The notes beneath the pieces were generated by a model. The model was not told the DNA's origin. It did not search any database and saw only the letters and a program-made list of their open reading frames with translations. This document shows positions 1 through 59,684 of a DNA stretch of 59,684 bases, piece by piece; the first letter of the stretch is position 1; each line of letters begins with the position of its first letter. A program made the translations under genes and the position numbers. The DNA is taken from the NCBI GenBank assembly GCA_019694755.1, contig JAIBBI010000017.1, forward strand, positions 1 to 59,684, written 5' to 3'. This DNA is from Gemmataceae bacterium. GTDB taxonomy: Bacteria; Planctomycetota; Planctomycetia; Gemmatales; Gemmataceae.

Positions 1-1
1 G

Positions 2-625
2 CTGCTCGGCGGCAAACCGTTTGAGCCGGTCGAAGAGAATCCCATGATTGGATTCCGCGGTGCGAGCCGGTACTACGACGACCGGTACCGCGAAGGATTC
101 CTGCTCGAATGCCGTGCGATGCGGAAGGTCCGCGAGGAAATCGGCCTAACCAATCTGAAGCTCATGGTGCCGTTCTGCCGGACGGTGGCCGAGGGCGAGC
201 GGGTGCTCGCCGTGATGGCCGACGCCGGGCTCCGGCGGGGCGAGGACGGCCTCGAAGTCTATGTCATGTGCGAGATTCCGAGCAACGTCATCCTGACGGA
301 GGACTTCGCGCGTATTTTCGACGGATTTTCGATCGGATCGAATGACCTGACTCAGCTTACGCTCGGATTGGACCGCGATTCGTCAATCGTCGCCCACTTG
401 TTCGACGAGCGCAATCCGGCCGTCATGCGATTGATTGAGGATGTGATCAACCGGGCCCGGGCCTGCGGACGGAAAATCGGAATCTGCGGGCAGGCCCCGA
501 GCGACTATCCGGAATTCGCGGAGTTTCTGGTCCGCTGTCGAATCGACTCGATCTCGCTGAACCCCGACTCGGTCCTGACAACGACACGGAAAATCTACGA
601 CGCGGAACAGGCGGTCGGCCCCTGA
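2..625 (+). CDS. ppsA: Phosphoenolpyruvate synthase, C-terminal part (5' end outside window)
   Basis: PEP synthase makes phosphoenolpyruvate from pyruvate and ATP at the entry to gluconeogenesis. Only the end of the C-terminal PEP/pyruvate-binding TIM barrel is present. The frame is open from base 2, so the ATG at 44 is internal, not the start. Family landmarks are visible: GFRGASRYY near the beginning, SIGSNDLTQLTLGLDRD, and the catalytic-cysteine segment GICGQAPSDYPEF followed by SLNPDSV near the C-terminus. The stop is TGA at 623-625. The gene converges on the acyl-CoA synthetase gene with 7 nt between stops. Pyruvate phosphate dikinase is a relative, but the cysteine-loop wording fits PpsA better. 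Confidence 0.9.
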   Translation: MLGGKPFEPVEENPMIGFRGASRYYDDRYREGFLLECRAMRKVREEIGLTNLKLMVPFCRTVAEGERVLAVMADAGLRRGEDGLEVYVMCEIPSNVILTEDFARIFDGFSIGSNDLTQLTLGLDRDSSIVAHLFDERNPAVMRLIEDVINRARACGRKIGICGQAPSDYPEFAEFLVRCRIDSISLNPDSVLTTTRKIYDAEQAVGP

Positions 626-632
626 CACTGCT

Positions 633-2789
633 TCACGCGAGCCGGATCCGCGCGTCGACAATGACCGTGCCCGAACCCTCGGCGAGCGCCATGACCGGAT
701 TAAAATCCAGCTCGGCAATGACGGGAACCGCTTCGACCAGGCCGGACAGGTCGAGCAGCATACGCTCGAGTGCGGCAACGTCGCACCGGGGGTGCCCGCG
801 ATACCCCTCGAGCAACCGGTAGCCACGGATCGACCGCACCATTTCGGCCGCGTCGTGGTCGCTCAGCGGCGCAATGCGAAAGCAGACATCGGCCAGCACT
901 TCAACGTGGATGCCACCCAATCCGAACATGATGAGCGGTCCGAAGGAGGGATCATGCGTCATTCCCGCGACGATCTCGACAGAAGACCCCACCATCGGCT
1001 GAACGACCACGCCGTCAAACGCATCCGCCCCCGCCACTCGAATTGCAGCTTCGCGAATCTCGTCGAAAGCCGAGCGGATGGCTGCATCTCCGAGCAGCCC
1101 CAACCGGACACCTCCGACATCGCTTTTATGCAAGATCACCCGCGACGCCAGCTTGATCGCAACCGGCCCGCCGATCTGCCGCGCGAGCGCGACGGCTTCG
1201 TCGGCCGAGGTTGCCGTCCCGCCGCCGGGAAGTTGGAACCCCGCGGACGCCAGGAGTTGGCGTGTTTCCGTGGCGGAAAGCCAGCCCGGGCCGCGGTCAC
1301 GGAGCGCGGCCTCACAAAGGGTCCGAGCGGCATTGAATCGGTTGCCGGAATCGACATAAACGCCGGCGGGCTGCCGACGCCAGTCGGCATATTGCACCGC
1401 CCGTCCAAGTGCCCGGGCGGCCGCCTCCGGGAATTCGAACATGGGAAACGACTCTTCGCCGGGTGCGGCCGGCACTTCCGCCATTGACTCTTCAACCATG
1501 AAGCATGCGACGACCGGGCGGTCCTTCGCGCCGGCCCGACGGCCCGAGCCGACGCCGCGTGCGATGGCTGCGCGGATATCCGCCGGCTTCTGGCCGACGG
1601 CAATGTACTCCACGATCAGGGCGTCGAAATCGCTGCTTGCAAGTGTGAGTGCGATGACCTTCTCGTACTGTTCCGGCGTCGCCGAGGCGATCATGTCGAT
1701 CGGGTTGTTGAACCCTGCGGCAGCCGGCAGGATTCCGGTAAGAGCAGTCCGCAGTGCGTGCGAAGTCGGCGGGACAACCAGCCCCGCCGCTTCGCACGCA
1801 TCGGCCGCGAGGATACCCGGACCGCCGGCATTGGTGACGATCCCGACGCGCGGCCCCGGCGCCAGCGGTTGCAGCGACAGTACCGCAGCCGCATCGAAAA
1901 GTTCCTCCAGGGTTTCCACCCGCACGACGCCGGACTGGCGGAACAGCGCATCGACCGCCACGCCGCGGGCCGCCAGCGCGGCGGTGTGCGATTGGGCCGC
2001 CCGTGAACCTGCCTGCGAGCGTCCACCCTTAAGTGCAATTACCGGCTTGGTTCGACCGACTCGCCGGGCAATCTTCGAGAATCGGCGTGGATTCCCGAAC
2101 GACTCGAGGTAGAGCAAGATAACAGCGGTCCGCGGGTCCTGCTCCCAGAATTCGAGCAGGTCGTTGCCGGACACATCAACCTTGTTGCCGACGCTGGCGA
2201 ATCCGGAAAGGCCGAGCCCAAACCGCCTGGCGGCCGTCAGTGCGGCCACGGCCACCCCGCCCGATTGCGATGACAGTGCGATATTGCCGACAGGTGGAAG
2301 TACCTGCGAGAAGGACGCGTTGAGCCGCACGGCCGGATCGGTGTTGATGATGCCCAGGCAGTTCGGCCCGACGACACGGATACCGCTTCTGGTAATCAGT
2401 GCCTTGATCTGCTGCTGCAAGGCTACCCCGTCCGGCCCGGCCTCCGAGAACCCGGCAGAGATCACCACGGCGGCAGGGACTCCGCGTGCGACGCAGTCTT
2501 CCAGCACGCCCGGCACAGTTGCCGCAGGCGTCGCGATGATGGCAAGATCAACCGCGTCAGGCAACTCACGAACCGATGTGTAGCAGGTCGTCCCTTCGAT
2601 GCACTCCGCCCGAGGATTCACGGCGAACACCGGCCCCTGAAACGGGTAACCCAGCAGATTGTTCAGCACGCGATGCCCGATCGCACCCGGCTTGCGGGAC
2701 GCACCCACGACGACGACCGATCGGGGCATCAGAAGCGGTCGCAGGCTGCATGCAGTTGCGCCTCGAATCGACTTCGGTCCATCGTTCAT
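633..2789 (-). CDS. ADP-forming acetate/acyl-CoA synthetase family protein (fused alpha-beta)
   Basis: This 718-residue protein has the layout of fused ADP-forming acyl-CoA synthetases, which interconvert acyl-CoA plus ADP and Pi with acid plus ATP. An N-terminal CoA-binding Rossmann domain (GASRKPGAIG, about residues 30-130) is followed by succinyl-CoA-ligase-like domains with SSQSGG and the region around the phosphohistidine (AAQSHTAAL, about residues 265-275). A C-terminal ATP-grasp domain follows (about 490-718; KLASRVILHKSDVGGV). Protein acetyltransferases of the Pat type share this core but carry an extra GNAT domain, absent here. The start lies 9 nt after the stop of the kinase gene, so the two are probably co-transcribed. 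Substrate cannot be read from the sequence. Confidence 0.85.
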   Translation of the reverse strand: MNDGPKSIRGATACSLRPLLMPRSVVVVGASRKPGAIGHRVLNNLLGYPFQGPVFAVNPRAECIEGTTCYTSVRELPDAVDLAIIATPAATVPGVLEDCVARGVPAAVVISAGFSEAGPDGVALQQQIKALITRSGIRVVGPNCLGIINTDPAVRLNASFSQVLPPVGNIALSSQSGGVAVAALTAARRFGLGLSGFASVGNKVDVSGNDLLEFWEQDPRTAVILLYLESFGNPRRFSKIARRVGRTKPVIALKGGRSQAGSRAAQSHTAALAARGVAVDALFRQSGVVRVETLEELFDAAAVLSLQPLAPGPRVGIVTNAGGPGILAADACEAAGLVVPPTSHALRTALTGILPAAAGFNNPIDMIASATPEQYEKVIALTLASSDFDALIVEYIAVGQKPADIRAAIARGVGSGRRAGAKDRPVVACFMVEESMAEVPAAPGEESFPMFEFPEAAARALGRAVQYADWRRQPAGVYVDSGNRFNAARTLCEAALRDRGPGWLSATETRQLLASAGFQLPGGGTATSADEAVALARQIGGPVAIKLASRVILHKSDVGGVRLGLLGDAAIRSAFDEIREAAIRVAGADAFDGVVVQPMVGSSVEIVAGMTHDPSFGPLIMFGLGGIHVEVLADVCFRIAPLSDHDAAEMVRSIRGYRLLEGYRGHPRCDVAALERMLLDLSGLVEAVPVIAELDFNPVMALAEGSGTVIVDARIRLA

Positions 2790-2798
2790 GAAGCCTCG

Positions 2799-5700
2799 CT
2801 ATTGTGGTCCGTCTGCAGGGCCGGGGTCCTCCGGGGCAGGCAGCAAAGCAGCGTTCACGCCCGCAGAAGCCGGGATGGATCCAGCCACGTTCCTCGGGTC
2901 GTCAGCCATTTTCAGGGCAAAGTCTAAGGGCGACACCCGCATGAAATTGAAACCTGCCACCGCGGCGGCACACCGGCCACGTGACAACGCGGTTGCGTCG
3001 TCGCGAGTCAGTGCCTTCCACCTTGCAAGACCCATCGACCAGACCGCCCTGTCACCCGTTGCGGAGATTCCGTTCGCCATTCCGGTCCAGTTCACAAATA
3101 CGGATGCCGTAGAGGTCCAGCGCAAGACTCGCATCAGGTCGTCGTCCCGGTCCAGTCCGTGTGTCTGCACCAGGGTCGTGTCACCTCCCGAGACGACAGC
3201 GCTGGAGTATGACTCGACTCGTAAAGCACTCGGGGCCGACTCCTCGGGTGCGGCGCGATAATCCACCATCGGCTCCGACGTGACTGTCGTCGTCCGCGTC
3301 ATGCGAATGGTGGCCTCCGCGCCAGATTCGGCAACCAGGAGGCTGCCGGCCACGGCCACGGCCGAGTCCGTTAACGACAGCTCAACCTTTTGTCCTGCCC
3401 GGGTCGCCAGCACATCGGCCGGTCCGCGGATCAGCGTGCGATCACAGCGGAACGCGGGAGTCGCCTTGCGATCAGCAGTCGGGTCCGCGGCTGTGATGAC
3501 GGACATACGCCGGCCGTCCGCGTCATCCAGAGTCACGACGCACAATTGTAAGTCGACCTGAGCGGTGCCTGCGACCGTCATCAGCGCGTTGGACGCTCCG
3601 TCGTTGCCGCCGGCCTGAATGTGCAACTCGCGAAACACGACACGAACATCTCGGACGGTTACGGCCCCGTCCACCCTCATTAGTCCCCGGTAACCCGGAA
3701 ACGGCTGCACGACAAGCCGCAGGTCGGGCCGATCAATGAGCAGCGTGCCCGTCGGAATCGGGACCGCCGATTTCAGGAGAATGGTGTCGTCACCGCGAGC
3801 ATCCGCGACCGCCTCGGCGAGCGTCCGGTACGTTCCCGGGAAGACCAGGGACTCGCGCGACGGGTCAACGACACGCGGCCGGCGAAACTCCGACTGCCCG
3901 GCCACCGGGATGACCCGGCCCCATGGCGACAACTGCACGCCGAGCCATGGCGATTCCGGGCCCGGGCCCGCCCTCAATTCCGTCATTCGGGGGTCAATTG
4001 CGATCTGCCGGGATACGGCGCCCGGACTCGCGGGTAGTCGCCCCGCAGCACACGGCGGCCAAGCCAATACAAGTGATGCCGAATCGATGAACGCCGTCTT
4101 CGCGGCCGCGCAATCCTCGGGCGTGGCCGCTTCGATTCGTTTCTCCCCAGCAACGTCGGCCACCCAGAATGGCGAGAGCCCGTGGTAGGCATTGAGTTGC
4201 CTGGCTCCGTCTCGCCCTATCATCGCCTGAACGAAAACGTCTCCACGCCGGTTACCTGACTGAAGAATCAGCGCATGCCGACCGTCGGCCGGGGTTGTCA
4301 CGATGCAATTGCCCAATTGAATGTCGGCGCCCGCGCCGTCCGTGAAGTGGAAAGCCACTGGTCCCGCGATGCCCAAGGTGCAGTGCTCGAACCGGAAGCC
4401 GCTTTCGACCGGCCCGCCAGTTTCGGTTGCCGACACGATGGCAGTGACGCCCACCAGCGAACCATGAGTCACAGCCAGCGCCGTGGGACCGGCCAACCGG
4501 AATGCCGTACCCCCAAGGACCGCGGACGCAGTCACCTGCATGCCACGTGACTTGTGCCCCACATACACTGCGGTACCGGACTCACCGAGCATGAAGACGC
4601 ACAATTCCAGGTTCGCCTGCTCGACGCTGGCGACGGAAATCGCGATGCCATCGCCTGCCGACCATCGGACACCGCGCACGTTCAGCTTCGACGTCTCGCC
4701 AGTCACGGACAGCAGCGCCAGCGAGCCTTCGGCCGGCCCTGCCCAAGAAATCTCCGCCGGCTGAAACGGGTCGACCGAGCCGATGGTCAGCCGTTTTCCT
4801 GCAAACTTCAGCCCCGATCGGCAGTCGATGCGGTAAGCCGGTCCGGTCAATCGGATGTTCGCAACATCCTGACGAAGCAGCCGCTCCAGTTCCTCGACGG
4901 TCGCCGCATTCCGCCACTCCGGCCCGGCCGGCGGTTCCACGGGCGGAGCGCCCGCCTCCGGCATGCCCTGCGGAATCGCGGGCTGCCGCGTGTCCGAGAC
5001 TGGCTGTCGACCGCGGCGTGCCCACTCGGTAACCGCAACCAGCCCCAGCGTCGCGGCCACGGCCGACAAGACCGTCCGTCGACTGACTATCGGCTCGCCG
5101 GCAATACGCGGCTGATCTTCGTCGGAATCCGGCGCGACGGCACGCAGGCTTTCGAGCAACTCTTCCGGAGACTGGAACCGGTCACCCGGTGCCTTGGCCA
5201 TCATCCGCGCGAGAATCGCGACCAACCCGTCGGGGAGCGTCGGCACGATCGTCCGCGGGTCGGCGGGCCGACCCCGCTCGTGAAACCGGAGCTTCTGGGC
5301 GGCCGTTCCGGCTGGTGCGGGCGGCTGCCCCGTGACGGCATGGTAAAAGGTGCAGCCGAGCGAATAGATGTCGCTGCGGACGTCGGCCGACCTCGGCTCC
5401 AGGGCCTGCTCGGGCGATAGATAGTCGTATGTCCCCAGCGTGGCCCCGGACTGTGTGAGCCCGTCGGCCGGGCCAGCGACGCGGGCCAGGCCCATGTCCA
5501 CAAGCTTCGCCACGCCGTCGTGCGTGACCACGATGTTCGACGGCTTGATGTCACGGTGGATCACTCCCCGGCCGGCCGCGTGTGCTAAACCGCGGGCGAT
5601 TTGTCCGAGATAGTCGAATGCCGCGTCCGGGCCCAGCGGTCCACGCGACTCGATCAGAGTTCGCAGGTCCGCGCCCTCCACGTACTCGAAAACGATGAAC

Positions 5701-6026
5701 GCGATGCCGGCATCTTCGCCGCAGTAATACACCCGGGCAATGTTCTCGTGATCGAGCCGAGCCGCCGCCCGCGCCTCGAGGTGGAATCTCGCCAGGCGTT
5801 CGGGGTCTTTTGCGAATTCGACCGGAAGGATCTTTAGCGCGACAGTCCGGCCCAGACTGAGGTCGACGGCCTTGAACACCGCGCCCATTCCACCGGAGCC
5901 GATCGGTTCGACGACTTCAAAATGGGCGAGCCGACGGCCTCGCCAGTCGTCCAGAATCGTCGGACGATTACGACGATCGGATACCTGCGTCTTGATTTCG
6001 TCTGTATTTCGCGCGGGATCGTCCAA
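2799..6026 (-). CDS. Membrane-anchored Ser/Thr protein kinase with large C-terminal region
   Basis: A 1075-residue Hanks-type kinase. The N-terminal catalytic domain (about residues 35-305) has the glycine loop GSGGMG, the ATP-binding lysine K65 in VALKIL, and the catalytic loop IHRDIKPSN with D159. The metal-binding motif reads DMG (D177) instead of DFG. One hydrophobic segment (about 318-336, after SRRTVLS) probably crosses the membrane. It is followed by about 700 residues rich in short beta-strand and Asn/Gly turns, resembling a parallel beta-helix of the kind common in planctomycete kinases. The start codon is TTG at 6026, with GGGGGTGG just upstream. It is divergent from the DUF1570 gene and lies directly upstream of the acyl-CoA synthetase gene. 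Confidence 0.85.
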   Translation of the reverse strand: MDDPARNTDEIKTQVSDRRNRPTILDDWRGRRLAHFEVVEPIGSGGMGAVFKAVDLSLGRTVALKILPVEFAKDPERLARFHLEARAAARLDHENIARVYYCGEDAGIAFIVFEYVEGADLRTLIESRGPLGPDAAFDYLGQIARGLAHAAGRGVIHRDIKPSNIVVTHDGVAKLVDMGLARVAGPADGLTQSGATLGTYDYLSPEQALEPRSADVRSDIYSLGCTFYHAVTGQPPAPAGTAAQKLRFHERGRPADPRTIVPTLPDGLVAILARMMAKAPGDRFQSPEELLESLRAVAPDSDEDQPRIAGEPIVSRRTVLSAVAATLGLVAVTEWARRGRQPVSDTRQPAIPQGMPEAGAPPVEPPAGPEWRNAATVEELERLLRQDVANIRLTGPAYRIDCRSGLKFAGKRLTIGSVDPFQPAEISWAGPAEGSLALLSVTGETSKLNVRGVRWSAGDGIAISVASVEQANLELCVFMLGESGTAVYVGHKSRGMQVTASAVLGGTAFRLAGPTALAVTHGSLVGVTAIVSATETGGPVESGFRFEHCTLGIAGPVAFHFTDGAGADIQLGNCIVTTPADGRHALILQSGNRRGDVFVQAMIGRDGARQLNAYHGLSPFWVADVAGEKRIEAATPEDCAAAKTAFIDSASLVLAWPPCAAGRLPASPGAVSRQIAIDPRMTELRAGPGPESPWLGVQLSPWGRVIPVAGQSEFRRPRVVDPSRESLVFPGTYRTLAEAVADARGDDTILLKSAVPIPTGTLLIDRPDLRLVVQPFPGYRGLMRVDGAVTVRDVRVVFRELHIQAGGNDGASNALMTVAGTAQVDLQLCVVTLDDADGRRMSVITAADPTADRKATPAFRCDRTLIRGPADVLATRAGQKVELSLTDSAVAVAGSLLVAESGAEATIRMTRTTTVTSEPMVDYRAAPEESAPSALRVESYSSAVVSGGDTTLVQTHGLDRDDDLMRVLRWTSTASVFVNWTGMANGISATGDRAVWSMGLARWKALTRDDATALSRGRCAAAVAGFNFMRVSPLDFALKMADDPRNVAGSIPASAGVNAALLPAPEDPGPADGPQ

Positions 6027-6144
6027 ACCACCCCCGTTCCGACGGCAAGTCCTTCGGTGTTAGTGTACTCCCGGCTTGCCCCATACCGCAACCGGACCGG
6101 CCGACCGTGTTTTGCAAATCGTCGAGATCACCGCTAAAGTGGGA

Positions 6145-7515
6145 ATGTATCGAGGAGTCGCAGGTCGAATGCTGTGGATCGGATCGATTGCCGTTCTCTT
6201 GGTGCATGCGGTGCCCCCGCCGTCGGGCGATTGGGCATTCGATGTCGTACGCCTCCGCAACGGCACCGAGTTTCGCGGCCTGATCTCCGGGGAGTCGGAC
6301 AAGGAGATTCGCTTTACCGTCGTCCGCCGGTCGCCCGGTCGGCCCACCGTCTGTCTTCCGACGACTTTTCGGAAGAGTGAATTGGAAACAATCTCCCGGC
6401 TCTCCGCGACCGAGCGGACGGAACTCGCGGACCGCCTCCGCGACATTGCCGACTCCACCAAGAGCGGGCAGACCAGGGAACAGACGCTCGAACTGGTAAA
6501 GGAGAAGGGCGATTGGCTGCGGTATCAGTCCGGACAGTTTGTCCTGCGTTCCGACGCCTCGTCGGAAGTCGTCCGCCGGGCCGCCGTCCGACTGGAACAG
6601 ATCTACGCCGCGTACGACCGCTACTTCCCGGTCCGCCGGCCCGGCGCCCCGCCGACGACGATCACCATCTTCCGCAACCGGGAGGAGTACGACGCTCTGC
6701 TCCGCGCCGAGAAGCGGACGTTTGCCAACCGCGCGTTTTACGAACCCGCGACGCGCCGCATTGTGGCGGCCAGCGACCTCGACCGCTTCGGCGCGGACCT
6801 CGAAAAAGTCCGGCTCGAGCACAAGCAACTCCGTGCCGATCTGGATAAGCAGGAGGCGGCCCTGGAGAAACTCTACAAGGCCCCGGAGTTGCTCCGACAC
6901 GTTCAGCCGATCCGCGACACCCGTCGGCGGATCGAACAAGCCGATCGGCAAAATGAACTGGCCTTCGACCAATCCAACCGCAGACTGTTCGCGACCCTGT
7001 ATCACGAAGCGTTTCACGCCTACGCCGATGCGTTCGTCTACCCGGCCGAGGAGACGCCCCTGCCCCGCTGGCTGCACGAGGGGCTGGCCCAGGTGTTTGA
7101 ATCGGCCATCGTCGAAGGTGGCGAACTTCGGGTCGGACATGCCGACGCCCAGCGCCTCGCTCAGGCCAAGTCACTGGCGCGGAAGAAGCAACTACCTTCG
7201 CTTCAGGACTTGTTGCAATCCGGCCCCAAACACTTTTCGACGCAACTCCCGACCGATGCCCAAGAGGCCGACGCATACTATCTGGCCGCATGGGTCTACG
7301 CGCACTGGCTTACGTTCGATCGGCGAGTGACGGGAACCCGGGCGTTTTCAGACTATCTGAGCGACCTGAAACAGGGACGTGATCCGATCGCAGCGTTTGC
7401 CGCGCTGGCGGGTCAGTTACCTGTCCAGGTCGAACAATCGGTCGAGCAGTTTCTGCTGAAGCTACAGCCGGACGGGACCGTCGCCGACCTGTCTACGCTG
7501 CCGGGAGGGCGATGA
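6145..7515 (+). CDS. DUF1570 family protein, putative secreted or anchored zinc metallopeptidase
   Basis: The core motif is YHEAFHAYAD followed by PRWLHEGLAQVFES, the HExxH plus downstream glutamate pattern of DUF1570, a family abundant in planctomycetes and resembling gluzincin peptidases. Substrate is unknown. The N-terminus carries a hydrophobic signal segment (MLWIGSIAVLLVHAV). A longer reading frame starts at 6076, but its first residues precede the signal segment and look like leader. I chose ATG 6145; ATG 6169, with GAGGAG 11 nt upstream, is the main alternative. A helical stretch (about residues 235-290) rich in Arg, Glu and Lys precedes the motif. The stop overlaps the ATG of the next small membrane gene (ATGA), so the two are translationally coupled. 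Confidence 0.8.
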   Translation: MYRGVAGRMLWIGSIAVLLVHAVPPPSGDWAFDVVRLRNGTEFRGLISGESDKEIRFTVVRRSPGRPTVCLPTTFRKSELETISRLSATERTELADRLRDIADSTKSGQTREQTLELVKEKGDWLRYQSGQFVLRSDASSEVVRRAAVRLEQIYAAYDRYFPVRRPGAPPTTITIFRNREEYDALLRAEKRTFANRAFYEPATRRIVAASDLDRFGADLEKVRLEHKQLRADLDKQEAALEKLYKAPELLRHVQPIRDTRRRIEQADRQNELAFDQSNRRLFATLYHEAFHAYADAFVYPAEETPLPRWLHEGLAQVFESAIVEGGELRVGHADAQRLAQAKSLARKKQLPSLQDLLQSGPKHFSTQLPTDAQEADAYYLAAWVYAHWLTFDRRVTGTRAFSDYLSDLKQGRDPIAAFAALAGQLPVQVEQSVEQFLLKLQPDGTVADLSTLPGGR

Positions 7516-7736
7516 TGCCACCACCACCCGTCGAACCCCGCCGCGATTCGTTTGCCGGTGCCGTCGTCATTGCAAGCGGGATGATTGTCGCGCTTCTGGC
7601 GGTCGGCGCGTTTGCCTATGCGCTGTTCGGGCCTGCGATCGTCGTCGTGGTCATTCTCGCGGTCGGCTTCGGCGCGTTCGGCGTGCTGCACTGGTTCCTG
7701 TGGGGCGCGTCCATGTCTCGCGATCCAGACGAGTAA
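7512..7736 (+). CDS. Small two-helix membrane protein
   Basis: A 74-residue protein with two hydrophobic segments (about residues 15-38 and 41-62, VVIASGMIVALLAVGAFAY and VVVVILAVGFGAFGVLHWF) between a Pro/Arg-rich head and an acidic tail SRDPDE. It overlaps the DUF1570 stop by four bases, so it is very likely expressed with it and may help anchor or regulate that putative peptidase. That role is inferred from position only. No family is recognised. The stop is directly followed by the convergent dsbD stop. Confidence 0.65.
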   Translation: MMPPPPVEPRRDSFAGAVVIASGMIVALLAVGAFAYALFGPAIVVVVILAVGFGAFGVLHWFLWGASMSRDPDE

Positions 7737-9773
7737 TCAGCCGCCGACCGGCTTCTTGAGAAACTCCACGAATGCCGCGACATTCGAGATCTTACCCTCG
7801 TCGTACGCACCCACGATGCGGACGCGGTCGCCTGATTCGGGCTTGAGAATGACGTAGAGCGGGAGCTGAATGCTCCCGAAGACTTGCTCCTGAAACGCTC
7901 GATTGGTCTCGGCATCACTCGTCTGCCGGGCCGTGCCCACGAATCGGCTGCGCACGGCCGCGGGGTAATGCCGCTCCGGTACCTTGTCCGTGTAGAGCTG
8001 TACGAGTTGGTACTTTTTGAACAGGTCCTTGACCTCCGGGCGGGTGAAGACGCTGCGCTCGTTGAGCTTGCAGTTCGTACAGGTCTCGCCCGTAAAATCG
8101 ACGAAGACGAAGCCACCCCGGGTGCGAGCGGCGTCCAGTGCCTTTGCCAGATCGCCGGTCCAGGGCAACTCGCCCGCGGCGTCTATCGCAGGGTCGGGCA
8201 GGATGAACGAGTCGATCCATGCGAACACGGTGCCGCGCGGCCGTTGATTAGCCCCGTCCGGCCCGCCGGCAAACAGCGCGGGCGTGATGTAAAGCCCCAG
8301 CGCGAGAAAGGCCATGCCCCACATCAGCCGGGGCACGCTGACACCGGTCGACTCTTCCGGTTCGTCTTCACCCACTTGGATCACCTTGAGCAGATATAGA
8401 CCACAGACGAGACACAGCGCGACCCACAGGGCGAGCGTGACTTCGTAGGTGAAGACCGTCGACTCGCGAAAGACCATCAGCTCTGCCGTGCGGAAAAACT
8501 TGAGCGCGGCCGCGAGTTCGACAAACCCCATGACCACTTTGACGACGTGAAGCCACCCGCCGCTTCGCGGCAGTTTGCGGATCAGACTCGGGAACAGGGC
8601 CAACAGGAAGAACGGCGCAGCAAACGTGGCCGCAAATGCCAGTGCCCCGAGCACGAGTTCCAGCGTCGAGAACTGCCCGGACGCGGCCATGCCGCCAAAA
8701 CCGCCGAGAAACGGCGCGACGCAGGTGAAGCTGACGACAGTAAACGTCAGTGCCATGAAGATTGTTCCGATGTAGCCGCCCCGCCCTTCCCGCGACGAAG
8801 TGAACCGCGTCAGCGAAGCCGGGAGCGTCAGGTCGTACATGCCGAACAAGCTGCACGCCAGCGCGATGAACAGCGTTCCGAGAAAGACATTCATCCACGG
8901 ATTGATGCTCAGGTTGGAAAAGAACCCGAGCAGCGTCATGGAGGCCGCGCCCAACACGACCACAATGGTGGTACAGTACACGATGGCCAGCCTGAGCGGG
9001 CTCTGGTGGTTCTTCTCCGACTGTTTCAGGAAGTAGCTCACCGTGATCGGGATCATCGGGAACACGCAAGGCGTCAGCAGCGACACGCCGCCCCAGAACA
9101 TGGCCTGGAGCAAGAACCCGAGGATCCCCGAGGTCCGCGGCGCCTTCTGCCGATCGATTGTCTCGGCCAGTTTTTTCATCTGTTCGGCATACACGCCGCC
9201 TTCCGCCGACTGTGCGACGGGCTCCACCGAACGCGGTGGCGCAGAAACCGCCGGCGTGTCTTTACCGGCGGCCGATGACCCGCTGATAGTCAGGACCGCC
9301 GTCGTCGGGACGCGCTCGGGCGGGAGGCAACTCGTCTCACAGGCGAGGATCACCGGAGAGAACTTCAAAGTCAGCGGCCCGTTTACCGCCGCGGCCGTCA
9401 CGCGAAACTTCTGCTCGTACGTCACCTGCCCCTCGAATTCGGCGAGCGGCAGGCCGCCGAGCGGGTTGTCCTCAAACTTCGGATTCGGCGGATCGATAAT
9501 CTCGCCGACCGGTTCCAGCCCGGCGACGGCTGGGAACTCGAAACGATTGACCTGAGTCGCGTCGGCGGCGGCCTGCTTCGACGGATACGTGTGCCAGCCC
9601 GGCTTAATATCAAACGACAGCTTCCACGAGACCACATCGCCCGGCTTCGCCTCGGAGGGCTCAAACCGGGCGGAGAGCTTCGTAACCACGTCCGCAAACT
9701 TCAGCGACTTCTTCTGCGCCATGGCCGGGCCGGCCAGACACAGACACAGGCAGAAAGCGACAAGCCGATTCAT
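7737..9773 (-). CDS. dsbD: Thiol:disulfide interchange protein DsbD
   Basis: DsbD passes electrons from cytoplasmic thioredoxin across the inner membrane to periplasmic thiol-reductases. The 678-residue protein shows the three expected parts. After the signal peptide (MNRLVAFCLCLCLAGPAMA) comes the N-terminal immunoglobulin-like domain with a Cys pair (ACETSC, three residues between cysteines rather than the five I recall for E. coli). The eight-helix CcdA-like core follows, with cysteines in LTPCVFPM and SFTCVAPF. The C-terminal thioredoxin domain carries CTNC (FTGETCTNCKLN). All six cysteines of the relay therefore appear present. The start overlaps the stop of the upstream thioredoxin-NHL gene by four bases, a likely client. 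Confidence 0.9.
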   Translation of the reverse strand: MNRLVAFCLCLCLAGPAMAQKKSLKFADVVTKLSARFEPSEAKPGDVVSWKLSFDIKPGWHTYPSKQAAADATQVNRFEFPAVAGLEPVGEIIDPPNPKFEDNPLGGLPLAEFEGQVTYEQKFRVTAAAVNGPLTLKFSPVILACETSCLPPERVPTTAVLTISGSSAAGKDTPAVSAPPRSVEPVAQSAEGGVYAEQMKKLAETIDRQKAPRTSGILGFLLQAMFWGGVSLLTPCVFPMIPITVSYFLKQSEKNHQSPLRLAIVYCTTIVVVLGAASMTLLGFFSNLSINPWMNVFLGTLFIALACSLFGMYDLTLPASLTRFTSSREGRGGYIGTIFMALTFTVVSFTCVAPFLGGFGGMAASGQFSTLELVLGALAFAATFAAPFFLLALFPSLIRKLPRSGGWLHVVKVVMGFVELAAALKFFRTAELMVFRESTVFTYEVTLALWVALCLVCGLYLLKVIQVGEDEPEESTGVSVPRLMWGMAFLALGLYITPALFAGGPDGANQRPRGTVFAWIDSFILPDPAIDAAGELPWTGDLAKALDAARTRGGFVFVDFTGETCTNCKLNERSVFTRPEVKDLFKKYQLVQLYTDKVPERHYPAAVRSRFVGTARQTSDAETNRAFQEQVFGSIQLPLYVILKPESGDRVRIVGAYDEGKISNVAAFVEFLKKPVGG

Positions 9774-11398
9774 CGAGCGGCTCCGGCGACAGGGGGTGCG
9801 TCGACGCCGGTCAGCGTCAACGTGGTCACTTGCTTGGTCTTCAGATCGACGACGCGGATGCGGTGGGCGTTGGTGTCGGCCACGTAGAGTTTGCCGTTGG
9901 CAATGCTCAAGCCCGCCGGTTCGTTGAAGGTCGGATCGGTCAGCCAGCCCGGCTCATTCCGGCCGCCCAGCCAGGTCGTACACTCGCGTTTGGCCGGGTC
10001 GATGACCTTGATCTTGCTGTTGTAAGTGTCAGCCACGTACACTTTGCCGGCATCGTACGCCACTCCGAGCGCGTGTTGCAGACGGACCTTTTCGCCGACG
10101 CCGTCGACATCGCCGAAGTTGAACAGATTGCCGCCCTCGACCCCGACGATCGTCTCCACCGCATTTCCCGGCTTCAAGTCGACGCGCCGGACCGCGCTGG
10201 CTTCACTGTCGGCGACGAAGATCGACTTGCCGTCGGTTGCCAGGCCGGACGGCTGAGCCAGATCGCTCTGACTCAGCGTGCCGTCGCGGATAGCTTCCCG
10301 GCCAGTGCCGGCATACGGCTCCAGCCGTTTCGAGGTCAGGTCCAATGTCCAGATCTGGTGATGGCCGGCCATGGCAATGTACAGCGTTCGGCCGACGAGG
10401 AGCAGATCCCACGGGCTGTTGAGCCCGGTCGATTTCGCATCGCCGCCCCGGCCCCGATTTTCGCGATCCTGCTTGCCGATCCCTGCCAGCGTCGACACCG
10501 TGCCTGACTTCAGGTCCAGTGCTCGAATCAGGTGGTTCTTCCGGTCGGCGACCAGAAGCGTATCGCCGTCGAGGGCCATGCCCTGCGGGTCGTCGAACAT
10601 CGCCTGAGCGAATGCACCATCCTTGTTGCCGGGCGTGCCGTTACCGGCGACGGCAATCTTCTTGCCGTCGAGGGTGGTCACCACGATGCGGTGGTGTGTC
10701 GAGTCAGCGATGAAGAGTCGATTGCCCGGCCCGTCGGCGAGGACCTTGCCCGGGAAGAAAAGCGGCGTGTCGCCTTTCTCGCGGTACCGGGCCAGGTCGA
10801 ACCGCATCGGCTTGCGGTCGAGCGTGCCCTTCTTCTCGTGCTCGGCGATCGTCTGGCTGATCACCTTGTCGAGCAATTCGTAGTTGCCTTCGCCAGAAGT
10901 GGCCCCGAGAAGGTTGCCTTCGGGGTCGATCACTGCCAGCGTCGGCCAGGAGTTCACGCCGTACCGCCGCCAGATCGCCATCTCGGCGTCGTTGACGACC
11001 GGGTGCGAAATCTGGTAGCGCAGGATGGCCTTGCGGATCGCGTCGGTGTTCTTCTCGTTGTCGAACTTGGCCGAATGGACGCCGATGACGACGAGTTCCT
11101 TCGCGTACTTCTCTTCAAGTTTCTGCAGGTCGGGCAGCGTGTGAATGCAATTGATGCAGCAGAAGGTCCAGAAGTCGAGGACGACCACCTTGCCCTTCAG
11201 GTCTGCCAATTTGACCGGCCCGGCCGTGTTCAGCCATGCAACGCCGCCGTCGAACGAGGGCGCGGGTTCGCGCCGGCCCTGCGCCGCCGACGCGGCGCGG
11301 AGCGACGGCACGCGCGGCCCCCAGATCAGCGGGGCAACGCCGAGAAAAACCGCCGTCAGGATGATGGCTCCGATGGATACTCGGGACGGTCGTGTCAT
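9770..11398 (-). CDS. Thioredoxin-like domain plus NHL beta-propeller protein (exported)
   Basis: The N-terminus has one hydrophobic segment (VSIGAIILTAVFLGVAPLIW), then a TlpA/thioredoxin-like domain with FWTFCCINCIHTLPDL, where CINC is the redox CxxC. The rest (about residues 210-540) consists of NHL repeats forming a beta-propeller, with recurring phrases such as LFIADSTHHRIVV, LLVADRKNHLIRAL, VYVADTYNSKIKVI and LYVADTNAHRIRVV. This matches the NHLRC2-like architecture. Start ATG 11398 is preferred over the upstream GTG at 11413 because GGAGAAG sits just before it. Overlap with dsbD suggests that DsbD keeps its CxxC reduced. The client substrate is unknown. Confidence 0.85.
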   Translation of the reverse strand: MTRPSRVSIGAIILTAVFLGVAPLIWGPRVPSLRAASAAQGRREPAPSFDGGVAWLNTAGPVKLADLKGKVVVLDFWTFCCINCIHTLPDLQKLEEKYAKELVVIGVHSAKFDNEKNTDAIRKAILRYQISHPVVNDAEMAIWRRYGVNSWPTLAVIDPEGNLLGATSGEGNYELLDKVISQTIAEHEKKGTLDRKPMRFDLARYREKGDTPLFFPGKVLADGPGNRLFIADSTHHRIVVTTLDGKKIAVAGNGTPGNKDGAFAQAMFDDPQGMALDGDTLLVADRKNHLIRALDLKSGTVSTLAGIGKQDRENRGRGGDAKSTGLNSPWDLLLVGRTLYIAMAGHHQIWTLDLTSKRLEPYAGTGREAIRDGTLSQSDLAQPSGLATDGKSIFVADSEASAVRRVDLKPGNAVETIVGVEGGNLFNFGDVDGVGEKVRLQHALGVAYDAGKVYVADTYNSKIKVIDPAKRECTTWLGGRNEPGWLTDPTFNEPAGLSIANGKLYVADTNAHRIRVVDLKTKQVTTLTLTGVDAPPVAGAAR

Positions 11399-11553
11399 GA
11401 CTTCTCCAGCCACGGGAATACCGGATCATGATAGGGCGCACAACGGCCAATTTGTCAGGCCCCGACCTAAGATGCCGCGAACGGCCTCCAGGAAACGGTC
11501 GCCGTAAGTCATTGCAAATCCGGAACCTTGAATCGACGACACAAGCCAAATGG

Positions 11554-11578
11554 TGAATTGGCACGAAAGTTGAATTGG
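11554..11578 (+). promoter_or_regulatory. Candidate sigma-54-like promoter or operator before the Hsp20 pair
   Basis: TGGCACG, four bases, then TTGA at 11559-11573 resembles the -24/-12 signature of sigma-54 promoters (TGGCACG-N4-TTGC), with A replacing C in the -12 element. The same segment carries a perfect direct repeat of TGAATTGG at 11554-11561 and 11571-11578, a 17-bp period that could instead be a regulator site. It lies about 50 bases before the first Hsp20 start. No CIRCE inverted repeat was seen. Confidence 0.3.
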
Positions 11579-11623
11579 ATGTTTGCGACCAGTTACGCCC
11601 ACCATCGCGCAGGAGATCCAACA

Positions 11624-12049
11624 ATGTTCCTCCGGAGAGACTCCCTCGGGGAGATGTTTCGAGAGATGAACCGGCTGCACGACGTCGGTCGGTTTTTCCA
11701 GCGGCCCAATCCGTTCGCGGCCGGGGCGATCCCGCTCGTGAACGTCTGGGAAGACGAGCACACGGTGTATGCCGAAACCGATCTTCCGGGTGTCGATGTT
11801 GCATCGCTTGACGTGTCGGTCACGGAAGGCAATCGCCTGGCCATCGTCGGCGAGCGCAAGCCGATGGACATCGCGGGCGGCGCATGGCGACGCCAGGAGC
11901 GAGGCAGCGGCACGTTCCAGCGGACGCTCACGCTGCCGACGTTGGTCGATCCCAACCAAGTGACGGCCAAGTACGATTCGGGCGTCCTCCGCATCACGCT
12001 GCCCAAAGCCGAGGCTGCCAAACCGCGTCGAATTCCAGTCATTGTGTAA
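11624..12049 (+). CDS. Hsp20 family small heat-shock protein (first of tandem pair)
   Basis: A 141-residue small heat-shock protein of the alpha-crystallin type, an ATP-independent holdase that keeps unfolding proteins soluble. The crystallin domain (about residues 40-130) includes VNVWEDEHTVYAETDLPGV and ends with the typical GVLRITLPKAEAAKPRRIPV. The open frame extends upstream to 11528, but ATG 11624 is chosen because AGGAG lies eight bases before it and the preceding residues are not Hsp20-like. A second Hsp20 gene follows after 34 nt with its own GAGGAG, so the pair is likely one transcript. Confidence 0.9.
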   Translation: MFLRRDSLGEMFREMNRLHDVGRFFQRPNPFAAGAIPLVNVWEDEHTVYAETDLPGVDVASLDVSVTEGNRLAIVGERKPMDIAGGAWRRQERGSGTFQRTLTLPTLVDPNQVTAKYDSGVLRITLPKAEAAKPRRIPVIV

Positions 12050-12083
12050 CAGCGCATACAGCGCTGATTCGAGGAGACATACC

Positions 12084-12476
12084 ATGTCAAACACTCAGGT
12101 TCAGAAGGCGGATACGGGCGAATTGACGGCCGCCGAGGCCGATCGCGGCTTCATCCAGACGCCCCGGGTCGACATCATCGAGACCGAGCAGGAACTCATG
12201 GTGTTTGCGGACCTGCCGGGCGTGAAACAGGATGCCGTCGATATCCGGTTCGAGCGCGGCGAACTGACGCTGCACGCCCGTCGGACGGTGGAGACTCCGT
12301 CGGGCGGATTCGCCCACAGCGAGTTCTCCGGAGGCGACTACTTCCGCAGCTTCCGCGTCAGTGACCGGATCGACGCCAGCAAGATCACGGCCGAGTTGAA
12401 GCACGGCGTCCTCGCGCTCAAGTTGCCGAAGGTTGAGGCGGCGAAACCGCAGCGGATCGCAGTCACCTGCGCGTGA
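12084..12476 (+). CDS. Hsp20 family small heat-shock protein (second of tandem pair)
   Basis: A 130-residue alpha-crystallin-domain protein. Family wording is clear: PRVDIIETEQELMVFADLPGV near residue 30, FSGGDYFRSFRVSDRIDASK, and HGVLALKLPKVEAAKPQRIAV at the C-terminus. ATG 12084 is preferred to the longer frame start at 12042 because GAGGAG lies just upstream at 12071-12076 and the longer version would overlap the first Hsp20 gene. The two paralogues have clearly diverged N-terminal arms, which may give mixed oligomers or different clients. A strong GC hairpin follows the stop. Confidence 0.9.
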   Translation: MSNTQVQKADTGELTAAEADRGFIQTPRVDIIETEQELMVFADLPGVKQDAVDIRFERGELTLHARRTVETPSGGFAHSEFSGGDYFRSFRVSDRIDASKITAELKHGVLALKLPKVEAAKPQRIAVTCA

Positions 12477-12485
12477 ATCGCGAAT

Positions 12486-12519
12486 CGCCGCCCGCGGACG
12501 GAATTGCGGGCGGCGGTTT
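12486..12519 (+). terminator. Rho-independent-like terminator after the Hsp20 pair
   Basis: A perfect 10-bp stem, CGCCGCCCGC (12486-12495) pairing with GCGGGCGGCG (12506-12515), encloses a 10-base loop and is followed by only a short T run (GTTTC). It lies 10 bases after the second Hsp20 stop and before ppa, so it probably separates heat-shock transcription from the pyrophosphatase gene. Confidence 0.6.
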
Positions 12520-12574
12520 CTGAAGTAGAATACCGGCGTACCCGAAGCAATCTCTTTCAGGTCACCGGAATCTC

Positions 12575-13102
12575 ATGGCATTCGACTTCTCGCAGGTCCC
12601 TCCCGGCGCGGACATCCCCCGGGTCGTCAACGCGATCGTGGAAATCCCCAAAGGCCGGCGCAGCAAGTTCGAACTATGCAAGAAGACGGGCCTGATCCGG
12701 CTCGACCGCTACCTCTATTCATCAAGCCACTACCCCGGCGATTACGGGTTCATCCCGCAAACGCTCGCCGAGGACGGCGACCCGCTCGACGTGCTCGTGA
12801 TGGTCAACGAGCCGACATTCTCCGGCTGCCTGATCGAGACGCGGGTGATCGGCCTTTTCCGGATGAAGGACCGCGGCCAGAACGATTACAAGATTCTGGG
12901 CGTGCCGCACTCCGACCCGCTGTTCGCCGAATACCAGAATCTCGGCGACGTCGCGAGTCATTACCTCCGCGAAGTCGAGCATTTCTTCGCGACATACAAG
13001 CAACTCGAAGGCGCGCTGGTCGAACCGATGGGCTGGGCGACGGCCGAGGACGCGGTGAGCGAGGTCAAGTCCAGCGTCCTGCGGTTCCGCCAGTCGCACT
13101 GA
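12575..13102 (+). CDS. ppa: Inorganic pyrophosphatase (family I)
   Basis: Hydrolyses pyrophosphate to phosphate in the cytoplasm, pulling biosynthetic reactions forward. The 175-residue length matches bacterial family I enzymes. The metal-binding signature EDGDPLDVLVM is present (about residues 65-75), as are early ligands in YPGDYGFIPQTLA and the lysine-rich KGRRSKFELCK segment near the N-terminus. The stop is almost adjacent to the stop of the convergent Gfo/Idh/MocA gene (13102 versus 13104). Confidence 0.95.
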   Translation: MAFDFSQVPPGADIPRVVNAIVEIPKGRRSKFELCKKTGLIRLDRYLYSSSHYPGDYGFIPQTLAEDGDPLDVLVMVNEPTFSGCLIETRVIGLFRMKDRGQNDYKILGVPHSDPLFAEYQNLGDVASHYLREVEHFFATYKQLEGALVEPMGWATAEDAVSEVKSSVLRFRQSH

Positions 13103-13103
13103 A

Positions 13104-14408
<1,305 letters not shown>

Positions 14409-14435
14409 GTCGCGTCTCGCTCCCCGGGGCGGTGA

Positions 14436-15455
14436 TTATTCGGCAAACTCTTTGCTCGTCCAGTTGACCCGCGGCAGCAGGTCCTTCAGGTCCGGCTGCT
14501 CATCGACGGCCCGGACGATCCGGAAGCCCACGAAGTCGGCATCCGTCATCCACCAGATGCTTTGCGGCCGTTGCGGGTCCTGTTTCAGCCACGACTTTTC
14601 CGAGCCACGCCGGGCCGCGCTACGGCACGCGGCCGCGTCCTCGGCCCAGCTCCCGCCGCGGACGACGTGCGAGTATTTGATGTCCGTCGGCTTTCGCACC
14701 GGCCGGTCGAGCGTCTTGCCCGCGGGCCACTTGGCATAGTCGTTCTTCGAGTAATGGTCCAGGCACCATTCGCTCACGTTGCCGAGCATGTCGTGAATTC
14801 CCCAAGCGTTCGGTTTCTTGCTGCCGATGGGGTGGGTGGTGTCGCCGGCGTTGTCCTTGTACCACGCGTATTCACCCAGCGCGCCCGGCTCCGCGCCGAA
14901 GGGGTAAGCCGATTTCGAGCCGGCCCGGCAGGCGTATTCCCACTCCGCCTCGGTCGCCAGACGGTAGTTCTTTTTCGTCTTCTTCGAAAGCCAACGGCAG
15001 AACATCATCGCCGAGTGGTGGCTCACGCCCAGGCAGGGATGGCCTTCGCGGGCATGGCCAAACGTCTCGTCGGCATAAGGTGGCGTCGGGCGCGTTACCG
15101 CGTCGGCCCCGAACTGCGGTGCGGGCGGCTTCCCCGCCTCGGGCAGCGACTCTTCCTTCCAGTACAGGTCATACATGTCCCATGTGGTCTCGCACTTCGC
15201 GATCCAGAATGCGGCGATCTTCACTTCGTGCTGGGGCCCTTCGTCCGGCTTCCGGCCCGGCTCGCCTTCGGGGCTGCCGAGCACGAAAGACCCGGCCGGG
15301 ACCGCTATCATGTCGAATGTGACCTTGGAATCGGGGATCGTTTCGGTGTAGTTGGCCACGCCCGCCTTCGGGTCCGCGCCGACCGGCCGGGCGACTGTCG
15401 CCAACCCTGACAGAACAGCCAGGATCAGAATCGCCTGTCCACGGTACTTCGCCAT
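14436..15455 (-). CDS. Exported SUMF1/FGE-sulfatase-domain protein (non-canonical)
   Basis: The mature part (about residues 40-339) carries the formylglycine-generating-enzyme fold: VPAGSFVLGSPEGEPGRKPDEGPQH, WRLATEAEWEYACRAG-like wording, MLGNVSEWCLDHY, and RGGSWAEDAAACRSAARRG near the C-terminus. In true FGE the segment after RGGS contains two active-site cysteines; here the first is missing (WAED), so oxidation of sulfatase cysteines is unlikely and a binding or structural role is more plausible. A signal peptide follows the chosen ATG at 15455 (RGQAILILAVLSGLATVA), with GGGAGA upstream. The long upstream extension of the frame to 15647 looks spurious. The start codon overlaps that of the divergent apbE gene. 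Confidence 0.8.
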   Translation of the reverse strand: MAKYRGQAILILAVLSGLATVARPVGADPKAGVANYTETIPDSKVTFDMIAVPAGSFVLGSPEGEPGRKPDEGPQHEVKIAAFWIAKCETTWDMYDLYWKEESLPEAGKPPAPQFGADAVTRPTPPYADETFGHAREGHPCLGVSHHSAMMFCRWLSKKTKKNYRLATEAEWEYACRAGSKSAYPFGAEPGALGEYAWYKDNAGDTTHPIGSKKPNAWGIHDMLGNVSEWCLDHYSKNDYAKWPAGKTLDRPVRKPTDIKYSHVVRGGSWAEDAAACRSAARRGSEKSWLKQDPQRPQSIWWMTDADFVGFRIVRAVDEQPDLKDLLPRVNWTSKEFAE

Positions 15456-16449
15456 GCGGACCGTTCTCCCGGGGCACGTGTTCCTTCTCGCCGTTCTTGT
15501 TGTAACGTGCGCCGGCGCGGTCGCCCAGCCGGTCGAGCCGGCCGACCGCCACTCGTTCGAAGAACGGATCATGGGTACGCTGTTCCGGATCACCGTCGCC
15601 GGCGACCGGCCCGCGGCAGAACAGGCAGCACGGGCGGCATTCCGCAAGGCCCGGGAACTCGACGAAAAACTCAGCGACTACAAGCCCGAAAGCGAACTGA
15701 TGAAGCTCTGCGCCCGGGCCGGGACCGGGCCGGTCATCGTGTCTGCCGAGCTATACGAGGTGCTCGACCATTCGCAGCGACTTGCTGCGCAGAGCGACGG
15801 CGCGTTTGACATTACGATCGGCCCGGTGGTACGGCTCTGGCGGCTGGCAAGGCGGACTCGGGAACTGCCCAATGCCGACGAACTCAAGGCCGCCCTCGCG
15901 AAAACAGGCTACCGCAAAGTCGCGCTCGACCCGAAAACGAAGGCCGTCACGCTTCAAGTGCCGGGTATGCGGCTCGACCTGGGCGGCATTGCGAAGGGCT
16001 ATGCCGGCGATGCGATGATCCGGGCCCTTCGCGATGCCGGTTGTCCGCGGGCGATCGTGGCGGCCGGCGGCGACGTAGTGGCCGGCGACCCGCCGCCGGG
16101 CGAAGCGGGGTGGAAGGTCGCGATCCAGCCACTCGACGCGGACGACAAACCGGAACCGCTGACACTCGCCAATTCGGCCGTCAGTACCTGCGGCGACGTG
16201 GAGCAATTCGTCGAGATCGCGGGCGTTCGATACTCGCACGTCATCGACCCGCGGACAGGGCTCGGCCTGACCGAACGCCGATCCGTCACCGTCACGGCGC
16301 CGCGCGGCATCCTCGCCGACGGGCTCGACACGGCGGCCGCGGTCCTCGGCCCCGAACGCGGGATCGCCCTCATTCGCCAGACTCCCGGGGCGGGAGGGCG
16401 ATTCGCTCGCCTCGTCGGTACTCGTTGGGAGATTACGCGAATCCCGTAG
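15454..16449 (+). CDS. apbE: ApbE-type FAD:protein FMN transferase (exported)
   Basis: ApbE uses FAD to attach FMN covalently to threonine residues of flavoproteins such as Nqr/Rnf subunits on the outer face of the membrane. The roughly 330-residue protein begins with a signal segment (VFLLAVLVVTCAGAVAQ), then FEERIMGTLFRITV, LDLGGIAKGYAGDAM, AAGGDVVAGDPP and the diagnostic YSHVIDPRTG near residue 265. ATG 15454 is chosen because it starts just before the signal peptide; the frame upstream to 15352 runs through the opposite gene. There is no clear ribosome-binding site, and the start shares CATG with the divergent gene. No Nqr or Rnf target lies in the window. Confidence 0.9.
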   Translation: MRTVLPGHVFLLAVLVVTCAGAVAQPVEPADRHSFEERIMGTLFRITVAGDRPAAEQAARAAFRKARELDEKLSDYKPESELMKLCARAGTGPVIVSAELYEVLDHSQRLAAQSDGAFDITIGPVVRLWRLARRTRELPNADELKAALAKTGYRKVALDPKTKAVTLQVPGMRLDLGGIAKGYAGDAMIRALRDAGCPRAIVAAGGDVVAGDPPPGEAGWKVAIQPLDADDKPEPLTLANSAVSTCGDVEQFVEIAGVRYSHVIDPRTGLGLTERRSVTVTAPRGILADGLDTAAAVLGPERGIALIRQTPGAGGRFARLVGTRWEITRIP

Positions 16450-16456
16450 CGCAGGA

Positions 16457-16486
16457 AGAAGGGCTGCCCTCCCGGACAGCCCTTCT
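16457..16486. terminator. Convergent hairpin between apbE and the S46 peptidase gene
   Basis: AGAAGGGCTG (16457-16466) pairs perfectly with CAGCCCTTCT (16477-16486) around a 10-base loop. It sits in the 59-nt gap between two converging stops and can act on both strands. There is no long T run on either side. Confidence 0.55.
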
Positions 16487-16508
16487 CGGATTTCACGTCG
16501 ATCAGCGA

Positions 16509-18584
16509 CTATTTCTTGCCGCTCAGCTCATCGGCCAGCGGGCCGGCATCGTAGACTTTCCGCAGCGCTTCGATCATGCCGCGGGAATCCACTGACACGG
16601 CCCGGGCCTGCTTCTCGTCGAAGACGAAGTCGAGGACGAGGCTCTGGATGTTGCCGTCGAAGATCAGCCCGACGACTTCTCCGGCCTTGTTGATCACCGG
16701 GCTGCCCGAGTTCCCGCCGATGATGTCGGCCGTCGCCACGAAATTGTACGGCGTCTTCAAGTCGAGCCGGGTCTTGCGCTCAAACCACCGCTCGGGCAGT
16801 TCGAATGGCGGCCGATTCTCCTGCGATTTGCAGCGGGCGTAGAGCCCGGCATAGTCAGTGAACGCGGGCACCGCCTTGCCGTCTTCCTCGTACCCCTTCA
16901 CGAGCCCGAACGCCAGCCGGAGCGTAAACGTCGCGTCCGGGTACGTGCTCGCACCCTGCACCGCGTACTTCGCCTTGGCGATCTGGGCGTAGGCCTGCTG
17001 CTTGACTTCCGACACTTCGGACTCGGAAGTCTTCCGCAGCGACCGGGCTTCGGAGTCGATCGACTTCGCGAGCGCGATCATCGGGTCCGACGAGGCATCG
17101 ACCGCGGCCTGACCACCTTCCCACAACTTCTTGCGGAATTCGACGTCTTTGACCTTGGTTCCCAGGATCACCTCGGCCGCGCGGTCGCGGGGCGACTTGC
17201 CGGCCAGCAGTTTCTGCACGACAGGGTGATCCGCACCCATCTGTTCGGCAGCGTAAGTCAGGGCGTCGGCCAGCTTAAGTTGTTCGAGATCGTCGTGGAT
17301 CGGTTCCGGCGAGAAGAGCTGGAAGGTCAGCGAGCTGAGGCCCGATTCGCGGAACTCTGGCAGCCGCTCGCCGTTCGGCTTCGGCCGCTCGGCTGCCGCA
17401 CGGAGAAGCGTCCGCGCGATGCCGAAGAGCTGGCTGTTGAAGGCCGCTCCGCCCTCGAGCAGGTTGGATTCCTTCGCCAGAGTCTTCTGCTTTTCGACGG
17501 CCTTGGCGATCCTATCCCACGCATCGACGGCGTCTTTCAACTTCGGGTCCGCGGCCACGGCGGCACGCAGAGCCTTCTCTTCCGCCATCTTCCGGCCCAT
17601 GATGGCCGGGTCGAGCAGGCCCGCCAGGCCGCCCTTGCGGGCCTTCCGGCTGTTCTGAACGCTGAAGAGATCGTCACGCACCCGGCGGGCGTTTTCCGCC
17701 GACCGCGCGCCCCACGACGAATACAGTACTTCCAGCCGGTTCAGCCGGGCCATCAGCATCGGGTATTGGCGGTCGCGCAGGTATTCGAGCTCGGCAACGG
17801 TGTTGAGCCGGTTGGTCCGGCCCGGGTGACCGCTCACGAAAATCAGTTCGTTTTCGGCCGCCCCGTTCGCGCTCCACTTCAGGTAATGCTCCGGCTTGAC
17901 CGGCTTGTCGTTCTCGTAAGCGCGGAAAAAGCACATGTCGAGGTCGTAACGCGGGAACTCGAAGTTGTCCGGGTCGCCGCCGTAAAAAGCGATCGCCTCT
18001 TCCGGAGCGAAAACAAGCCGCACATCCGTGTACTGCTTGAAGCGGTAAAGGTGATACTCGCCGCCCTGGAACAGCGTGGTCACGTTCGACCGCAGGCCGG
18101 TCTTCTCTTTCGATTCGTTTTCGATTTCGGCGATGACCTTCCGCCGGGCCAGCGCGGCATCGGCCGTGCTCATGTCCGGCTTGATCGCCGCGTTCACGCG
18201 ATCGGTCACTACTTCAATGCTCTGGAGCACGTTCAGCTCCAGGTCGAGGCACTTCACCTCGTCGGCCTGCTTCGTGGCATAGAAGCCGTCGCGCAGGTAG
18301 TTCTTCTGCGGCGTCGACATCTTCTGCAGCGCGTCGGCCGCGACGTGGTGATTGGTCATCACCAGCCCGTTCGGCGACACAAAGCTGCCCGATCCGCCCG
18401 AGTTGAACCGGACAGACGACTTCTGGACGTGTTCGAGCCATGCGGCATCCGGAGAAAAGCCGTGCTTCTCCTTCAGGTGCTTAAGCGGCGGGTTGTTGAA
18501 CAACCACATTCCTTCGTCGGCGTGCACTGTCGTCACCGCGGTGAAGAGGAGACCGGCCGCGAGGGCCCGGCGAAAAAGTTCCAT
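16509..18584 (-). CDS. S46 family serine peptidase (DPP7/DPP11-like)
   Basis: A 691-residue exported dipeptidyl-peptidase-type enzyme that removes dipeptides from peptides in the periplasm. A signal peptide (MELFRRALAAGLLFTAVTTVHA) precedes the mature start DEGMWLFNN, typical of S46. The catalytic triad is readable: His in VMTNHHVAADAL, Asp in the NFEFPRYDLDMCFFRAY region, and Ser in GGNSGSPVINKAGEVVGLIFDGN near the C-terminus. GGAGGA lies about eight bases before the ATG. The pairing with an OPT-type oligopeptide transporter gene upstream on the same strand suggests peptide scavenging. Confidence 0.9.
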   Translation of the reverse strand: MELFRRALAAGLLFTAVTTVHADEGMWLFNNPPLKHLKEKHGFSPDAAWLEHVQKSSVRFNSGGSGSFVSPNGLVMTNHHVAADALQKMSTPQKNYLRDGFYATKQADEVKCLDLELNVLQSIEVVTDRVNAAIKPDMSTADAALARRKVIAEIENESKEKTGLRSNVTTLFQGGEYHLYRFKQYTDVRLVFAPEEAIAFYGGDPDNFEFPRYDLDMCFFRAYENDKPVKPEHYLKWSANGAAENELIFVSGHPGRTNRLNTVAELEYLRDRQYPMLMARLNRLEVLYSSWGARSAENARRVRDDLFSVQNSRKARKGGLAGLLDPAIMGRKMAEEKALRAAVAADPKLKDAVDAWDRIAKAVEKQKTLAKESNLLEGGAAFNSQLFGIARTLLRAAAERPKPNGERLPEFRESGLSSLTFQLFSPEPIHDDLEQLKLADALTYAAEQMGADHPVVQKLLAGKSPRDRAAEVILGTKVKDVEFRKKLWEGGQAAVDASSDPMIALAKSIDSEARSLRKTSESEVSEVKQQAYAQIAKAKYAVQGASTYPDATFTLRLAFGLVKGYEEDGKAVPAFTDYAGLYARCKSQENRPPFELPERWFERKTRLDLKTPYNFVATADIIGGNSGSPVINKAGEVVGLIFDGNIQSLVLDFVFDEKQARAVSVDSRGMIEALRKVYDAGPLADELSGKK

Positions 18585-18657
18585 GACGCGAAGTCCTCCA
18601 GAACCCTTGGGAGCTTGTCACCGAACAAATTAGGTGAACCAGCCGAATCGGCAAGCG

Positions 18658-20970
18658 TCACGCGTCGGCTTCTTCGGTCTTGAACAGCAGTCCCCGGCCG
18701 AAGAGGTAGAGCAGGATGATCAGCCCACTGAACGCCCCGATGGCAATCCAGTCGTTGGTCGTGCCGAGGGCGGCAACAGCCTTGCTGAAGTCGATCTGTT
18801 CCTTGAACGACTTGGCGATGTCGAACTCGAGGAACGCCGCGAGCACGCCGGCAATCGACCCGCCCGCGATGTACCCCGAGGCGAGCAGCACGCCGGGGCT
18901 GGTCTCGGTCCGCTTAATGGTCTCGATTTCGAGACGAGCCGCATGCTCCGACTCCGATTCGTCAGGCCGGCGGGGCAGCTTGATCGAGCCCGTCAGGTAC
19001 TTGTCGACTGCGGCCCGAATCAGGCCGCCAATGAAGATCGGCACGGAAAACTGGATCGGCACATAGACGCCGACTGCGAACGCCAATGCGGAGATCCCGC
19101 ACAGCTCCAGCGTCAGCGCGATCATCGATCCGATGAGCACCAGGCTCCAGTTCAGCTTCCGCGACAGCACGCCGTCGATGATGATCTGCATGACCTTCGT
19201 TTTTGGCGCGTCGAGCCGACGAAGTTCTTTGCCGTCCATCTCCTTGATTTTGCCGCCTACGAGCGGATCCTTGAGATACGCTATTTCCCCGCTGGAAGGA
19301 TCGACGAGGAATCGGCCCTCGGGAGCCACCCCCTCGGGCGCCTTGAACAGTGCGGGCCGGTCGCCGGCCGCCTTGGAGAAGATCTCCTGACGCGGATCGA
19401 ACACGAGGTACTTCTTGCCCTCGTATGTATCTTCCTGATTGAGCTTGGCACGCTCGGCATCGGTCAGCACAAGCGTCTTCTGGGTCTGCGGGTCGCGCGG
19501 CAGGTAGGCGGCATCCTTGCTGTAAACGGTACCCGACGCGTTGAGCATCAGCAGTGTGCCGCCAATCACGAGTCCGGAAATCAGCGCTCCGAACAGAATC
19601 GCGTACTGCATCGATTTGGGCGTGCCGCCCACGAGGAAGCCGGTCTTGAGCGACTGGGCCGTGGTCCCGCCGTTTGAAGCGGCGATGCAAACGACGCCTG
19701 CGATCGAGAGCGCCAGTACCCGTTCCGTCGGGCTGGTCATTCCGAACGCCACGAAGATCAGGCACGTCAGAAGCAGCGTGGCCACCGTCATGCCCGAGAT
19801 CGGGTTGGACGACGAGCCGATCTCACCCGTCAGCCGGGCCGACACGGTGACAAACAGAAACCCGAAGAGTAGCACGAGCAGTGAGCCGAGCACGGCTTTG
19901 ACCAAACCGACCTGCGGCATCAGGAACGCGGCAAGCAACGCGAGCAAACCCAGACTCCCGAACAGCACAACCGACATGGAGAGATCGTTGTCCGTGCGCT
20001 TGCGCTCGGCCCCGTCCGACGATCCGGAGCCCGATGTCAGTCCGCCACTAATGGAGCGGAAGATCATCGGCAGTGTCTTGAGCATGCTGAGAATGCCGGC
20101 CGTCGCCACGCACCCCGCCCCAATGTAGAGAAGGTAACTGTTGCGAAGTTCGCCGATCGACATGTCCTTGATCAGCTTTTCCGTCGACGGCGGAATGATG
20201 GTCGGCGCGTTCACGCCGATGAAGTAGACGATGGGAATAATGACCAGATATCCGAGCACCGCACCGGCCATCATCACCGCGCTGGTGCGGTAGCCGATGA
20301 TGTAGCCGACGCCGAGCAGTTCCGAAGCCATGTCGGTCGCGAACACCGCCGCCTTGTTGATCGCCGTGATCGGAACCGCGACCGTCTCCTTGAGAGCCTG
20401 GAAGCCAAGGGTTGCGAACTTGTGCGCAAACGCGATGCCGAAGCCGAGGAACACGGTATAGCCGGCCGAACCGCCCTTCTCGCCGGAGATGAGCACCTGC
20501 GCAGCCGCGACGCCTTCGGGATAGAGCAGCGTGCCCGGTTGACCCGGTCGGCCGTGCATCTTCACGATGAAAGCCCGGCGTAACGGGATCATGGCCAGGA
20601 TGCCGAGAATACCGCCGAGCAGCGACACGATCATGACCCGGCCGAGATCCATGTCGAAGCCGAGCATGAGCAGCGCGGGCATGGTCACGCCCACGCCGAA
20701 CGCAATCGACTCGCCGGCCGACCCGGCGGTCTGCACGATGTTGTTTTCGAGAATCGTCTTGCCGAACGGACGGAGCAGCGTGACCGCGAGCACCGCCACC
20801 GGGATCGACGCCGAGACCGTCATGCCCACCTTGAGCACGAGGTACAGCGACGACGCCGCGAAGATCAGGCCCATTGCCGTGCCGAAGAGTACCGCCGAAA
20901 CAGTCAGCTCGGCAGGTCTTTCCTCGGCCGGGACGAACGGCCGAAACTCGGACGGATTTGGCGCAGCCAT
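18658..20970 (-). CDS. OPT family oligopeptide transporter
   Basis: A 770-residue polytopic membrane protein with about 14-16 hydrophobic segments. Family wording includes the N-terminal ELTVSAVLFGTAMGLIFAASSLYLVLKVGMTVSASIP (first helices), ENNIVQTAGSAGESIAFGVG, and the C-terminal SGYIAGGSIAGVLAAFLEF. OPT proteins import oligopeptides or metal chelates by proton symport. A soluble insertion (about residues 490-610, with LVLTDAERAKLNQEDTYEGKKY) interrupts the membrane core. It lies upstream of the S46 peptidase gene on the same strand, 73 nt away, consistent with a peptide cleavage and uptake unit. Confidence 0.9.
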   Translation of the reverse strand: MAAPNPSEFRPFVPAEERPAELTVSAVLFGTAMGLIFAASSLYLVLKVGMTVSASIPVAVLAVTLLRPFGKTILENNIVQTAGSAGESIAFGVGVTMPALLMLGFDMDLGRVMIVSLLGGILGILAMIPLRRAFIVKMHGRPGQPGTLLYPEGVAAAQVLISGEKGGSAGYTVFLGFGIAFAHKFATLGFQALKETVAVPITAINKAAVFATDMASELLGVGYIIGYRTSAVMMAGAVLGYLVIIPIVYFIGVNAPTIIPPSTEKLIKDMSIGELRNSYLLYIGAGCVATAGILSMLKTLPMIFRSISGGLTSGSGSSDGAERKRTDNDLSMSVVLFGSLGLLALLAAFLMPQVGLVKAVLGSLLVLLFGFLFVTVSARLTGEIGSSSNPISGMTVATLLLTCLIFVAFGMTSPTERVLALSIAGVVCIAASNGGTTAQSLKTGFLVGGTPKSMQYAILFGALISGLVIGGTLLMLNASGTVYSKDAAYLPRDPQTQKTLVLTDAERAKLNQEDTYEGKKYLVFDPRQEIFSKAAGDRPALFKAPEGVAPEGRFLVDPSSGEIAYLKDPLVGGKIKEMDGKELRRLDAPKTKVMQIIIDGVLSRKLNWSLVLIGSMIALTLELCGISALAFAVGVYVPIQFSVPIFIGGLIRAAVDKYLTGSIKLPRRPDESESEHAARLEIETIKRTETSPGVLLASGYIAGGSIAGVLAAFLEFDIAKSFKEQIDFSKAVAALGTTNDWIAIGAFSGLIILLYLFGRGLLFKTEEADA

Positions 20971-21008
20971 GTGTCGGTGTCCCTGAATCCTGACGGGTGG
21001 ATTGGGAA

Positions 21009-21037
21009 AGTATGGTCAGGGCACCGGGGCCCCGCAA
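21009..21037 (-). promoter_or_regulatory. Candidate sigma-70 promoter for the OPT transporter
   Basis: On the minus strand, TTGCGG (21032-21037) is separated by 17 bases from CATACT (21009-21014). The match to consensus is moderate. It would start transcription about 35 bases before the OPT ATG. Confidence 0.3.
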
Positions 21038-21048
21038 GGGCACGGCGC

Positions 21049-21078
21049 AAAAAAAACGCCGACGATGTCGTCGGCGTT
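21049..21078 (-). terminator. Rho-independent terminator with T run (minus strand)
   Basis: An 11-bp inverted repeat (AACGCCGACGA at 21055-21065 and its complement at 21068-21078) is followed on the minus strand by a run of eight T residues (21056-21049). It ends transcription of the 93-residue hypothetical gene, whose stop is 45 nt upstream, and insulates the OPT gene. Confidence 0.8.
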
Positions 21079-21122
21079 GAAGGCTGCGAATGTCGGAAGT
21101 GAGTCCGGATTGACAAGTCGGG

Positions 21123-21404
21123 TCAGGCGGTGTTCCGGCAATTGCGGAATGCTTCAAGCACTTCGTAAAGATCCGAGGTGACGATCACTTCGTCGTCGAG
21201 GAAGTCGCGCAGCCAGGTCGAGTTCGACCGCTGGGCCGCCGCGACGATCGGCAGGAGATCCCGCAGAGCGATTCGCGTGGTGGCGGGCGGACTGGCCGGG
21301 CCAGCCGTCGCGTCCGAAGTGGTGTACAACCGCAGGTGCCGACGCGCCATAGCCACCTCTCCTCCGCCGTCCGCCCAGTTTGCCACGGGCAGTTGGCGTA
21401 ACAT
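21123..21404 (-). CDS. Hypothetical protein, 93 residues
   Basis: No family is recognised. The reading frame is open further upstream to 22376, but that part runs antisense to gpsA and is a shadow. The portion after ATG 21404 looks protein-like: TTRIALRDLLPIVAAAQRSNSTWLRDFLDDEVIVTSDLYEVLEAF is predicted helical and soluble. Support comes from the strong terminator 45 nt downstream and from the fact that the region would otherwise be an unexplained 380-nt gap before gpsA. A GTG or TTG start slightly upstream is possible; no good ribosome-binding site was seen. Confidence 0.5.
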   Translation of the reverse strand: MLRQLPVANWADGGGEVAMARRHLRLYTTSDATAGPASPPATTRIALRDLLPIVAAAQRSNSTWLRDFLDDEVIVTSDLYEVLEAFRNCRNTA

Positions 21405-21445
21405 GGTGAGTATCGGATCGGCCCGTTCGGCTGCATCAGCCAAAC

Positions 21446-21472
21446 TTGCCGGACCGGCAGGTCCGCTATAAT
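21446..21472 (+). promoter_or_regulatory. Candidate sigma-70 promoter for gpsA
   Basis: A perfect TATAAT (21467-21472) is preceded by TTGCCG (21446-21451) with a short 15-base spacer. It predicts a transcript start near 21479, about 28 bases before the gpsA ATG. Confidence 0.45.
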
Positions 21473-21506
21473 CTTCCGCGCAAGTCAACTCATTCCGGGG
21501 ATTTCG

Positions 21507-22511
21507 ATGGCGGCGCGATTTGCCGTGTTGGGCAGCGGGGCGTGGGGCACGGCCGTCGCGATGCTTCTGGCTGAGAAGCCGGATCATCAGGTCGTGCTCT
21601 GGTCCTACCGGCCCGAACTCACGACCGAACTGCGTCGAACCCGCGAGAACAGCCGCGTCCTTCCCGGCGTGCGCATCCCCGAACCGATCGAATTCGAAAG
21701 CGACTTCCGCAAAGCCACGGCCAATGCCGACCTCTGGGTCACCGGCGTGCCGACCGTGTACCTGCGGGCCACGCTCGAGCGCCAGGGCTACCGGCCGGAC
21801 CCGGAAACGCCGGTCCTCAGCCTTTGCAAAGGCGTCGAGAACGAGACGTTTCAGCGGCCGACGGAAATCCTCCGCGACGTGCTCGGCGTCCGCCGGGTAG
21901 CCGCACTGTCCGGGCCCAGTCACGCCGAGGAGGTTGCCCGGGGCCTGCCGGCCTCCGTCGTCGTCGCCAGCGACGACCTGCCGCTGGCACAGTGGGTCCA
22001 ATCCTCGCTCTGCTCCGATCGGTTTCGCGTGTATACGAACCCCGATCTTGTCGGGGTCGAGTACGCGGCGGCTCTCAAAAACGTCATCGCGATCGCCGCG
22101 GGAATCTGCGACGGCCTGCGGTTCGGCGACAACGCCAAGGCAGCCCTGCTGACACGTGGTCTGGTGGAAATGGCCCGATACGGCGTGGCACACGGCGCGA
22201 GCGAAGTTACGTTCCACGGGCTTGCCGGCATGGGCGACCTGATCACCACCTGCATGAGCAAGCACGGTCGTAACCGGCGAGTCGGGGAACGGCTCGCGGG
22301 CGGCGAAAAACTCGACGACATCCTCGCGAGTACCGAGATGGTGGCCGAGGGCGTTTACACCACGCGCAGCGTCCACAACGAATCAAAAAAGAAGGACCTC
22401 GACCTGCCGATCGTGGAACAAGTCTATCGCGTGCTCTACGAGGGACTCGCGCCGCGGCAGGCCGTCGAACAACTCATGCAGCGGATGCCCGTGCCCGAGC
22501 GCCGCGCTTGA
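21507..22511 (+). CDS. gpsA: Glycerol-3-phosphate dehydrogenase [NAD(P)+]
   Basis: Reduces dihydroxyacetone phosphate to sn-glycerol-3-phosphate for phospholipid synthesis in the cytoplasm. The 334-residue length is standard. The Rossmann motif GSGAWGTAVAMLLAE is at the N-terminus, followed by LSLCKGVENET, SGPSHAEEVARGLPASVVVAS, the catalytic-lysine region EYAAALKNVIAIAAGICDGL, and GLAGMGDLITTCMSKHGRNRRVG. The ATG follows a perfect TATAAT by 35 bases. It converges on dprA with a 6-nt gap. Confidence 0.95.
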   Translation: MAARFAVLGSGAWGTAVAMLLAEKPDHQVVLWSYRPELTTELRRTRENSRVLPGVRIPEPIEFESDFRKATANADLWVTGVPTVYLRATLERQGYRPDPETPVLSLCKGVENETFQRPTEILRDVLGVRRVAALSGPSHAEEVARGLPASVVVASDDLPLAQWVQSSLCSDRFRVYTNPDLVGVEYAAALKNVIAIAAGICDGLRFGDNAKAALLTRGLVEMARYGVAHGASEVTFHGLAGMGDLITTCMSKHGRNRRVGERLAGGEKLDDILASTEMVAEGVYTTRSVHNESKKKDLDLPIVEQVYRVLYEGLAPRQAVEQLMQRMPVPERRA

Positions 22512-22517
22512 TGTGAG

Positions 22518-23645
22518 TTATCGCCGCTCGTACCGGTTGCCGGGAAGGCGGCGGATGATCCGCTTCAACTCCATTCCCATCAGCGCACGCGTCAATTCCG
22601 GGACCCCGACCGCCAGGCTCAGGACCATCTGATCCACGAACACCGGGCCGCCGTCGAGCGCGTCCCAGACCGATCGCTCCAGGTCGTTCATCTCCGGCGG
22701 TGGGGCGGCCGCGGGCGCGGATTCGGGCTTGGCGGCCGGGCCCGGCGCGACGCTGATGCCGATGCCGTGCAGGTCTTCCATCACGTCGTCGGCATGGCGC
22801 ACGAGTTTTGCTCCCGCCCGGATCAGGCCCAGGCAGCCCGCGCTGGCGGCCGCGTCAACGGGTCCCGGGACGGCGAACACCTCCCGGTTCTGCTCGAGAG
22901 CGTGCCGGGCCGTGATGAGCGCGCCGCTACGCTCGTTGGCCTCGACTACGATAACGCCGAGTGACAGCGCGCTGATAAGCCGGTTTCGCGCCGGAAACAT
23001 TCCGGCCTGCGGCTCCATCTGCATCGGAGTTTCGGTCATCAACGCGCCGGACGCGGCGACGGCTTCAGCCAGGTCCGCGTGTTCGGGCGGATAGATCCGC
23101 GAGAGTCCGCCGGCGAGCACGGCGATTGTCCGCCCCCCGGCCTCGAGCGCGGCCTGATGCGCGACACCGTCGACGCCGCGGGCCAACCCGCTGACAATCG
23201 TGTAGCCGGCCTTGGCCAGTCCGCGGGCGATGTTCTCTGTCACGCGCCGGCCGTACGAAGTCATGCCACGCGAGCCGACGATCGCGACGGCCCGGGAGTC
23301 GGACGCCAGCACCTCGCCACGCAAGAAGAGCAAGTGCGGTGCGTCGTTGACCGTTGCCAGACGGGCGGGGTATTCGGGCGTATCGCGGCGGACCAGACGC
23401 ACGCCGTGCTTCTGAAGCAGTGCCCGCTCACGCTCCACGTCGACACGAGCGAGCGCTTCCTGAAACTGACGACTCAGCTTGTCGCCGATATGCGGAACGG
23501 AGCGCAACTGTTCTGCGGAAAGGCGACGGATCGCCGCCGCCGAACCGAACCGCTGGAGCAATGACGTGGTAAGCCGTGGACCGAGCCCCGGCACAAGTGC
23601 GAGCGCGAGCAGGTCATCGAGTTCACGAGAATCGGTAGCACCCAC
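22518..23645 (-). CDS. dprA: DNA-processing protein DprA
   Basis: DprA loads RecA on incoming single-stranded DNA during natural transformation and is widespread even outside known competent species. The 375-residue protein has an N-terminal helix-hairpin-helix region (PGLGPRLTTSLLQRFG, VPHIGDKL), the central Rossmann-like DNA-binding core (VAIVGSRGMTSYGRRV, VSGLARGVDGVAHQAAL, FPARNRLISALSLGVIVVEA), and a C-terminal winged-helix-like domain (LERSVWDALDGGPVFVDQMV). The start is GTG with AGGGTGA upstream. No other competence genes are in the window. Confidence 0.9.
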   Translation of the reverse strand: MGATDSRELDDLLALALVPGLGPRLTTSLLQRFGSAAAIRRLSAEQLRSVPHIGDKLSRQFQEALARVDVERERALLQKHGVRLVRRDTPEYPARLATVNDAPHLLFLRGEVLASDSRAVAIVGSRGMTSYGRRVTENIARGLAKAGYTIVSGLARGVDGVAHQAALEAGGRTIAVLAGGLSRIYPPEHADLAEAVAASGALMTETPMQMEPQAGMFPARNRLISALSLGVIVVEANERSGALITARHALEQNREVFAVPGPVDAAASAGCLGLIRAGAKLVRHADDVMEDLHGIGISVAPGPAAKPESAPAAAPPPEMNDLERSVWDALDGGPVFVDQMVLSLAVGVPELTRALMGMELKRIIRRLPGNRYERR

Positions 23646-23761
23646 GGGCGATCACCCTGCACGGCGCGTCGGGCCAGCTTTCGTTGTAAACGCCGGGAAG
23701 GGTCTCCGACAGCCCGATCTCGACATCGCGCCGATTCCATCAAAAACTTGTGACGAGATGC

Positions 23762-23790
23762 TTGCTATCGCCGGCGCGTGTAGGTATAAA
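23762..23790 (+). promoter_or_regulatory. Strong candidate sigma-70 promoter before a tiny membrane gene
   Basis: TTGCTA (23762-23767), a 17-base spacer and TATAAA (23785-23790) give one of the best promoter matches in the window. The predicted start near 23797 leaves a leader of about 90 bases that contains a hairpin (CGTTCGG pairing with CCGAACG) before the 34-residue open frame. Confidence 0.55.
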
Positions 23791-23887
23791 TTCGAGAAGT
23801 TCGGGCCGGATGCCATTGCCGAAGTGTTCGGCGGAGGGCGTTCGGAAGGGCCGAACGAATAGAAATCACCTGACGGAGCCGGCGATT

Positions 23888-23992
23888 ATGGATTTCCTCA
23901 ACAGTTGGCCCGTTATGGGCGGCATGTTCGCTGCTTTGATCGGCCTGGTCGTCGTCATGCTGTACCTGCGCAACAAGCAGAGCGACGAGTGA
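23888..23992 (+). CDS. Single-span membrane peptide, 34 residues
   Basis: The frame from ATG 23888 encodes MDFLNSWPVMGGMFAALIGL followed by VVVMLYLRNKQSDE. This is one hydrophobic helix with a short polar head and a charged cytoplasmic-type tail. The longer frame from 23750 is rejected because it begins upstream of the predicted transcript start. CGGAG lies about a dozen bases before the ATG. A strong promoter precedes it and a long hairpin follows it, so it looks like a free-standing small-protein gene. Function is unknown; membrane peptides of this shape often bind larger membrane complexes. Confidence 0.5.
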   Translation: MDFLNSWPVMGGMFAALIGLVVVMLYLRNKQSDE

Positions 23993-23998
23993 ACGACG

Positions 23999-24043
23999 CC
24001 TGACCCGGGACCGGGGCGAACAAATCGTCCCGGTCCGGTCAGG
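23999..24043. terminator. Long imperfect hairpin between convergent genes
   Basis: CCTGACC at 23999-24005 pairs with GGTCAGG near 24037-24043, and inside it GACCGGGGCGA pairs with TCGTCCCGGTC with one wobble. The result is a stem of roughly 20 bp with a small loop. It has no T run. It lies just after the 34-residue gene and overlaps the last bases of the convergent protease gene. Confidence 0.45.
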
Positions 24044-25184
24044 GCTTCGGCACAAGTTCGCTCTTCGGCTTCTGCGACTGCCAGTCTGCCACTTCTGCGT
24101 CGACCGAGATCGACTTTCGGTCGCGCCATACTTCCAATCGCACCTTTTGGCCCGCTGGCAACATGCTGATCAGGTTGATCAGGTGGTTGTCATTGCGTAT
24201 GGGCACGGAATCGACGTGCAGTACCACATCGTTCTGTTTCAGCCCGGCCCGCTCGCCCGGGGACCCGCGTACTACCGCGTCGATCTTTGCGCCCTTGGCC
24301 CGATCGAGCCCGAGCGCCTCGGCCGCGGACGGGTCGAAAGACGGATTGAGGGCCAGGCCAAGGTAGCCGTGCGAGACAACCCCTCGCTCGAGCAACTGCT
24401 TCGCGATCCGGCGGACAAGGTTGGAAGGGATGCTGAGCGTCACCCCGGCCGAGCTGCCACTCTCCGACGCAATGGCCGTGTTCACGCCGACGACTTCACC
24501 CGACAGATTGACCAGCGGGCCGCCGCTCGATCCCGGGTTGATGGCCGCGTCGGTCTGCAGAAAATCCTTGACCCGCATCGACTTGTTCAGATTGATCCGA
24601 CCGCGGTCGCGTGCGCTGATAATCCCGTGCGTGACCGACTGGCTCAACCCGTACGGGCTCCCCAGCGCGAGTACCCACTGCCCGACACGGACGCGGTCGC
24701 TGTCGCCGAACTTGGCCGTCGGAAGGTTCGTTCCCGACACCCGTAGCACGGCGATGTCTGTCTCCACGTCGCCGATGACGGCCGACGGACGAATCAGCCG
24801 GCCGTCAGCCATGTTGACCTTCACGTTCTCGGGCCGGGCACCGGCCACCACATGATTATTGGTGATGACCGCGAAGCCCGATCCATCGAAGTTCTGAATG
24901 AGAATCCCGGTCCCCGAATCCTCGGCCGTGCGGGAACCGGTCGGCGTCGTCGGCGTCACCGCCTTGACCGCCTCGATCGAGACGACGGCGGGCAGCACGG
25001 TCTTGGCGACCACTTCAAACCGGTCGGACAGGGTCGTCAGATCCCCGGCCGGACCGCTGGGAGCCACGCCGGCAGCGGGAGCCTGCGCCTTCGCGACACC
25101 GCCGACCCGGAAGCCGCTGTTGAATATCTGGTAGCCACCGACGGCCGCGAGGCCGCCCATCAGCATCATCACCAGTGTGCGCAT
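24039..25184 (-). CDS. HtrA/DegP-like serine protease with one PDZ domain
   Basis: A 381-residue envelope protease or chaperone of family S1C. It begins with an N-terminal hydrophobic anchor (LVMMLMGGLAAVGGYQIF). The trypsin-like domain shows the triad: His in ITNNHVVAGA, Asp in DIAVLRVSG, Ser in NPGSSGGPLVNL. A single PDZ domain (about residues 280-370; GLALNPSFD, VVRGSPGERAGLKQNDVVLHVDSV) regulates or targets it. One PDZ rather than two places it nearer DegS/HhoA-type proteins than DegP. GGGAGTGG lies before the ATG. Confidence 0.9.
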   Translation of the reverse strand: MRTLVMMLMGGLAAVGGYQIFNSGFRVGGVAKAQAPAAGVAPSGPAGDLTTLSDRFEVVAKTVLPAVVSIEAVKAVTPTTPTGSRTAEDSGTGILIQNFDGSGFAVITNNHVVAGARPENVKVNMADGRLIRPSAVIGDVETDIAVLRVSGTNLPTAKFGDSDRVRVGQWVLALGSPYGLSQSVTHGIISARDRGRINLNKSMRVKDFLQTDAAINPGSSGGPLVNLSGEVVGVNTAIASESGSSAGVTLSIPSNLVRRIAKQLLERGVVSHGYLGLALNPSFDPSAAEALGLDRAKGAKIDAVVRGSPGERAGLKQNDVVLHVDSVPIRNDNHLINLISMLPAGQKVRLEVWRDRKSISVDAEVADWQSQKPKSELVPKP

Positions 25185-25297
25185 GGATCCACTCCCTTAT
25201 CGAGGCCGCCCTGCATTGTAAAGGATCGCACCGGGGGGGCCGGGAGTGGAGTTGGCCTTGACCGGCACGCCGGCCGGCGATGCAGGCCATACGTTCG

Positions 25298-25783
25298 CTA
25301 CAGTTTCCCGGCGGAGAGCCGCTTGCGGAAGACGACCTTGCTGTCGCCGTCGTTGAAATAGTCGCGGAGGACGGCATCCTGCTCGTAGCCGAGCGCGAGA
25401 TAAAAGCGCCGGGTCGGCTCGTATTCCGGCAGCGAGGAGGTGTCAATGAACAGCATCCGGCCCCCGGCCGCGAGCACGTCGGCCTCGCAGAACTCGACCA
25501 GTCGTCGACCGATTCCCGACCCGTGGCGGCGGGGATCGACGGCGATCCACCACATTTCCCAAGTGCCAAACGTCATGGTGTCGGGGGCATAGTAGACGAA
25601 CCCGGCCGGCACTTCATCGACCAAGATCGTTGCCGCCAGGTGGCCGTTCTCGTCTCGCTCGAATTCGAAATAGTCGTACAGCACTTCGCCGAGCGCTTCG
25701 ATCTCATAATCCTTGAACACGCCGGTCTCGGCCGCGATGGCGATCAGTGCGTCGGTGTCTTCGGGAATGGTCGGTCGGATCAT
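25298..25783 (-). CDS. GNAT family N-acetyltransferase
   Basis: A 161-residue GNAT fold: acetyl-CoA-binding segment WWIAVDPRRHGSGIGRRLVEFCE (R/Q-x-x-G-x-G/A pattern at about residues 85-107), preceded by VDEVPAGFVYYAP and followed by a C-terminal strand with YLALGYEQDAVLRDYF. It would transfer an acetyl group to an amine; the acceptor is unknown. It lies four nt after the HExxH gene, so it is the last gene of the long pfa-ole run by position. Whether it works with that pathway is unknown. Confidence 0.8.
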   Translation of the reverse strand: MIRPTIPEDTDALIAIAAETGVFKDYEIEALGEVLYDYFEFERDENGHLAATILVDEVPAGFVYYAPDTMTFGTWEMWWIAVDPRRHGSGIGRRLVEFCEADVLAAGGRMLFIDTSSLPEYEPTRRFYLALGYEQDAVLRDYFNDGDSKVVFRKRLSAGKL

Positions 25784-25787
25784 GAAT

Positions 25788-26330
25788 TCACGATAGGAGC
25801 CGCGGGTGAATCGTCCCGGGGATGATCCCGCCGAATTCGCCGAACTCGCTGGCCTCGTTTTCGAGCCGGTGAAACCAGCGCGGCCCCTCCCGCAGGAGCG
25901 TCACGGACCCGACGAGCGGCCAGTACAGGAACCCCATCCGGCGGGCCTGCGCGGTGTGTCCGCACTCGTGGGCTAGGATCTCGGCACACGAGCACCACGG
26001 TTGCCCGCCCGACCGGTAGCGGCGGTCGATGTCGCCGAGTCGACCGCCCGTTACTCGAACAGGGCGCACGGGCGTCGTCGGCTCCTGCGCTTCTTCCTCG
26101 ATCACGTCGCGGGCAAAGTCCCAGCCGACGGCAACAGCGCTGGCCGTCAGCGTGATGCAATGATTGCGCCAGAGCGGCCATCGGCTGGCCGCGTTGCGCC
26201 GATCATTGGCGAAGACATCGATGGGAGTCCAACCGGTCTCTCCCTCGCCGCGGCCCCGAATGCGGAACGCGACCACCCCGCCCATCAAGTGCAGGAAGGC
26301 AGAAGCCGCCGCATGACTCATCGGGATCAT
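25788..26330 (-). CDS. Hypothetical protein with HExxH zinc-site motif, tail of the ole run
   Basis: About 180 residues from ATG 26330, which lies five nt after the oleD stop. The longer frame to 26528 overlaps oleD and is unlikely. The central motif is EILAHECGHTAQARRMG, followed by FLYWPLVG and then RLENEASEFGEFG. HExxH plus a downstream glutamate is the usual zinc-peptidase layout, and small proteins of this type often hug the membrane after the motif. No named family can be assigned with confidence. Position suggests service to the pathway, for example on a lipid or protein partner, but that is inference. Confidence 0.6.
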   Translation of the reverse strand: MIPMSHAAASAFLHLMGGVVAFRIRGRGEGETGWTPIDVFANDRRNAASRWPLWRNHCITLTASAVAVGWDFARDVIEEEAQEPTTPVRPVRVTGGRLGDIDRRYRSGGQPWCSCAEILAHECGHTAQARRMGFLYWPLVGSVTLLREGPRWFHRLENEASEFGEFGGIIPGTIHPRLLS

Positions 26331-26335
26331 GGAGG

Positions 26336-27337
26336 TCAGGCCGGTGGGGGGGAGTCCTTCAGCCATTTGCCGAGCCGCACCAACCCCTCGGCCGTGCTGA
26401 CCTCGGCCGAGTACCCGAAATCGCGCCGGGCCGCCGATACATCGTACCAGTGCGAAGTCGCGAACTGCGAAACGAGAAATCGTGTCAGCCGGGGCTCGAC
26501 ATCGGGACGGAACACGGCGTGGCCCCATTCCAGCACACTCGCCACAGCCATCGCCGCCCGACGGCTGATGTGCCGCTCGATCGGCGGTAGCCCGGCCACC
26601 GCGAGGATACGGTTGATGAACTCCTTGATCTCGACCGGTTCCCCTTGCGAAATGAAGTACGCCCGCCCTGCCACCGGTGAGCCGGGCGCGAGGCGGTCGC
26701 CGGCCAGTAAGTGGGCCCGGGCAGCGTTGTCGACGTAGGTCACGTCGACGCGCTGCCGGCCGTCGCCCACGAAGCGGAACTTGCCGGCCCGCGCCCTTGC
26801 GATCAGCCGGGGGACGAGGTGATTATCGCCCGGCCCCCAGACCAGGTGCGGCCGCAGCGCGACGACCGAGAGGTCCGGCCCGTTGGCGGCGAGTGCTTCG
26901 CACTCGGCCTGCGCTTTGGTCCGGGGGTAGTTGGCCTCGAAGTGCCGGGCGATCGGCACTGTCTCGTCGACGCCCTCGAGATCGCCACCGGCATGGACAA
27001 CGCTGGGAGAGCTCGTGAACACAAGCCGGGCGACGCCCGCGGCCCGGCACGCGGCAATCACGTGGCGTGTGCCGAGGACGTTGGCCCGAAAATACTCGCG
27101 GTAGGGGCCCCACGACCCGGCTTTGGCCGCCACGTGGTAAACGATGTCGCACCCGCGTACGGCCCGCGCAACGGCGGCCGCGTCGCCGAGGTCGCCGTGG
27201 AATTGCTCGACGCCCCAGCGGTCGAGGACCGGGTAACTGCCGCGGGAAAAGCTGCGCACCGTAGCGCCGCGGTCGAGCAGCATGCGCACGACCGCGCCGC
27301 CGAGGAATCCGCCGCCGCCGGTGACGAGCGCTTTCAC
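26336..27337 (-). CDS. oleD: OleD: NAD(P)H-dependent 2-alkyl-3-ketoacyl reductase
   Basis: OleD reduces the beta-keto acid made by OleA to a 2-alkyl-3-hydroxy acid. The protein (333 residues) is an extended short-chain dehydrogenase. It has a Rossmann motif in ALVTGGGGFLGGAVVRML, DLGDAAAVARAVRGCDIVYHVAAKAG, and the catalytic SSPSVVHAGG serine region with YPRTKAQAE (Tyr-x-x-x-Lys). I choose the GTG at 27337, which makes the typical MKALVTGGGG start and overlaps the oleC stop as GTGA; the longer frame to 27358 adds MGGGKVT. It is the last of four ole genes in OleABCD order. Confidence 0.88.
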   Translation of the reverse strand: MKALVTGGGGFLGGAVVRMLLDRGATVRSFSRGSYPVLDRWGVEQFHGDLGDAAAVARAVRGCDIVYHVAAKAGSWGPYREYFRANVLGTRHVIAACRAAGVARLVFTSSPSVVHAGGDLEGVDETVPIARHFEANYPRTKAQAECEALAANGPDLSVVALRPHLVWGPGDNHLVPRLIARARAGKFRFVGDGRQRVDVTYVDNAARAHLLAGDRLAPGSPVAGRAYFISQGEPVEIKEFINRILAVAGLPPIERHISRRAAMAVASVLEWGHAVFRPDVEPRLTRFLVSQFATSHWYDVSAARRDFGYSAEVSTAEGLVRLGKWLKDSPPPA

Positions 27338-28929
27338 GGTAACCTTCCCGCCGCCCACTCGGCCAGCTTCTCCCGGAAGATCTTGGCATTATGCCGGACA
27401 TCGACCGGGAATGGCTTGAGGTAGATCAGAAACTCAGTAATCTCGCGGGTGTGCTCGTGGCTCGCCGCGACGTCTCGCAATTGTTTGAGGTAATTGGCGG
27501 GTGCGGCGCCGTTGCACTCGATACACACGACCGGCCGGCCGCGGACGCCGACCAATGCGGACCTCGCCACCCACGGAAGCACGTTGAAAACGGCCTCGAC
27601 CGGAATGGTGTCGAAGATCGCGCCCGCTGGCGTTTCGACCCGATGCGCCTTGCGCCCGCAGAACCAGAGCCGGCCCTGCTGGTCGAAGTAGCCGAGGTCG
27701 CCGGTCCGGTGCCAGATTCTTCCTTCGGATCGAATCTTGTGAACCGCGTCCGCCTCGGGCCGTTTCCAGTACCCGGACGAGACGACCGGGCCGCTGACAG
27801 TGATCTCACCGCGTTGACCTTTCGGGAGTGCGGCAGGGAGTTCGGCTAACGGACCGGGCGAAACCGGGATGATGCGGACCTCCACTCGTCCAACGGTCCG
27901 ACCGACGCAGACGCCGGCCCCCAGTTCCGAGAGCGCCCGGGTCTCGCTCAGAATCTCGTCGCCGCGGATCAGCGCGACCGGTAGAGACTCCGTCGCGCCG
28001 TAGGGCGTGTACACCGGGGCGTCCGCGGGAAGCATGGCGGTCATCCGCGCGATGACGGCCGGCGCGACCGGCGCGCCCGCACTCAGCACACGGCGCAGAG
28101 TCGGCAGATTAATGCCGTGCTTCTCGCCATATCGACTTAAGACGTTTATCAGCGCGGGTGAGCCGAACAGGTTGGTCACGCGATAGCGTTCCACGGCGGC
28201 TATGAGCATTCGCGGGTCAGCCCTGGCTGGGCGGGTCGGGTCCATCGTAGGGACTACCGCCGTCATGCCGAGCGCGGGAGCAAACAGCGCGAACAAAGGG
28301 AATGTGCAGAGATCGACCTCTCCCGGCTCGATCCCGAGCGATTCGCGCAAGACGCGTACCTGCTCCTGAAACATGCCGTGGGTATACATCGCGCCTTTGG
28401 CCGGACCCGTGCTGCCGCTGGTGAAAAGGATCGCAGCCGGCGACGAGTCATCGAGTTCCGCGAGGACCGGCCCGCCGGCCCGCCCGAGGCCGAGAACCTG
28501 CCGGAGGTTCATCGCGCCAGGCAAGCTCGGCCCGACCCAGACACATCGCGGCGGCCGCGCCCGACACCAGCCGAAAAGCAGGCGGGCCACCTGTGCTTTG
28601 GTCGAACCGATGAACAGATCGGCGTCGGCCTCATCGATGCACTTGCCCAGTCCGCGGACTCCCATTCCCGGGTCGATTAGCACCGGAATCGCACCAGCCT
28701 TGAACAGCGCGAACGTCAGCGCAAAAAACGGGAACCCGGGCGGCACCATGAGGACCACCCGCTGCCCGGGCGCCAACCCGAGTTGCCCCAGGCCGCGGGC
28801 GAGCGCGTCGCTTTCGGAGTCGAGGTCGCGAAATGTGTGCGTCGCACCGCTGCGGGAGTCGATCACGGCCGTCGCGTTGCCGCGATCCCGCGCCTGCTCC
28901 GGCAACCAGCGCGAGATGTTGGCCGTCAT
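27334..28929 (-). CDS. oleC: OleC: beta-lactone synthetase (AMP-ligase fold)
   Basis: OleC adenylates the 2-alkyl-3-hydroxy acid and closes it to a beta-lactone. The 531-residue protein belongs to the acyl-adenylate superfamily. The P-loop-like motif ILFTSGSTGPAKGAMYTHG is near residue 175, VYTPYGATES near 315, and WHRTGDLGYFDQQGRLWFCGR near 415. The small C-terminal lid (about 430-531) retains KAHRVETPAG. Family and order between oleB and oleD make OleC far more likely than a generic fatty acyl-CoA ligase. The start overlaps the oleB stop by four bases (ATGA). Confidence 0.88.
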   Translation of the reverse strand: MTANISRWLPEQARDRGNATAVIDSRSGATHTFRDLDSESDALARGLGQLGLAPGQRVVLMVPPGFPFFALTFALFKAGAIPVLIDPGMGVRGLGKCIDEADADLFIGSTKAQVARLLFGWCRARPPRCVWVGPSLPGAMNLRQVLGLGRAGGPVLAELDDSSPAAILFTSGSTGPAKGAMYTHGMFQEQVRVLRESLGIEPGEVDLCTFPLFALFAPALGMTAVVPTMDPTRPARADPRMLIAAVERYRVTNLFGSPALINVLSRYGEKHGINLPTLRRVLSAGAPVAPAVIARMTAMLPADAPVYTPYGATESLPVALIRGDEILSETRALSELGAGVCVGRTVGRVEVRIIPVSPGPLAELPAALPKGQRGEITVSGPVVSSGYWKRPEADAVHKIRSEGRIWHRTGDLGYFDQQGRLWFCGRKAHRVETPAGAIFDTIPVEAVFNVLPWVARSALVGVRGRPVVCIECNGAAPANYLKQLRDVAASHEHTREITEFLIYLKPFPVDVRHNAKIFREKLAEWAAGRLP

Positions 28930-29798
28930 GACGACAGGAATTGTGCAATGACCGGGATCAACTCATCCCCGGCGTCTTCCAGCAAGTAGTGACCTGCGTC
29001 GGCCAGTGCGACCGTCCGGGCCTTCGGGAATCGCCGCTGCCACTCGGCCAGAAAGTCGCCGTCGAATACGAAGTCACGCAGACCCCACGCGAGCAACATT
29101 GGCTTTTCCGCGAGGCGGGACAAACCGCTCGCCGTCTCGTTGATGATGTCGAATCCGGGGTCCCCGCGGCGCAGCGGGATGGTCCGCACGAATTGATGCA
29201 CGGCCACGCGGTTGGCCCACGAGTTGTACGGTGCGAGGAATTGTTCCCGGACTTCGGGGTCGAGCGGCCGACGCACGACGCACGACCTCGCCGCGCCGCG
29301 GCAGAACAGATTCAGCCCCCTGATGAGGATCGGACCGAGCACGGGATTACGACCGAGCCAAAGTTGCCAAGGCAGTTTCTTGCCCGCCGGCAGCGGAAAC
29401 GCGGCCGTGTTCATAACGACCATCTTTTCCACGCGGTTGGCGTTGCGCGTCGCCCACGTGGTGCCGATCATCCCGCCCCAGTCGTGGACAACCAGACTCA
29501 CCGGCCCGGTCGGGGCGACCGTGTTAACGAGCGAGTCGAAGTCCGCAATCCGGCGTTCGAGCGTGTAAGGATACGTCCGCAGGCTCGGCTTGTCGGATCT
29601 GCCGCACCCGATGTGGTCGGGCGCGATGACGCGAAACGACGGCTTCAGCGCGGCGATCAGGCCGCGGTAGAAGTACGACCAGGTGGGGTTACCGTGAACG
29701 AGAAAAACCGGGTGGCCGGCCCCTTCGTCGATGTAATGCAGGCCGACGCGGTCGAGATCGAGCCGTTTCCCGGTAAACGGAAACTCCGGGCCTACCAT
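28926..29798 (-). CDS. oleB: OleB: beta-lactone decarboxylase (alpha/beta hydrolase)
   Basis: OleB removes CO2 from the beta-lactone to leave a cis-olefin. The 290-residue enzyme is a haloalkane-dehalogenase-like alpha/beta hydrolase: oxyanion motif HGNPTW (35-40), nucleophile Asp106 in VVHDWGG, a later acid in WGLRDFVFDG, and histidine in LADAGHYLLED. Asp rather than Ser at the elbow fits OleB and dehalogenases. It is kept separate from OleC, unlike the OleBC fusions known in some actinobacteria. The start overlaps the oleA stop by seven bases. Confidence 0.88.
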   Translation of the reverse strand: MVGPEFPFTGKRLDLDRVGLHYIDEGAGHPVFLVHGNPTWSYFYRGLIAALKPSFRVIAPDHIGCGRSDKPSLRTYPYTLERRIADFDSLVNTVAPTGPVSLVVHDWGGMIGTTWATRNANRVEKMVVMNTAAFPLPAGKKLPWQLWLGRNPVLGPILIRGLNLFCRGAARSCVVRRPLDPEVREQFLAPYNSWANRVAVHQFVRTIPLRRGDPGFDIINETASGLSRLAEKPMLLAWGLRDFVFDGDFLAEWQRRFPKARTVALADAGHYLLEDAGDELIPVIAQFLSS

Positions 29799-30904
29799 TG
29801 CACGCCCAGCATCAGGCAGTTGAGGCCTGAGCCGATACCGAGGAACCCGACGCGGTCGCCGGGCCGGAGGAATTTGTCCTCTTCGGCGAGGGCGGCAGTG
29901 ATCGGCAGCGAAGCCGTGCCGATGTTGCCGAGGAACGGAAACGTCGAAAAGTCCTTCTCGATCGGAATGCCGAGCGCCTTCAGGACCGAGTCGCGATGAC
30001 TCGAGCCGACCTGATGGCAGATCACGCGGTCGACGGAATCGACCGCCCAGCCGAGCTTAGCGCCGAAGCCCTTCCACGTCCGCATGCCGAGATCGACGCC
30101 GTACTTCAGCACGTTGATCGCGTCGGTGTTCATGAACGGCATGACGCAGTGCTTCAGGCCGTAGTCCATACCGTGCCGGAGCCGGCTCGCGGCCTCGGAG
30201 TTCCACAGGTTGTTGACGGCATTCTCGATCGACTGGAAGCCCCACCGGCACAGGGCATGGTGTTGCGAGGCGTTCTGGGTTTCGCCGCCGATCAGTTGTC
30301 GCCGACGTTCGGTGGCGAACGACCCGTCGGTCACAACGACCGCGGCCGCCCCACTCCCCCCGGTGAGCGTGGCGAGCGTGGTCTTGAACGTCTCCATGTC
30401 GCCGTTTCGCAACATGCACTCGATCATTGCTTCATTGATTTCGCGGGCGGTCTCACACGACACCACGAGGCCGGCGCGGATCTGGCCGAGCTCGATGCGG
30501 TTGGCGATGTCGACGATCCCGTTGAGGACGCCGAGGCATGCGTTGGACAGGTCGTACACGGCCGCCCCGGGGCTGACACCGAGCCCGGCGGCGATCGTGC
30601 AGGCGGTAGCGGGCTCGATCTGCTCCCGGCACACGCCGGCGTAGATCACGACATCAATTGCCTCGGCCGGAACGTCGCATTTGCCGAGCGCCTGGCGGGC
30701 GGCCGCCAATGCACCTTCCGACAGCGGATACCCGGCCTCCCACCACCGGCGGTGGTGAATGCCGGTCCATGCTTCGAGCTGGCCCTGCGGAATGTAGAGC
30801 CGCTTGTAGAGCGGCGCGAGCCGGGCCTCGAGTTCCGCGGTGGACACCACCACGGGGGGCAACTCGTAGCCGATCGCGTCGATGAATACTTTGGAATACC
30901 GCAT
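29792..30904 (-). CDS. oleA: OleA: thiolase-fold acyl-acyl condensing enzyme
   Basis: OleA performs head-to-head Claisen condensation of two activated acyl chains, giving a 2-alkyl-3-keto acid. The 370-residue protein is FabH-like: Cys123 in SNACLGVLNG, His297 in VICHQVGSSH, Asn327 in FPFLGNIGT. Glu97 in CREQIEPAT lies 26 residues before the cysteine, the spacing I recall for the special glutamate (Glu117 to Cys143) of Xanthomonas OleA. This supports OleA over an ordinary KAS III. The Cys-His interval (174 residues) is longer than in Xanthomonas OleA as I recall it (142). GAAGG precedes the ATG. It directly follows the KS-CLF-AT-DH-DH gene, with a 3-nt gap. Confidence 0.9.
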   Translation of the reverse strand: MRYSKVFIDAIGYELPPVVVSTAELEARLAPLYKRLYIPQGQLEAWTGIHHRRWWEAGYPLSEGALAAARQALGKCDVPAEAIDVVIYAGVCREQIEPATACTIAAGLGVSPGAAVYDLSNACLGVLNGIVDIANRIELGQIRAGLVVSCETAREINEAMIECMLRNGDMETFKTTLATLTGGSGAAAVVVTDGSFATERRRQLIGGETQNASQHHALCRWGFQSIENAVNNLWNSEAASRLRHGMDYGLKHCVMPFMNTDAINVLKYGVDLGMRTWKGFGAKLGWAVDSVDRVICHQVGSSHRDSVLKALGIPIEKDFSTFPFLGNIGTASLPITAALAEEDKFLRPGDRVGFLGIGSGLNCLMLGVQW

Positions 30905-30907
30905 TCG

Positions 30908-33900
30908 TCAGCCTTCAATGGCGAAATCGGTCATCCGGTAGATGACCCGCCCGTCGACAGCCAGGCTTCCATTCGCTGTGAGGTGGCGGGTAGCGTCCGA
31001 TATTGTAGCTATTTCGGCCTGTACCGTCATGGCCCTGTTGGTCGGAATCACCTGGCCGCGGTACTCCCAGACGTGGGTGGTGCCGACCGCGGGGATTTGC
31101 CGGTCCGGGTTGGCCCCCCACCGCCTGGTGGCCGCCAGGTCGAGCAACTGCAAAAACGCCTCGAGTCCCAGCGATCCGGGCATGACCGGATCCTGGTGGA
31201 AGTGGGCCCGGAAAAACCACTCGGCCGGGTCGACCTGCTTGATTCCTCGCACGAACCCCTGCCCTGCAGGCCCGCCGTCGGCCACGTACTGTTCCACGGT
31301 GTCGACCATCCGCCACCGGGTATCGGGGTATGCCGGCTGGTCGGGATATCCGAACTGTTCCCCCGGCCGAGGCTCCACGGGCGGTTTGAAGTCACGCACC
31401 CCCACCTGATCCGCCAGGGCTGCCTTCGAGAAGAATCCGAAATAGGTCGTCCCGTCGTAGACCGGCCGGCCCGCCGCGTCGGTCACGGAGAAGCTGTAAT
31501 GCTGGATCAGCATGCCCCCGGCCGCGGAGACTTTGGTCGACCGGGCCCGCGTGCAGAGCCGACCCGTGTGCCGGGTCACGGACCGGTGCAACGTTGCCTT
31601 GCCGCCAAGGTTGCGGAACGACAGATCGATCGCACTCGTCAGCGCGGAGCCCATGAAGGCCGCCAGCCATCCGCACGGCTGCAGCGCGACTTCGAGCAAC
31701 ACGGCGAACGGCATCGTGTCGCGGCGATACGCGTCGAAATACCACGCGTCTGCGGGTACGTCGTATTCGGCATCGACGATGTCGCCAGCCTGCACCACCC
31801 ACGGCTCACCCGTTACTGCCACAATCCTGTCGAGGAACATGTACGGCGGGCCGGGCAGCCGGGCGATGACCCGTTCGGTATCGAACGGCCGATACCTGTC
31901 ACCGAACGCTTCCGACGGTTTGCCCGTCGCGAACGCCAAGATGCTGGCCGTGTCGTACAGCGCGGGCCGGCCTGATTGCGCCGGCCCCTCCCGTCGACCC
32001 CAGAGCTCGCGCAGCGTTTCGCGATCGGTCCCGGTCAGGCGGACCGACATGTTGGTGATCTCGACAATCGGCTTTCCGTCGGCATACATCAGCACGTCGG
32101 CCAGCGCGTACGGTTCGGGCCGGAATCCGAGTTCCTTGACGGCCACCTCGTAAGTCACAAGGCGGGTCGCCTCCGTAACCTGCCCCCGGCACTTCAGCTT
32201 GCTCGCCACGCCCGGCACGGGTTCCCATGCGAGGGTGTCATGCTCGCCGACCCAGCCACATCGCATCAGGTAAACCCGCAGCGTGTGCAGGCAGCACTCG
32301 TACATCACCGTGCCGGGCATCACCATGTCGTCGACGAAATGACACGTCAGATACCAGTCGTCCGGCGCGACGTCCGCATCGCCGCGAATCAGGCCGAGTC
32401 CGAAGCGGCCGCCTTTCGGGTCGAGGTGTGTAATGCGGTGAACGAGTCGCAACTTGTCGCCCGGCAGGCGGGTCGGCGCTTCGAGGGGCAAGCCAGCGAA
32501 CGCGTCGCCGAAGCAATCGGCCAGGTCGCCCTTGCGCAGGCAATCAATCTGCGCGTCGGAGTACGATTCGACCCCGGCGATTGCGACCAGTTCGACCCAT
32601 TCGGCCGGCAGGGTCCGCGGATCGGGCCGTTTGTCGAGCGTCGTCTGTACCACGCCCTGCCCGGCCGCCAGTTCCTCGGCCGTGAAAAAGCCAGCACAGC
32701 CTTGCGCCATCGACAGAAGCGGCTGACCGTCGATCGTACCTTCGAACCGGAATCGGAACAGGTGCGTCTCGCCCTGGCGGAAGAACCTGTCGATGTGAAT
32801 GTCGTAACGGATGACTTCGCCGGGCAACGGCAACCCGCGGTGAAACGTCACGACCGCGTCGAGCAGCCGGTAGACGGCCTTGCCCCGGGTCCGGGCGTCG
32901 ATCCCCAGGTAGCCCGCGAGAAACAGGTCGGCCTGCCCGCTCTCGACGGCGATGCAGGTCGGCATCTTTCCGTGATCAAGATACCAGCGGTCGGGCCCGA
33001 CGTCGTGCTCGGTCACGACCCGACCCGAGCCCAGCGAGTGTGGCTCTCCCTCGACGAGGACGATCCGGTCGACGAGCATCAGCGGCTCGTCCGGTAACCG
33101 CACCCGCGTCGGGAAACTATCGACCTCGGCATACTCCGGGCCCAGCACCGGTGCAATCTTTCCGATCGCGAATTCCATGCACTGCGGGCGGTCGAGGAAG
33201 ACGTCCTGCCGCGAAACTTCGCTTGGAGGAACGGCATCACTCACGGCCCATTGTGCGACATGTCGATCGATGCCGCGGGCGAACTCCAAGTAGGCCGCGT
33301 GGGCCAGGCCCACGGCATGCTGGGCGTTTGCGATTCTCGCAAACAGTGAAGCAGGTTCGCTGGCCACGCCCGCGCCGGGTAACGCCCGACGCGCCGCCGG
33401 AAACGTCGCGCGGGCGTCGACGGCCGGCGCCCGCCCCTGCAACGCGCTCAAATCCACTGCCCGTCCTTCGGCCCGGAGCCGGGCAAGTGTCGTCAGCAAC
33501 GCGGTGAGTTCTCCATCGGGATGGGCCGTCGCGGCCAGCGCGACGTGGGGCCGGCCGGCGAGAATCGCGCTGATCGCCCGGGTGCAGGAGCCGCCCGGTC
33601 CGATCTCGACAAACGTCCGAACACCCGCGGCATAAGCCGCCTCCACCAGTCGCGGAAAGTCGACGGTGTGTAGTGCTTGTGCCAGGACGGCCTCGGCCGC
33701 CGACTCGCGGGTCAGCTCCATCGGCCGGGCGTGGACCGGGTGATAGAACTCGATTCCTTCCGGCACCGACACGGGCAACGAATGCAACTCCCGATATTCG
33801 CGCTCGACGGCCCGGATCACATCGCAATGCGCGGCAGTCACGTGTTCCAGCGGCACGACCGGGGCCCGGACCTGAGCTACGAACGATTCCACCGCAGCGA

Positions 33901-36613
33901 CGCACCCGCCCACCACACACTCGCCCGGCCCGTTGATCGAGAGCAGGAAGCACCCGGGAACGGACTGGGCGACCGGACGAACCTCGTCGGCCCGCGCAAG
34001 GACGAGCACACAGCGCCATTCCGCAGACTGGCCTTCGGGAATGCCCAGCGAGCGGCGTACAGCCCGGCACTCACCGGCCAGTTCGGAGTCGAAGAGGGGC
34101 GACGTCTCAATCCGCCGCAGCATTTCGTCGCGTGCGGTCCAGGCTCGCATGCCGAAAAAACTGGCCGATACGCCGAGACTATTGCCGAACACCACATCGG
34201 GGCGGACGCCGCACGCCGCGAGGATGTCGGACACAAGGGTGCCGAACGCGACCTGTGCCATCAAGGCCTGTCGCGGGGTTGGCTCGCCGTCGTTCCAATA
34301 CTCATCGGCTGCGTACTGCGATCGCAATCGCGTGTTGTCGCCCGCCTGCCGACGCATCGCCGCCGGGAACGCGTCGGCCAGACCCCGGCCCATTCCCGCC
34401 GAGTCGTTTCCGGACCCGGGAAAGACGAATGCAAGGCGACCGCCCACCGACTGACCACGGTCCACGCCCGGGAGCGCGAGCGGCCGCCCGGCCACGACGG
34501 GCTCCGGATACGGCCGGGCCGGCGCCCGATCCCGTATTACACACGTCCCGGTGTCGCCATCGACCCCGTGATACTCGGCCAGCGCGGCACGGGTTGCCGT
34601 CAGCATTGGCCCGGCCAGCCCTGAGTCGGCATGCGACTTGTCGTTCCACGATTCCTGCAACTCATCGAGGGTTGCGTAAACACGGTCTCCCCGCTCCAGC
34701 GCAGTTGCCAAGGGCATGACTAGCCAAGCGATGGCAGCATCAACGGGCGACTGAGATTGCCGGCAAGCCTCGTCGCGGCGGTCGGTCGGCGTGTCGGCGA
34801 TACCCACGATCGCACAATCGAGTTCGCCCCGTCCGATCAGGTCGGCCGCCAGATTCACGGCCGCCCGGCCACTATCATCGCCGGCGTTAAGGACAAAACT
34901 CGGTCCGCCCGCTCCCGCCATTCTTGCGACGCGACTAGCCGTCACGCTGGCCAGATGCCCGAGCACAGCCTCGGGCGTCAAAGGCGGACCGGCCGCATCG
35001 CGCTGGTGAATCGGACGCGACCAGCGAACGTGAAAGTCGGTGGTGTGCCAATCCAACTCCGCGCCGATGAACACGCCCATGCGCTCCGGCGTGTCGCTCG
35101 CAGGCACGCAAGCGTCGTCGAGTGCGTCGGCCGCCGCCAGGAGCATCAGCACCTGTTGCGGCATCATCGCTTCGAATTCCCGCGGGGGAATCGCGAACCG
35201 GCCGCGTGGAATGGCAAACATTTCGACTGTCGGCCCGACAGCCGCATCGAGGACGTCGAGGCCGTGCCGGTCGCCCCGCCGCACGCCGACCCCGACAATG
35301 GCGATCGCCGGCGCGAGCCGCTCAGGCACCATCACTTGGGCTCGTGACGCCTGTGGCTGATACTCTTCAACCAGCACATGGGCATTGATGCCGCCGAAGC
35401 CGAAGGCGTCGACTCCGGCCCGGAGCGGGCCGCTCCACTGCTCGGCTTGTGTCGGCGCACGCAGCGCGCCGGTCAGGCCGGCTGCGGGCCGTTCAAAGTT
35501 GGTCACGGGCGGAATAATGCGGTGTCGGATGGCGAGCAGCGTCTTGATCAGCCCGGCCGCGCCCGCTCCCGTGAGCAAGTGTCCGACAGTCGACTTGACC
35601 GCGCCGAGGGCGCATCGGCTGCCGAGCGCGGCGAGGCTCGCCAGTTCGACGGCGTCGCCGAGCGGCGTGCCCGTGGCGTGGCACTCGATGTAACTCACAC
35701 ATTCCGGGTCCCAGCCGGCATCGCGGTACGCGGCTCGCAAGGCCCGCAACTGCCCCTCGCTGGCCGGTGCGAGCACGTTGCCCTCGCGGTCGTTCGACAG
35801 GCCCGCCCCGGTTATGACGCCGAGTATGCTGTCGCCATCACGTTCGGCATCGGCCAATCGCTTCAAAACGACTGCACCGCCACCCTCGCCGACCACAAGG
35901 CCGTCTGCCGCGGCATCGAACGGCCGGCACTGGCCCGACTTCGACAAGGCCCGCAATTGAGCAAAGCCCATCTGTGTGTACAGGCAGTCCGGCCGCGACA
36001 GTCCACCGGCGACCATCACGTCGGCCCGCCCGGATCGGAGTGCGTCCATCGCCAGCTTGACGGCATACAGCGACGATGCACAAGCCGCGTCCAGGCCCAT
36101 GACGGGGCCGGTCACGCCAATCGCCCGGGCCGCGAGTTGCACCGGCAACCCGGCCACTTCACGGTTCCAGGGCCGAGAGGGCTGTCGCCCGCACATCACC
36201 TCGACCGCCAACTCGGAGACCGAATCGGTCGGAAGCGCGATATGCCCGAGAATCACGCCGCACCGGGCGGGGTCGTAATGCGAAGTGATCGCGGCATGCC
36301 AGGCCCGGGAGACGATGGCCACCGCGAGCCGAACCGACGGGTCGAACTCCTGCCATTCCCTGCCCAGATCGGGAATCGCATTCAGGAAGTAGCCGCGGGT
36401 CGAATAGACGCGGTCCGCCCGGCCGGGGTCCGGGTCCTGTGCCTCCGTCGGCGGAATGACCCATCGGCCTTCCGGGACTTGCGTCGAGCAATCCCGGCCG
36501 ACGATAATGTTGTCCCAGAACTGATCGAGGCTGTCCGCTCCGGGAAAGATGCCATCCATCGCCACGACGGCGATCCGGGGCCGGCCTGCGGAGTCGCCAT
36601 GACTCCCGCTCAT
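30908..36613 (-). CDS. PUFA-synthase-like subunit KS-CLF-AT-DH-DH (Pfa3/PfaC-like)
   Basis: An iterative type I megasynthase subunit of 1901 residues. Domains in order: KS (about 12-420; Cys178 in DAACASS, His312 in ECHATGT, His345 in KSTVGH); CLF (about 432-650), a KS relative whose cysteine position is Asp579 in NAGDDSG; AT (about 725-1060; Ser812 in FGNSLGV, with Asn where GHSxG has His); and two FabA-type dehydratases, each a double hotdog (about 1160-1530 and 1575-1900). Catalytic histidines are H1425 in CHFVDDMVMPG and H1804 in AHFHQDPVMPG. The third hotdog has no histidine. The layout resembles myxobacterial Pfa3, but there is no C-terminal acylglycerol-phosphate acyltransferase. The start overlaps the KR-DH stop (ATGA). 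Confidence 0.9.
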   Translation of the reverse strand: MSGSHGDSAGRPRIAVVAMDGIFPGADSLDQFWDNIIVGRDCSTQVPEGRWVIPPTEAQDPDPGRADRVYSTRGYFLNAIPDLGREWQEFDPSVRLAVAIVSRAWHAAITSHYDPARCGVILGHIALPTDSVSELAVEVMCGRQPSRPWNREVAGLPVQLAARAIGVTGPVMGLDAACASSLYAVKLAMDALRSGRADVMVAGGLSRPDCLYTQMGFAQLRALSKSGQCRPFDAAADGLVVGEGGGAVVLKRLADAERDGDSILGVITGAGLSNDREGNVLAPASEGQLRALRAAYRDAGWDPECVSYIECHATGTPLGDAVELASLAALGSRCALGAVKSTVGHLLTGAGAAGLIKTLLAIRHRIIPPVTNFERPAAGLTGALRAPTQAEQWSGPLRAGVDAFGFGGINAHVLVEEYQPQASRAQVMVPERLAPAIAIVGVGVRRGDRHGLDVLDAAVGPTVEMFAIPRGRFAIPPREFEAMMPQQVLMLLAAADALDDACVPASDTPERMGVFIGAELDWHTTDFHVRWSRPIHQRDAAGPPLTPEAVLGHLASVTASRVARMAGAGGPSFVLNAGDDSGRAAVNLAADLIGRGELDCAIVGIADTPTDRRDEACRQSQSPVDAAIAWLVMPLATALERGDRVYATLDELQESWNDKSHADSGLAGPMLTATRAALAEYHGVDGDTGTCVIRDRAPARPYPEPVVAGRPLALPGVDRGQSVGGRLAFVFPGSGNDSAGMGRGLADAFPAAMRRQAGDNTRLRSQYAADEYWNDGEPTPRQALMAQVAFGTLVSDILAACGVRPDVVFGNSLGVSASFFGMRAWTARDEMLRRIETSPLFDSELAGECRAVRRSLGIPEGQSAEWRCVLVLARADEVRPVAQSVPGCFLLSINGPGECVVGGCVAAVESFVAQVRAPVVPLEHVTAAHCDVIRAVEREYRELHSLPVSVPEGIEFYHPVHARPMELTRESAAEAVLAQALHTVDFPRLVEAAYAAGVRTFVEIGPGGSCTRAISAILAGRPHVALAATAHPDGELTALLTTLARLRAEGRAVDLSALQGRAPAVDARATFPAARRALPGAGVASEPASLFARIANAQHAVGLAHAAYLEFARGIDRHVAQWAVSDAVPPSEVSRQDVFLDRPQCMEFAIGKIAPVLGPEYAEVDSFPTRVRLPDEPLMLVDRIVLVEGEPHSLGSGRVVTEHDVGPDRWYLDHGKMPTCIAVESGQADLFLAGYLGIDARTRGKAVYRLLDAVVTFHRGLPLPGEVIRYDIHIDRFFRQGETHLFRFRFEGTIDGQPLLSMAQGCAGFFTAEELAAGQGVVQTTLDKRPDPRTLPAEWVELVAIAGVESYSDAQIDCLRKGDLADCFGDAFAGLPLEAPTRLPGDKLRLVHRITHLDPKGGRFGLGLIRGDADVAPDDWYLTCHFVDDMVMPGTVMYECCLHTLRVYLMRCGWVGEHDTLAWEPVPGVASKLKCRGQVTEATRLVTYEVAVKELGFRPEPYALADVLMYADGKPIVEITNMSVRLTGTDRETLRELWGRREGPAQSGRPALYDTASILAFATGKPSEAFGDRYRPFDTERVIARLPGPPYMFLDRIVAVTGEPWVVQAGDIVDAEYDVPADAWYFDAYRRDTMPFAVLLEVALQPCGWLAAFMGSALTSAIDLSFRNLGGKATLHRSVTRHTGRLCTRARSTKVSAAGGMLIQHYSFSVTDAAGRPVYDGTTYFGFFSKAALADQVGVRDFKPPVEPRPGEQFGYPDQPAYPDTRWRMVDTVEQYVADGGPAGQGFVRGIKQVDPAEWFFRAHFHQDPVMPGSLGLEAFLQLLDLAATRRWGANPDRQIPAVGTTHVWEYRGQVIPTNRAMTVQAEIATISDATRHLTANGSLAVDGRVIYRMTDFAIEG

Positions 36614-38769
36614 GCTTCGGCTCCCGCCAGCGAGTTCCTGGCAAAAGCCGATGACAGGCCGCCCGAACAGATGTGCTCGAGCGCAGTGACCGACAGTATG
36701 ATGCGACCGGCCGCATCGCGAGCGACGGCATCCGCACGGACGCTCGAGGCCGTCGAATGCGTGACCCGAATCTCAATCGAGACCGGGCCGGGTTCCATGA
36801 CCGCGGCGACGGTCAAGCCAGCGAATCCGGTGGGGAGCGACGGCAGACCGAGCTCACGCTGGGTGTAAATGATGACCGCCTGAAGAACGCTGTCGAGCGC
36901 GAGCGGGTCGCCGTGCCAGCTCCTCAACTCGCCGCCCGGCAACCAGTCGGCAGCCGGCGGCGCTGTCCGCGCTGACACGATGATCCCCGACCCGTCACAC
37001 GAAACGACGCGGTCGACCGCCCGCCAGGCCGGCCCGTGAAACAGGTCGGTCCGGTAGCACGAATCCGTCGAGGGCAGGTCGAACGGTAAGGCCCGCCGAT
37101 GCCAGCCCGGAGCGGCCTCGAGCACGACGTTGGCCCGGTAACAGGTCCGCCCCTCGACCTCGATGCGGGCGGCACACGCCATGCGTTCGCCCGTTCGGAC
37201 GGGTGGGTCGACGTGTACGATCAGCTCGGCGGGAGCCGTCACGGCTTTCAGCACCCGCAGTTCTTCCACGCCGGCGAATCGCCGGCCGGGGTAGCGCCGG
37301 ACAGCGGCATCGGCGAGGAACTCGACAGCCAGTGCGACTGGCAGGACTGCCCGCCGATTGATGACATGGTCGGCGAGAACGGGGATCTTTTCGACGGTGG
37401 CCGGGTATCGCGTCGGCTCGGCCGGCGGCGGCCCGAGGACGACGACCTCGGCCGGACCGTTTGATGCCGAGAGTTCAGCGACCAGCAGCTTTGCCCCGGC
37501 ATCGGTCGGAATCAGGCCCACGCCTTCCGCCGCGAACAACTGCCGGAGCGCGGGCGTCACCATCCCACCTTCCCACGGGCCCCAGTTCAGGGCCACCGTC
37601 CGGCATTCGGGCAGCTTGACGGCGAGTCGGCGAGCCCGAGCGTTCAAGTATTCATTGGCGGCGGCGTAGTCGCCCTGACCCGTTCGGCCGAATCGGCCCG
37701 TCGACGACGAGAAAAGTGCAACGAAGGCCAGCGGGTCGCCGGCACAAGCTGCCAGAAGTGACTCCAGGCCTTTTACTTTCGTTTCGTAGACGCTCCGGAA
37801 CTGCTCGTCGGTCTTGTCGAGGAGCAGCTTGTCGGCCAGGACACCCGAACCGTGGATGATGCCGCGGACCGGGCCGAACCGCGCACGGCACTCGCTCAAC
37901 GTGGCCGCGACTGCGGCCGCGTCGCGGACATCGACGGCGCGGTACTCAACGGCCGCGCCGGCATCGGCGATCCGCCGGAGGTTGGCCCGAATCTCGCGGT
38001 CGGCGAGGACTCGCTGGCACGCGGTCTCAATCTGCCGGGGCGTCTGCGGGGAAGCGGCCCGGGCTATCAACGCTTTGCGGATGGCCGGTGGTTCGACAAG
38101 CGATTGCAACCAGTCCGGCTCAACCTCCGGCAACGGCGAACGACCCAGCAGGAGCAGCGTCGGGCGGTAGGTGGCTGCGACGGCAAGTGCACACGCGGCC
38201 GTCACGCCCCGCGCGCCGCCGGTCACGACCACGAGCGACCGTGCGGGCAGGTTCAGCGGCGGCACTGTGGCCGGCTGCGGCTCATGAACGAGGAACAGGC
38301 CGCGGGCCTCGTCGGCCAGCGCGGTCTCGACCGGCCCTTCGCGGTGAATTTCGTCGGCGAGTCGTTCGGACGCGACCGGCTCGCCCGCGTCAATCACCCG
38401 GCAATCGACTTCCGGCCATTCGTGCCCGGCTGTCTTCACCAGTCCGGCGATCGCGGCGCCGGCCGGGGCGCACCCGCTGCTGAATCGGCCGTCGCCCCGA
38501 ATCACCAGTCGTAACACGCCACCGCCGGTCCGGAGTTTGGGCCCGGCGAGTCGCAGCCAGCGCAGCGCATGCAGCGCGACATCGTCGTGCGGGTCCCGCG
38601 ACGTGCAGAAAATGAGTCCGCCTAACTTCGCCGGCACATCGGGGCTGTCCCAAGGATGGACTGCCGCCCCGAGCAACTGAGCCAACTCAGGTTCCGCGTC
38701 GCCGACCACGATGATAGGTCCGCCGAAAGGCAACACCGGGCGGCCGACGGGGATGGTGCCCAATCGCAA
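36610..38769 (-). CDS. PUFA-synthase-like ketoreductase-dehydratase protein (KR-DH)
   Basis: A 719-residue stand-alone KR-DH. It has an N-terminal non-catalytic Rossmann half (about 15-170) and then the catalytic KR (about 175-445) with NADPH motif VTGGARGVT, serines in FSSSTGRFG (354-356), Tyr368 and Asn372 in GDYAAANEYL. A polyketide-type dehydratase follows (about 455-710), with His468 in VLADHVINRRAVLP and a plausible acid in GDPLALDSVLQ. In most Pfa systems these domains are fused behind the ACP repeats; here they are a separate gene starting 35 nt after the KS-AT-ACP stop. The only available start is TTG at 38769 (or TTG two codons later), without a clear ribosome-binding site. Confidence 0.88.
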   Translation of the reverse strand: MRLGTIPVGRPVLPFGGPIIVVGDAEPELAQLLGAAVHPWDSPDVPAKLGGLIFCTSRDPHDDVALHALRWLRLAGPKLRTGGGVLRLVIRGDGRFSSGCAPAGAAIAGLVKTAGHEWPEVDCRVIDAGEPVASERLADEIHREGPVETALADEARGLFLVHEPQPATVPPLNLPARSLVVVTGGARGVTAACALAVAATYRPTLLLLGRSPLPEVEPDWLQSLVEPPAIRKALIARAASPQTPRQIETACQRVLADREIRANLRRIADAGAAVEYRAVDVRDAAAVAATLSECRARFGPVRGIIHGSGVLADKLLLDKTDEQFRSVYETKVKGLESLLAACAGDPLAFVALFSSSTGRFGRTGQGDYAAANEYLNARARRLAVKLPECRTVALNWGPWEGGMVTPALRQLFAAEGVGLIPTDAGAKLLVAELSASNGPAEVVVLGPPPAEPTRYPATVEKIPVLADHVINRRAVLPVALAVEFLADAAVRRYPGRRFAGVEELRVLKAVTAPAELIVHVDPPVRTGERMACAARIEVEGRTCYRANVVLEAAPGWHRRALPFDLPSTDSCYRTDLFHGPAWRAVDRVVSCDGSGIIVSARTAPPAADWLPGGELRSWHGDPLALDSVLQAVIIYTQRELGLPSLPTGFAGLTVAAVMEPGPVSIEIRVTHSTASSVRADAVARDAAGRIILSVTALEHICSGGLSSAFARNSLAGAEA

Positions 38770-38804
38770 GACGAGTCGAGATAACGAAGATTCGCCCGGG
38801 AGGC

Positions 38805-41800
38805 TTAGCGGCTCGCGCCGGCCGGGCTCGGGACTTTTTTTTCCGAGTCTCCCGACTCGAACAGGTCCAGCACTTCCCGCAGCGTCCGCAGCGATCCGAG
38901 TCGGTCCGGCGGCACGGCCGGGAGGTTCGGCTGACGCTCCTGCACGGCCGAGAGAATCTCGACCCGTTTGATCGAATCGATGCCCAGGTCCGCGTCCAAC
39001 CCCATGTCCAGGCCGAGCATCTCGACCGGGTAACCGGTCTTCTCCGCGACGACTTCCAGCAGGAGCGATTGCAGTCTCGCATCAATTGTTGCAGCGGGTG
39101 CGGCCGCAGGCGCGGTCACTGTTTCTCCAGTTTCCTGAAGAATTGCCACGACATCACGCAGCGATCGGAGCGAGCCGAGCCGATCGGGTGCGACGGCCGG
39201 AAGATCTGGCCGCTTTTCCTGCAGGGCCGAGAGGATTTCCACCCGCTTAATCGAGTCGATTCCCAGATCGGCGTCCAATCCCATGTCCAGGCCGAGCATT
39301 TCAACGGGATACCCCGTCTTCTCCGCCACGATCGCCAGCAGCGTCTGCGTCAGACTGTCCGCAGGAGGTGCGGCGACGGGCGCCACGACGGCCACCGGCG
39401 GTGCGGGCTTCGGCGGCGCGACCTCGATGGGTCGTGGTGCCGGCGCGGGTGGCGGCGGAGGAGGCGGAGCGGGCCGAGGCGTGACGATAGGTGCCACCGG
39501 GGCCGGTGGCTTGGGTGCAGGTGAAGGCGGGGCGACCGGTCGCGGCGCCGCGGCAGGCGTGTTCAACGGGAGCAGCGGCGCGCCACCCGCGAGGAGTTGC
39601 TGCTGGGTCGCGAGGATGGCCTGAAGCGTCTTTTGGGCCTCGGTCTGCTGTTCGAGGAAGGTACGGTGCAATTCGGCCGTCTGCTGCTGCAGGCGCTCGA
39701 ATGCCGCGAGCGACTCCCGCGCGATTTGCAGTGCCCGGCCGTGATCGCTTGGCGTGTCAGACATCGGTTTCTCGGGACGCGCGGCTGGCGTCGCTACGGT
39801 TTTGGGTGTCGGCTGCGGTGTCGGCAGCAGTTCCTTCCGCGGAGCCCGGTAGTTGGCGCCACAGATCGGGACGATCAGGCCACGAGTCTCGGCCGGCGGG
39901 GCGGGCGGCGAAGGATCCCAGGCCGCGAGGTCGATTCCGTACCCCCATGCGGCCAGACGGCCCAGCAGGCGGGCCAGGTCCGCGGCCCCGGACCGTCGGC
40001 CGCCGGGCGTCTCGGTCGACGCGGCCCAGTGAGGCCGACCTTCCAGAATCGCTCCGACCAGTCGAGTCAGCGTGTTGCCGGGTCCCACTTCGACAAACGT
40101 CGTGACCCCGGCTTCCGCCATGTTGCGGATTTGCGCGACAAAATCAACAGGCTGGGCAAGCTGTGAGGCCAGCAGATCCCGCGCCGCCTGCGGATCGCGC
40201 GGGTATTCCCGGCTGGTACTGTTGGCGTACACCGCGAGCCGCGCTTCCCGGAACGCCACGGGGTCCAGCGCGGCCCGGAACGGCCGGGCAGCTTCGGCGA
40301 CCAGTGAGCTGTGAAACGCCCCTGCGACTGGTAGCCGGACGTGCCGCAGTTTCCGCCGCGAGAGCGATACCTCGGCCCGGGTGATCTCCGCCACCGATCC
40401 GCTGAGAACCGCCTGTGTGGGTGAATTGCGATTCGCGATGACGAGGCCGAATTTCTCTTCGGCAAAGGCAGACTCGATCTCGGCCAGCGGAGCCATGACG
40501 GCGAGCATCGTCCCGGCCTGATCGCCGCCCCGGGCCATGAGTCGGCCGCGGAGTTGTGACAGGGCAAACAGGCTGGCCGGCTCGAAACAGCCGGCCGCAC
40601 ACAGCGCGGTCAGCTCGCCATAGCTGTGTCCCGCGGCGGCGTCCGGCTTCAACCCAAATGAACGCAGCACCTCGAGCGCGCCGAGGCTCACCGCACCGAG
40701 CGCGGGCTGCGCGACGGATGTGTCCCGAAGGGCCGATTCCTGAGCCGCTTTCGCGTCCGGAGTGAAGGCACGGGTCGGATAGATGAAGTCCGTCAATCGC
40801 CGGTCGGCCTCCTGCGCGAACGCATCGTTGGCCTGTTCAAGCACATCCCGGAACCTCGGAAAGCGGCAAGCCAGGTCGCGGAGCATGCCGACGGATTGCG
40901 CCCCCTGTCCCGGGAATAGCACGGCCAACTTCCCGGGCCGGCCCCGCCCCAGATAAACCCCCTCGGCCTCGGCGAAATCGCTCTCCGGCCCGGCCAGCAG
41001 TTCCAGAGCGCGTTTCACGACTTCGGCAGGGTTGTCTTTCCGCTCGAACACGATGACGAGTCGCCAGCTGGCCTCCGGGCGAAAAGCCGAGCGCGTCGCC
41101 GTGGCCGCGTGCCGGATTGCCTTCCAGTCGGAGACGGGGAAGCACTCCATCGCCCGTGTGATTTCACTTCGGGTCGGGGCCGACCAGGCGGCAATCGCCA
41201 ATTCGGGATCCCAGTCGGGCGTACGCTGCGTGGCATACTCTTCGAGCACGCAGTGGAAATTGGAGCCGCCGAACCCGAAGGAACTGACCCCCGCCCGCCG
41301 CGGCCGCCTGCCGCGCGGCAACCACGGGATGGGCAGATCCGTGACGGCAAACGGCGAGTCTTCGAGTACCGGTGCCGGCTGATCCACCTTTGCCGTAGGC
41401 GGCAGCGTCTGCCGGTAAAGTGCGGTCGCGGCTTTGATCAAGCCGGCCGCACCGGCCGCCGCCTTGGTGTGCCCGATCTGCGACTTCACGGCCCCGATGA
41501 TGGTCTGACCCGGCTTCGTGCCGGCCGCCCGGAACACCTCGGTGAGCGCTTGCAGTTCCGTCGCGTCGCCGACCTTCGTCCCGGTTCCGTGCGCTTCGAT
41601 CAGGTCGATGGAATCCGCGGTGATCCCGGCCTGTGCGTAGGCGTCCTCGAGGCAGCGTTTCTGGCCCGGCGCAGTTGGCGCGTACACCGCGTTTCCCGCG
41701 CCGTCGCTGCTCGTGCCCAGACCTTTGACGACGGCATAGATGCGGTCGCCGGCCCGCTCCGCGTCGGCAAGCCGCTTCAGCACCATCATGCCCAGGCCTT

Positions 41801-42605
41801 CGCCCAGGATCGTGCCGTCGGAATTGGCAGAGAGCGGCCGGGCATCGCCCGTCGGCGAGAGCGCGGGCGTCTTGCTGAAGCACATGTACATGAAGATGTC
41901 GTTGAACGTGTCGACTCCGCCCGTCAGCACGGCATCGGCCCGCCCGGCCTGCAATTCCAGCGCGGCCAGGTGCAACGCGGAAAGGCTCGACGCGCACGCC
42001 GCGTCCACGACGCAATTGGTCCCGCCGAGGTCGAGCCGATTGGCGATCCGCCCGGCCACCACGTTGCCCAGCAGACCGGGGAACGAATTCTCCTGCCAGC
42101 CGACGTAGCCGTCGGCAATCCGCTTCATGGCATCATCGATCTGCGCTTCGGGAATGCCCGCGGCCCGCATCGACTTCTTCCAAAGCGGGTGCCCCAGCCG
42201 GGCCCCGAGGGGCACGACCATCTCCAGCGTACCGGTCACGCCGAGGATGGTGCTGATACGCTTGCGATCGACCCCCGGTGCGAGCAAGCCGGCGTCGTCG
42301 AGGGCCATTTTGGCCACCACCAGCCCCAGCAGTTGGGCCGTGTCGATGGCCTCCAAGTCGCGCGGGGCGATCCCGAACTCGGCCGGGCGAAATGGATATG
42401 CGTCGAGGAAGCCGCCGCGCTGGGCGTAGGTGAAGTCGGGCTTGCGCGGGTCGCCATCGAAGTAGTCGGCCGGGCTCCAATGCGTGGCTGGCACCGCGGA
42501 GATCCCGTCGACTAGCGACTTGATGTTAGCCCAATACGATTCCAGGCTGTCCGCTTTCGGAAACAGGCACCCCATGCCGACGATCGCCAGTGGCATCTCA
42601 GTCAA
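38805..42605 (-). CDS. pfaA: PUFA-synthase-like subunit KS-AT-ACP-ACP (PfaA-like)
   Basis: The chain-extending subunit, 1266 residues. KS (about 3-460) has Cys204 in DAACASS, His339 in EAHGTGT and His379 in KSQIGH, with the PfaA-like phrase NSFPGLLGNVVAGRIANRLDL. The malonyl-type AT (about 555-870) has Ser661 in GHSYGE, FPGQGAQ and GAFHSS. A Gln-rich helical and Pro-rich linker (about 950-1080) leads to two acyl carrier domains with phosphopantetheine serines S1118 and S1211 in LGIDSIKRVE. Two ACPs is at the low end for Pfa proteins. KR and DH, normally fused downstream, are on the next gene. It overlaps the enoyl-reductase stop by eight bases. Confidence 0.92.
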   Translation of the reverse strand: MTEMPLAIVGMGCLFPKADSLESYWANIKSLVDGISAVPATHWSPADYFDGDPRKPDFTYAQRGGFLDAYPFRPAEFGIAPRDLEAIDTAQLLGLVVAKMALDDAGLLAPGVDRKRISTILGVTGTLEMVVPLGARLGHPLWKKSMRAAGIPEAQIDDAMKRIADGYVGWQENSFPGLLGNVVAGRIANRLDLGGTNCVVDAACASSLSALHLAALELQAGRADAVLTGGVDTFNDIFMYMCFSKTPALSPTGDARPLSANSDGTILGEGLGMMVLKRLADAERAGDRIYAVVKGLGTSSDGAGNAVYAPTAPGQKRCLEDAYAQAGITADSIDLIEAHGTGTKVGDATELQALTEVFRAAGTKPGQTIIGAVKSQIGHTKAAAGAAGLIKAATALYRQTLPPTAKVDQPAPVLEDSPFAVTDLPIPWLPRGRRPRRAGVSSFGFGGSNFHCVLEEYATQRTPDWDPELAIAAWSAPTRSEITRAMECFPVSDWKAIRHAATATRSAFRPEASWRLVIVFERKDNPAEVVKRALELLAGPESDFAEAEGVYLGRGRPGKLAVLFPGQGAQSVGMLRDLACRFPRFRDVLEQANDAFAQEADRRLTDFIYPTRAFTPDAKAAQESALRDTSVAQPALGAVSLGALEVLRSFGLKPDAAAGHSYGELTALCAAGCFEPASLFALSQLRGRLMARGGDQAGTMLAVMAPLAEIESAFAEEKFGLVIANRNSPTQAVLSGSVAEITRAEVSLSRRKLRHVRLPVAGAFHSSLVAEAARPFRAALDPVAFREARLAVYANSTSREYPRDPQAARDLLASQLAQPVDFVAQIRNMAEAGVTTFVEVGPGNTLTRLVGAILEGRPHWAASTETPGGRRSGAADLARLLGRLAAWGYGIDLAAWDPSPPAPPAETRGLIVPICGANYRAPRKELLPTPQPTPKTVATPAARPEKPMSDTPSDHGRALQIARESLAAFERLQQQTAELHRTFLEQQTEAQKTLQAILATQQQLLAGGAPLLPLNTPAAAPRPVAPPSPAPKPPAPVAPIVTPRPAPPPPPPPAPAPRPIEVAPPKPAPPVAVVAPVAAPPADSLTQTLLAIVAEKTGYPVEMLGLDMGLDADLGIDSIKRVEILSALQEKRPDLPAVAPDRLGSLRSLRDVVAILQETGETVTAPAAAPAATIDARLQSLLLEVVAEKTGYPVEMLGLDMGLDADLGIDSIKRVEILSAVQERQPNLPAVPPDRLGSLRTLREVLDLFESGDSEKKVPSPAGASR
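38856..39359 (-). repeat. Tandem acyl-carrier domain repeat within the KS-AT-ACP-ACP gene
   Basis: Two ACP units of about 75 residues lie about 93 residues apart. They are identical at protein level over TGYPVEMLGLDMGLDADLGI plus DSIKRVEILSA, yet their DNA differs at many third codon positions. This means an old duplication held by selection on the protein, not a recent copy. Confidence 0.85.
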
Positions 42606-44142
42606 GGACGTCGACCTCCCGGGGCGGGACGCGGGCCACAGCAGGCGACACGTTCACCCCCTGCGCTCGGGCGAACTGGATCCGAGTCTGCACGGCCGCG
42701 CCGAAGAGCAGCGCTCGGGCGACCGGGGCCACCCGACGATTTTCCGGTTTCTCGAGAAACGACCCGGCCGTCCACTCGTTGAACGCGCCGAGCGCGGGCC
42801 CGGCCCAGACCTGGAAGTCCATCCGGCGATCCATCTGCCCGGCATTGGCCCATCGAGAGCTGAGCCCCAAATACCAGCGGAACACCAAAGCCATCTTGTG
42901 TCGCGGGTCGGTCTCGGCCCGGGCAAGCTGGCGGGCGTCGCGCCCGGCCCAGAACTGCCGGGTCTCTTCCCAGACCTCGGCGATCGGCTTGCGGAAGATC
43001 TCGGTTTCTAGCCGCGCCCGGTCGGCCGCGGGAATCGCTTCCAGCGACTCGTAGCCCCGGTACAGCTCGAAGAGTCGGCCGGCCCGCATCGGAAACATGG
43101 TGCCGCGTTTGAGCACCTGCACCTTCACGCCCATCTCAAACATGTCGGCCGCGGGCGCCATCACGACATCCGCCTGCCCGGCCTCGGCGAGCATCTGGCG
43201 CACGCCGGGCGACGAGCCGCTTTCGATACAGGCCTGGTTGATGGACCCGGTCACGACGTAAGCCGCGCCAAGTGCGAACGCAGCCGCGACGCCCGCCGGG
43301 GTCGCGATGCCGCCGGCCGCGCCGACCCGGAGCGCTTCTGCATAGCCGTACTTCTCTTGCATCCGGTCGCGCACCGCCACGAGTGTGGGCAGCAGCGTGA
43401 CCAGCGGACGATTGTCGGTGTGGCCGCCGCTGTCGGCCTCGGCCGTCAGGTCGTGGGCTACCGGAATCTCGCGGGCCAGTTCGGCCTGGTCGCGGCTCAG
43501 GTCGCCCGATTCCACCAGTTCGCGGATGAACCTGTCCGGGGCGGGCGCGAGGAACTTGGATGCGACTTCAACCCGCGAGACCTTGGCGACGACGCGATTC
43601 GGAGCGATCACCCGCCCGTCCTGCCCCCGACGGATACCGTGCAGCCGGTACTTCACGATCGGCAACGTCAGGTCGAGAAAGGCGGACGCTTCAACCAGGC
43701 GGACGCCCCGCCGGATCAGCATGGCGGCGACGGCGGCCTCGGTCGCCGGCTCGTGCGGGCTGTGAATGAGGTTGCAGCCGAACGGCCGGTCGTGCAGCCG
43801 GCGTCGCAGATCATCGACGGCGGCTGTGACGCGGTCGACCGAAAGCCCCGCCGCGCCGAAGAACCCGAGCATGCCGGCCCGGCTCATCGCCTCGACGAGT
43901 TCGACCGACGCGATACCGTTGGCCATGGAGCCGGCGACGTATGCAAACTTCAGCCCGTGCGCCTGGCGGAAAGCGGCATCGCCCAACTGGCCGGGTCGGA
44001 CCGCGGGTACGTAGGCGTCGGCACGGGCACGCGGCTCGGCGTCCCACCATTGGCCGCCGGCATACCAGAGCGGTCGTTCGGGGCTGTGCAGCAGCGACTC
44101 GGCGACTGGCTCGGCAGCGGTTTCTGGCTGGTTCAGGAGCAT
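42598..44142 (-). CDS. pfaD: PfaD-type trans-acting enoyl reductase
   Basis: PfaD is the FMN-dependent enoyl reductase that serves PUFA synthases in trans. The TIM-barrel, nitronate-monooxygenase-like core is clear: FAYVAGSMANGIASVELVEAM, GFFGAAGLSVDRV, FGCNLIHSPHEPATE, the conserved DSGGHTDNRPL, GAAGGIATPAGVAAAF, and the C-terminal FDFQVW-like stretch followed by PALGAFNEW. The frame is open to 44235, but the extra 31 residues do not look like the family and a promoter candidate lies inside them, so ATG 44142 is preferred. It is the first gene of the ten-gene run and is divergent from the cytochrome c gene. The stop overlaps the next start by eight bases. Confidence 0.9.
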   Translation of the reverse strand: MLLNQPETAAEPVAESLLHSPERPLWYAGGQWWDAEPRARADAYVPAVRPGQLGDAAFRQAHGLKFAYVAGSMANGIASVELVEAMSRAGMLGFFGAAGLSVDRVTAAVDDLRRRLHDRPFGCNLIHSPHEPATEAAVAAMLIRRGVRLVEASAFLDLTLPIVKYRLHGIRRGQDGRVIAPNRVVAKVSRVEVASKFLAPAPDRFIRELVESGDLSRDQAELAREIPVAHDLTAEADSGGHTDNRPLVTLLPTLVAVRDRMQEKYGYAEALRVGAAGGIATPAGVAAAFALGAAYVVTGSINQACIESGSSPGVRQMLAEAGQADVVMAPAADMFEMGVKVQVLKRGTMFPMRAGRLFELYRGYESLEAIPAADRARLETEIFRKPIAEVWEETRQFWAGRDARQLARAETDPRHKMALVFRWYLGLSSRWANAGQMDRRMDFQVWAGPALGAFNEWTAGSFLEKPENRRVAPVARALLFGAAVQTRIQFARAQGVNVSPAVARVPPREVDVLD

Positions 44143-44177
44143 GCTCGGCCAAGCGTTTCGGATCGATCGGAACTCGT

Positions 44178-44207
44178 AGTTTACGGGACATGGGATGGCT
44201 TTTCCAA
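44178..44207 (-). promoter_or_regulatory. Candidate promoter for the pfa-ole operon
   Basis: On the minus strand TTGGAA (44202-44207), an 18-base spacer and TAAACT (44178-44183) form a moderate sigma-70-like match. Transcription would begin near 44171, about 30 bases before ATG 44142, and would exclude the longer start at 44235. Confidence 0.35.
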
Positions 44208-44337
44208 TTGCGCCCGCCCTGCGGTCGCAGGTCATTTTCCCGCCGCTCCCGGACCGACGCGACCGACGATTACAACCGGACCGCCGACCCCGGCCGCCTC
44301 GCCGGGGGTGAAAAATGCGTCAAAATCGGCGGGCTGA

Positions 44338-44366
44338 TTGACTCTGCGGGCCCCGGCGGTTACAAG
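44338..44366 (+). promoter_or_regulatory. Strong candidate sigma-70 promoter for the cytochrome c gene
   Basis: TTGACT (44338-44343), a 17-base spacer and TACAAG (44361-44366) are close to consensus. Predicted start is near 44373, giving a leader of about 63 bases to ATG 44436. It faces away from the pfa-ole operon. Confidence 0.55.
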
Positions 44367-44435
44367 ATGAGTGCCGAATCGTGCCGGTCGCGGACCGGCC
44401 GACCTTTCCCAGTTCCCGACCGAGGAGCGAGGCAG

Positions 44436-44828
44436 ATGCGGAAAATGCTGACGGGCGCGACAATCCTGATGGCCCTGTTCGCGGGCGCGGTTTTCGCCGC
44501 CGACACGCCGGACATCGAGACCATCATGAAGAAGGTCAACGGCAAAAACGGCCTTCACAAGAAAGTCGGCGAGGGTATCAAGAGTGACAGCCCCAAGTGG
44601 GACGACATCTCCAAGCAGATGAAGGACTACTCAAGCATGGCCGCCGACCTCGGCAAGAACGCCTGCCCGAAGGGCGACAAGGCGAGCTGGGACAAGCTGA
44701 CCAAGGCCTACTCCGACAACGCCAAGAAATTGGCCGATGCCGTCGAGAAGAAAGACAAGTCGGCCGCCTCCGCTGCCCACGGCGCACTCCAGAAGTCGTG
44801 CAAGGCCTGCCACGACGTCCACAAGTAA
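44436..44828 (+). CDS. Periplasmic cytochrome c, class II (c-prime)-like
   Basis: A 130-residue exported haem protein. A signal peptide (MRKMLTGATILMALFAGAVFA) is followed by a Lys-rich, all-helical domain with the haem site CKACH near the C-terminus (KSCKACHDVHK). A C-terminal CxxCH on a four-helix protein is the class II layout; such proteins carry electrons or bind NO. Start ATG 44436 is chosen because GAGGAG lies about nine bases upstream and the signal peptide starts there; the longer frame begins within the divergent gene. A strong promoter and terminator flank it, so it is monocistronic. Confidence 0.82.
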   Translation: MRKMLTGATILMALFAGAVFAADTPDIETIMKKVNGKNGLHKKVGEGIKSDSPKWDDISKQMKDYSSMAADLGKNACPKGDKASWDKLTKAYSDNAKKLADAVEKKDKSAASAAHGALQKSCKACHDVHK

Positions 44829-44854
44829 GCCGTTCGCAATCGGTAAAACATCGA

Positions 44855-44891
44855 GCGGGTCAACCATCCGGTTGGCCCGCTTTCTTTTTTT
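44855..44891 (+). terminator. Rho-independent terminator after the cytochrome c gene
   Basis: GCGGGTCAACC (44855-44865) pairs with GGTTGGCCCGC (44870-44880) with one wobble and a four-base loop, followed by TTTCTTTTTTT (44881-44891). This is the clearest plus-strand terminator in the window. Confidence 0.85.
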
Positions 44892-45153
44892 ACTTGCCCC
44901 GGCTGAAACACGAGGAAACTAACGCGCCGACACAGCAAACCGCAAACAGCGAGTACGCGATCCACGCCTCCGACATTCGCCCCAAGGTCATAGCCACGGC
45001 AATCAAAAGGCTGATCAGTGCGAATACGACAAACCACTGCCCTAGCGTGGCCGGCCAACTCCGATCAGTCGATATCCCCAACATCCAATTGAAAATGTCA
45101 ATTCCGATCGCACTTGCGACGGCTTCCAGGATTTCCCCAATCACGGCGGTCAC
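44890..45153 (-). CDS. Small membrane protein downstream of the ATP-grasp gene
   Basis: An 87-residue protein with two or three hydrophobic segments (IGEILEAVASAIGIDIFNWML, WFVVFALISLLIAVAMTLG, AYSLFAVCCVGALVSS) and a basic C-terminal tail FSRGK. The start is GTG at 45153, overlapping the ATP-grasp stop as GTGA, so expression is coupled to it. No family is recognised. In the related enterobacterial Yjf operon a small membrane protein also accompanies the YgiC/YjfC enzyme, which makes a shared function plausible. Confidence 0.65.
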   Translation of the reverse strand: MTAVIGEILEAVASAIGIDIFNWMLGISTDRSWPATLGQWFVVFALISLLIAVAMTLGRMSEAWIAYSLFAVCCVGALVSSCFSRGK

Positions 45154-46277
45154 CCCCCGAACACGTGAGGCACGAAGCGGCTCGTGTTCTTCGTGACCGG
45201 CCCGTTGTCCTCCCGAATGCCCATGCCGCAGGCGTAACCGTTCACCATCCAGCTTCCCAGTACGGGGTAGTTGCCGTCGAAGGCCCGAAGGGGTCGCAGG
45301 TCCTGATACACAAACGGTCCTTCGGCGTAGTCGCCTGGCGTCTCGGCAACCGTGTTGCCGTTGGCGACCATCGTGACGTTCGCTCCCTCACGCCCCAAGG
45401 CCGGCTTGCAGACGTAGTTCTGGTTCCACGGCTTGTCGGCCGTCCGCAGCAGGTACGGGCATTCCGGGAACAGTTCCCACAACACGATCAGCATCCGCTT
45501 GTCGGCCAGCAGCAGCTTCCACGGAGGCTCGAACCAGCGCGTCCGCGTTTCCAACAGGTGCGGGCCGAACTCCTCGGCCATCAGCCAGTCCCACGGGTAC
45601 AGCTTGAAGCAGGTCCGGATCACGTTCTCGTCGAGGTCGACGAACGCCTTCCGCGCACTGTTCCAGCCGACGTCCTCGATCGGCATGTAGACCGACTTCA
45701 GCCCGGCCTGCTCCGCGACGTCGCGCAGATAGTTGGCCGTCATGAAATCTTCGAGGTGCCCGCGGACGGAAAGAAAGTGGACGGCCCCCTCGGGCTGGGG
45801 GTTCAAGCCGCGCCAGAACTCGATCAGTCTCTCGTGAATCGAATTGAACTGGTCCGATCCCGCCCGCACGTCCTGCATCCAGTGCCACTGGATCACCGCG
45901 GCTTCCAGCAGCGCTGTCGGCGTGTCGGCGTTGTACTCGAGCAGCTTGGGCGGCGTCCGCCCGTCGAAAGCGAAGTCGAATCGGCCGTAGAGCGTCTGCT
46001 GGTCGCGCTCCCAGCTCTGCTTAAGCCACGGCACATACTGCGGCGCGATGTCAAAGCGGTCGAACAGTTCATTGCTGAAGACATGTTCGAGCGCCTTCAG
46101 GCACAGGTCGTTGAGCGTGTACGACGCTTTTTCGAGGTCATCGATTTCGGAAGTGGTGAACTCGTAGCAGGCCGACTCGTCCCAATAAGGGACGCCGTCG
46201 AGCGTGTGGAAGTGCAGGCCCTGCGATTCGACCCGGGCCTGCCAGTCGGGCCGGGGGTCGGACTTGCGCCGATTCAT
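45150..46277 (-). CDS. Glutathionylspermidine-synthase-family ATP-grasp protein (YgiC-like)
   Basis: A 375-residue member of the GSP_synth ATP-grasp family, which forms C-N bonds between a carboxyl group and an amine using ATP. Family wording: YWDESACYEFTTSEIDDLEKA, LLEYNADTPTALLEAAVIQW, WLMAEEFGPHLL, and the ATP-binding NYVCKPALGREGANV, ending with SRFVPHVFGG. It lacks the N-terminal amidase domain of bifunctional E. coli Gsp, so it matches the YgiC/YjfC type whose substrate is unsettled. It sits in the middle of a three-gene operon with a Ser/Gly-rich secreted protein and a small membrane protein. Confidence 0.88.
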   Translation of the reverse strand: MNRRKSDPRPDWQARVESQGLHFHTLDGVPYWDESACYEFTTSEIDDLEKASYTLNDLCLKALEHVFSNELFDRFDIAPQYVPWLKQSWERDQQTLYGRFDFAFDGRTPPKLLEYNADTPTALLEAAVIQWHWMQDVRAGSDQFNSIHERLIEFWRGLNPQPEGAVHFLSVRGHLEDFMTANYLRDVAEQAGLKSVYMPIEDVGWNSARKAFVDLDENVIRTCFKLYPWDWLMAEEFGPHLLETRTRWFEPPWKLLLADKRMLIVLWELFPECPYLLRTADKPWNQNYVCKPALGREGANVTMVANGNTVAETPGDYAEGPFVYQDLRPLRAFDGNYPVLGSWMVNGYACGMGIREDNGPVTKNTSRFVPHVFGG

Positions 46278-46280
46278 GGT

Positions 46281-46637
46281 TCACGACCCCGAGCTGTGGC
46301 CCGCGCTGCTGCTGCCGCCGAACCCGCCGCGGGACGTCGACGACGAGGTCGTGCCTCCGACCCGGGAGGACCCGGAAGAATGGCCGGACGAGCCGACGAA
46401 CGTCGAGCCGCCGTAAGACGGGCGGTACGACGAGCCCCAGCCCCAGAACCAGGGCCGGGAGCGGTAATACGAGTGCCGGTATCCGGACGAGGTGTGCGTC
46501 GTGGACGAGTGTGTCGTGCCGTCCGCAGCCTGGGCCTGCTGCTTGTCTTCTTCTTCCTGGCAGGACCAGAACAGCGTGAGAATGGCCGCGGAGCCGATCA
46601 GGCCGAGGACGAGGCTTCGCGTCGTGCGTGGCGACAT
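46281..46637 (-). CDS. Ser/Gly-rich exported protein, YgiB-like position
   Basis: A 118-residue protein with an N-terminal signal or anchor (RSLVLGLIGSAAILTLFWSC), where the cysteine could be lipidated although the box is not canonical. It is followed by Gln/Glu, a Tyr/Trp-rich segment (RHSYYRSRPWFWGWGSSYRPSYGG) and a long Ser/Gly tail. In enterobacteria ygiB (a DUF1190 Ser/Gly-rich envelope protein) precedes ygiC in the same way; similarity here is by character and position, not by alignment. It lies three nt upstream of the ATP-grasp gene. Confidence 0.7.
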   Translation of the reverse strand: MSPRTTRSLVLGLIGSAAILTLFWSCQEEEDKQQAQAADGTTHSSTTHTSSGYRHSYYRSRPWFWGWGSSYRPSYGGSTFVGSSGHSSGSSRVGGTTSSSTSRGGFGGSSSAGHSSGS

Positions 46638-46668
46638 GGACCGCTCCGGTGACCCGCCCCCGGGTCGA

Positions 46669-47415
46669 TCAATGCCAGCCGCCCGTGATCGGCAGCGTCT
46701 GGCCGGTGATGTATCCGCTCTCTTCCGAGGCGAGGAAGAGCACGGCGTTGGCGATGTCTGCCGGCCGCCCGACTCGCCCGATCGGAATCTGCTTCTCGTA
46801 CTCGGCCATCACCTCGGGCTTGATGTCGCCGAGCATCGGAGTCTGAACCACGCCGGGCGCGACCGCATTCACGGTAATCTGCCGGCGGGCCAGCTCCTTG
46901 GCCAGCACGCGGGTCATGCCCAGCACGCCGGCCTTCGCCGCCGCGTAGTTCGCCTGCCCTGGGAATCCGACGATCCCGGCAATCGAGGCGACATTGATTA
47001 TTCGCCCGCCGTCGGCCAGCATTTCGGCGCCGCATTTGGAGCAATGAAATACGCCGTTCAGGTTGGTCTGGAGGACCGCGTTCCACTCGTCCATCGACAT
47101 CTTGCGGATGGTCCGATCGCGGAGGACGCCGGCGTTGTTCACGAGGATGTCGAGCCGGCCGGCCTTCGCCTTGATCTCGGCGAACATCGCCTCGACCGAC
47201 GCGAAATCGCGTACATCGCCGCCGACGACGTGGGCCTTGCCGCACTCGGCCGCGACCGCCTCGGCTTCGCGCTTGTTGACGCCCTCGGCATCCGGGAAGA
47301 ACTGCACGAAACACTCGGCACCCGCCTTGGCGAAGGAGCGGACGATCTCCGCGCCCATGCCCCGCGACGAACCGGTGACGAGAACGACCTTGCCCGGAAA
47401 GCTGTACGTGATCAT
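46669..47415 (-). CDS. fabG: 3-oxoacyl-ACP reductase FabG-type short-chain dehydrogenase
   Basis: A 248-residue classical SDR that reduces 3-ketoacyl-ACP with NADPH. It has TGSSRGMGAEI at the cofactor site, LDILVNNAGVLRDRTIRKMS, and the catalytic IINVASIAGIVGFPGQANYAAAKAG (Ser-Tyr-Lys). The end is YITGQTLPITGGWH. ATG 47415 is chosen, with AGGA upstream; the frame extends falsely through the ferredoxin gene to 47664. The 11-nt gap to the upstream ferredoxin gene implies one transcript. It may serve general fatty-acid synthesis or a paralogous function. Confidence 0.88.
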   Translation of the reverse strand: MITYSFPGKVVLVTGSSRGMGAEIVRSFAKAGAECFVQFFPDAEGVNKREAEAVAAECGKAHVVGGDVRDFASVEAMFAEIKAKAGRLDILVNNAGVLRDRTIRKMSMDEWNAVLQTNLNGVFHCSKCGAEMLADGGRIINVASIAGIVGFPGQANYAAAKAGVLGMTRVLAKELARRQITVNAVAPGVVQTPMLGDIKPEVMAEYEKQIPIGRVGRPADIANAVLFLASEESGYITGQTLPITGGWH

Positions 47416-47426
47416 CCGCGGTCCTG

Positions 47427-47804
47427 TTACTTGTTCGGGTACGGCTTCTGCCAGAAGTTCTCGCCGCAAAGGTTGAACTCGGGCCGGACCTCGACGGAGC
47501 AGTCGCCGTTGACCTTCATCTGACAGGCGAGCCGGATTTCGGTCTCGTGGCCGATGGCGGCAAACGACGTCATCGGGTGCAGGTTCAGGTTGATGCGCTC
47601 CATCAGCGTCTTGCCACTGACGTTTTCTTCGCCCTTCTTCACGTAGACCTTGCACGAACCGCACAGGCCAAACCCGCGGCAGTTGAGGTACTTGTGAATG
47701 CCCGGATACACCTCGACGCCCGCCTTGATTGCCTCCTGGCGGAGGTTCGACCCGGCCGGGACTTCGATTTCCTTCTTCTCGTTGACGATCGTCACCTTGG
47801 GCAT
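47427..47804 (-). CDS. Plant/adrenodoxin-type 2Fe-2S ferredoxin
   Basis: A 125-residue electron carrier with a beta-grasp fold. Cluster ligands are visible as Cys-x5-Cys-x2-Cys in NCRGFGLCGSCKVYV (about residues 42-50) and the fourth in IRLACQMKV (about 93), with another cysteine in FNLCGENFWQ near the end. It lies first in a two-gene unit with fabG under a recognisable promoter, and AGGGGA precedes the ATG. A desaturase, oxygenase or reductase partner is usual for this type, but none is adjacent. Confidence 0.88.
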   Translation of the reverse strand: MPKVTIVNEKKEIEVPAGSNLRQEAIKAGVEVYPGIHKYLNCRGFGLCGSCKVYVKKGEENVSGKTLMERINLNLHPMTSFAAIGHETEIRLACQMKVNGDCSVEVRPEFNLCGENFWQKPYPNK

Positions 47805-47844
47805 GAATGCGTTCCCCTGGGGCGGCCCGTACGATACAACGGTG

Positions 47845-47873
47845 ATTCTAGTTGTGTCTCAGAAACTTGGCAC
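47845..47873 (-). promoter_or_regulatory. Candidate sigma-70 promoter for ferredoxin-fabG
   Basis: On the minus strand GTGCCA (47868-47873), a 17-base spacer and TAGAAT (47845-47850). Predicted start is near 47838, leaving about 34 bases of leader before the ferredoxin ATG. Confidence 0.45.
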
Positions 47874-47882
47874 CGGTACCCC

Positions 47883-48707
47883 ATGGCACGGATACTCCAC
47901 CTTTCGGACGTGCATCTGACGGCCCGGAAGGCCGGTTGGCGGCCGCGGGACCTGGCCAACAAACACGCGACAGGCTGGATCAACTGGGCCGTCCTCCGGC
48001 GGGGCAAGTCATTCGCAGATGCCGACGCCCACCTCGAACGGTTCCGTAGCCGGGTCGTGGAGTATCAGCCGGACCTGATCGTTTTCAGTGGTGATGCCTG
48101 TGCGTTGGGCTTCCCGCCCGAGTCGGCGCGGGCCGCGGAGGAACTCGGCGTCGATCGCTGGCCCGGCCTCGCCGTTCCGGGCAACCACGATTACTACACC
48201 CGTTCGGCCGCCGAGAGCGGCGCGTTTGAGACCGCATTCGCCCCCTGGCAAATAGGGGAGCGAGTGGACGGATCGATCTACCCGTTCGCACGCCAGGCCG
48301 GCGGCGTCTGGTGGGTCGGGGTCAATTCGGCCGTGCCGAACCGCGGCGTCTTCGACGCCCGCGGCATCGTTGATCCCCCTCAACTCGATCGCCTGGGCCG
48401 CCTGCTGCAACACTTGCCGACCGGACCGCGCGTGCTGGTGACCCACTATCCGTATTGCACCGCCGAGGGCTCACCTGAGCCACACCATCACGCCCTGCGT
48501 AATCGTGAAGCCCTGGCCGAGGTGGCCCGCCTTCACGGCATCCGACTCTGGCTGTGCGGTCACCGGCATCAGCAGTACCTGTTCGGCCCGGCCGACGGCG
48601 TGCCGTTTCAAGTGGTCTGTGCCGGGAGCGCAACCCACCGGCGACATCACGGGTGGTGGGAGATTGAACTGACTGAATCAACGTGCAACATCGTCCGCGC
48701 AGAGTAA
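47883..48707 (+). CDS. Calcineurin-like metallophosphoesterase
   Basis: A 274-residue dinuclear metal phosphoesterase with all five motifs: ILHLSDVHLT (D-x-H), IVFSGDACALG (GD), VPGNHDYYT (GNHD), VLVTHYPYC (H) and LWLCGHRHQQYL (GHxH). There is no signal peptide, so it is cytoplasmic. Substrates in this superfamily range from cyclic nucleotides to UDP-sugars and cannot be chosen here. ATG 47883 begins right before motif I; the longer frame from 47547 runs antisense to the ferredoxin. Confidence 0.88.
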   Translation: MARILHLSDVHLTARKAGWRPRDLANKHATGWINWAVLRRGKSFADADAHLERFRSRVVEYQPDLIVFSGDACALGFPPESARAAEELGVDRWPGLAVPGNHDYYTRSAAESGAFETAFAPWQIGERVDGSIYPFARQAGGVWWVGVNSAVPNRGVFDARGIVDPPQLDRLGRLLQHLPTGPRVLVTHYPYCTAEGSPEPHHHALRNREALAEVARLHGIRLWLCGHRHQQYLFGPADGVPFQVVCAGSATHRRHHGWWEIELTESTCNIVRAE

Positions 48708-48736
48708 GACCCACCGGCCTTTCGGCCGATGGGTCT
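48707..48736. terminator. Convergent hairpin terminator
   Basis: GACCCACCGGCC pairs with GGCCGATGGGTC around a four-base loop (TTTC), with one wobble. It lies directly after the metallophosphoesterase stop and 16 bases from the stop of the convergent Pro/Ala-rich gene, so it can serve both. Confidence 0.6.
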
Positions 48737-48752
48737 CGCCATCGTTCGATGA

Positions 48753-50057
48753 TCAGGGAATCAGGGCGAACGCTGCCAGGAAGGCGAAAGCTTCCCACCC
48801 CGCACCGGTCGCGCTGACTTCGAGCGGATAGATCAGGTACGGCACCGGATCGCCCGGGTAGCAAAGCCCGGCCGACGTCTCAAACCGCTGGTGCGGCCGG
48901 ACCGCGAAGTTGTACGGCAGCAGGGCGAAGTCCTTGAAGGCTGCCCCGGCCGACCACAGTGGCTGGATGACACCGAAGTCCCAGCCGTACTGTTCGCTGT
49001 TCAACTCTCGCGTGTAGAGCCGACCGTACATGACGTAGTTCGGCTCGATCTGCTTGATCAGCCCGCCGAACTTCCGCGCCGCGTACTGTTCGTCAGTCAG
49101 TGGGCGGTACTTCGGGAAGTCGATGACCGTTTCCTTCGTCTCGCCGGGCTTGATGGGCCGGCTGCGGATCTCCTCGGCGATCCGCTTGCGTAGCTCGGCC
49201 TCCGATTCGAATCGGTAGAGCCGGGCCAGCTTCGGCGGATCGGTCTCGATACCGTAGTCGGCGAGCTTGCCGGATTCCTGGTTGGCCGGCGCGTCCGGTG
49301 TCTGTTGCAGCATCGTCGACATGGCGGGCAACTGAAGCGCTGGCGACGACGCGGGCACACTCGGCATCGCAGGCAACGACGGAACCTGCCGGGCGAACGT
49401 CGGCTGAGGCTCCGGTATCTGCATCGCCACCGACTTGGTCGGCTGTGGCTCGGGCAGTTGCACCGCCGCTTTCATGGGCTGCGGATTCTGCTCCGGCGCC
49501 GGCATCGCGATCGGCTTCATCACGGTCGGCGCGGGGCTTTCCCCCTGCTGATACGTGACCGGCTGGATCGCGCCGTTGGCGACTTTGTAGTACGAGTACG
49601 TGACCGGCTGATTCGACTGCACCGGCGTCGGCACGGCGGCCGGGGCAACCACGACGGGAGACGCGGGCCGGCTGTAGACTTCGATCTTCGGCGCGGCCGG
49701 CAGCGGGGCGATGGCGACGGGCGCGGGCGCGACCGGCGTGAATGCGGCCGGGGCGGCGGCGGCCCGGAACTCGATGCCGGGCTGGGCCGGGACCGGCTTC
49801 AGCTCGATAGCCTTCGGCGCGGCCGGCGCAGAACTGGTCACCTGACGCAACTCGCCGGACGGAAGTCGTTCGTAGTAGACGGTGACGGGAGCGGTGGCCG
49901 GCGGCGGCGTCGGACACACCTCGACCGGAGTGCCGGCCAGCCCGACCGCGCCGAACAGACCGGCCGCCAGGACGGCGGCCGCCCGGCTAATCCGCGTCCG
50001 CGCTGCGCAGCTCGGCTGAGCTGTAGTTCGGCGCTTCCTGCGTGATGAAGATGTCAT
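48753..50057 (-). CDS. Pro/Ala-rich exported hypothetical protein overlapping guaB
   Basis: About 434 residues. A basic N-terminus ([10 protein letters not shown]) leads to a hydrophobic export segment ([18 protein letters not shown]). A long low-complexity Pro/Ala/Val region follows (about 55-270) with [19 protein letters not shown] and repeated PEPQPT. The C-terminal domain (about 280-434) is folded-looking: [45 protein letters not shown], ending LAAFALIP. No family is recognised; a wall- or outer-membrane-spanning linker protein is plausible. The first 71 nt overlap the end of guaB in another frame, so the start (ATG 50057; frame open to 50087) is uncertain. Confidence 0.7.
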
Positions 50058-51453
50058 GCGGGTGGCTCTCCTGCACCGACGCGGCACTCACCTGAATGAA
50101 TCGCGTTCGGGTCCGCAGCTCGTCGATCGTCTTCGTGCCACAGTAGCCCATGCCGGCTTTCAGTCCGCCGACCAGTTGGACCACAAACGGTGCGAGCGGG
50201 CCCTTGTAAGGAACTCGCCCTTCCACCCCTTCGGGCACGAGCTTGTTGTTCGTCGTCTCTTTCTGCTGGTAGCGGTCGCGGCTGCCATCCATCATGGCGC
50301 CCAGCGACCCCATCCCGCGGTATGTCTTGAAGCTCCGGCCCTTGTAGATGATCGTCCGCCCGGGGCTCTCCGCGAGCCCCGCGAACAGTCCACCCACCAT
50401 GACCGCGTTCGCCCCCGAGGCGATCGCCTTGGTGATGTCGCCCGAGTACCGGATTCCGCCGTCGGCGATGATCGGCACGCCGACCGCCCCGGCCGCCCGG
50501 GCGATGGCCGTCACCTGCGGCACGCCCACCCCGCTCACCACCCGCGTCGTGCAGATCGATCCGGGGCCGATGCCCACCTTGACCGCGTCCGCTCCCGCTT
50601 CGACGAGCGCCTGGGCTCCTTGTTCCGTCGCGACATTGCCCGCGATCACCTCGATCGCGAACTGCCGCTTGATCTCCCGGACCGTCTCGATCACGTTCCG
50701 GCTGTGGCCGTGTGCCGAATCCACGACCAGCACATCGACCCCGGCTTGGATCAGCGATCCGGCCCGCTCGTAGTCGCGGACTCCGACCGCCGCCCCGACC
50801 CTCAACCGCCCCCGGCGGTCCTTGCAAGCCCCTGGGAAGCTCTGGAGCTTGTCGATGTCCTTGATCGTAATCAGCCCCCGCAGTCTGTATTGATCGTCAA
50901 CCAGGAGGAGTTTCTCGACTTTATTTTCCGTGAGGATTCTCTCGGCTTTATCGAGGGTCGTGTCCTCCGCCGCGGTCACCAGATGCTCCCTGGTCATCAC
51001 ATCGGCAATTTTCTGATCGTTGTCGGTGAGAAATCGGAGATCCCGGCGGGTCAGAATACCCACCAACTTCTCGCCCACTGTGATGGGCACGCCACTGATC
51101 TTCTGTTGCTCCATGACTTTGCGCGCATGGCCCACTGTCTGATCCGGCGGCAGCGTCACCGGATCGGTAATGATCCCGTTCTCGCTCCGCTTCACCTTAT
51201 CCACTTCGCGGGTCTGCTGTGGAACGGTCAGATTCTTGTGGATGATCCCGATCCCGCCCTCCTGGGCGAGTGCGATCGCCAGATCGCTTTCCGTCACCGT
51301 ATCCATTGGTGACGACAAAATGGGGATATTGAGAGATATGGAGCGAGTGAGCTGACTGCGCACTTCACACTCGGCGGGGACGACCTCGGAATACCCGGGT
51401 TCCAGGAGGACGTCGTCGAATGTGATGCCCTGGTAAGCGATGCGATCGAACAC
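49987..51453 (-). CDS. guaB: Inosine-5'-monophosphate dehydrogenase
   Basis: Converts IMP to XMP with NAD, the committed step to GMP. From GTG 51453 the protein has about 488 residues, the family norm, and begins [21 protein letters not shown]. Two CBS domains (about 95-215; [30 protein letters not shown]) interrupt the TIM barrel. The catalytic cysteine lies in [19 protein letters not shown], and the flap holds [18 protein letters not shown]. The frame extends to 51513, but a TACAAT promoter element lies within that extension, supporting the shorter start. The stop region overlaps the next gene. Confidence 0.95.
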
Positions 51454-51483
51454 GGCCGGCCCCCCCCGCGGTAGTTTCACCAG

Positions 51484-51510
51484 ATTGTAGGGAACCGGTC
51501 GGGCCGCCAA
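51484..51510 (-). promoter_or_regulatory. Candidate sigma-70 promoter for guaB
   Basis: On the minus strand TTGGCG (51505-51510) and TACAAT (51484-51489) are separated by a short 15-base spacer. A start near 51477 would leave about 24 bases before GTG 51453. Confidence 0.4.
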
Positions 51511-51531
51511 CACTGCACGCGCGGACTCGCG

Positions 51532-52965
51532 TCAAACTGGCTTGCTGAGCCTGTCACTCGCCGCGTTAAACACCTCCAGCAAATGTACTTTCGACTTGGG
51601 GTTCTCGAACCGGCCCTGTTCCTCGACCCACTCGCGCCCGCGACGCAGGTGCCCCTGCAGAAACTCGACGGCCTGCGGATTCCGGACCGCGCCTCCCACG
51701 CGATTAGCCGGGGTGTGCGCGAATAGCGGCGTCGCTTCGTCGAGCATCGACCGCTCGTTGCTGATGACACGGGCCGCCACCCACCCGTCGCGCGGCGCCC
51801 GGCGAGCAACGGCCGCGACCCACGTCGGTCTGCCGTCGTCCGCCGGACGGGCCGCCTCGGATGCGATCACCTGGCCGTTGCAGACGATCTCCAGCCGATC
51901 GAATTGCTGCAAGCACTCCGCTTGTGCCACCCACGCGCCATCGGCACTCCCGCACATCACCCGCGGGCCGTTGGTCACGCAGATCGGGCCGGCCCGCAAC
52001 GCGGCTCGGTACTCGCCCGGCTGATTCCAGAACAACGTCCGCATCGCGCCGACGGGGCGACCGTTGCTCGTGCGCCCGCTCCCGCCCACGAGCGGCAGAT
52101 CGACCCCCGCGGACAGTAACCGGTACCACAACTGCAGCGCAGTACTCACGTTGTCGGGAGTGATCTCATACGCATCGACCTTTCCGAGAATCGCCACCGC
52201 CAGCGCTTCGCCTGCGCCAAGCCTCGGATTGCCGAACGGGTCGGTCCAGACGACGTAACCGTCCTTGCGATGACACTGGTCGGCCCAGTCGTCGAGCGAC
52301 CAGTCGTCGCTCGCATCGCCGCCGCCGAAGGTCAGCGGATGGACCGCCCGGTGGCAGTGCAACAATCCGAGCGATCCGAGTATCGGGTGCCGGTTGTGGG
52401 AGTTGACGATCACCTGCGTGCCGTGGGCCGCGAGCGCGGGGGCCTGCCCGCTGAACGACTCGCAGTTCGGGATGCACTCGTAGTCTTTGCCGTCGGAGCC
52501 GAGGTATCGCCGGGGTTCAATCAGCAGGTTCGCGACATCGAGGCCCTCGGCCGCAGCATCGAGGGCGGCCGCATGGGGCGAGCCGCCGTGACACCGCATG
52601 TCGACGCTCAGTACACCCGGCCGTTGTACTACGTCCGCGCTTTTCAGTGAGAACCGCAGCGCCATCTTTCCCCACGGGACCGTCGTCACTTCATCGAGCG
52701 GTTGGCGGTCAATCCCCTGGCGGGCTTGCACGCGCAGGTCGCCGGCCGGTAACGCGATCTCGCACGCGCCGTCGATCGACCACCAGCGCGACGGGCCGAG
52801 TTTGAGATGCCCACCGACGTCTTCGCCGGGCCGGGCCGAGAACTCGAGCGGCCGGCCGTGCGGCGCGTACTCGGCCCCTTGCTCGTCGGTGATGCGAATC
52901 CGGCACGGGATCGGCTTGCCGGTTGCAGCATCGTTGATGCGGAGGTGAATCGTCTGCAGCTTCAT
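51532..52965 (-). CDS. CehA/McbA-like (PHP-related) protein with degenerate metal site
   Basis: A 477-residue protein that starts with a beta-rich domain (LRINDAATGKPIPCRIRITDEQG) like the one in front of CehA/McbA-type metallohydrolases. The PHP-like barrel would begin at LSVDMRCHGGSPHAAALDAAAEGLDVANLL, where the usual HxH pair is reduced to DMRCH. Later segments, VNSHNRHPILGSLGLLHCH and VDAYEITPDN, keep some histidines. The C-terminal part (LVGGSGRTSNGRPVGAMRTLF) resembles the family end. A hydrolase activity is therefore doubtful and the family call tentative. The start overlaps the stop of the TIM-barrel isomerase gene by four bases. Confidence 0.6.
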   Translation of the reverse strand: MKLQTIHLRINDAATGKPIPCRIRITDEQGAEYAPHGRPLEFSARPGEDVGGHLKLGPSRWWSIDGACEIALPAGDLRVQARQGIDRQPLDEVTTVPWGKMALRFSLKSADVVQRPGVLSVDMRCHGGSPHAAALDAAAEGLDVANLLIEPRRYLGSDGKDYECIPNCESFSGQAPALAAHGTQVIVNSHNRHPILGSLGLLHCHRAVHPLTFGGGDASDDWSLDDWADQCHRKDGYVVWTDPFGNPRLGAGEALAVAILGKVDAYEITPDNVSTALQLWYRLLSAGVDLPLVGGSGRTSNGRPVGAMRTLFWNQPGEYRAALRAGPICVTNGPRVMCGSADGAWVAQAECLQQFDRLEIVCNGQVIASEAARPADDGRPTWVAAVARRAPRDGWVAARVISNERSMLDEATPLFAHTPANRVGGAVRNPQAVEFLQGHLRRGREWVEEQGRFENPKSKVHLLEVFNAASDRLSKPV

Positions 52966-53801
52966 GGCATTCTTTCCGTCCCGCCGGCCTCACAGATCAC
53001 TTGTCGCAACGTCTCGACCGCCCGCGGAAACAACTCCGGCCCGGTCACGCCGCCAGTCGGCCCGCCACCGAGCAAGTGTGGCTCCAGCACAGCAAAGCCG
53101 TCGTAGCCCCGGCGGACCGCGTCGGTGAGCACGTCGCGGATGCGCCCCTGCCCTGCGCCGGCCACCCTGCCGTGCGCTTCGCCGTGGACCCAGTCCTTGA
53201 TGTGCAGGTGGCACACCCGGTCCCGGCACTTGAGCCAACCCTCCCACGGATCGTAACCGCAGAAGACGAAGTTGGCCGGGTCGTACGCGGCCACGAGCGC
53301 GGGACGATCGACACTCGTCAGCAGGTCGGCCACGCGGCCGGGGCTGTCGCCGTAGATGCGGTGCTCGTTCTCGTGGACCAGACGGACGCCGGCATTGGCG
53401 ACCCGCTCGGCCAGCATGCGCATCCTGCGGATGACCTCCGCCCGCCGACCCGGCCAATTACGCTCGTCCTCACCCGCGGCCGGGTAGAAGCTAAAAACGC
53501 GGATGTTCGGCGTGCCGAGCCGCCGGGCCAAATCGATCGCCCGGTCAAACTTCAGCAGGTGCGGGCCGAACGGTTCATCGATCGGCACTTTCCCGATCGG
53601 CGAGCCGATCGCGCTGATGCCGAACCCCCGCCGGCGGATCAGCGTCTCGAACTCCGCGACCTGCTCGTCGCTCAGGGCCAGTACGTTGGTCTGGTGGATC
53701 GAGCGAAGCTCGATGTACTTCACGCCGCACGCTTCCAGCACGTCGAGCTGCTTTACCGGATCCGGATCGATCTCGTCGGCAAACGCGGAAAGCGTGAACA
53801 T
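52962..53801 (-). CDS. Sugar phosphate isomerase/epimerase-like TIM-barrel protein
   Basis: A 279-residue AP-endonuclease-2-type TIM barrel (xylose-isomerase-like). Visible features: FTLSAFADEIDPDPVKQLDVLEACGVKYIELRS at the first strands, VRLVHENEHRIYG with the metal-binding Glu, AAYDPANFVFCGYDPWEG, VCHLHIKDWVHGEAHGRV and AVLEPHLLGGG. These give the Glu-Asp-His-Glu metal set of the family. Sugar substrate unknown. It lies 19 nt after the helicase gene and overlaps the CehA-like gene, so all three form one transcription unit, an odd mix of DNA repair and sugar metabolism. Confidence 0.85.
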   Translation of the reverse strand: MFTLSAFADEIDPDPVKQLDVLEACGVKYIELRSIHQTNVLALSDEQVAEFETLIRRRGFGISAIGSPIGKVPIDEPFGPHLLKFDRAIDLARRLGTPNIRVFSFYPAAGEDERNWPGRRAEVIRRMRMLAERVANAGVRLVHENEHRIYGDSPGRVADLLTSVDRPALVAAYDPANFVFCGYDPWEGWLKCRDRVCHLHIKDWVHGEAHGRVAGAGQGRIRDVLTDAVRRGYDGFAVLEPHLLGGGPTGGVTGPELFPRAVETLRQVICEAGGTERMP

Positions 53802-53820
53802 GTGCGGATCCTGCTCCAGG

Positions 53821-56028
53821 TCAGTCGTCGACGATCACTGTCAGTTTTACTTTGCTGGCGACGAACACCTTCTCGCCGTGGTGCTCGAACCGGATACGAA
53901 GCCGGCGAAGCGCCCCCGCGCCGCTGGTTGCCAGGATTTTCCCTCGCCCGTACATCGCATGGTCGACGAGCACCCCGACATCGAGTCCGTCGGCCGACTT
54001 CATCACCGGCAGCCCCTCGTCGGCGGCCGGACTCCGGCGCGGGGCGGACCACTGGCCGGGCCCCGAGACCGCTCCATGGCTCATGTCGATCTTCTCGATA
54101 CAGTCGTCGCCGATCTCCTCGAGAAACATGCTCGGCACGGCATAAAGTTCCTGCCCGCGAAACTGGCGGACACGGGCGTGGCACAGGTGCAACTCGTCTT
54201 TCGCCCGGGTCATGCCGACGAAGCAGAGCCGGCGCTCCTCCTCAATGTCCGCCTCGTTCTGAAAGCTGCGCTCGTGGGGCAACAGCCCCTGCTCGACCGC
54301 GACCATGTACACGACGGGAAACTCCAGCCCCTTGGCCGCGTGCAGCGTCATGACCGAGACGCAGTCCGAAGCTTCGTTCCACCCATCGACATCACCGGTG
54401 AGCGCGACCTGCTCGAGGAAGTCGGTCAGCGTGCGCGTCGGATCCTCGGCCGCAAACTGCTTGGCGGCCGACAGAAACTCTTCGACGTTCGCCAACCGGT
54501 CCAGTTCGTCCGACCGCTCTTCGGCCGCCAGGGCGACCCGCAGGCCCGACTTGTCCAGGACCCGCTCGATCACGCGGTCCGGCGCGTCCTCGAGCGCGTG
54601 TTCGCGCATCTCTTCAATGAGCTTCGAAAACTCCATGAGCGACTTGATCGCCTTGGGCTTCAGGCCAGGGACGAAATCCGCCTGCGCGCAGGCCTCGCTC
54701 AACGACATCTCGCGCGGGGCGGCATAGTCGCGAAGGTGCTTGATCGTGGTCGCACCGATCCCGCGGGCCGGCTCGTTGACCGCCCGGAGGAACGAGAAAT
54801 CGTCCTTCGGATTGACGAGCAGGCGCAGGTACGCGAGCAGGTCTTTATTCTCCTTACGCTCGTAAAACGCGAGGCCGCGAACGATCTGGTACGGGATGCC
54901 GGCCTTGAGAAATGCGGCTTCCAGCGCCCGCGATAGGGCGTTGATGCGGAGAAAGATCGCGACATCGCGGTACGCCCGGCCCTGACGCATGCGGGCGTCA
55001 CGGATGCGGGCCGCGATCTGGTCGGCCTCGGCCAAACCGTCGGGAAACGTCAGGACGCGGACCGGGGCAGCCGCCGGCTTCGTGGCAGTCAGTTCCTTCG
55101 GCTTCCGCTGCTTGTTGAACGCGATCAGGTTCGAGGCCGCAGCGAGGATCGCCGGCGTACTGCGGTAGTTCTCCGAAAGTGCGACCGTCTTCGCCCCGGC
55201 AAAATCGCGCTCGAAATCGAGGATGATCTTGATGTCGCTGCCGCGCCATTTGTAGATGGACTGGTCCGGGTCGCCGACGACGCAGATGTTCGGCTGGTCG
55301 GTCGAGATCCGCCGTGCGATTTCGTACTGGGCGGCATTCGTGTCCTGATACTCGTCGATCAGCACGAATCGGAACCGCGAATCCAGTTCGGCCCGCAACT
55401 CCGGGTCGTGTCGCAGCGCGAGCGCGGGCTTCATCAGCAGGTCGTCGAAGTCGACTGCCTCCGAGGCCTTCAGCTTCTTCTCGTAGGCGAAATACGCCTT
55501 CGCCGCGGTGAGCGCAAAGTAGTCGCTGGCCTTGGCCGCGTATTGCTCGGGATTCAGAAGCTGGTTCTTGGCCCCGCTGATCGCGCCGCTGATGCGCTCG
55601 GGCGTGAACTTGCTGTTGTCGACGCCGGCCGCCTCGAGTGCGTCCTTCACGGCCTTCACGCGGTCTTCCTGGTCGTAGATCGAGAAGTTTTTGCTCAGGC
55701 CGATGCGGTCGCCGTACTGCCGGAGCAGCCTGGCCCCGAGGCTGTGAAACGTACTGACCCAGACCCGGCTGTTGGGCACGAGGTCTTCGATTCGGCGGCG
55801 CATTTCGCCGGCCGCCTTGTTCGTAAACGTAATCGCCAGGATATTCCACGGGCGCACGCCCTGCCTCTGGAGCCAGGCCACGCGCCGGGTGATGACACGT
55901 GTCTTGCCACTGCCCGCGCCGGCCAGGACGAGCAACGGCCCCTCGAAGTGGGTGACGGCTTCACGCTGCGGGGGTGTCAGATCGTCGAGCAGATCGCTAT
56001 CGGCTCCGCTTCCCGGCGGCATACACAA
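53821..56028 (-). CDS. pcrA: UvrD/PcrA-type superfamily 1 DNA helicase
   Basis: A 3'-5' DNA helicase used in nucleotide-excision repair and for clearing replication blocks. The 735-residue protein has motif I VLAGAGSGKTRVITRRV, Ia LAITFTNKAAGEM, II FVLIDEYQDTNAAQYEI, III VVGDPDQSIYKWRGSD, IV ALSENYRSTPAIL, V VMTLHAAKGLEFPVVYM and VI RRLCFVGMTRAKDELHL. The C-terminal tail has a basic Tudor-like patch (VGVLVDHAMYGRGKILATSG) found in PcrA, where it can bind RNA polymerase. Confidence 0.93.
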   Translation of the reverse strand: MCMPPGSGADSDLLDDLTPPQREAVTHFEGPLLVLAGAGSGKTRVITRRVAWLQRQGVRPWNILAITFTNKAAGEMRRRIEDLVPNSRVWVSTFHSLGARLLRQYGDRIGLSKNFSIYDQEDRVKAVKDALEAAGVDNSKFTPERISGAISGAKNQLLNPEQYAAKASDYFALTAAKAYFAYEKKLKASEAVDFDDLLMKPALALRHDPELRAELDSRFRFVLIDEYQDTNAAQYEIARRISTDQPNICVVGDPDQSIYKWRGSDIKIILDFERDFAGAKTVALSENYRSTPAILAAASNLIAFNKQRKPKELTATKPAAAPVRVLTFPDGLAEADQIAARIRDARMRQGRAYRDVAIFLRINALSRALEAAFLKAGIPYQIVRGLAFYERKENKDLLAYLRLLVNPKDDFSFLRAVNEPARGIGATTIKHLRDYAAPREMSLSEACAQADFVPGLKPKAIKSLMEFSKLIEEMREHALEDAPDRVIERVLDKSGLRVALAAEERSDELDRLANVEEFLSAAKQFAAEDPTRTLTDFLEQVALTGDVDGWNEASDCVSVMTLHAAKGLEFPVVYMVAVEQGLLPHERSFQNEADIEEERRLCFVGMTRAKDELHLCHARVRQFRGQELYAVPSMFLEEIGDDCIEKIDMSHGAVSGPGQWSAPRRSPAADEGLPVMKSADGLDVGVLVDHAMYGRGKILATSGAGALRRLRIRFEHHGEKVFVASKVKLTVIVDD

Positions 56029-56069
56029 ACTCCTGACCCACGGCGGACCATTATTGTAGGAGTCGTTTT

Positions 56070-56432
56070 GTGGAGATCATTGCAATCGGCACCGACATCG
56101 TCGAATGCGCGCCCCTCCTGGCCCAGATCGAAAAGCTCGGCGAGGTCTTTCTCCGGAAGGCGCTGACACCGCGCGAGATCCGCGAATGCCGGTCCCGCCC
56201 GCGAAGTACGGAGGCGTTTGCCGGGCTCTGGGCGGCAAAGGAGGCAGTGTTGAAGTGTCTGGGCTATTCCGGCACCCGGGCGCCGCGCGGCGATATCGAG
56301 ATCCGCGGCGGCGAAGTCCACCTGAGCGGCCTGGCGCGGGACCGCGCCGCCGACCGAAACATCTCGCGATTCCTGCTCTCTGTCGCGGCGACCCGGCAAT
56401 ACGCCACGGCCACCGCCCTCGCCGTTCACTAA
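56070..56432 (+). CDS. acpS: Holo-[acyl-carrier-protein] synthase
   Basis: Transfers 4'-phosphopantetheine from CoA to the serine of acyl carrier proteins. The 120-residue length fits AcpS, not the larger Sfp type. The magnesium-binding IGTDIVE lies at the N-terminus and LWAAKEAVLKCLG near residue 60 supplies the conserved Glu and Lys. The start is GTG 56070, with TAGGAG eight bases before. It is divergent from pcrA. It is the only phosphopantetheinyl transferase in the window and thus a candidate to load the two Pfa carrier domains, though Pfa systems usually use an Sfp-type PfaE. Confidence 0.9.
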   Translation: MEIIAIGTDIVECAPLLAQIEKLGEVFLRKALTPREIRECRSRPRSTEAFAGLWAAKEAVLKCLGYSGTRAPRGDIEIRGGEVHLSGLARDRAADRNISRFLLSVAATRQYATATALAVH

Positions 56433-56632
56433 TCCTGAGCAATCTCCAGCACCATCGCCCGGGCGTAGCGGTACGCGTTCTTCAGTGCCGTGGCCCGGGC
56501 TTCCATCTGCCCGTCGTTGAAATACTTCCCGTGCTCGGCATGGGGCAGACCCGCGATCGCCGACGTGAGGGGCAACAGACTCATGAACTCGCGCTGCTTT
56601 TGCTGCGCCTGTGATGCGGCATCAGTACTCAC
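56429..56632 (-). CDS. Small hypothetical protein, 67 residues
   Basis: Mostly helical and soluble: DAASQAQQKQREFMSLLPLT, then GLPHAEHGKYFNDGQMEARA and ALKNAYRYARAMVLEIAQD. No family is recognised. Support for reality is a good ribosome-binding site (GGGAGGG about eight bases before the GTG start) and a compositional pattern unlike a shadow frame. The stop overlaps the acpS stop by four bases on the opposite strand. Confidence 0.6.
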   Translation of the reverse strand: MSTDAASQAQQKQREFMSLLPLTSAIAGLPHAEHGKYFNDGQMEARATALKNAYRYARAMVLEIAQD

Positions 56633-56707
56633 GACTCACCCTCCCGTGGTTGTTATGCCAATTTCACCGTACAACTCGAACAACCGGCTCACAAGGGTGG
56701 ACGCGCC

Positions 56708-56974
56708 ATGGAGATCATCGAACTTCTCAGCGTGCTGCTCGATTTGACCTGCTGCCTGCTCGAGTTCATCGACGTGATAGCCTTGTTTACCAACGGTATC
56801 TCGTGGGTGAAGAGCGCGCCCAACCGTGCGGCCCGCCGAGAGGCAAAAACCGTGGGGGCTGAGCCGCCCCCGAAAGACTTCTGGTTTCAGGTATTGGTGG
56901 TGACGACCCCCATCGCACTGACGCTGACGGGGATCCTCGTTTACAAATGGACGCGGCTTCTGCTGGGCCGGTGA
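56708..56974 (+). CDS. Small membrane protein, 88 residues
   Basis: Two hydrophobic segments (IELLSVLLDLTCCLLEFIDVIALF near the N-terminus; FWFQVLVVTTPIALTLTGILVY near the C-terminus) flank a basic cytoplasmic-type loop (SAPNRAARREAKT). Start ATG 56708 has AAGGGTGG upstream. There is no recognised family. It converges on hisD with 7 nt between stops and is divergent from the 67-residue gene. Confidence 0.6.
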   Translation: MEIIELLSVLLDLTCCLLEFIDVIALFTNGISWVKSAPNRAARREAKTVGAEPPPKDFWFQVLVVTTPIALTLTGILVYKWTRLLLGR

Positions 56975-56981
56975 CGCCCGC

Positions 56982-58403
56982 TCAACGCCGCGCCTTCAGT
57001 ATGGTGTCCGACTTGTTCGTCTTCTTCGGCGGCCGGGGCGTGGGGGTGTCATTGACCCGCAGCGTCACCGAGTGGGAATGCCCGGTGAGCCCTTCCTTGT
57101 TGGCCAGCCGATTCACGTCGTCGGCGATGGTTCGCAGGCCTCGCTGTGTAAACGCCAGAAGGCTGGTCCGTCGGAGGAAGTCGTTGGCGGTCAGGCCGCT
57201 CGAAAACCGTGCGGTCGCACCCGTCGGCAGCACGTGCGACGGGCCCGCGCCGTAATCGCCCAGAGCGACCGGCGTGAAGTGTCCGAGGAAGATCGCCCCG
57301 GCGAACTCGACGCGATCAGAGATCGCTTCGGGGTCACGGGTCTGGACATGGAGGTGTTCCGGCGCGAGGCTGTTGGCCAGATCGACCGCGTCGTCGAGTT
57401 TGGCCACCTTGATGATCGCGCCGTATCGTTCGAGGCTCTCGCGGGCGGCGGCCGCCCGCGGGTGCTTGGCCAATTGCCGATTGAGGGCCTCCGTCACTGC
57501 GTCGGCCAGCGTCTCGCCCCACGTGACGAGGATGCAGACGCCCGGGGCGTGTTCGGCCTGGGCGATCATGTCGGCCGCGACGAATTCCGACCGCGCCGAG
57601 TCGTCGGCCAGGATCAGGATTTCCGTGGGGCCCGAGATACAGTCGATGGCCACCTTGCCGTACACCTGCTTCTTCGCCAGCGCGACAAACTGGTTGCCCG
57701 GCCCGACGATCATGTCGACCTTCTTGATTCCGTCGACGCCGTGGGCCAGTGCGGCCACGCCCTGCGCGCCGCCGACGCGATAAAGCTCGCGGATTCCGAG
57801 TTCGTAGCAGACCGCTTGAAGATCGGCGTTGTCCGCCCCCGTCGCGGTTGGGGGAGCCATGACGACGATTTCCGGCACGCCGGCGGCCTGTGCGGGCACG
57901 ACCGTCATCAGCAGCACCGAGGGATAAACCGCGCTGCCGCCCGGCACGCACACGCCGACGCGGGGCACCGGCCGGTAGCGCATCTGAAGCTCGTGCGAAC
58001 CCGAGACCGTCATCACCGCGTCGGTATGGAGAACACCCAACTGGTAGCTGAGGATGTTCTGCCGGAGGTTGCGAACGGATTCGAGAAAGTCCTTGTCCGC
58101 CTTCTCGTGCGACTTCTTGAGTTGTTCGACCGGGACGCGGATCTTGTCGGCCGTCATCTTCACGTGGTCGAGCAACTCGGTGTACTTCACCACGGCCGGC
58201 ATGCCCTTGGCCACGACGTCGGCAATGATGCGCTCGACCACTTTATCCGGCGTCAGCGCGGAGCCGAATACTTTCTTCGTGAGGTCCCGTGACTTGGACG
58301 TCACCACGTCACCGCTCGTCGCAATGATCTTGCGAAGGTCGGCCATCTGCTTGGCGGATTTGGGATCGGTACGGTCGATACGACGAAGCTTCAGACTCGG
58401 CAT
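56982..58403 (-). CDS. hisD: Histidinol dehydrogenase
   Basis: Catalyses the last two oxidations of histidine biosynthesis, L-histidinol to L-histidine, with zinc and NAD. The 473-residue protein has RVGVCVPGGSAVYPSVLLM, YRVGGAQGVAALAHGV, VDMIVGPGNQFVALAKKQVYG, ISGPTEILILADDSA, the zinc and catalytic region AEHAPGVCILVT, LAPEHLHVQT and GDYGAGPSHVLPTG. A basic tail (PTPRPPKKTNKSDTILKARR) extends slightly beyond the usual end. No other his gene is in the window, so the pathway is dispersed, as in many planctomycetes. Confidence 0.95.
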   Translation of the reverse strand: MPSLKLRRIDRTDPKSAKQMADLRKIIATSGDVVTSKSRDLTKKVFGSALTPDKVVERIIADVVAKGMPAVVKYTELLDHVKMTADKIRVPVEQLKKSHEKADKDFLESVRNLRQNILSYQLGVLHTDAVMTVSGSHELQMRYRPVPRVGVCVPGGSAVYPSVLLMTVVPAQAAGVPEIVVMAPPTATGADNADLQAVCYELGIRELYRVGGAQGVAALAHGVDGIKKVDMIVGPGNQFVALAKKQVYGKVAIDCISGPTEILILADDSARSEFVAADMIAQAEHAPGVCILVTWGETLADAVTEALNRQLAKHPRAAAARESLERYGAIIKVAKLDDAVDLANSLAPEHLHVQTRDPEAISDRVEFAGAIFLGHFTPVALGDYGAGPSHVLPTGATARFSSGLTANDFLRRTSLLAFTQRGLRTIADDVNRLANKEGLTGHSHSVTLRVNDTPTPRPPKKTNKSDTILKARR

Positions 58404-58452
58404 GGTGCTTCTCGGCGGGGAGGGCTTTCAGCTCAGAGATGGGCTCTGCCCG

Positions 58453-58481
58453 TGCATTGCCGGTATCCATCGGGCAATGCA
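58453..58481. other. Inverted repeat upstream of hisD
   Basis: TGCATTGCC (58453-58461) and GGCAATGCA (58473-58481) form a 9-bp inverted repeat with an 11-base centre. It lies about 50 bases before the hisD ATG, in the gap after the upstream regulator gene. It could be an operator, a leader hairpin or a weak terminator. There is no T run and no His-rich leader peptide. Confidence 0.35.
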
Positions 58482-58543
58482 TATGAACATCAAGATATGA
58501 CGAAGCATCCCCTTTTCAAGGCCGCGGCCCAATCCATTCCAGG

Positions 58544-59476
58544 TCAATGACTTACGGCCCGGCGTTTCCCCAACCGCTTGATCATCCGGATCCTGTTCCC
58601 TTTGGCGTTGAACCGGACCTCATCCATGAACGTGCGAATCAAAAGCAGGCCTCGACCGCTGACCTTTTCAAGATTGGCCGGGTCGGTTGGATCCGGGAGC
58701 TGCCCGGGGTCGAACCCGGGGCCGGAGTCGGAGACGATAAACTCCGCGCGGTGGCCCAGCAGCCGGGCCCGGAATCGCAGACGCCGACGGTTGTACGGTC
58801 GGCTCGTGCGCCGCTCCTCGATCGTCTGCCGATACAGGGCGTCGTCTTCCTGCTTGAGCGCGGAGCTGATTTCGAGGTTGCCATGGATCATGGCATTGAG
58901 CAGCGATTCCTCGAGCGCGACGCCCAGGCGGACGCGAGCCGACTTGTCGCCGAAACCCAGTAATGCCATGTGATCCTGCACGTCGGCGACCAGCGTCGGC
59001 ACCATTCCGGGGTCGTTTTCGAGGGAAAACTCCAGCTCGACGCGCGTGAGGCACGACTGCAAACGCCGGCGGTCGCGCACGGACCGGGCCGCCGACGCGA
59101 CGCGCTCGAGGATGTCCGGTAGTTCGTCTTCCAAATTGGCCGCCGACGCAAAACCCACCGCACCCTTGCGCAAAGCCTGGAGCGTCAGGTGTTCGGCACC
59201 CTCACCCATCAGGATAACGATGGGCAACTCGGGGGCACGCTCGTGCAGGTCGTCGAGCAGGCTCAGGCCGCGTTGTTCGGGCGCGTGCAGGCCCGCGAGT
59301 ATCAGGTGCGGCGGCTGGCCCTCGACCAGGCAGATCGCCTCATCGGCGGCAGGGCAGCCGATCGCCTCCCAACCCAGCTCGGCGATCAGAAAGTCGCGCA
59401 CGCGGACGCGCAGAGCCTCGTCGCTCTCAACGACGATGGCCCGAGTCTTACCGCAACCGTTGGCGTCGGCCGGCAT
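58544..59476 (-). CDS. Degenerate receiver domain fused to RsbW-like anti-sigma ATPase
   Basis: About 310 residues from ATG 59476 (frame open to TTG 59515). The N-terminal half (about 10-125) has a CheY-like fold, but the phosphoacceptor aspartate is glycine (G62 in LILAGLHAP) and the conserved lysine position reads alanine (GAVGFASAA), so it is a pseudo-receiver. The C-terminal half (about 145-310) is a GHKL ATPase of the RsbW/SpoIIAB type: N-box VALEESLLNAMIHGN, DSGPGFDPG, and GRGLLLIRTFMDEV. Such proteins control anti-anti-sigma or sigma partners; none lies next to it. It is divergent from efp. Confidence 0.82.
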   Translation of the reverse strand: MPADANGCGKTRAIVVESDEALRVRVRDFLIAELGWEAIGCPAADEAICLVEGQPPHLILAGLHAPEQRGLSLLDDLHERAPELPIVILMGEGAEHLTLQALRKGAVGFASAANLEDELPDILERVASAARSVRDRRRLQSCLTRVELEFSLENDPGMVPTLVADVQDHMALLGFGDKSARVRLGVALEESLLNAMIHGNLEISSALKQEDDALYRQTIEERRTSRPYNRRRLRFRARLLGHRAEFIVSDSGPGFDPGQLPDPTDPANLEKVSGRGLLLIRTFMDEVRFNAKGNRIRMIKRLGKRRAVSH

Positions 59477-59568
59477 GCGTGCCCCCGCTTGGGCAGGCTT
59501 TTCGCCTGCAATCAAGTCGATATATTAACAGTTGAACGAGTTTGCTTCTACCGGCCGGAGAGTTTTTC
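59477..59568. promoter_or_regulatory. Divergent intergenic region before efp and the pseudo-receiver gene
   Basis: Contains TATATT at 59521-59526 in the plus direction, a possible -10 for efp without a good -35, and a perfect hairpin GCAGGC-TTTTC-GCCTGC at 59493-59509 that would lie in the leader of the minus-strand gene. The efp ribosome-binding site CGGAGAG is at 59555-59561. Confidence 0.3.
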
Positions 59569-59684
59569 GTGGCATCGATCGAGTACATTGACGTTCGCAA
59601 GGGCATGGTCATCGTCGGCGACAACGGTGAATTGTATCAGTGCCTGGACCGCGACCTGAATACGCCCGGCAACTGGCGGGCGAT
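59569..59684 (+). CDS. efp: Elongation factor P, N-terminal part (3' end outside window)
   Basis: EF-P rescues ribosomes stalled at consecutive prolines. The frame from GTG 59569 reads MASIEYIDVRKGMVIVGDNG then ELYQCLDRDLNTPGNWRA, the start of the KOW-like first domain, with TPGNWRA as in planctomycete EF-Ps. CGGAGAG lies eight bases upstream. Only 38 codons are present. EF-P would suit the long polyproline linker of the KS-AT-ACP-ACP protein in this same window. Confidence 0.75.
   Translation, partial: MASIEYIDVRKGMVIVGDNGELYQCLDRDLNTPGNWRA

Follow-up and report, generated by a model that had tools for sequence, protein, structure and literature searches.

Does the closely packed run of minus-strand genes at 25298-44142 encode both the building of polyunsaturated chains and their head-to-head joining and, if so, what might it make and how unusual is it? 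The window, meaning the whole stretch of DNA analysed, comprises positions 1-59,684 (59,684 nt), forward strand, of contig JAIBBI010000017.1 (assembly GCA_019694755.1, Gemmataceae bacterium). Genes, strand, order and spacing were computed, and the features concerned are as follows.

44436..44825, plus: divergent cytochrome c'-type gene (PF01322, 32.5 bits, above cut-off; CxxCH motif)
42598..44142, minus: pfaD, PUFA-synthase enoyl reductase, 514 aa (TIGR02814, 636 bits, above cut-off)
38805..42605, minus: pfaA 5' part, KS-AT-ACP-ACP, TTG start (omega_3_PfaA, 1034 bits, above cut-off)
38835..38842, minus: A8 run, sense-strand phase GAA AAA AAA G, where the pfaA frame breaks
36610..38769, minus: pfaA 3' part, KR-DH (Pfam: KR, PS-DH; NCBIfam: C-terminal part of PfaA)
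30908..36613, minus: pfaBC fusion, KS-CLF-AT-DH-DH (Pfam ketoacyl-synt x2, AT, FabA x3)
29792..30904, minus: oleA, head-to-head acyl condensing thiolase (NF006720, 474 bits)
28926..29798, minus: oleB, beta-lactone decarboxylase, haloalkane-dehalogenase fold (NCBIfam match)
27334..28929, minus: oleC, beta-lactone synthetase (NF006754, 635 bits, above cut-off)
26336..27337, minus: oleD, 2-alkyl-3-oxoalkanoate reductase (NF042422 oxyalk_red_OleD, 439 bits, below the cut-off of 580)
25788..26330, minus: HExxH protein, 180 aa, a probable bystander by neighbourhood
25298..25783, minus: GNAT acetyltransferase (PF00583), a probable bystander
56070..56432, plus: AcpS-type phosphopantetheinyl transferase (PF01648; holo-ACP synthase models below cut-off)

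Layout and catalytic motifs

Along the direction of transcription, pfaD overlaps the 5' part of pfaA by 8 nt, a 35-nt gap separates the two pfaA parts, and the 3' part overlaps pfaBC by 4 nt. A 3-nt gap follows between pfaBC and oleA, then overlaps of 7 nt (oleA/oleB), 4 nt (oleB/oleC) and 4 nt (oleC/oleD, where the oleD GTG start overlaps the oleC stop), and gaps of 5 nt (oleD/HExxH gene) and 4 nt (HExxH gene/GNAT gene). An HtrA protease gene lies 113 nt beyond the GNAT gene. At the other end, the divergent cytochrome c'-type gene is the operon's upstream boundary and leaves about 200-290 nt for a promoter. The pfaD start is placed at ATG 44142, though the gene may begin further upstream, at 44235, and the alignment of pfaD in more than 30 relatives begins at about residue 46-84 of that longer ORF. 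Promoter and terminator signals within the gene run did not rise above the shuffled-sequence level. Co-transcription of the operon genes is a prediction.

The domain content given in the original prediction was matched by Pfam and NCBIfam, and the catalytic motifs are intact. The 5' part of pfaA encodes the KS Cys in DAACAS, the AT motif GHSYG and two GIDSIK phosphopantetheine sites. PfaBC has the KS Cys, the AT Ser and His and the His of both FabA-type DH domains, and its CLF domain has no Cys. The OleABCD pathway is complete. Aligned with Xanthomonas OleA (3row), OleA conserves the active-site Cys, Glu, HQV and GN(I/M)G; the OleB nucleophile Asp (HDWGG) and His (GHY) are kept in 60/60 relatives; OleC conserves TSGSTG and YGATE, with its equivalog models scoring 543-586 bits, each below its own cut-off; and OleD has GGGGFLG and YxxxK. 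The genome has a single pfaD and a single matching oleA.

Predicted pathway and product

The locus is probably a Type I (Geobacter/Gemmata class) pfa-ole operon making a long polyene, most likely C31:9. PfaA, PfaBC and PfaD would build a polyunsaturated acyl chain, most likely 16:4-ACP, on the tandem ACPs, and OleA would take two such chains straight from the ACPs and join them head to head. OleD would then reduce the beta-keto acid, OleC would make the beta-lactone, and OleB would decarboxylate it to a long cis-polyene. Chain length, which sequence does not reveal, and product are predictions, for which hentriacontanonaene (C31:9) or a close homologue is the most likely candidate. In E. coli, Shewanella OleA together with Pfa gives a 31:8 ketone (PMC6463001). 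According to PMC2649909, planctomycetes are known sources of C31:8 and C31:9, which backs the earlier remark that C31 polyenes had been reported from this phylum; the literature searched yielded no paper describing C31:9 in isolates of Gemmataceae.

A dedicated long product had been proposed for the locus, either a polyene or a partly reduced hydrocarbon or ketone. A dedicated long polyene is the best reading, and the partly reduced olefin or ketone survives only as a rival. Some other long product, whether a partly reduced olefin, a polyunsaturated ketone from the OleA stage, or also free PUFA released by the PfaB-like AT, is unlikely but deserves some weight, as sequence does not specify product identity. 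Additionally, PfaB acts as the terminal acyltransferase in EPA/DHA systems (PMC12895367), and Ser and His are kept in all PfaBC AT domains compared, so that acyl transfer or release may persist. However, a pathway ending at the ketone is disfavoured by the complete oleB, oleC and oleD genes with their conserved motifs, and the nearest published match, that of G. bemidjiensis, makes C31:9.

Three observations run counter to the C31:9 polyene reading: the assembled pfaA has a broken frame, the PfaB-like AT reads GNSLG, and pfaE does not follow oleD. The AT motif is GYSLG in most relatives, and Moritella PfaB requires this Tyr (PMC12895367). There is no pfaE-type PPTase after oleD; the AcpS-type transferase, about 12 kb off, is a possible activator of the PfaA ACPs, and a second PPTase, fused to a thioesterase, lies on another contig (C92). 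The operon contains no PfaT-like thioesterase, and 4HBT-family proteins are encoded on other contigs.

The reading frame of pfaA

The KS-AT-ACPn-KR(-DH) domains of pfaA are all in order, with the frame interrupted at the A8 run; this break accounts for the 35-nt "gap" within the gene. KS-AT-ACP-ACP and KR-DH had been taken for two genes, a view contradicted by the relatives, in which pfaA is a single fused ORF (27/27 comparable cases). A natural split, as in Type H of Shulse and Allen, was rejected because relatives carry the fused gene. A one-base indel, in the assembly or the strain, is the likeliest cause of the break, and pfaA would functionally be one protein despite it.

A single pfaA might instead be read by programmed -1 ribosomal frameshifting or by transcriptional slippage, which is unlikely. 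The A8 run lies in the exact A_AAA_AAA phase, and a -1 shift there joins both pfaA parts; in E. coli reporters, A_AAA_AAA gives 10% frameshifting and nine As give 40% (PMC3711429). Moreover, among 49 A8/A9 runs surveyed in this genome, most of them unclassifiable, the frame is kept at all six others with clear coding on both sides. Systematic homopolymer error in the assembly is thus unsupported. On the other hand, the A8 break occurs in none of the 27 comparable relatives, the RNA downstream of the run is not unusually structured (z = 0.29), and a singleton frame break confirmed by homology is expected to reflect sequencing error (PMC3711429). Two further candidates were rejected: a seemingly split pfaA in a relative (L120) reflects a run of N in its assembly, and the ORFs on either side of an A9 run (L257) belong to unrelated families. 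It is more doubtful still that this lineage makes its PfaA by -1 frameshifting or slippage at A_AAA_AAA, between the ACPs and KR, at a set ratio of short KS-AT-ACP2 to full PfaA. If it did, that ratio would tune polyene synthesis; PUFA synthases are not known to be recoded.

Least plausible for the frame break is that pfaA here is truly two genes, with KR-DH starting at TTG 38769. Both ORFs are long and open and lie 35 nt apart, but the gene is fused in every comparable relative, and TTG 38769 is the first in-frame start of the 3' part, whose frame has no start codon for 312 nt upstream. No Shine-Dalgarno-like sequence was seen in the 20 nt upstream of this TTG, and the linker "SSLSRLVLRLG", which matches relatives, begins before it. 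Similarly, the fused PfaA outscores its separate pieces (292.6 bits versus 197.7 and 72.5).

The conserved unit and its known counterparts

The original prediction described a packed minus-strand run of ten genes. Its genes, strand, order and spacing hold, but the two pfaA pieces are not naturally two genes, and the HExxH and GNAT genes are judged from genomic context to be bystanders outside the conserved unit. The conserved operon is pfaD to oleD only, seven genes with pfaA counted once. The HExxH protein has no Pfam or NCBIfam match, and comparing its AlphaFold model (pLDDT 78) with the PDB gave no significant hit. Its homologues occur in 9/58 other related genomes, none placed near pfa or ole: in genomes having both, they are on contigs other than, or distant from, oleA/pfaD, and several HExxH-bearing genomes have no OleA match. 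The protein was ruled out as a pathway enzyme by this neighbourhood. Gaps of only 4-5 nt make co-transcription of the HExxH and GNAT genes with oleD plausible, but homologues of both are absent from 40 pfa/ole loci and from further named loci, and one functional ten-gene pathway is highly improbable.

The order pfaD-pfaA-pfaBC-oleABCD is conserved. Most of the Planctomycetota loci surveyed have it, as do named records from Geobacter, Acidobacteria, Elusimicrobia, Verrucomicrobia and Proteobacteria, and pfaBC lies directly upstream of oleA in 59/75 informative named loci. Among cultured relatives, Limnoglobus roseus, Gemmata, Singulisphaera sp. GP187 and Aquisphaera carry the operon. Two Pirellulaceae-like genomes keep the pfaBC-oleA adjacency with pfaD-pfaA elsewhere; an adjacency this consistent, kept even there, supports the idea that the PUFA synthase passes its chains directly to OleA. 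The OleA and PfaBC trees are congruent (patristic r = 0.79; permuted maximum 0.22), with 20 supported splits in common and 1/29 conflicting, and in both the locus falls among clusters from planctomycetes and delta-proteobacteria. Since the trees agree, the pfa-ole cluster is inherited as a unit.

Pfa and oleABCD genes in conserved order, with intact catalytic motifs, bear out the proposal that chain building and joining are encoded together. Their linkage had been considered the notable part, but surveys at phylum and family level and of named genomes, together with the literature, show the same order to be widespread. The gene-order search in relatives suggested alongside that proposal thus finds the linkage essentially ordinary, and it is already published for Geobacter. 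The locus provides a planctomycete instance of a cluster type seemingly far commoner than the marine Shewanella model implies, and planctomycetes should be counted as potential sources when C31:9 is read as a biomarker. The pfaA reading-frame break is the one departure from an otherwise ordinary operon.

Xanthomonas OleABCD works on ordinary fatty acyl chains. Its OleA (3row) shares the fold and catalytic residues found here but lacks a roughly 30-residue insertion that the present OleA has at 224-257. In Shewanella (pfaABCDE and oleABCD; Allemann et al. 2019, PMC6463001) the chemistry is the same, with OleA using Pfa-derived acyl-ACP and OleBCD finishing the olefin. However, pfaB and pfaC are separate genes there, and the pfa and ole loci are unlinked, as had been noted earlier and is seen in the named loci, where Shewanella and Psychromonas are the exceptions to the usual linkage. 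Two Type I features are present here, the KS-CLF-AT-DH2 pfaBC fusion and pfaD 5' of pfaA, followed by pfaBC; Shulse and Allen 2011 (PMC3098273) placed Gemmata in this class and noted ole-pfa linkage. The closest counterpart is Geobacter bemidjiensis, a C31:9 producer whose pfaDABC-oleABCD genes are arranged in tandem (Yoshida et al. 2016, PMC4882568). Its pfaD-A-B-C-oleA-B-C-D-pfaE cluster has the same genes in the same order, likewise with a pfaBC fusion and the full oleABCD directly downstream on one strand. The present locus differs in having no pfaE after oleD, in the interruption of pfaA at the A8 run, and in belonging to another phylum, from which Gemmata obscuriglobus had earlier been assigned to Type I (PMC3098273).

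Organization of the gene run

The tight spacing originally described for the minus-strand run was confirmed, and all named domains were matched in Pfam and NCBIfam. Junctions were computed with the gene starts best backed by overlap.

Junctions and neighbouring features of the run
pfaD / KS-AT-ACP2, minus strand: overlap of 8 nt
KS-AT-ACP2 / KR-DH, minus strand: gap of 35 nt
KR-DH / pfaBC (30908-36613), minus strand: overlap of 4 nt
pfaBC / oleA (29792-30904), minus strand: gap of 3 nt
oleA / oleB, minus strand: overlap of 7 nt
oleB / oleC, minus strand: overlap of 4 nt
oleC / oleD, minus strand: overlap of 4 nt
oleD / HExxH gene (25788-26330), minus strand: gap of 5 nt
HExxH gene / GNAT gene, minus strand: gap of 4 nt
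GNAT gene to HtrA protease gene: 113 nt between
About 44436-44825, plus strand: divergent cytochrome c'-type gene, the upstream bound of the operon
38842-38835, minus (sense) strand: A8 run in pfaA
56070-56432: phosphopantetheinyl transferase gene

The source genome (5.6 Mb, 335 contigs) contains a single pfaD and a single matching oleA. OleA, OleB, OleC and OleD all retain their catalytic residues, as does the synthase at its KS, AT, ACP and FabA-type DH sites. OleA residues 224-257 form an insertion that is absent from Xanthomonas OleA and varies in length among planctomycetes; it could contact the Pfa ACP. The PfaB-like AT of PfaBC reads GNSLG where most relatives have GYSLG; Asn also occupies the Tyr position in loci L118 and L149, and His in loci of family f21 (L137-L139). 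Since this Tyr is essential in Moritella PfaB (PMC12895367), release by the AT may be altered here. Besides the phosphopantetheinyl transferase in the window, a 470-aa thioesterase-phosphopantetheinyl transferase fusion is encoded on another contig of the same genome (C92; locus L158, 436-1848), and is a candidate PfaA activator.

A frame break in pfaA

KS-AT-ACP-ACP and KR-DH had been read as two genes, but KS-AT-ACPn-KR-DH is a single ORF in all 27 comparable loci having both domains. The only other apparent split, at locus L120, was discarded, as that locus contains ten Ns. When the frames are joined, PfaA scores 292.6 bits against the relatives' profile; the separate pieces score 197.7 and 72.5. 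Additionally, the linker SSLSRLVLRLG matches relatives and begins 5' of the earliest available KR-DH start codon, a TTG with no SD-like sequence upstream. Therefore, the 35-nt "gap" is a frame break rather than a gene boundary.

The -1 frame change lies at the A8 run, in the phase GAA AAA AAA GTC. A one-base indel, whether of the assembly or of the strain, seems likelier than programmed recoding. In E. coli reporters the slippery A_AAA_AAA directs -1 frameshifting at about 10%, but when homology confirms a frame break that is a singleton, a sequencing error is the expected cause (PMC3711429), and the structure downstream of the run is unremarkable. Among about 49 places with A8 or longer in this genome, all six runs with a clear coding signal on both sides keep frame, which, although the sample is small, argues against rampant homopolymer error and to that extent for recoding.

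Distribution and co-inheritance of pfa and ole

The single-operon linkage, originally considered unusual, proved to be recurrent. Most complete loci among the 40 regions fetched, from several planctomycete families, have the order pfaD-pfaA-pfaBC-oleA-oleB-oleC-oleD. In Candidatus Uabimicrobium amorphum (L136/L218) the order is permuted: pfaD comes last, at the 3' end (pfaA-pfaBC-oleABCD-pfaD). By hand count of the phylum sample, PfaD and a strong OleA match are both present in 47 genomes, sharing one contig in 27, and are <25 kb apart in 23 of these 27. Both are present in 25 genomes of the family sample. In 13 of these they share a contig, at a distance of about 12-17 kb; in the remaining 12 they are on separate contigs, which is true separation where the contigs are long (e.g., genome G418) but may be fragmentation elsewhere.

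Among named genomes, pfaBC is directly upstream of oleA at 59 of 75 informative OleA loci, a linked fraction that is not a census, since the 80 loci of this set are those that best match a planctomycete OleA profile. The genes oleB, oleC and oleD then follow in 39 of the 44 pfaBC-oleA loci with enough downstream sequence. Linked loci include Geobacter, Geomonas, Geomobilimonas, Pelotalea, Singulisphaera, Aquisphaera, Limnoglobus and Candidatus Uabimicrobium, as well as MAGs labelled Acidobacteria, Elusimicrobia, Verrucomicrobia, Betaproteobacteria and Thiotrichaceae; Shewanella and Psychromonas are exceptions, with pfa and ole unlinked.

Trees of OleA and of the DH-DH part of PfaBC (84 loci) agree: their patristic correlation is 0.79 (permuted maximum, 0.22), 20 well-supported splits are in common, and only 1 of 29 supported OleA splits conflicts with the PfaBC tree. 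In two unlinked, Pirellulaceae-like genomes (loci L149 and L151), pfaBC adjoins oleA, but pfaD-pfaA are found elsewhere and oleBCD have no match close by. This is compatible with PfaBC and OleA working closely together, although two genomes prove little.

The HExxH and GNAT genes, initially counted with the pathway, may be co-transcribed with oleD but on present evidence lie outside it, as no homologue of either was found in the fetched pfa/ole loci, many of which end near oleD. Of 58 other related genomes, 9 have an HExxH homologue; where oleA and pfaD are present too, the homologue is distant from them or on a different contig, and several bearers (G394, G402 and G408) have no OleA match. 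This small-protein family, scattered among Gemmataceae-like genomes, has conserved HE(C/I)GHT and FEN motifs (HE[CI]GHT...FENxAS); no match was found in Pfam or NCBIfam, and no significant structural match in the PDB.

Proposed product and published precedent

In Shewanella, OleA takes two acyl chains off the Pfa ACPs, and E. coli co-expressing pfaA-E and oleA makes a 31:8 ketone, for which acyl-CoA synthetase is not required (PMC6463001). By analogy, the Pfa enzymes encoded here would make 16:4-ACP, and two 16:4 chains would be condensed and then undergo reduction, lactonisation and decarboxylation to C31:9; we infer that the product should have this chain length and unsaturation.

The occurrence of C31 polyenes in planctomycetes is upheld by Rattray et al. 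2009 (PMC2649909), who state that C31:8 and C31:9 had already been identified there. According to Yoshida et al. 2016 (PMC4882568), the genes pfaD, A, B, C, oleA, B, C, D and pfaE form a tandem array in Geobacter bemidjiensis, which produces C31:9. The run is therefore a further member of a well-conserved, previously described kind of gene cluster, here in a planctomycete.
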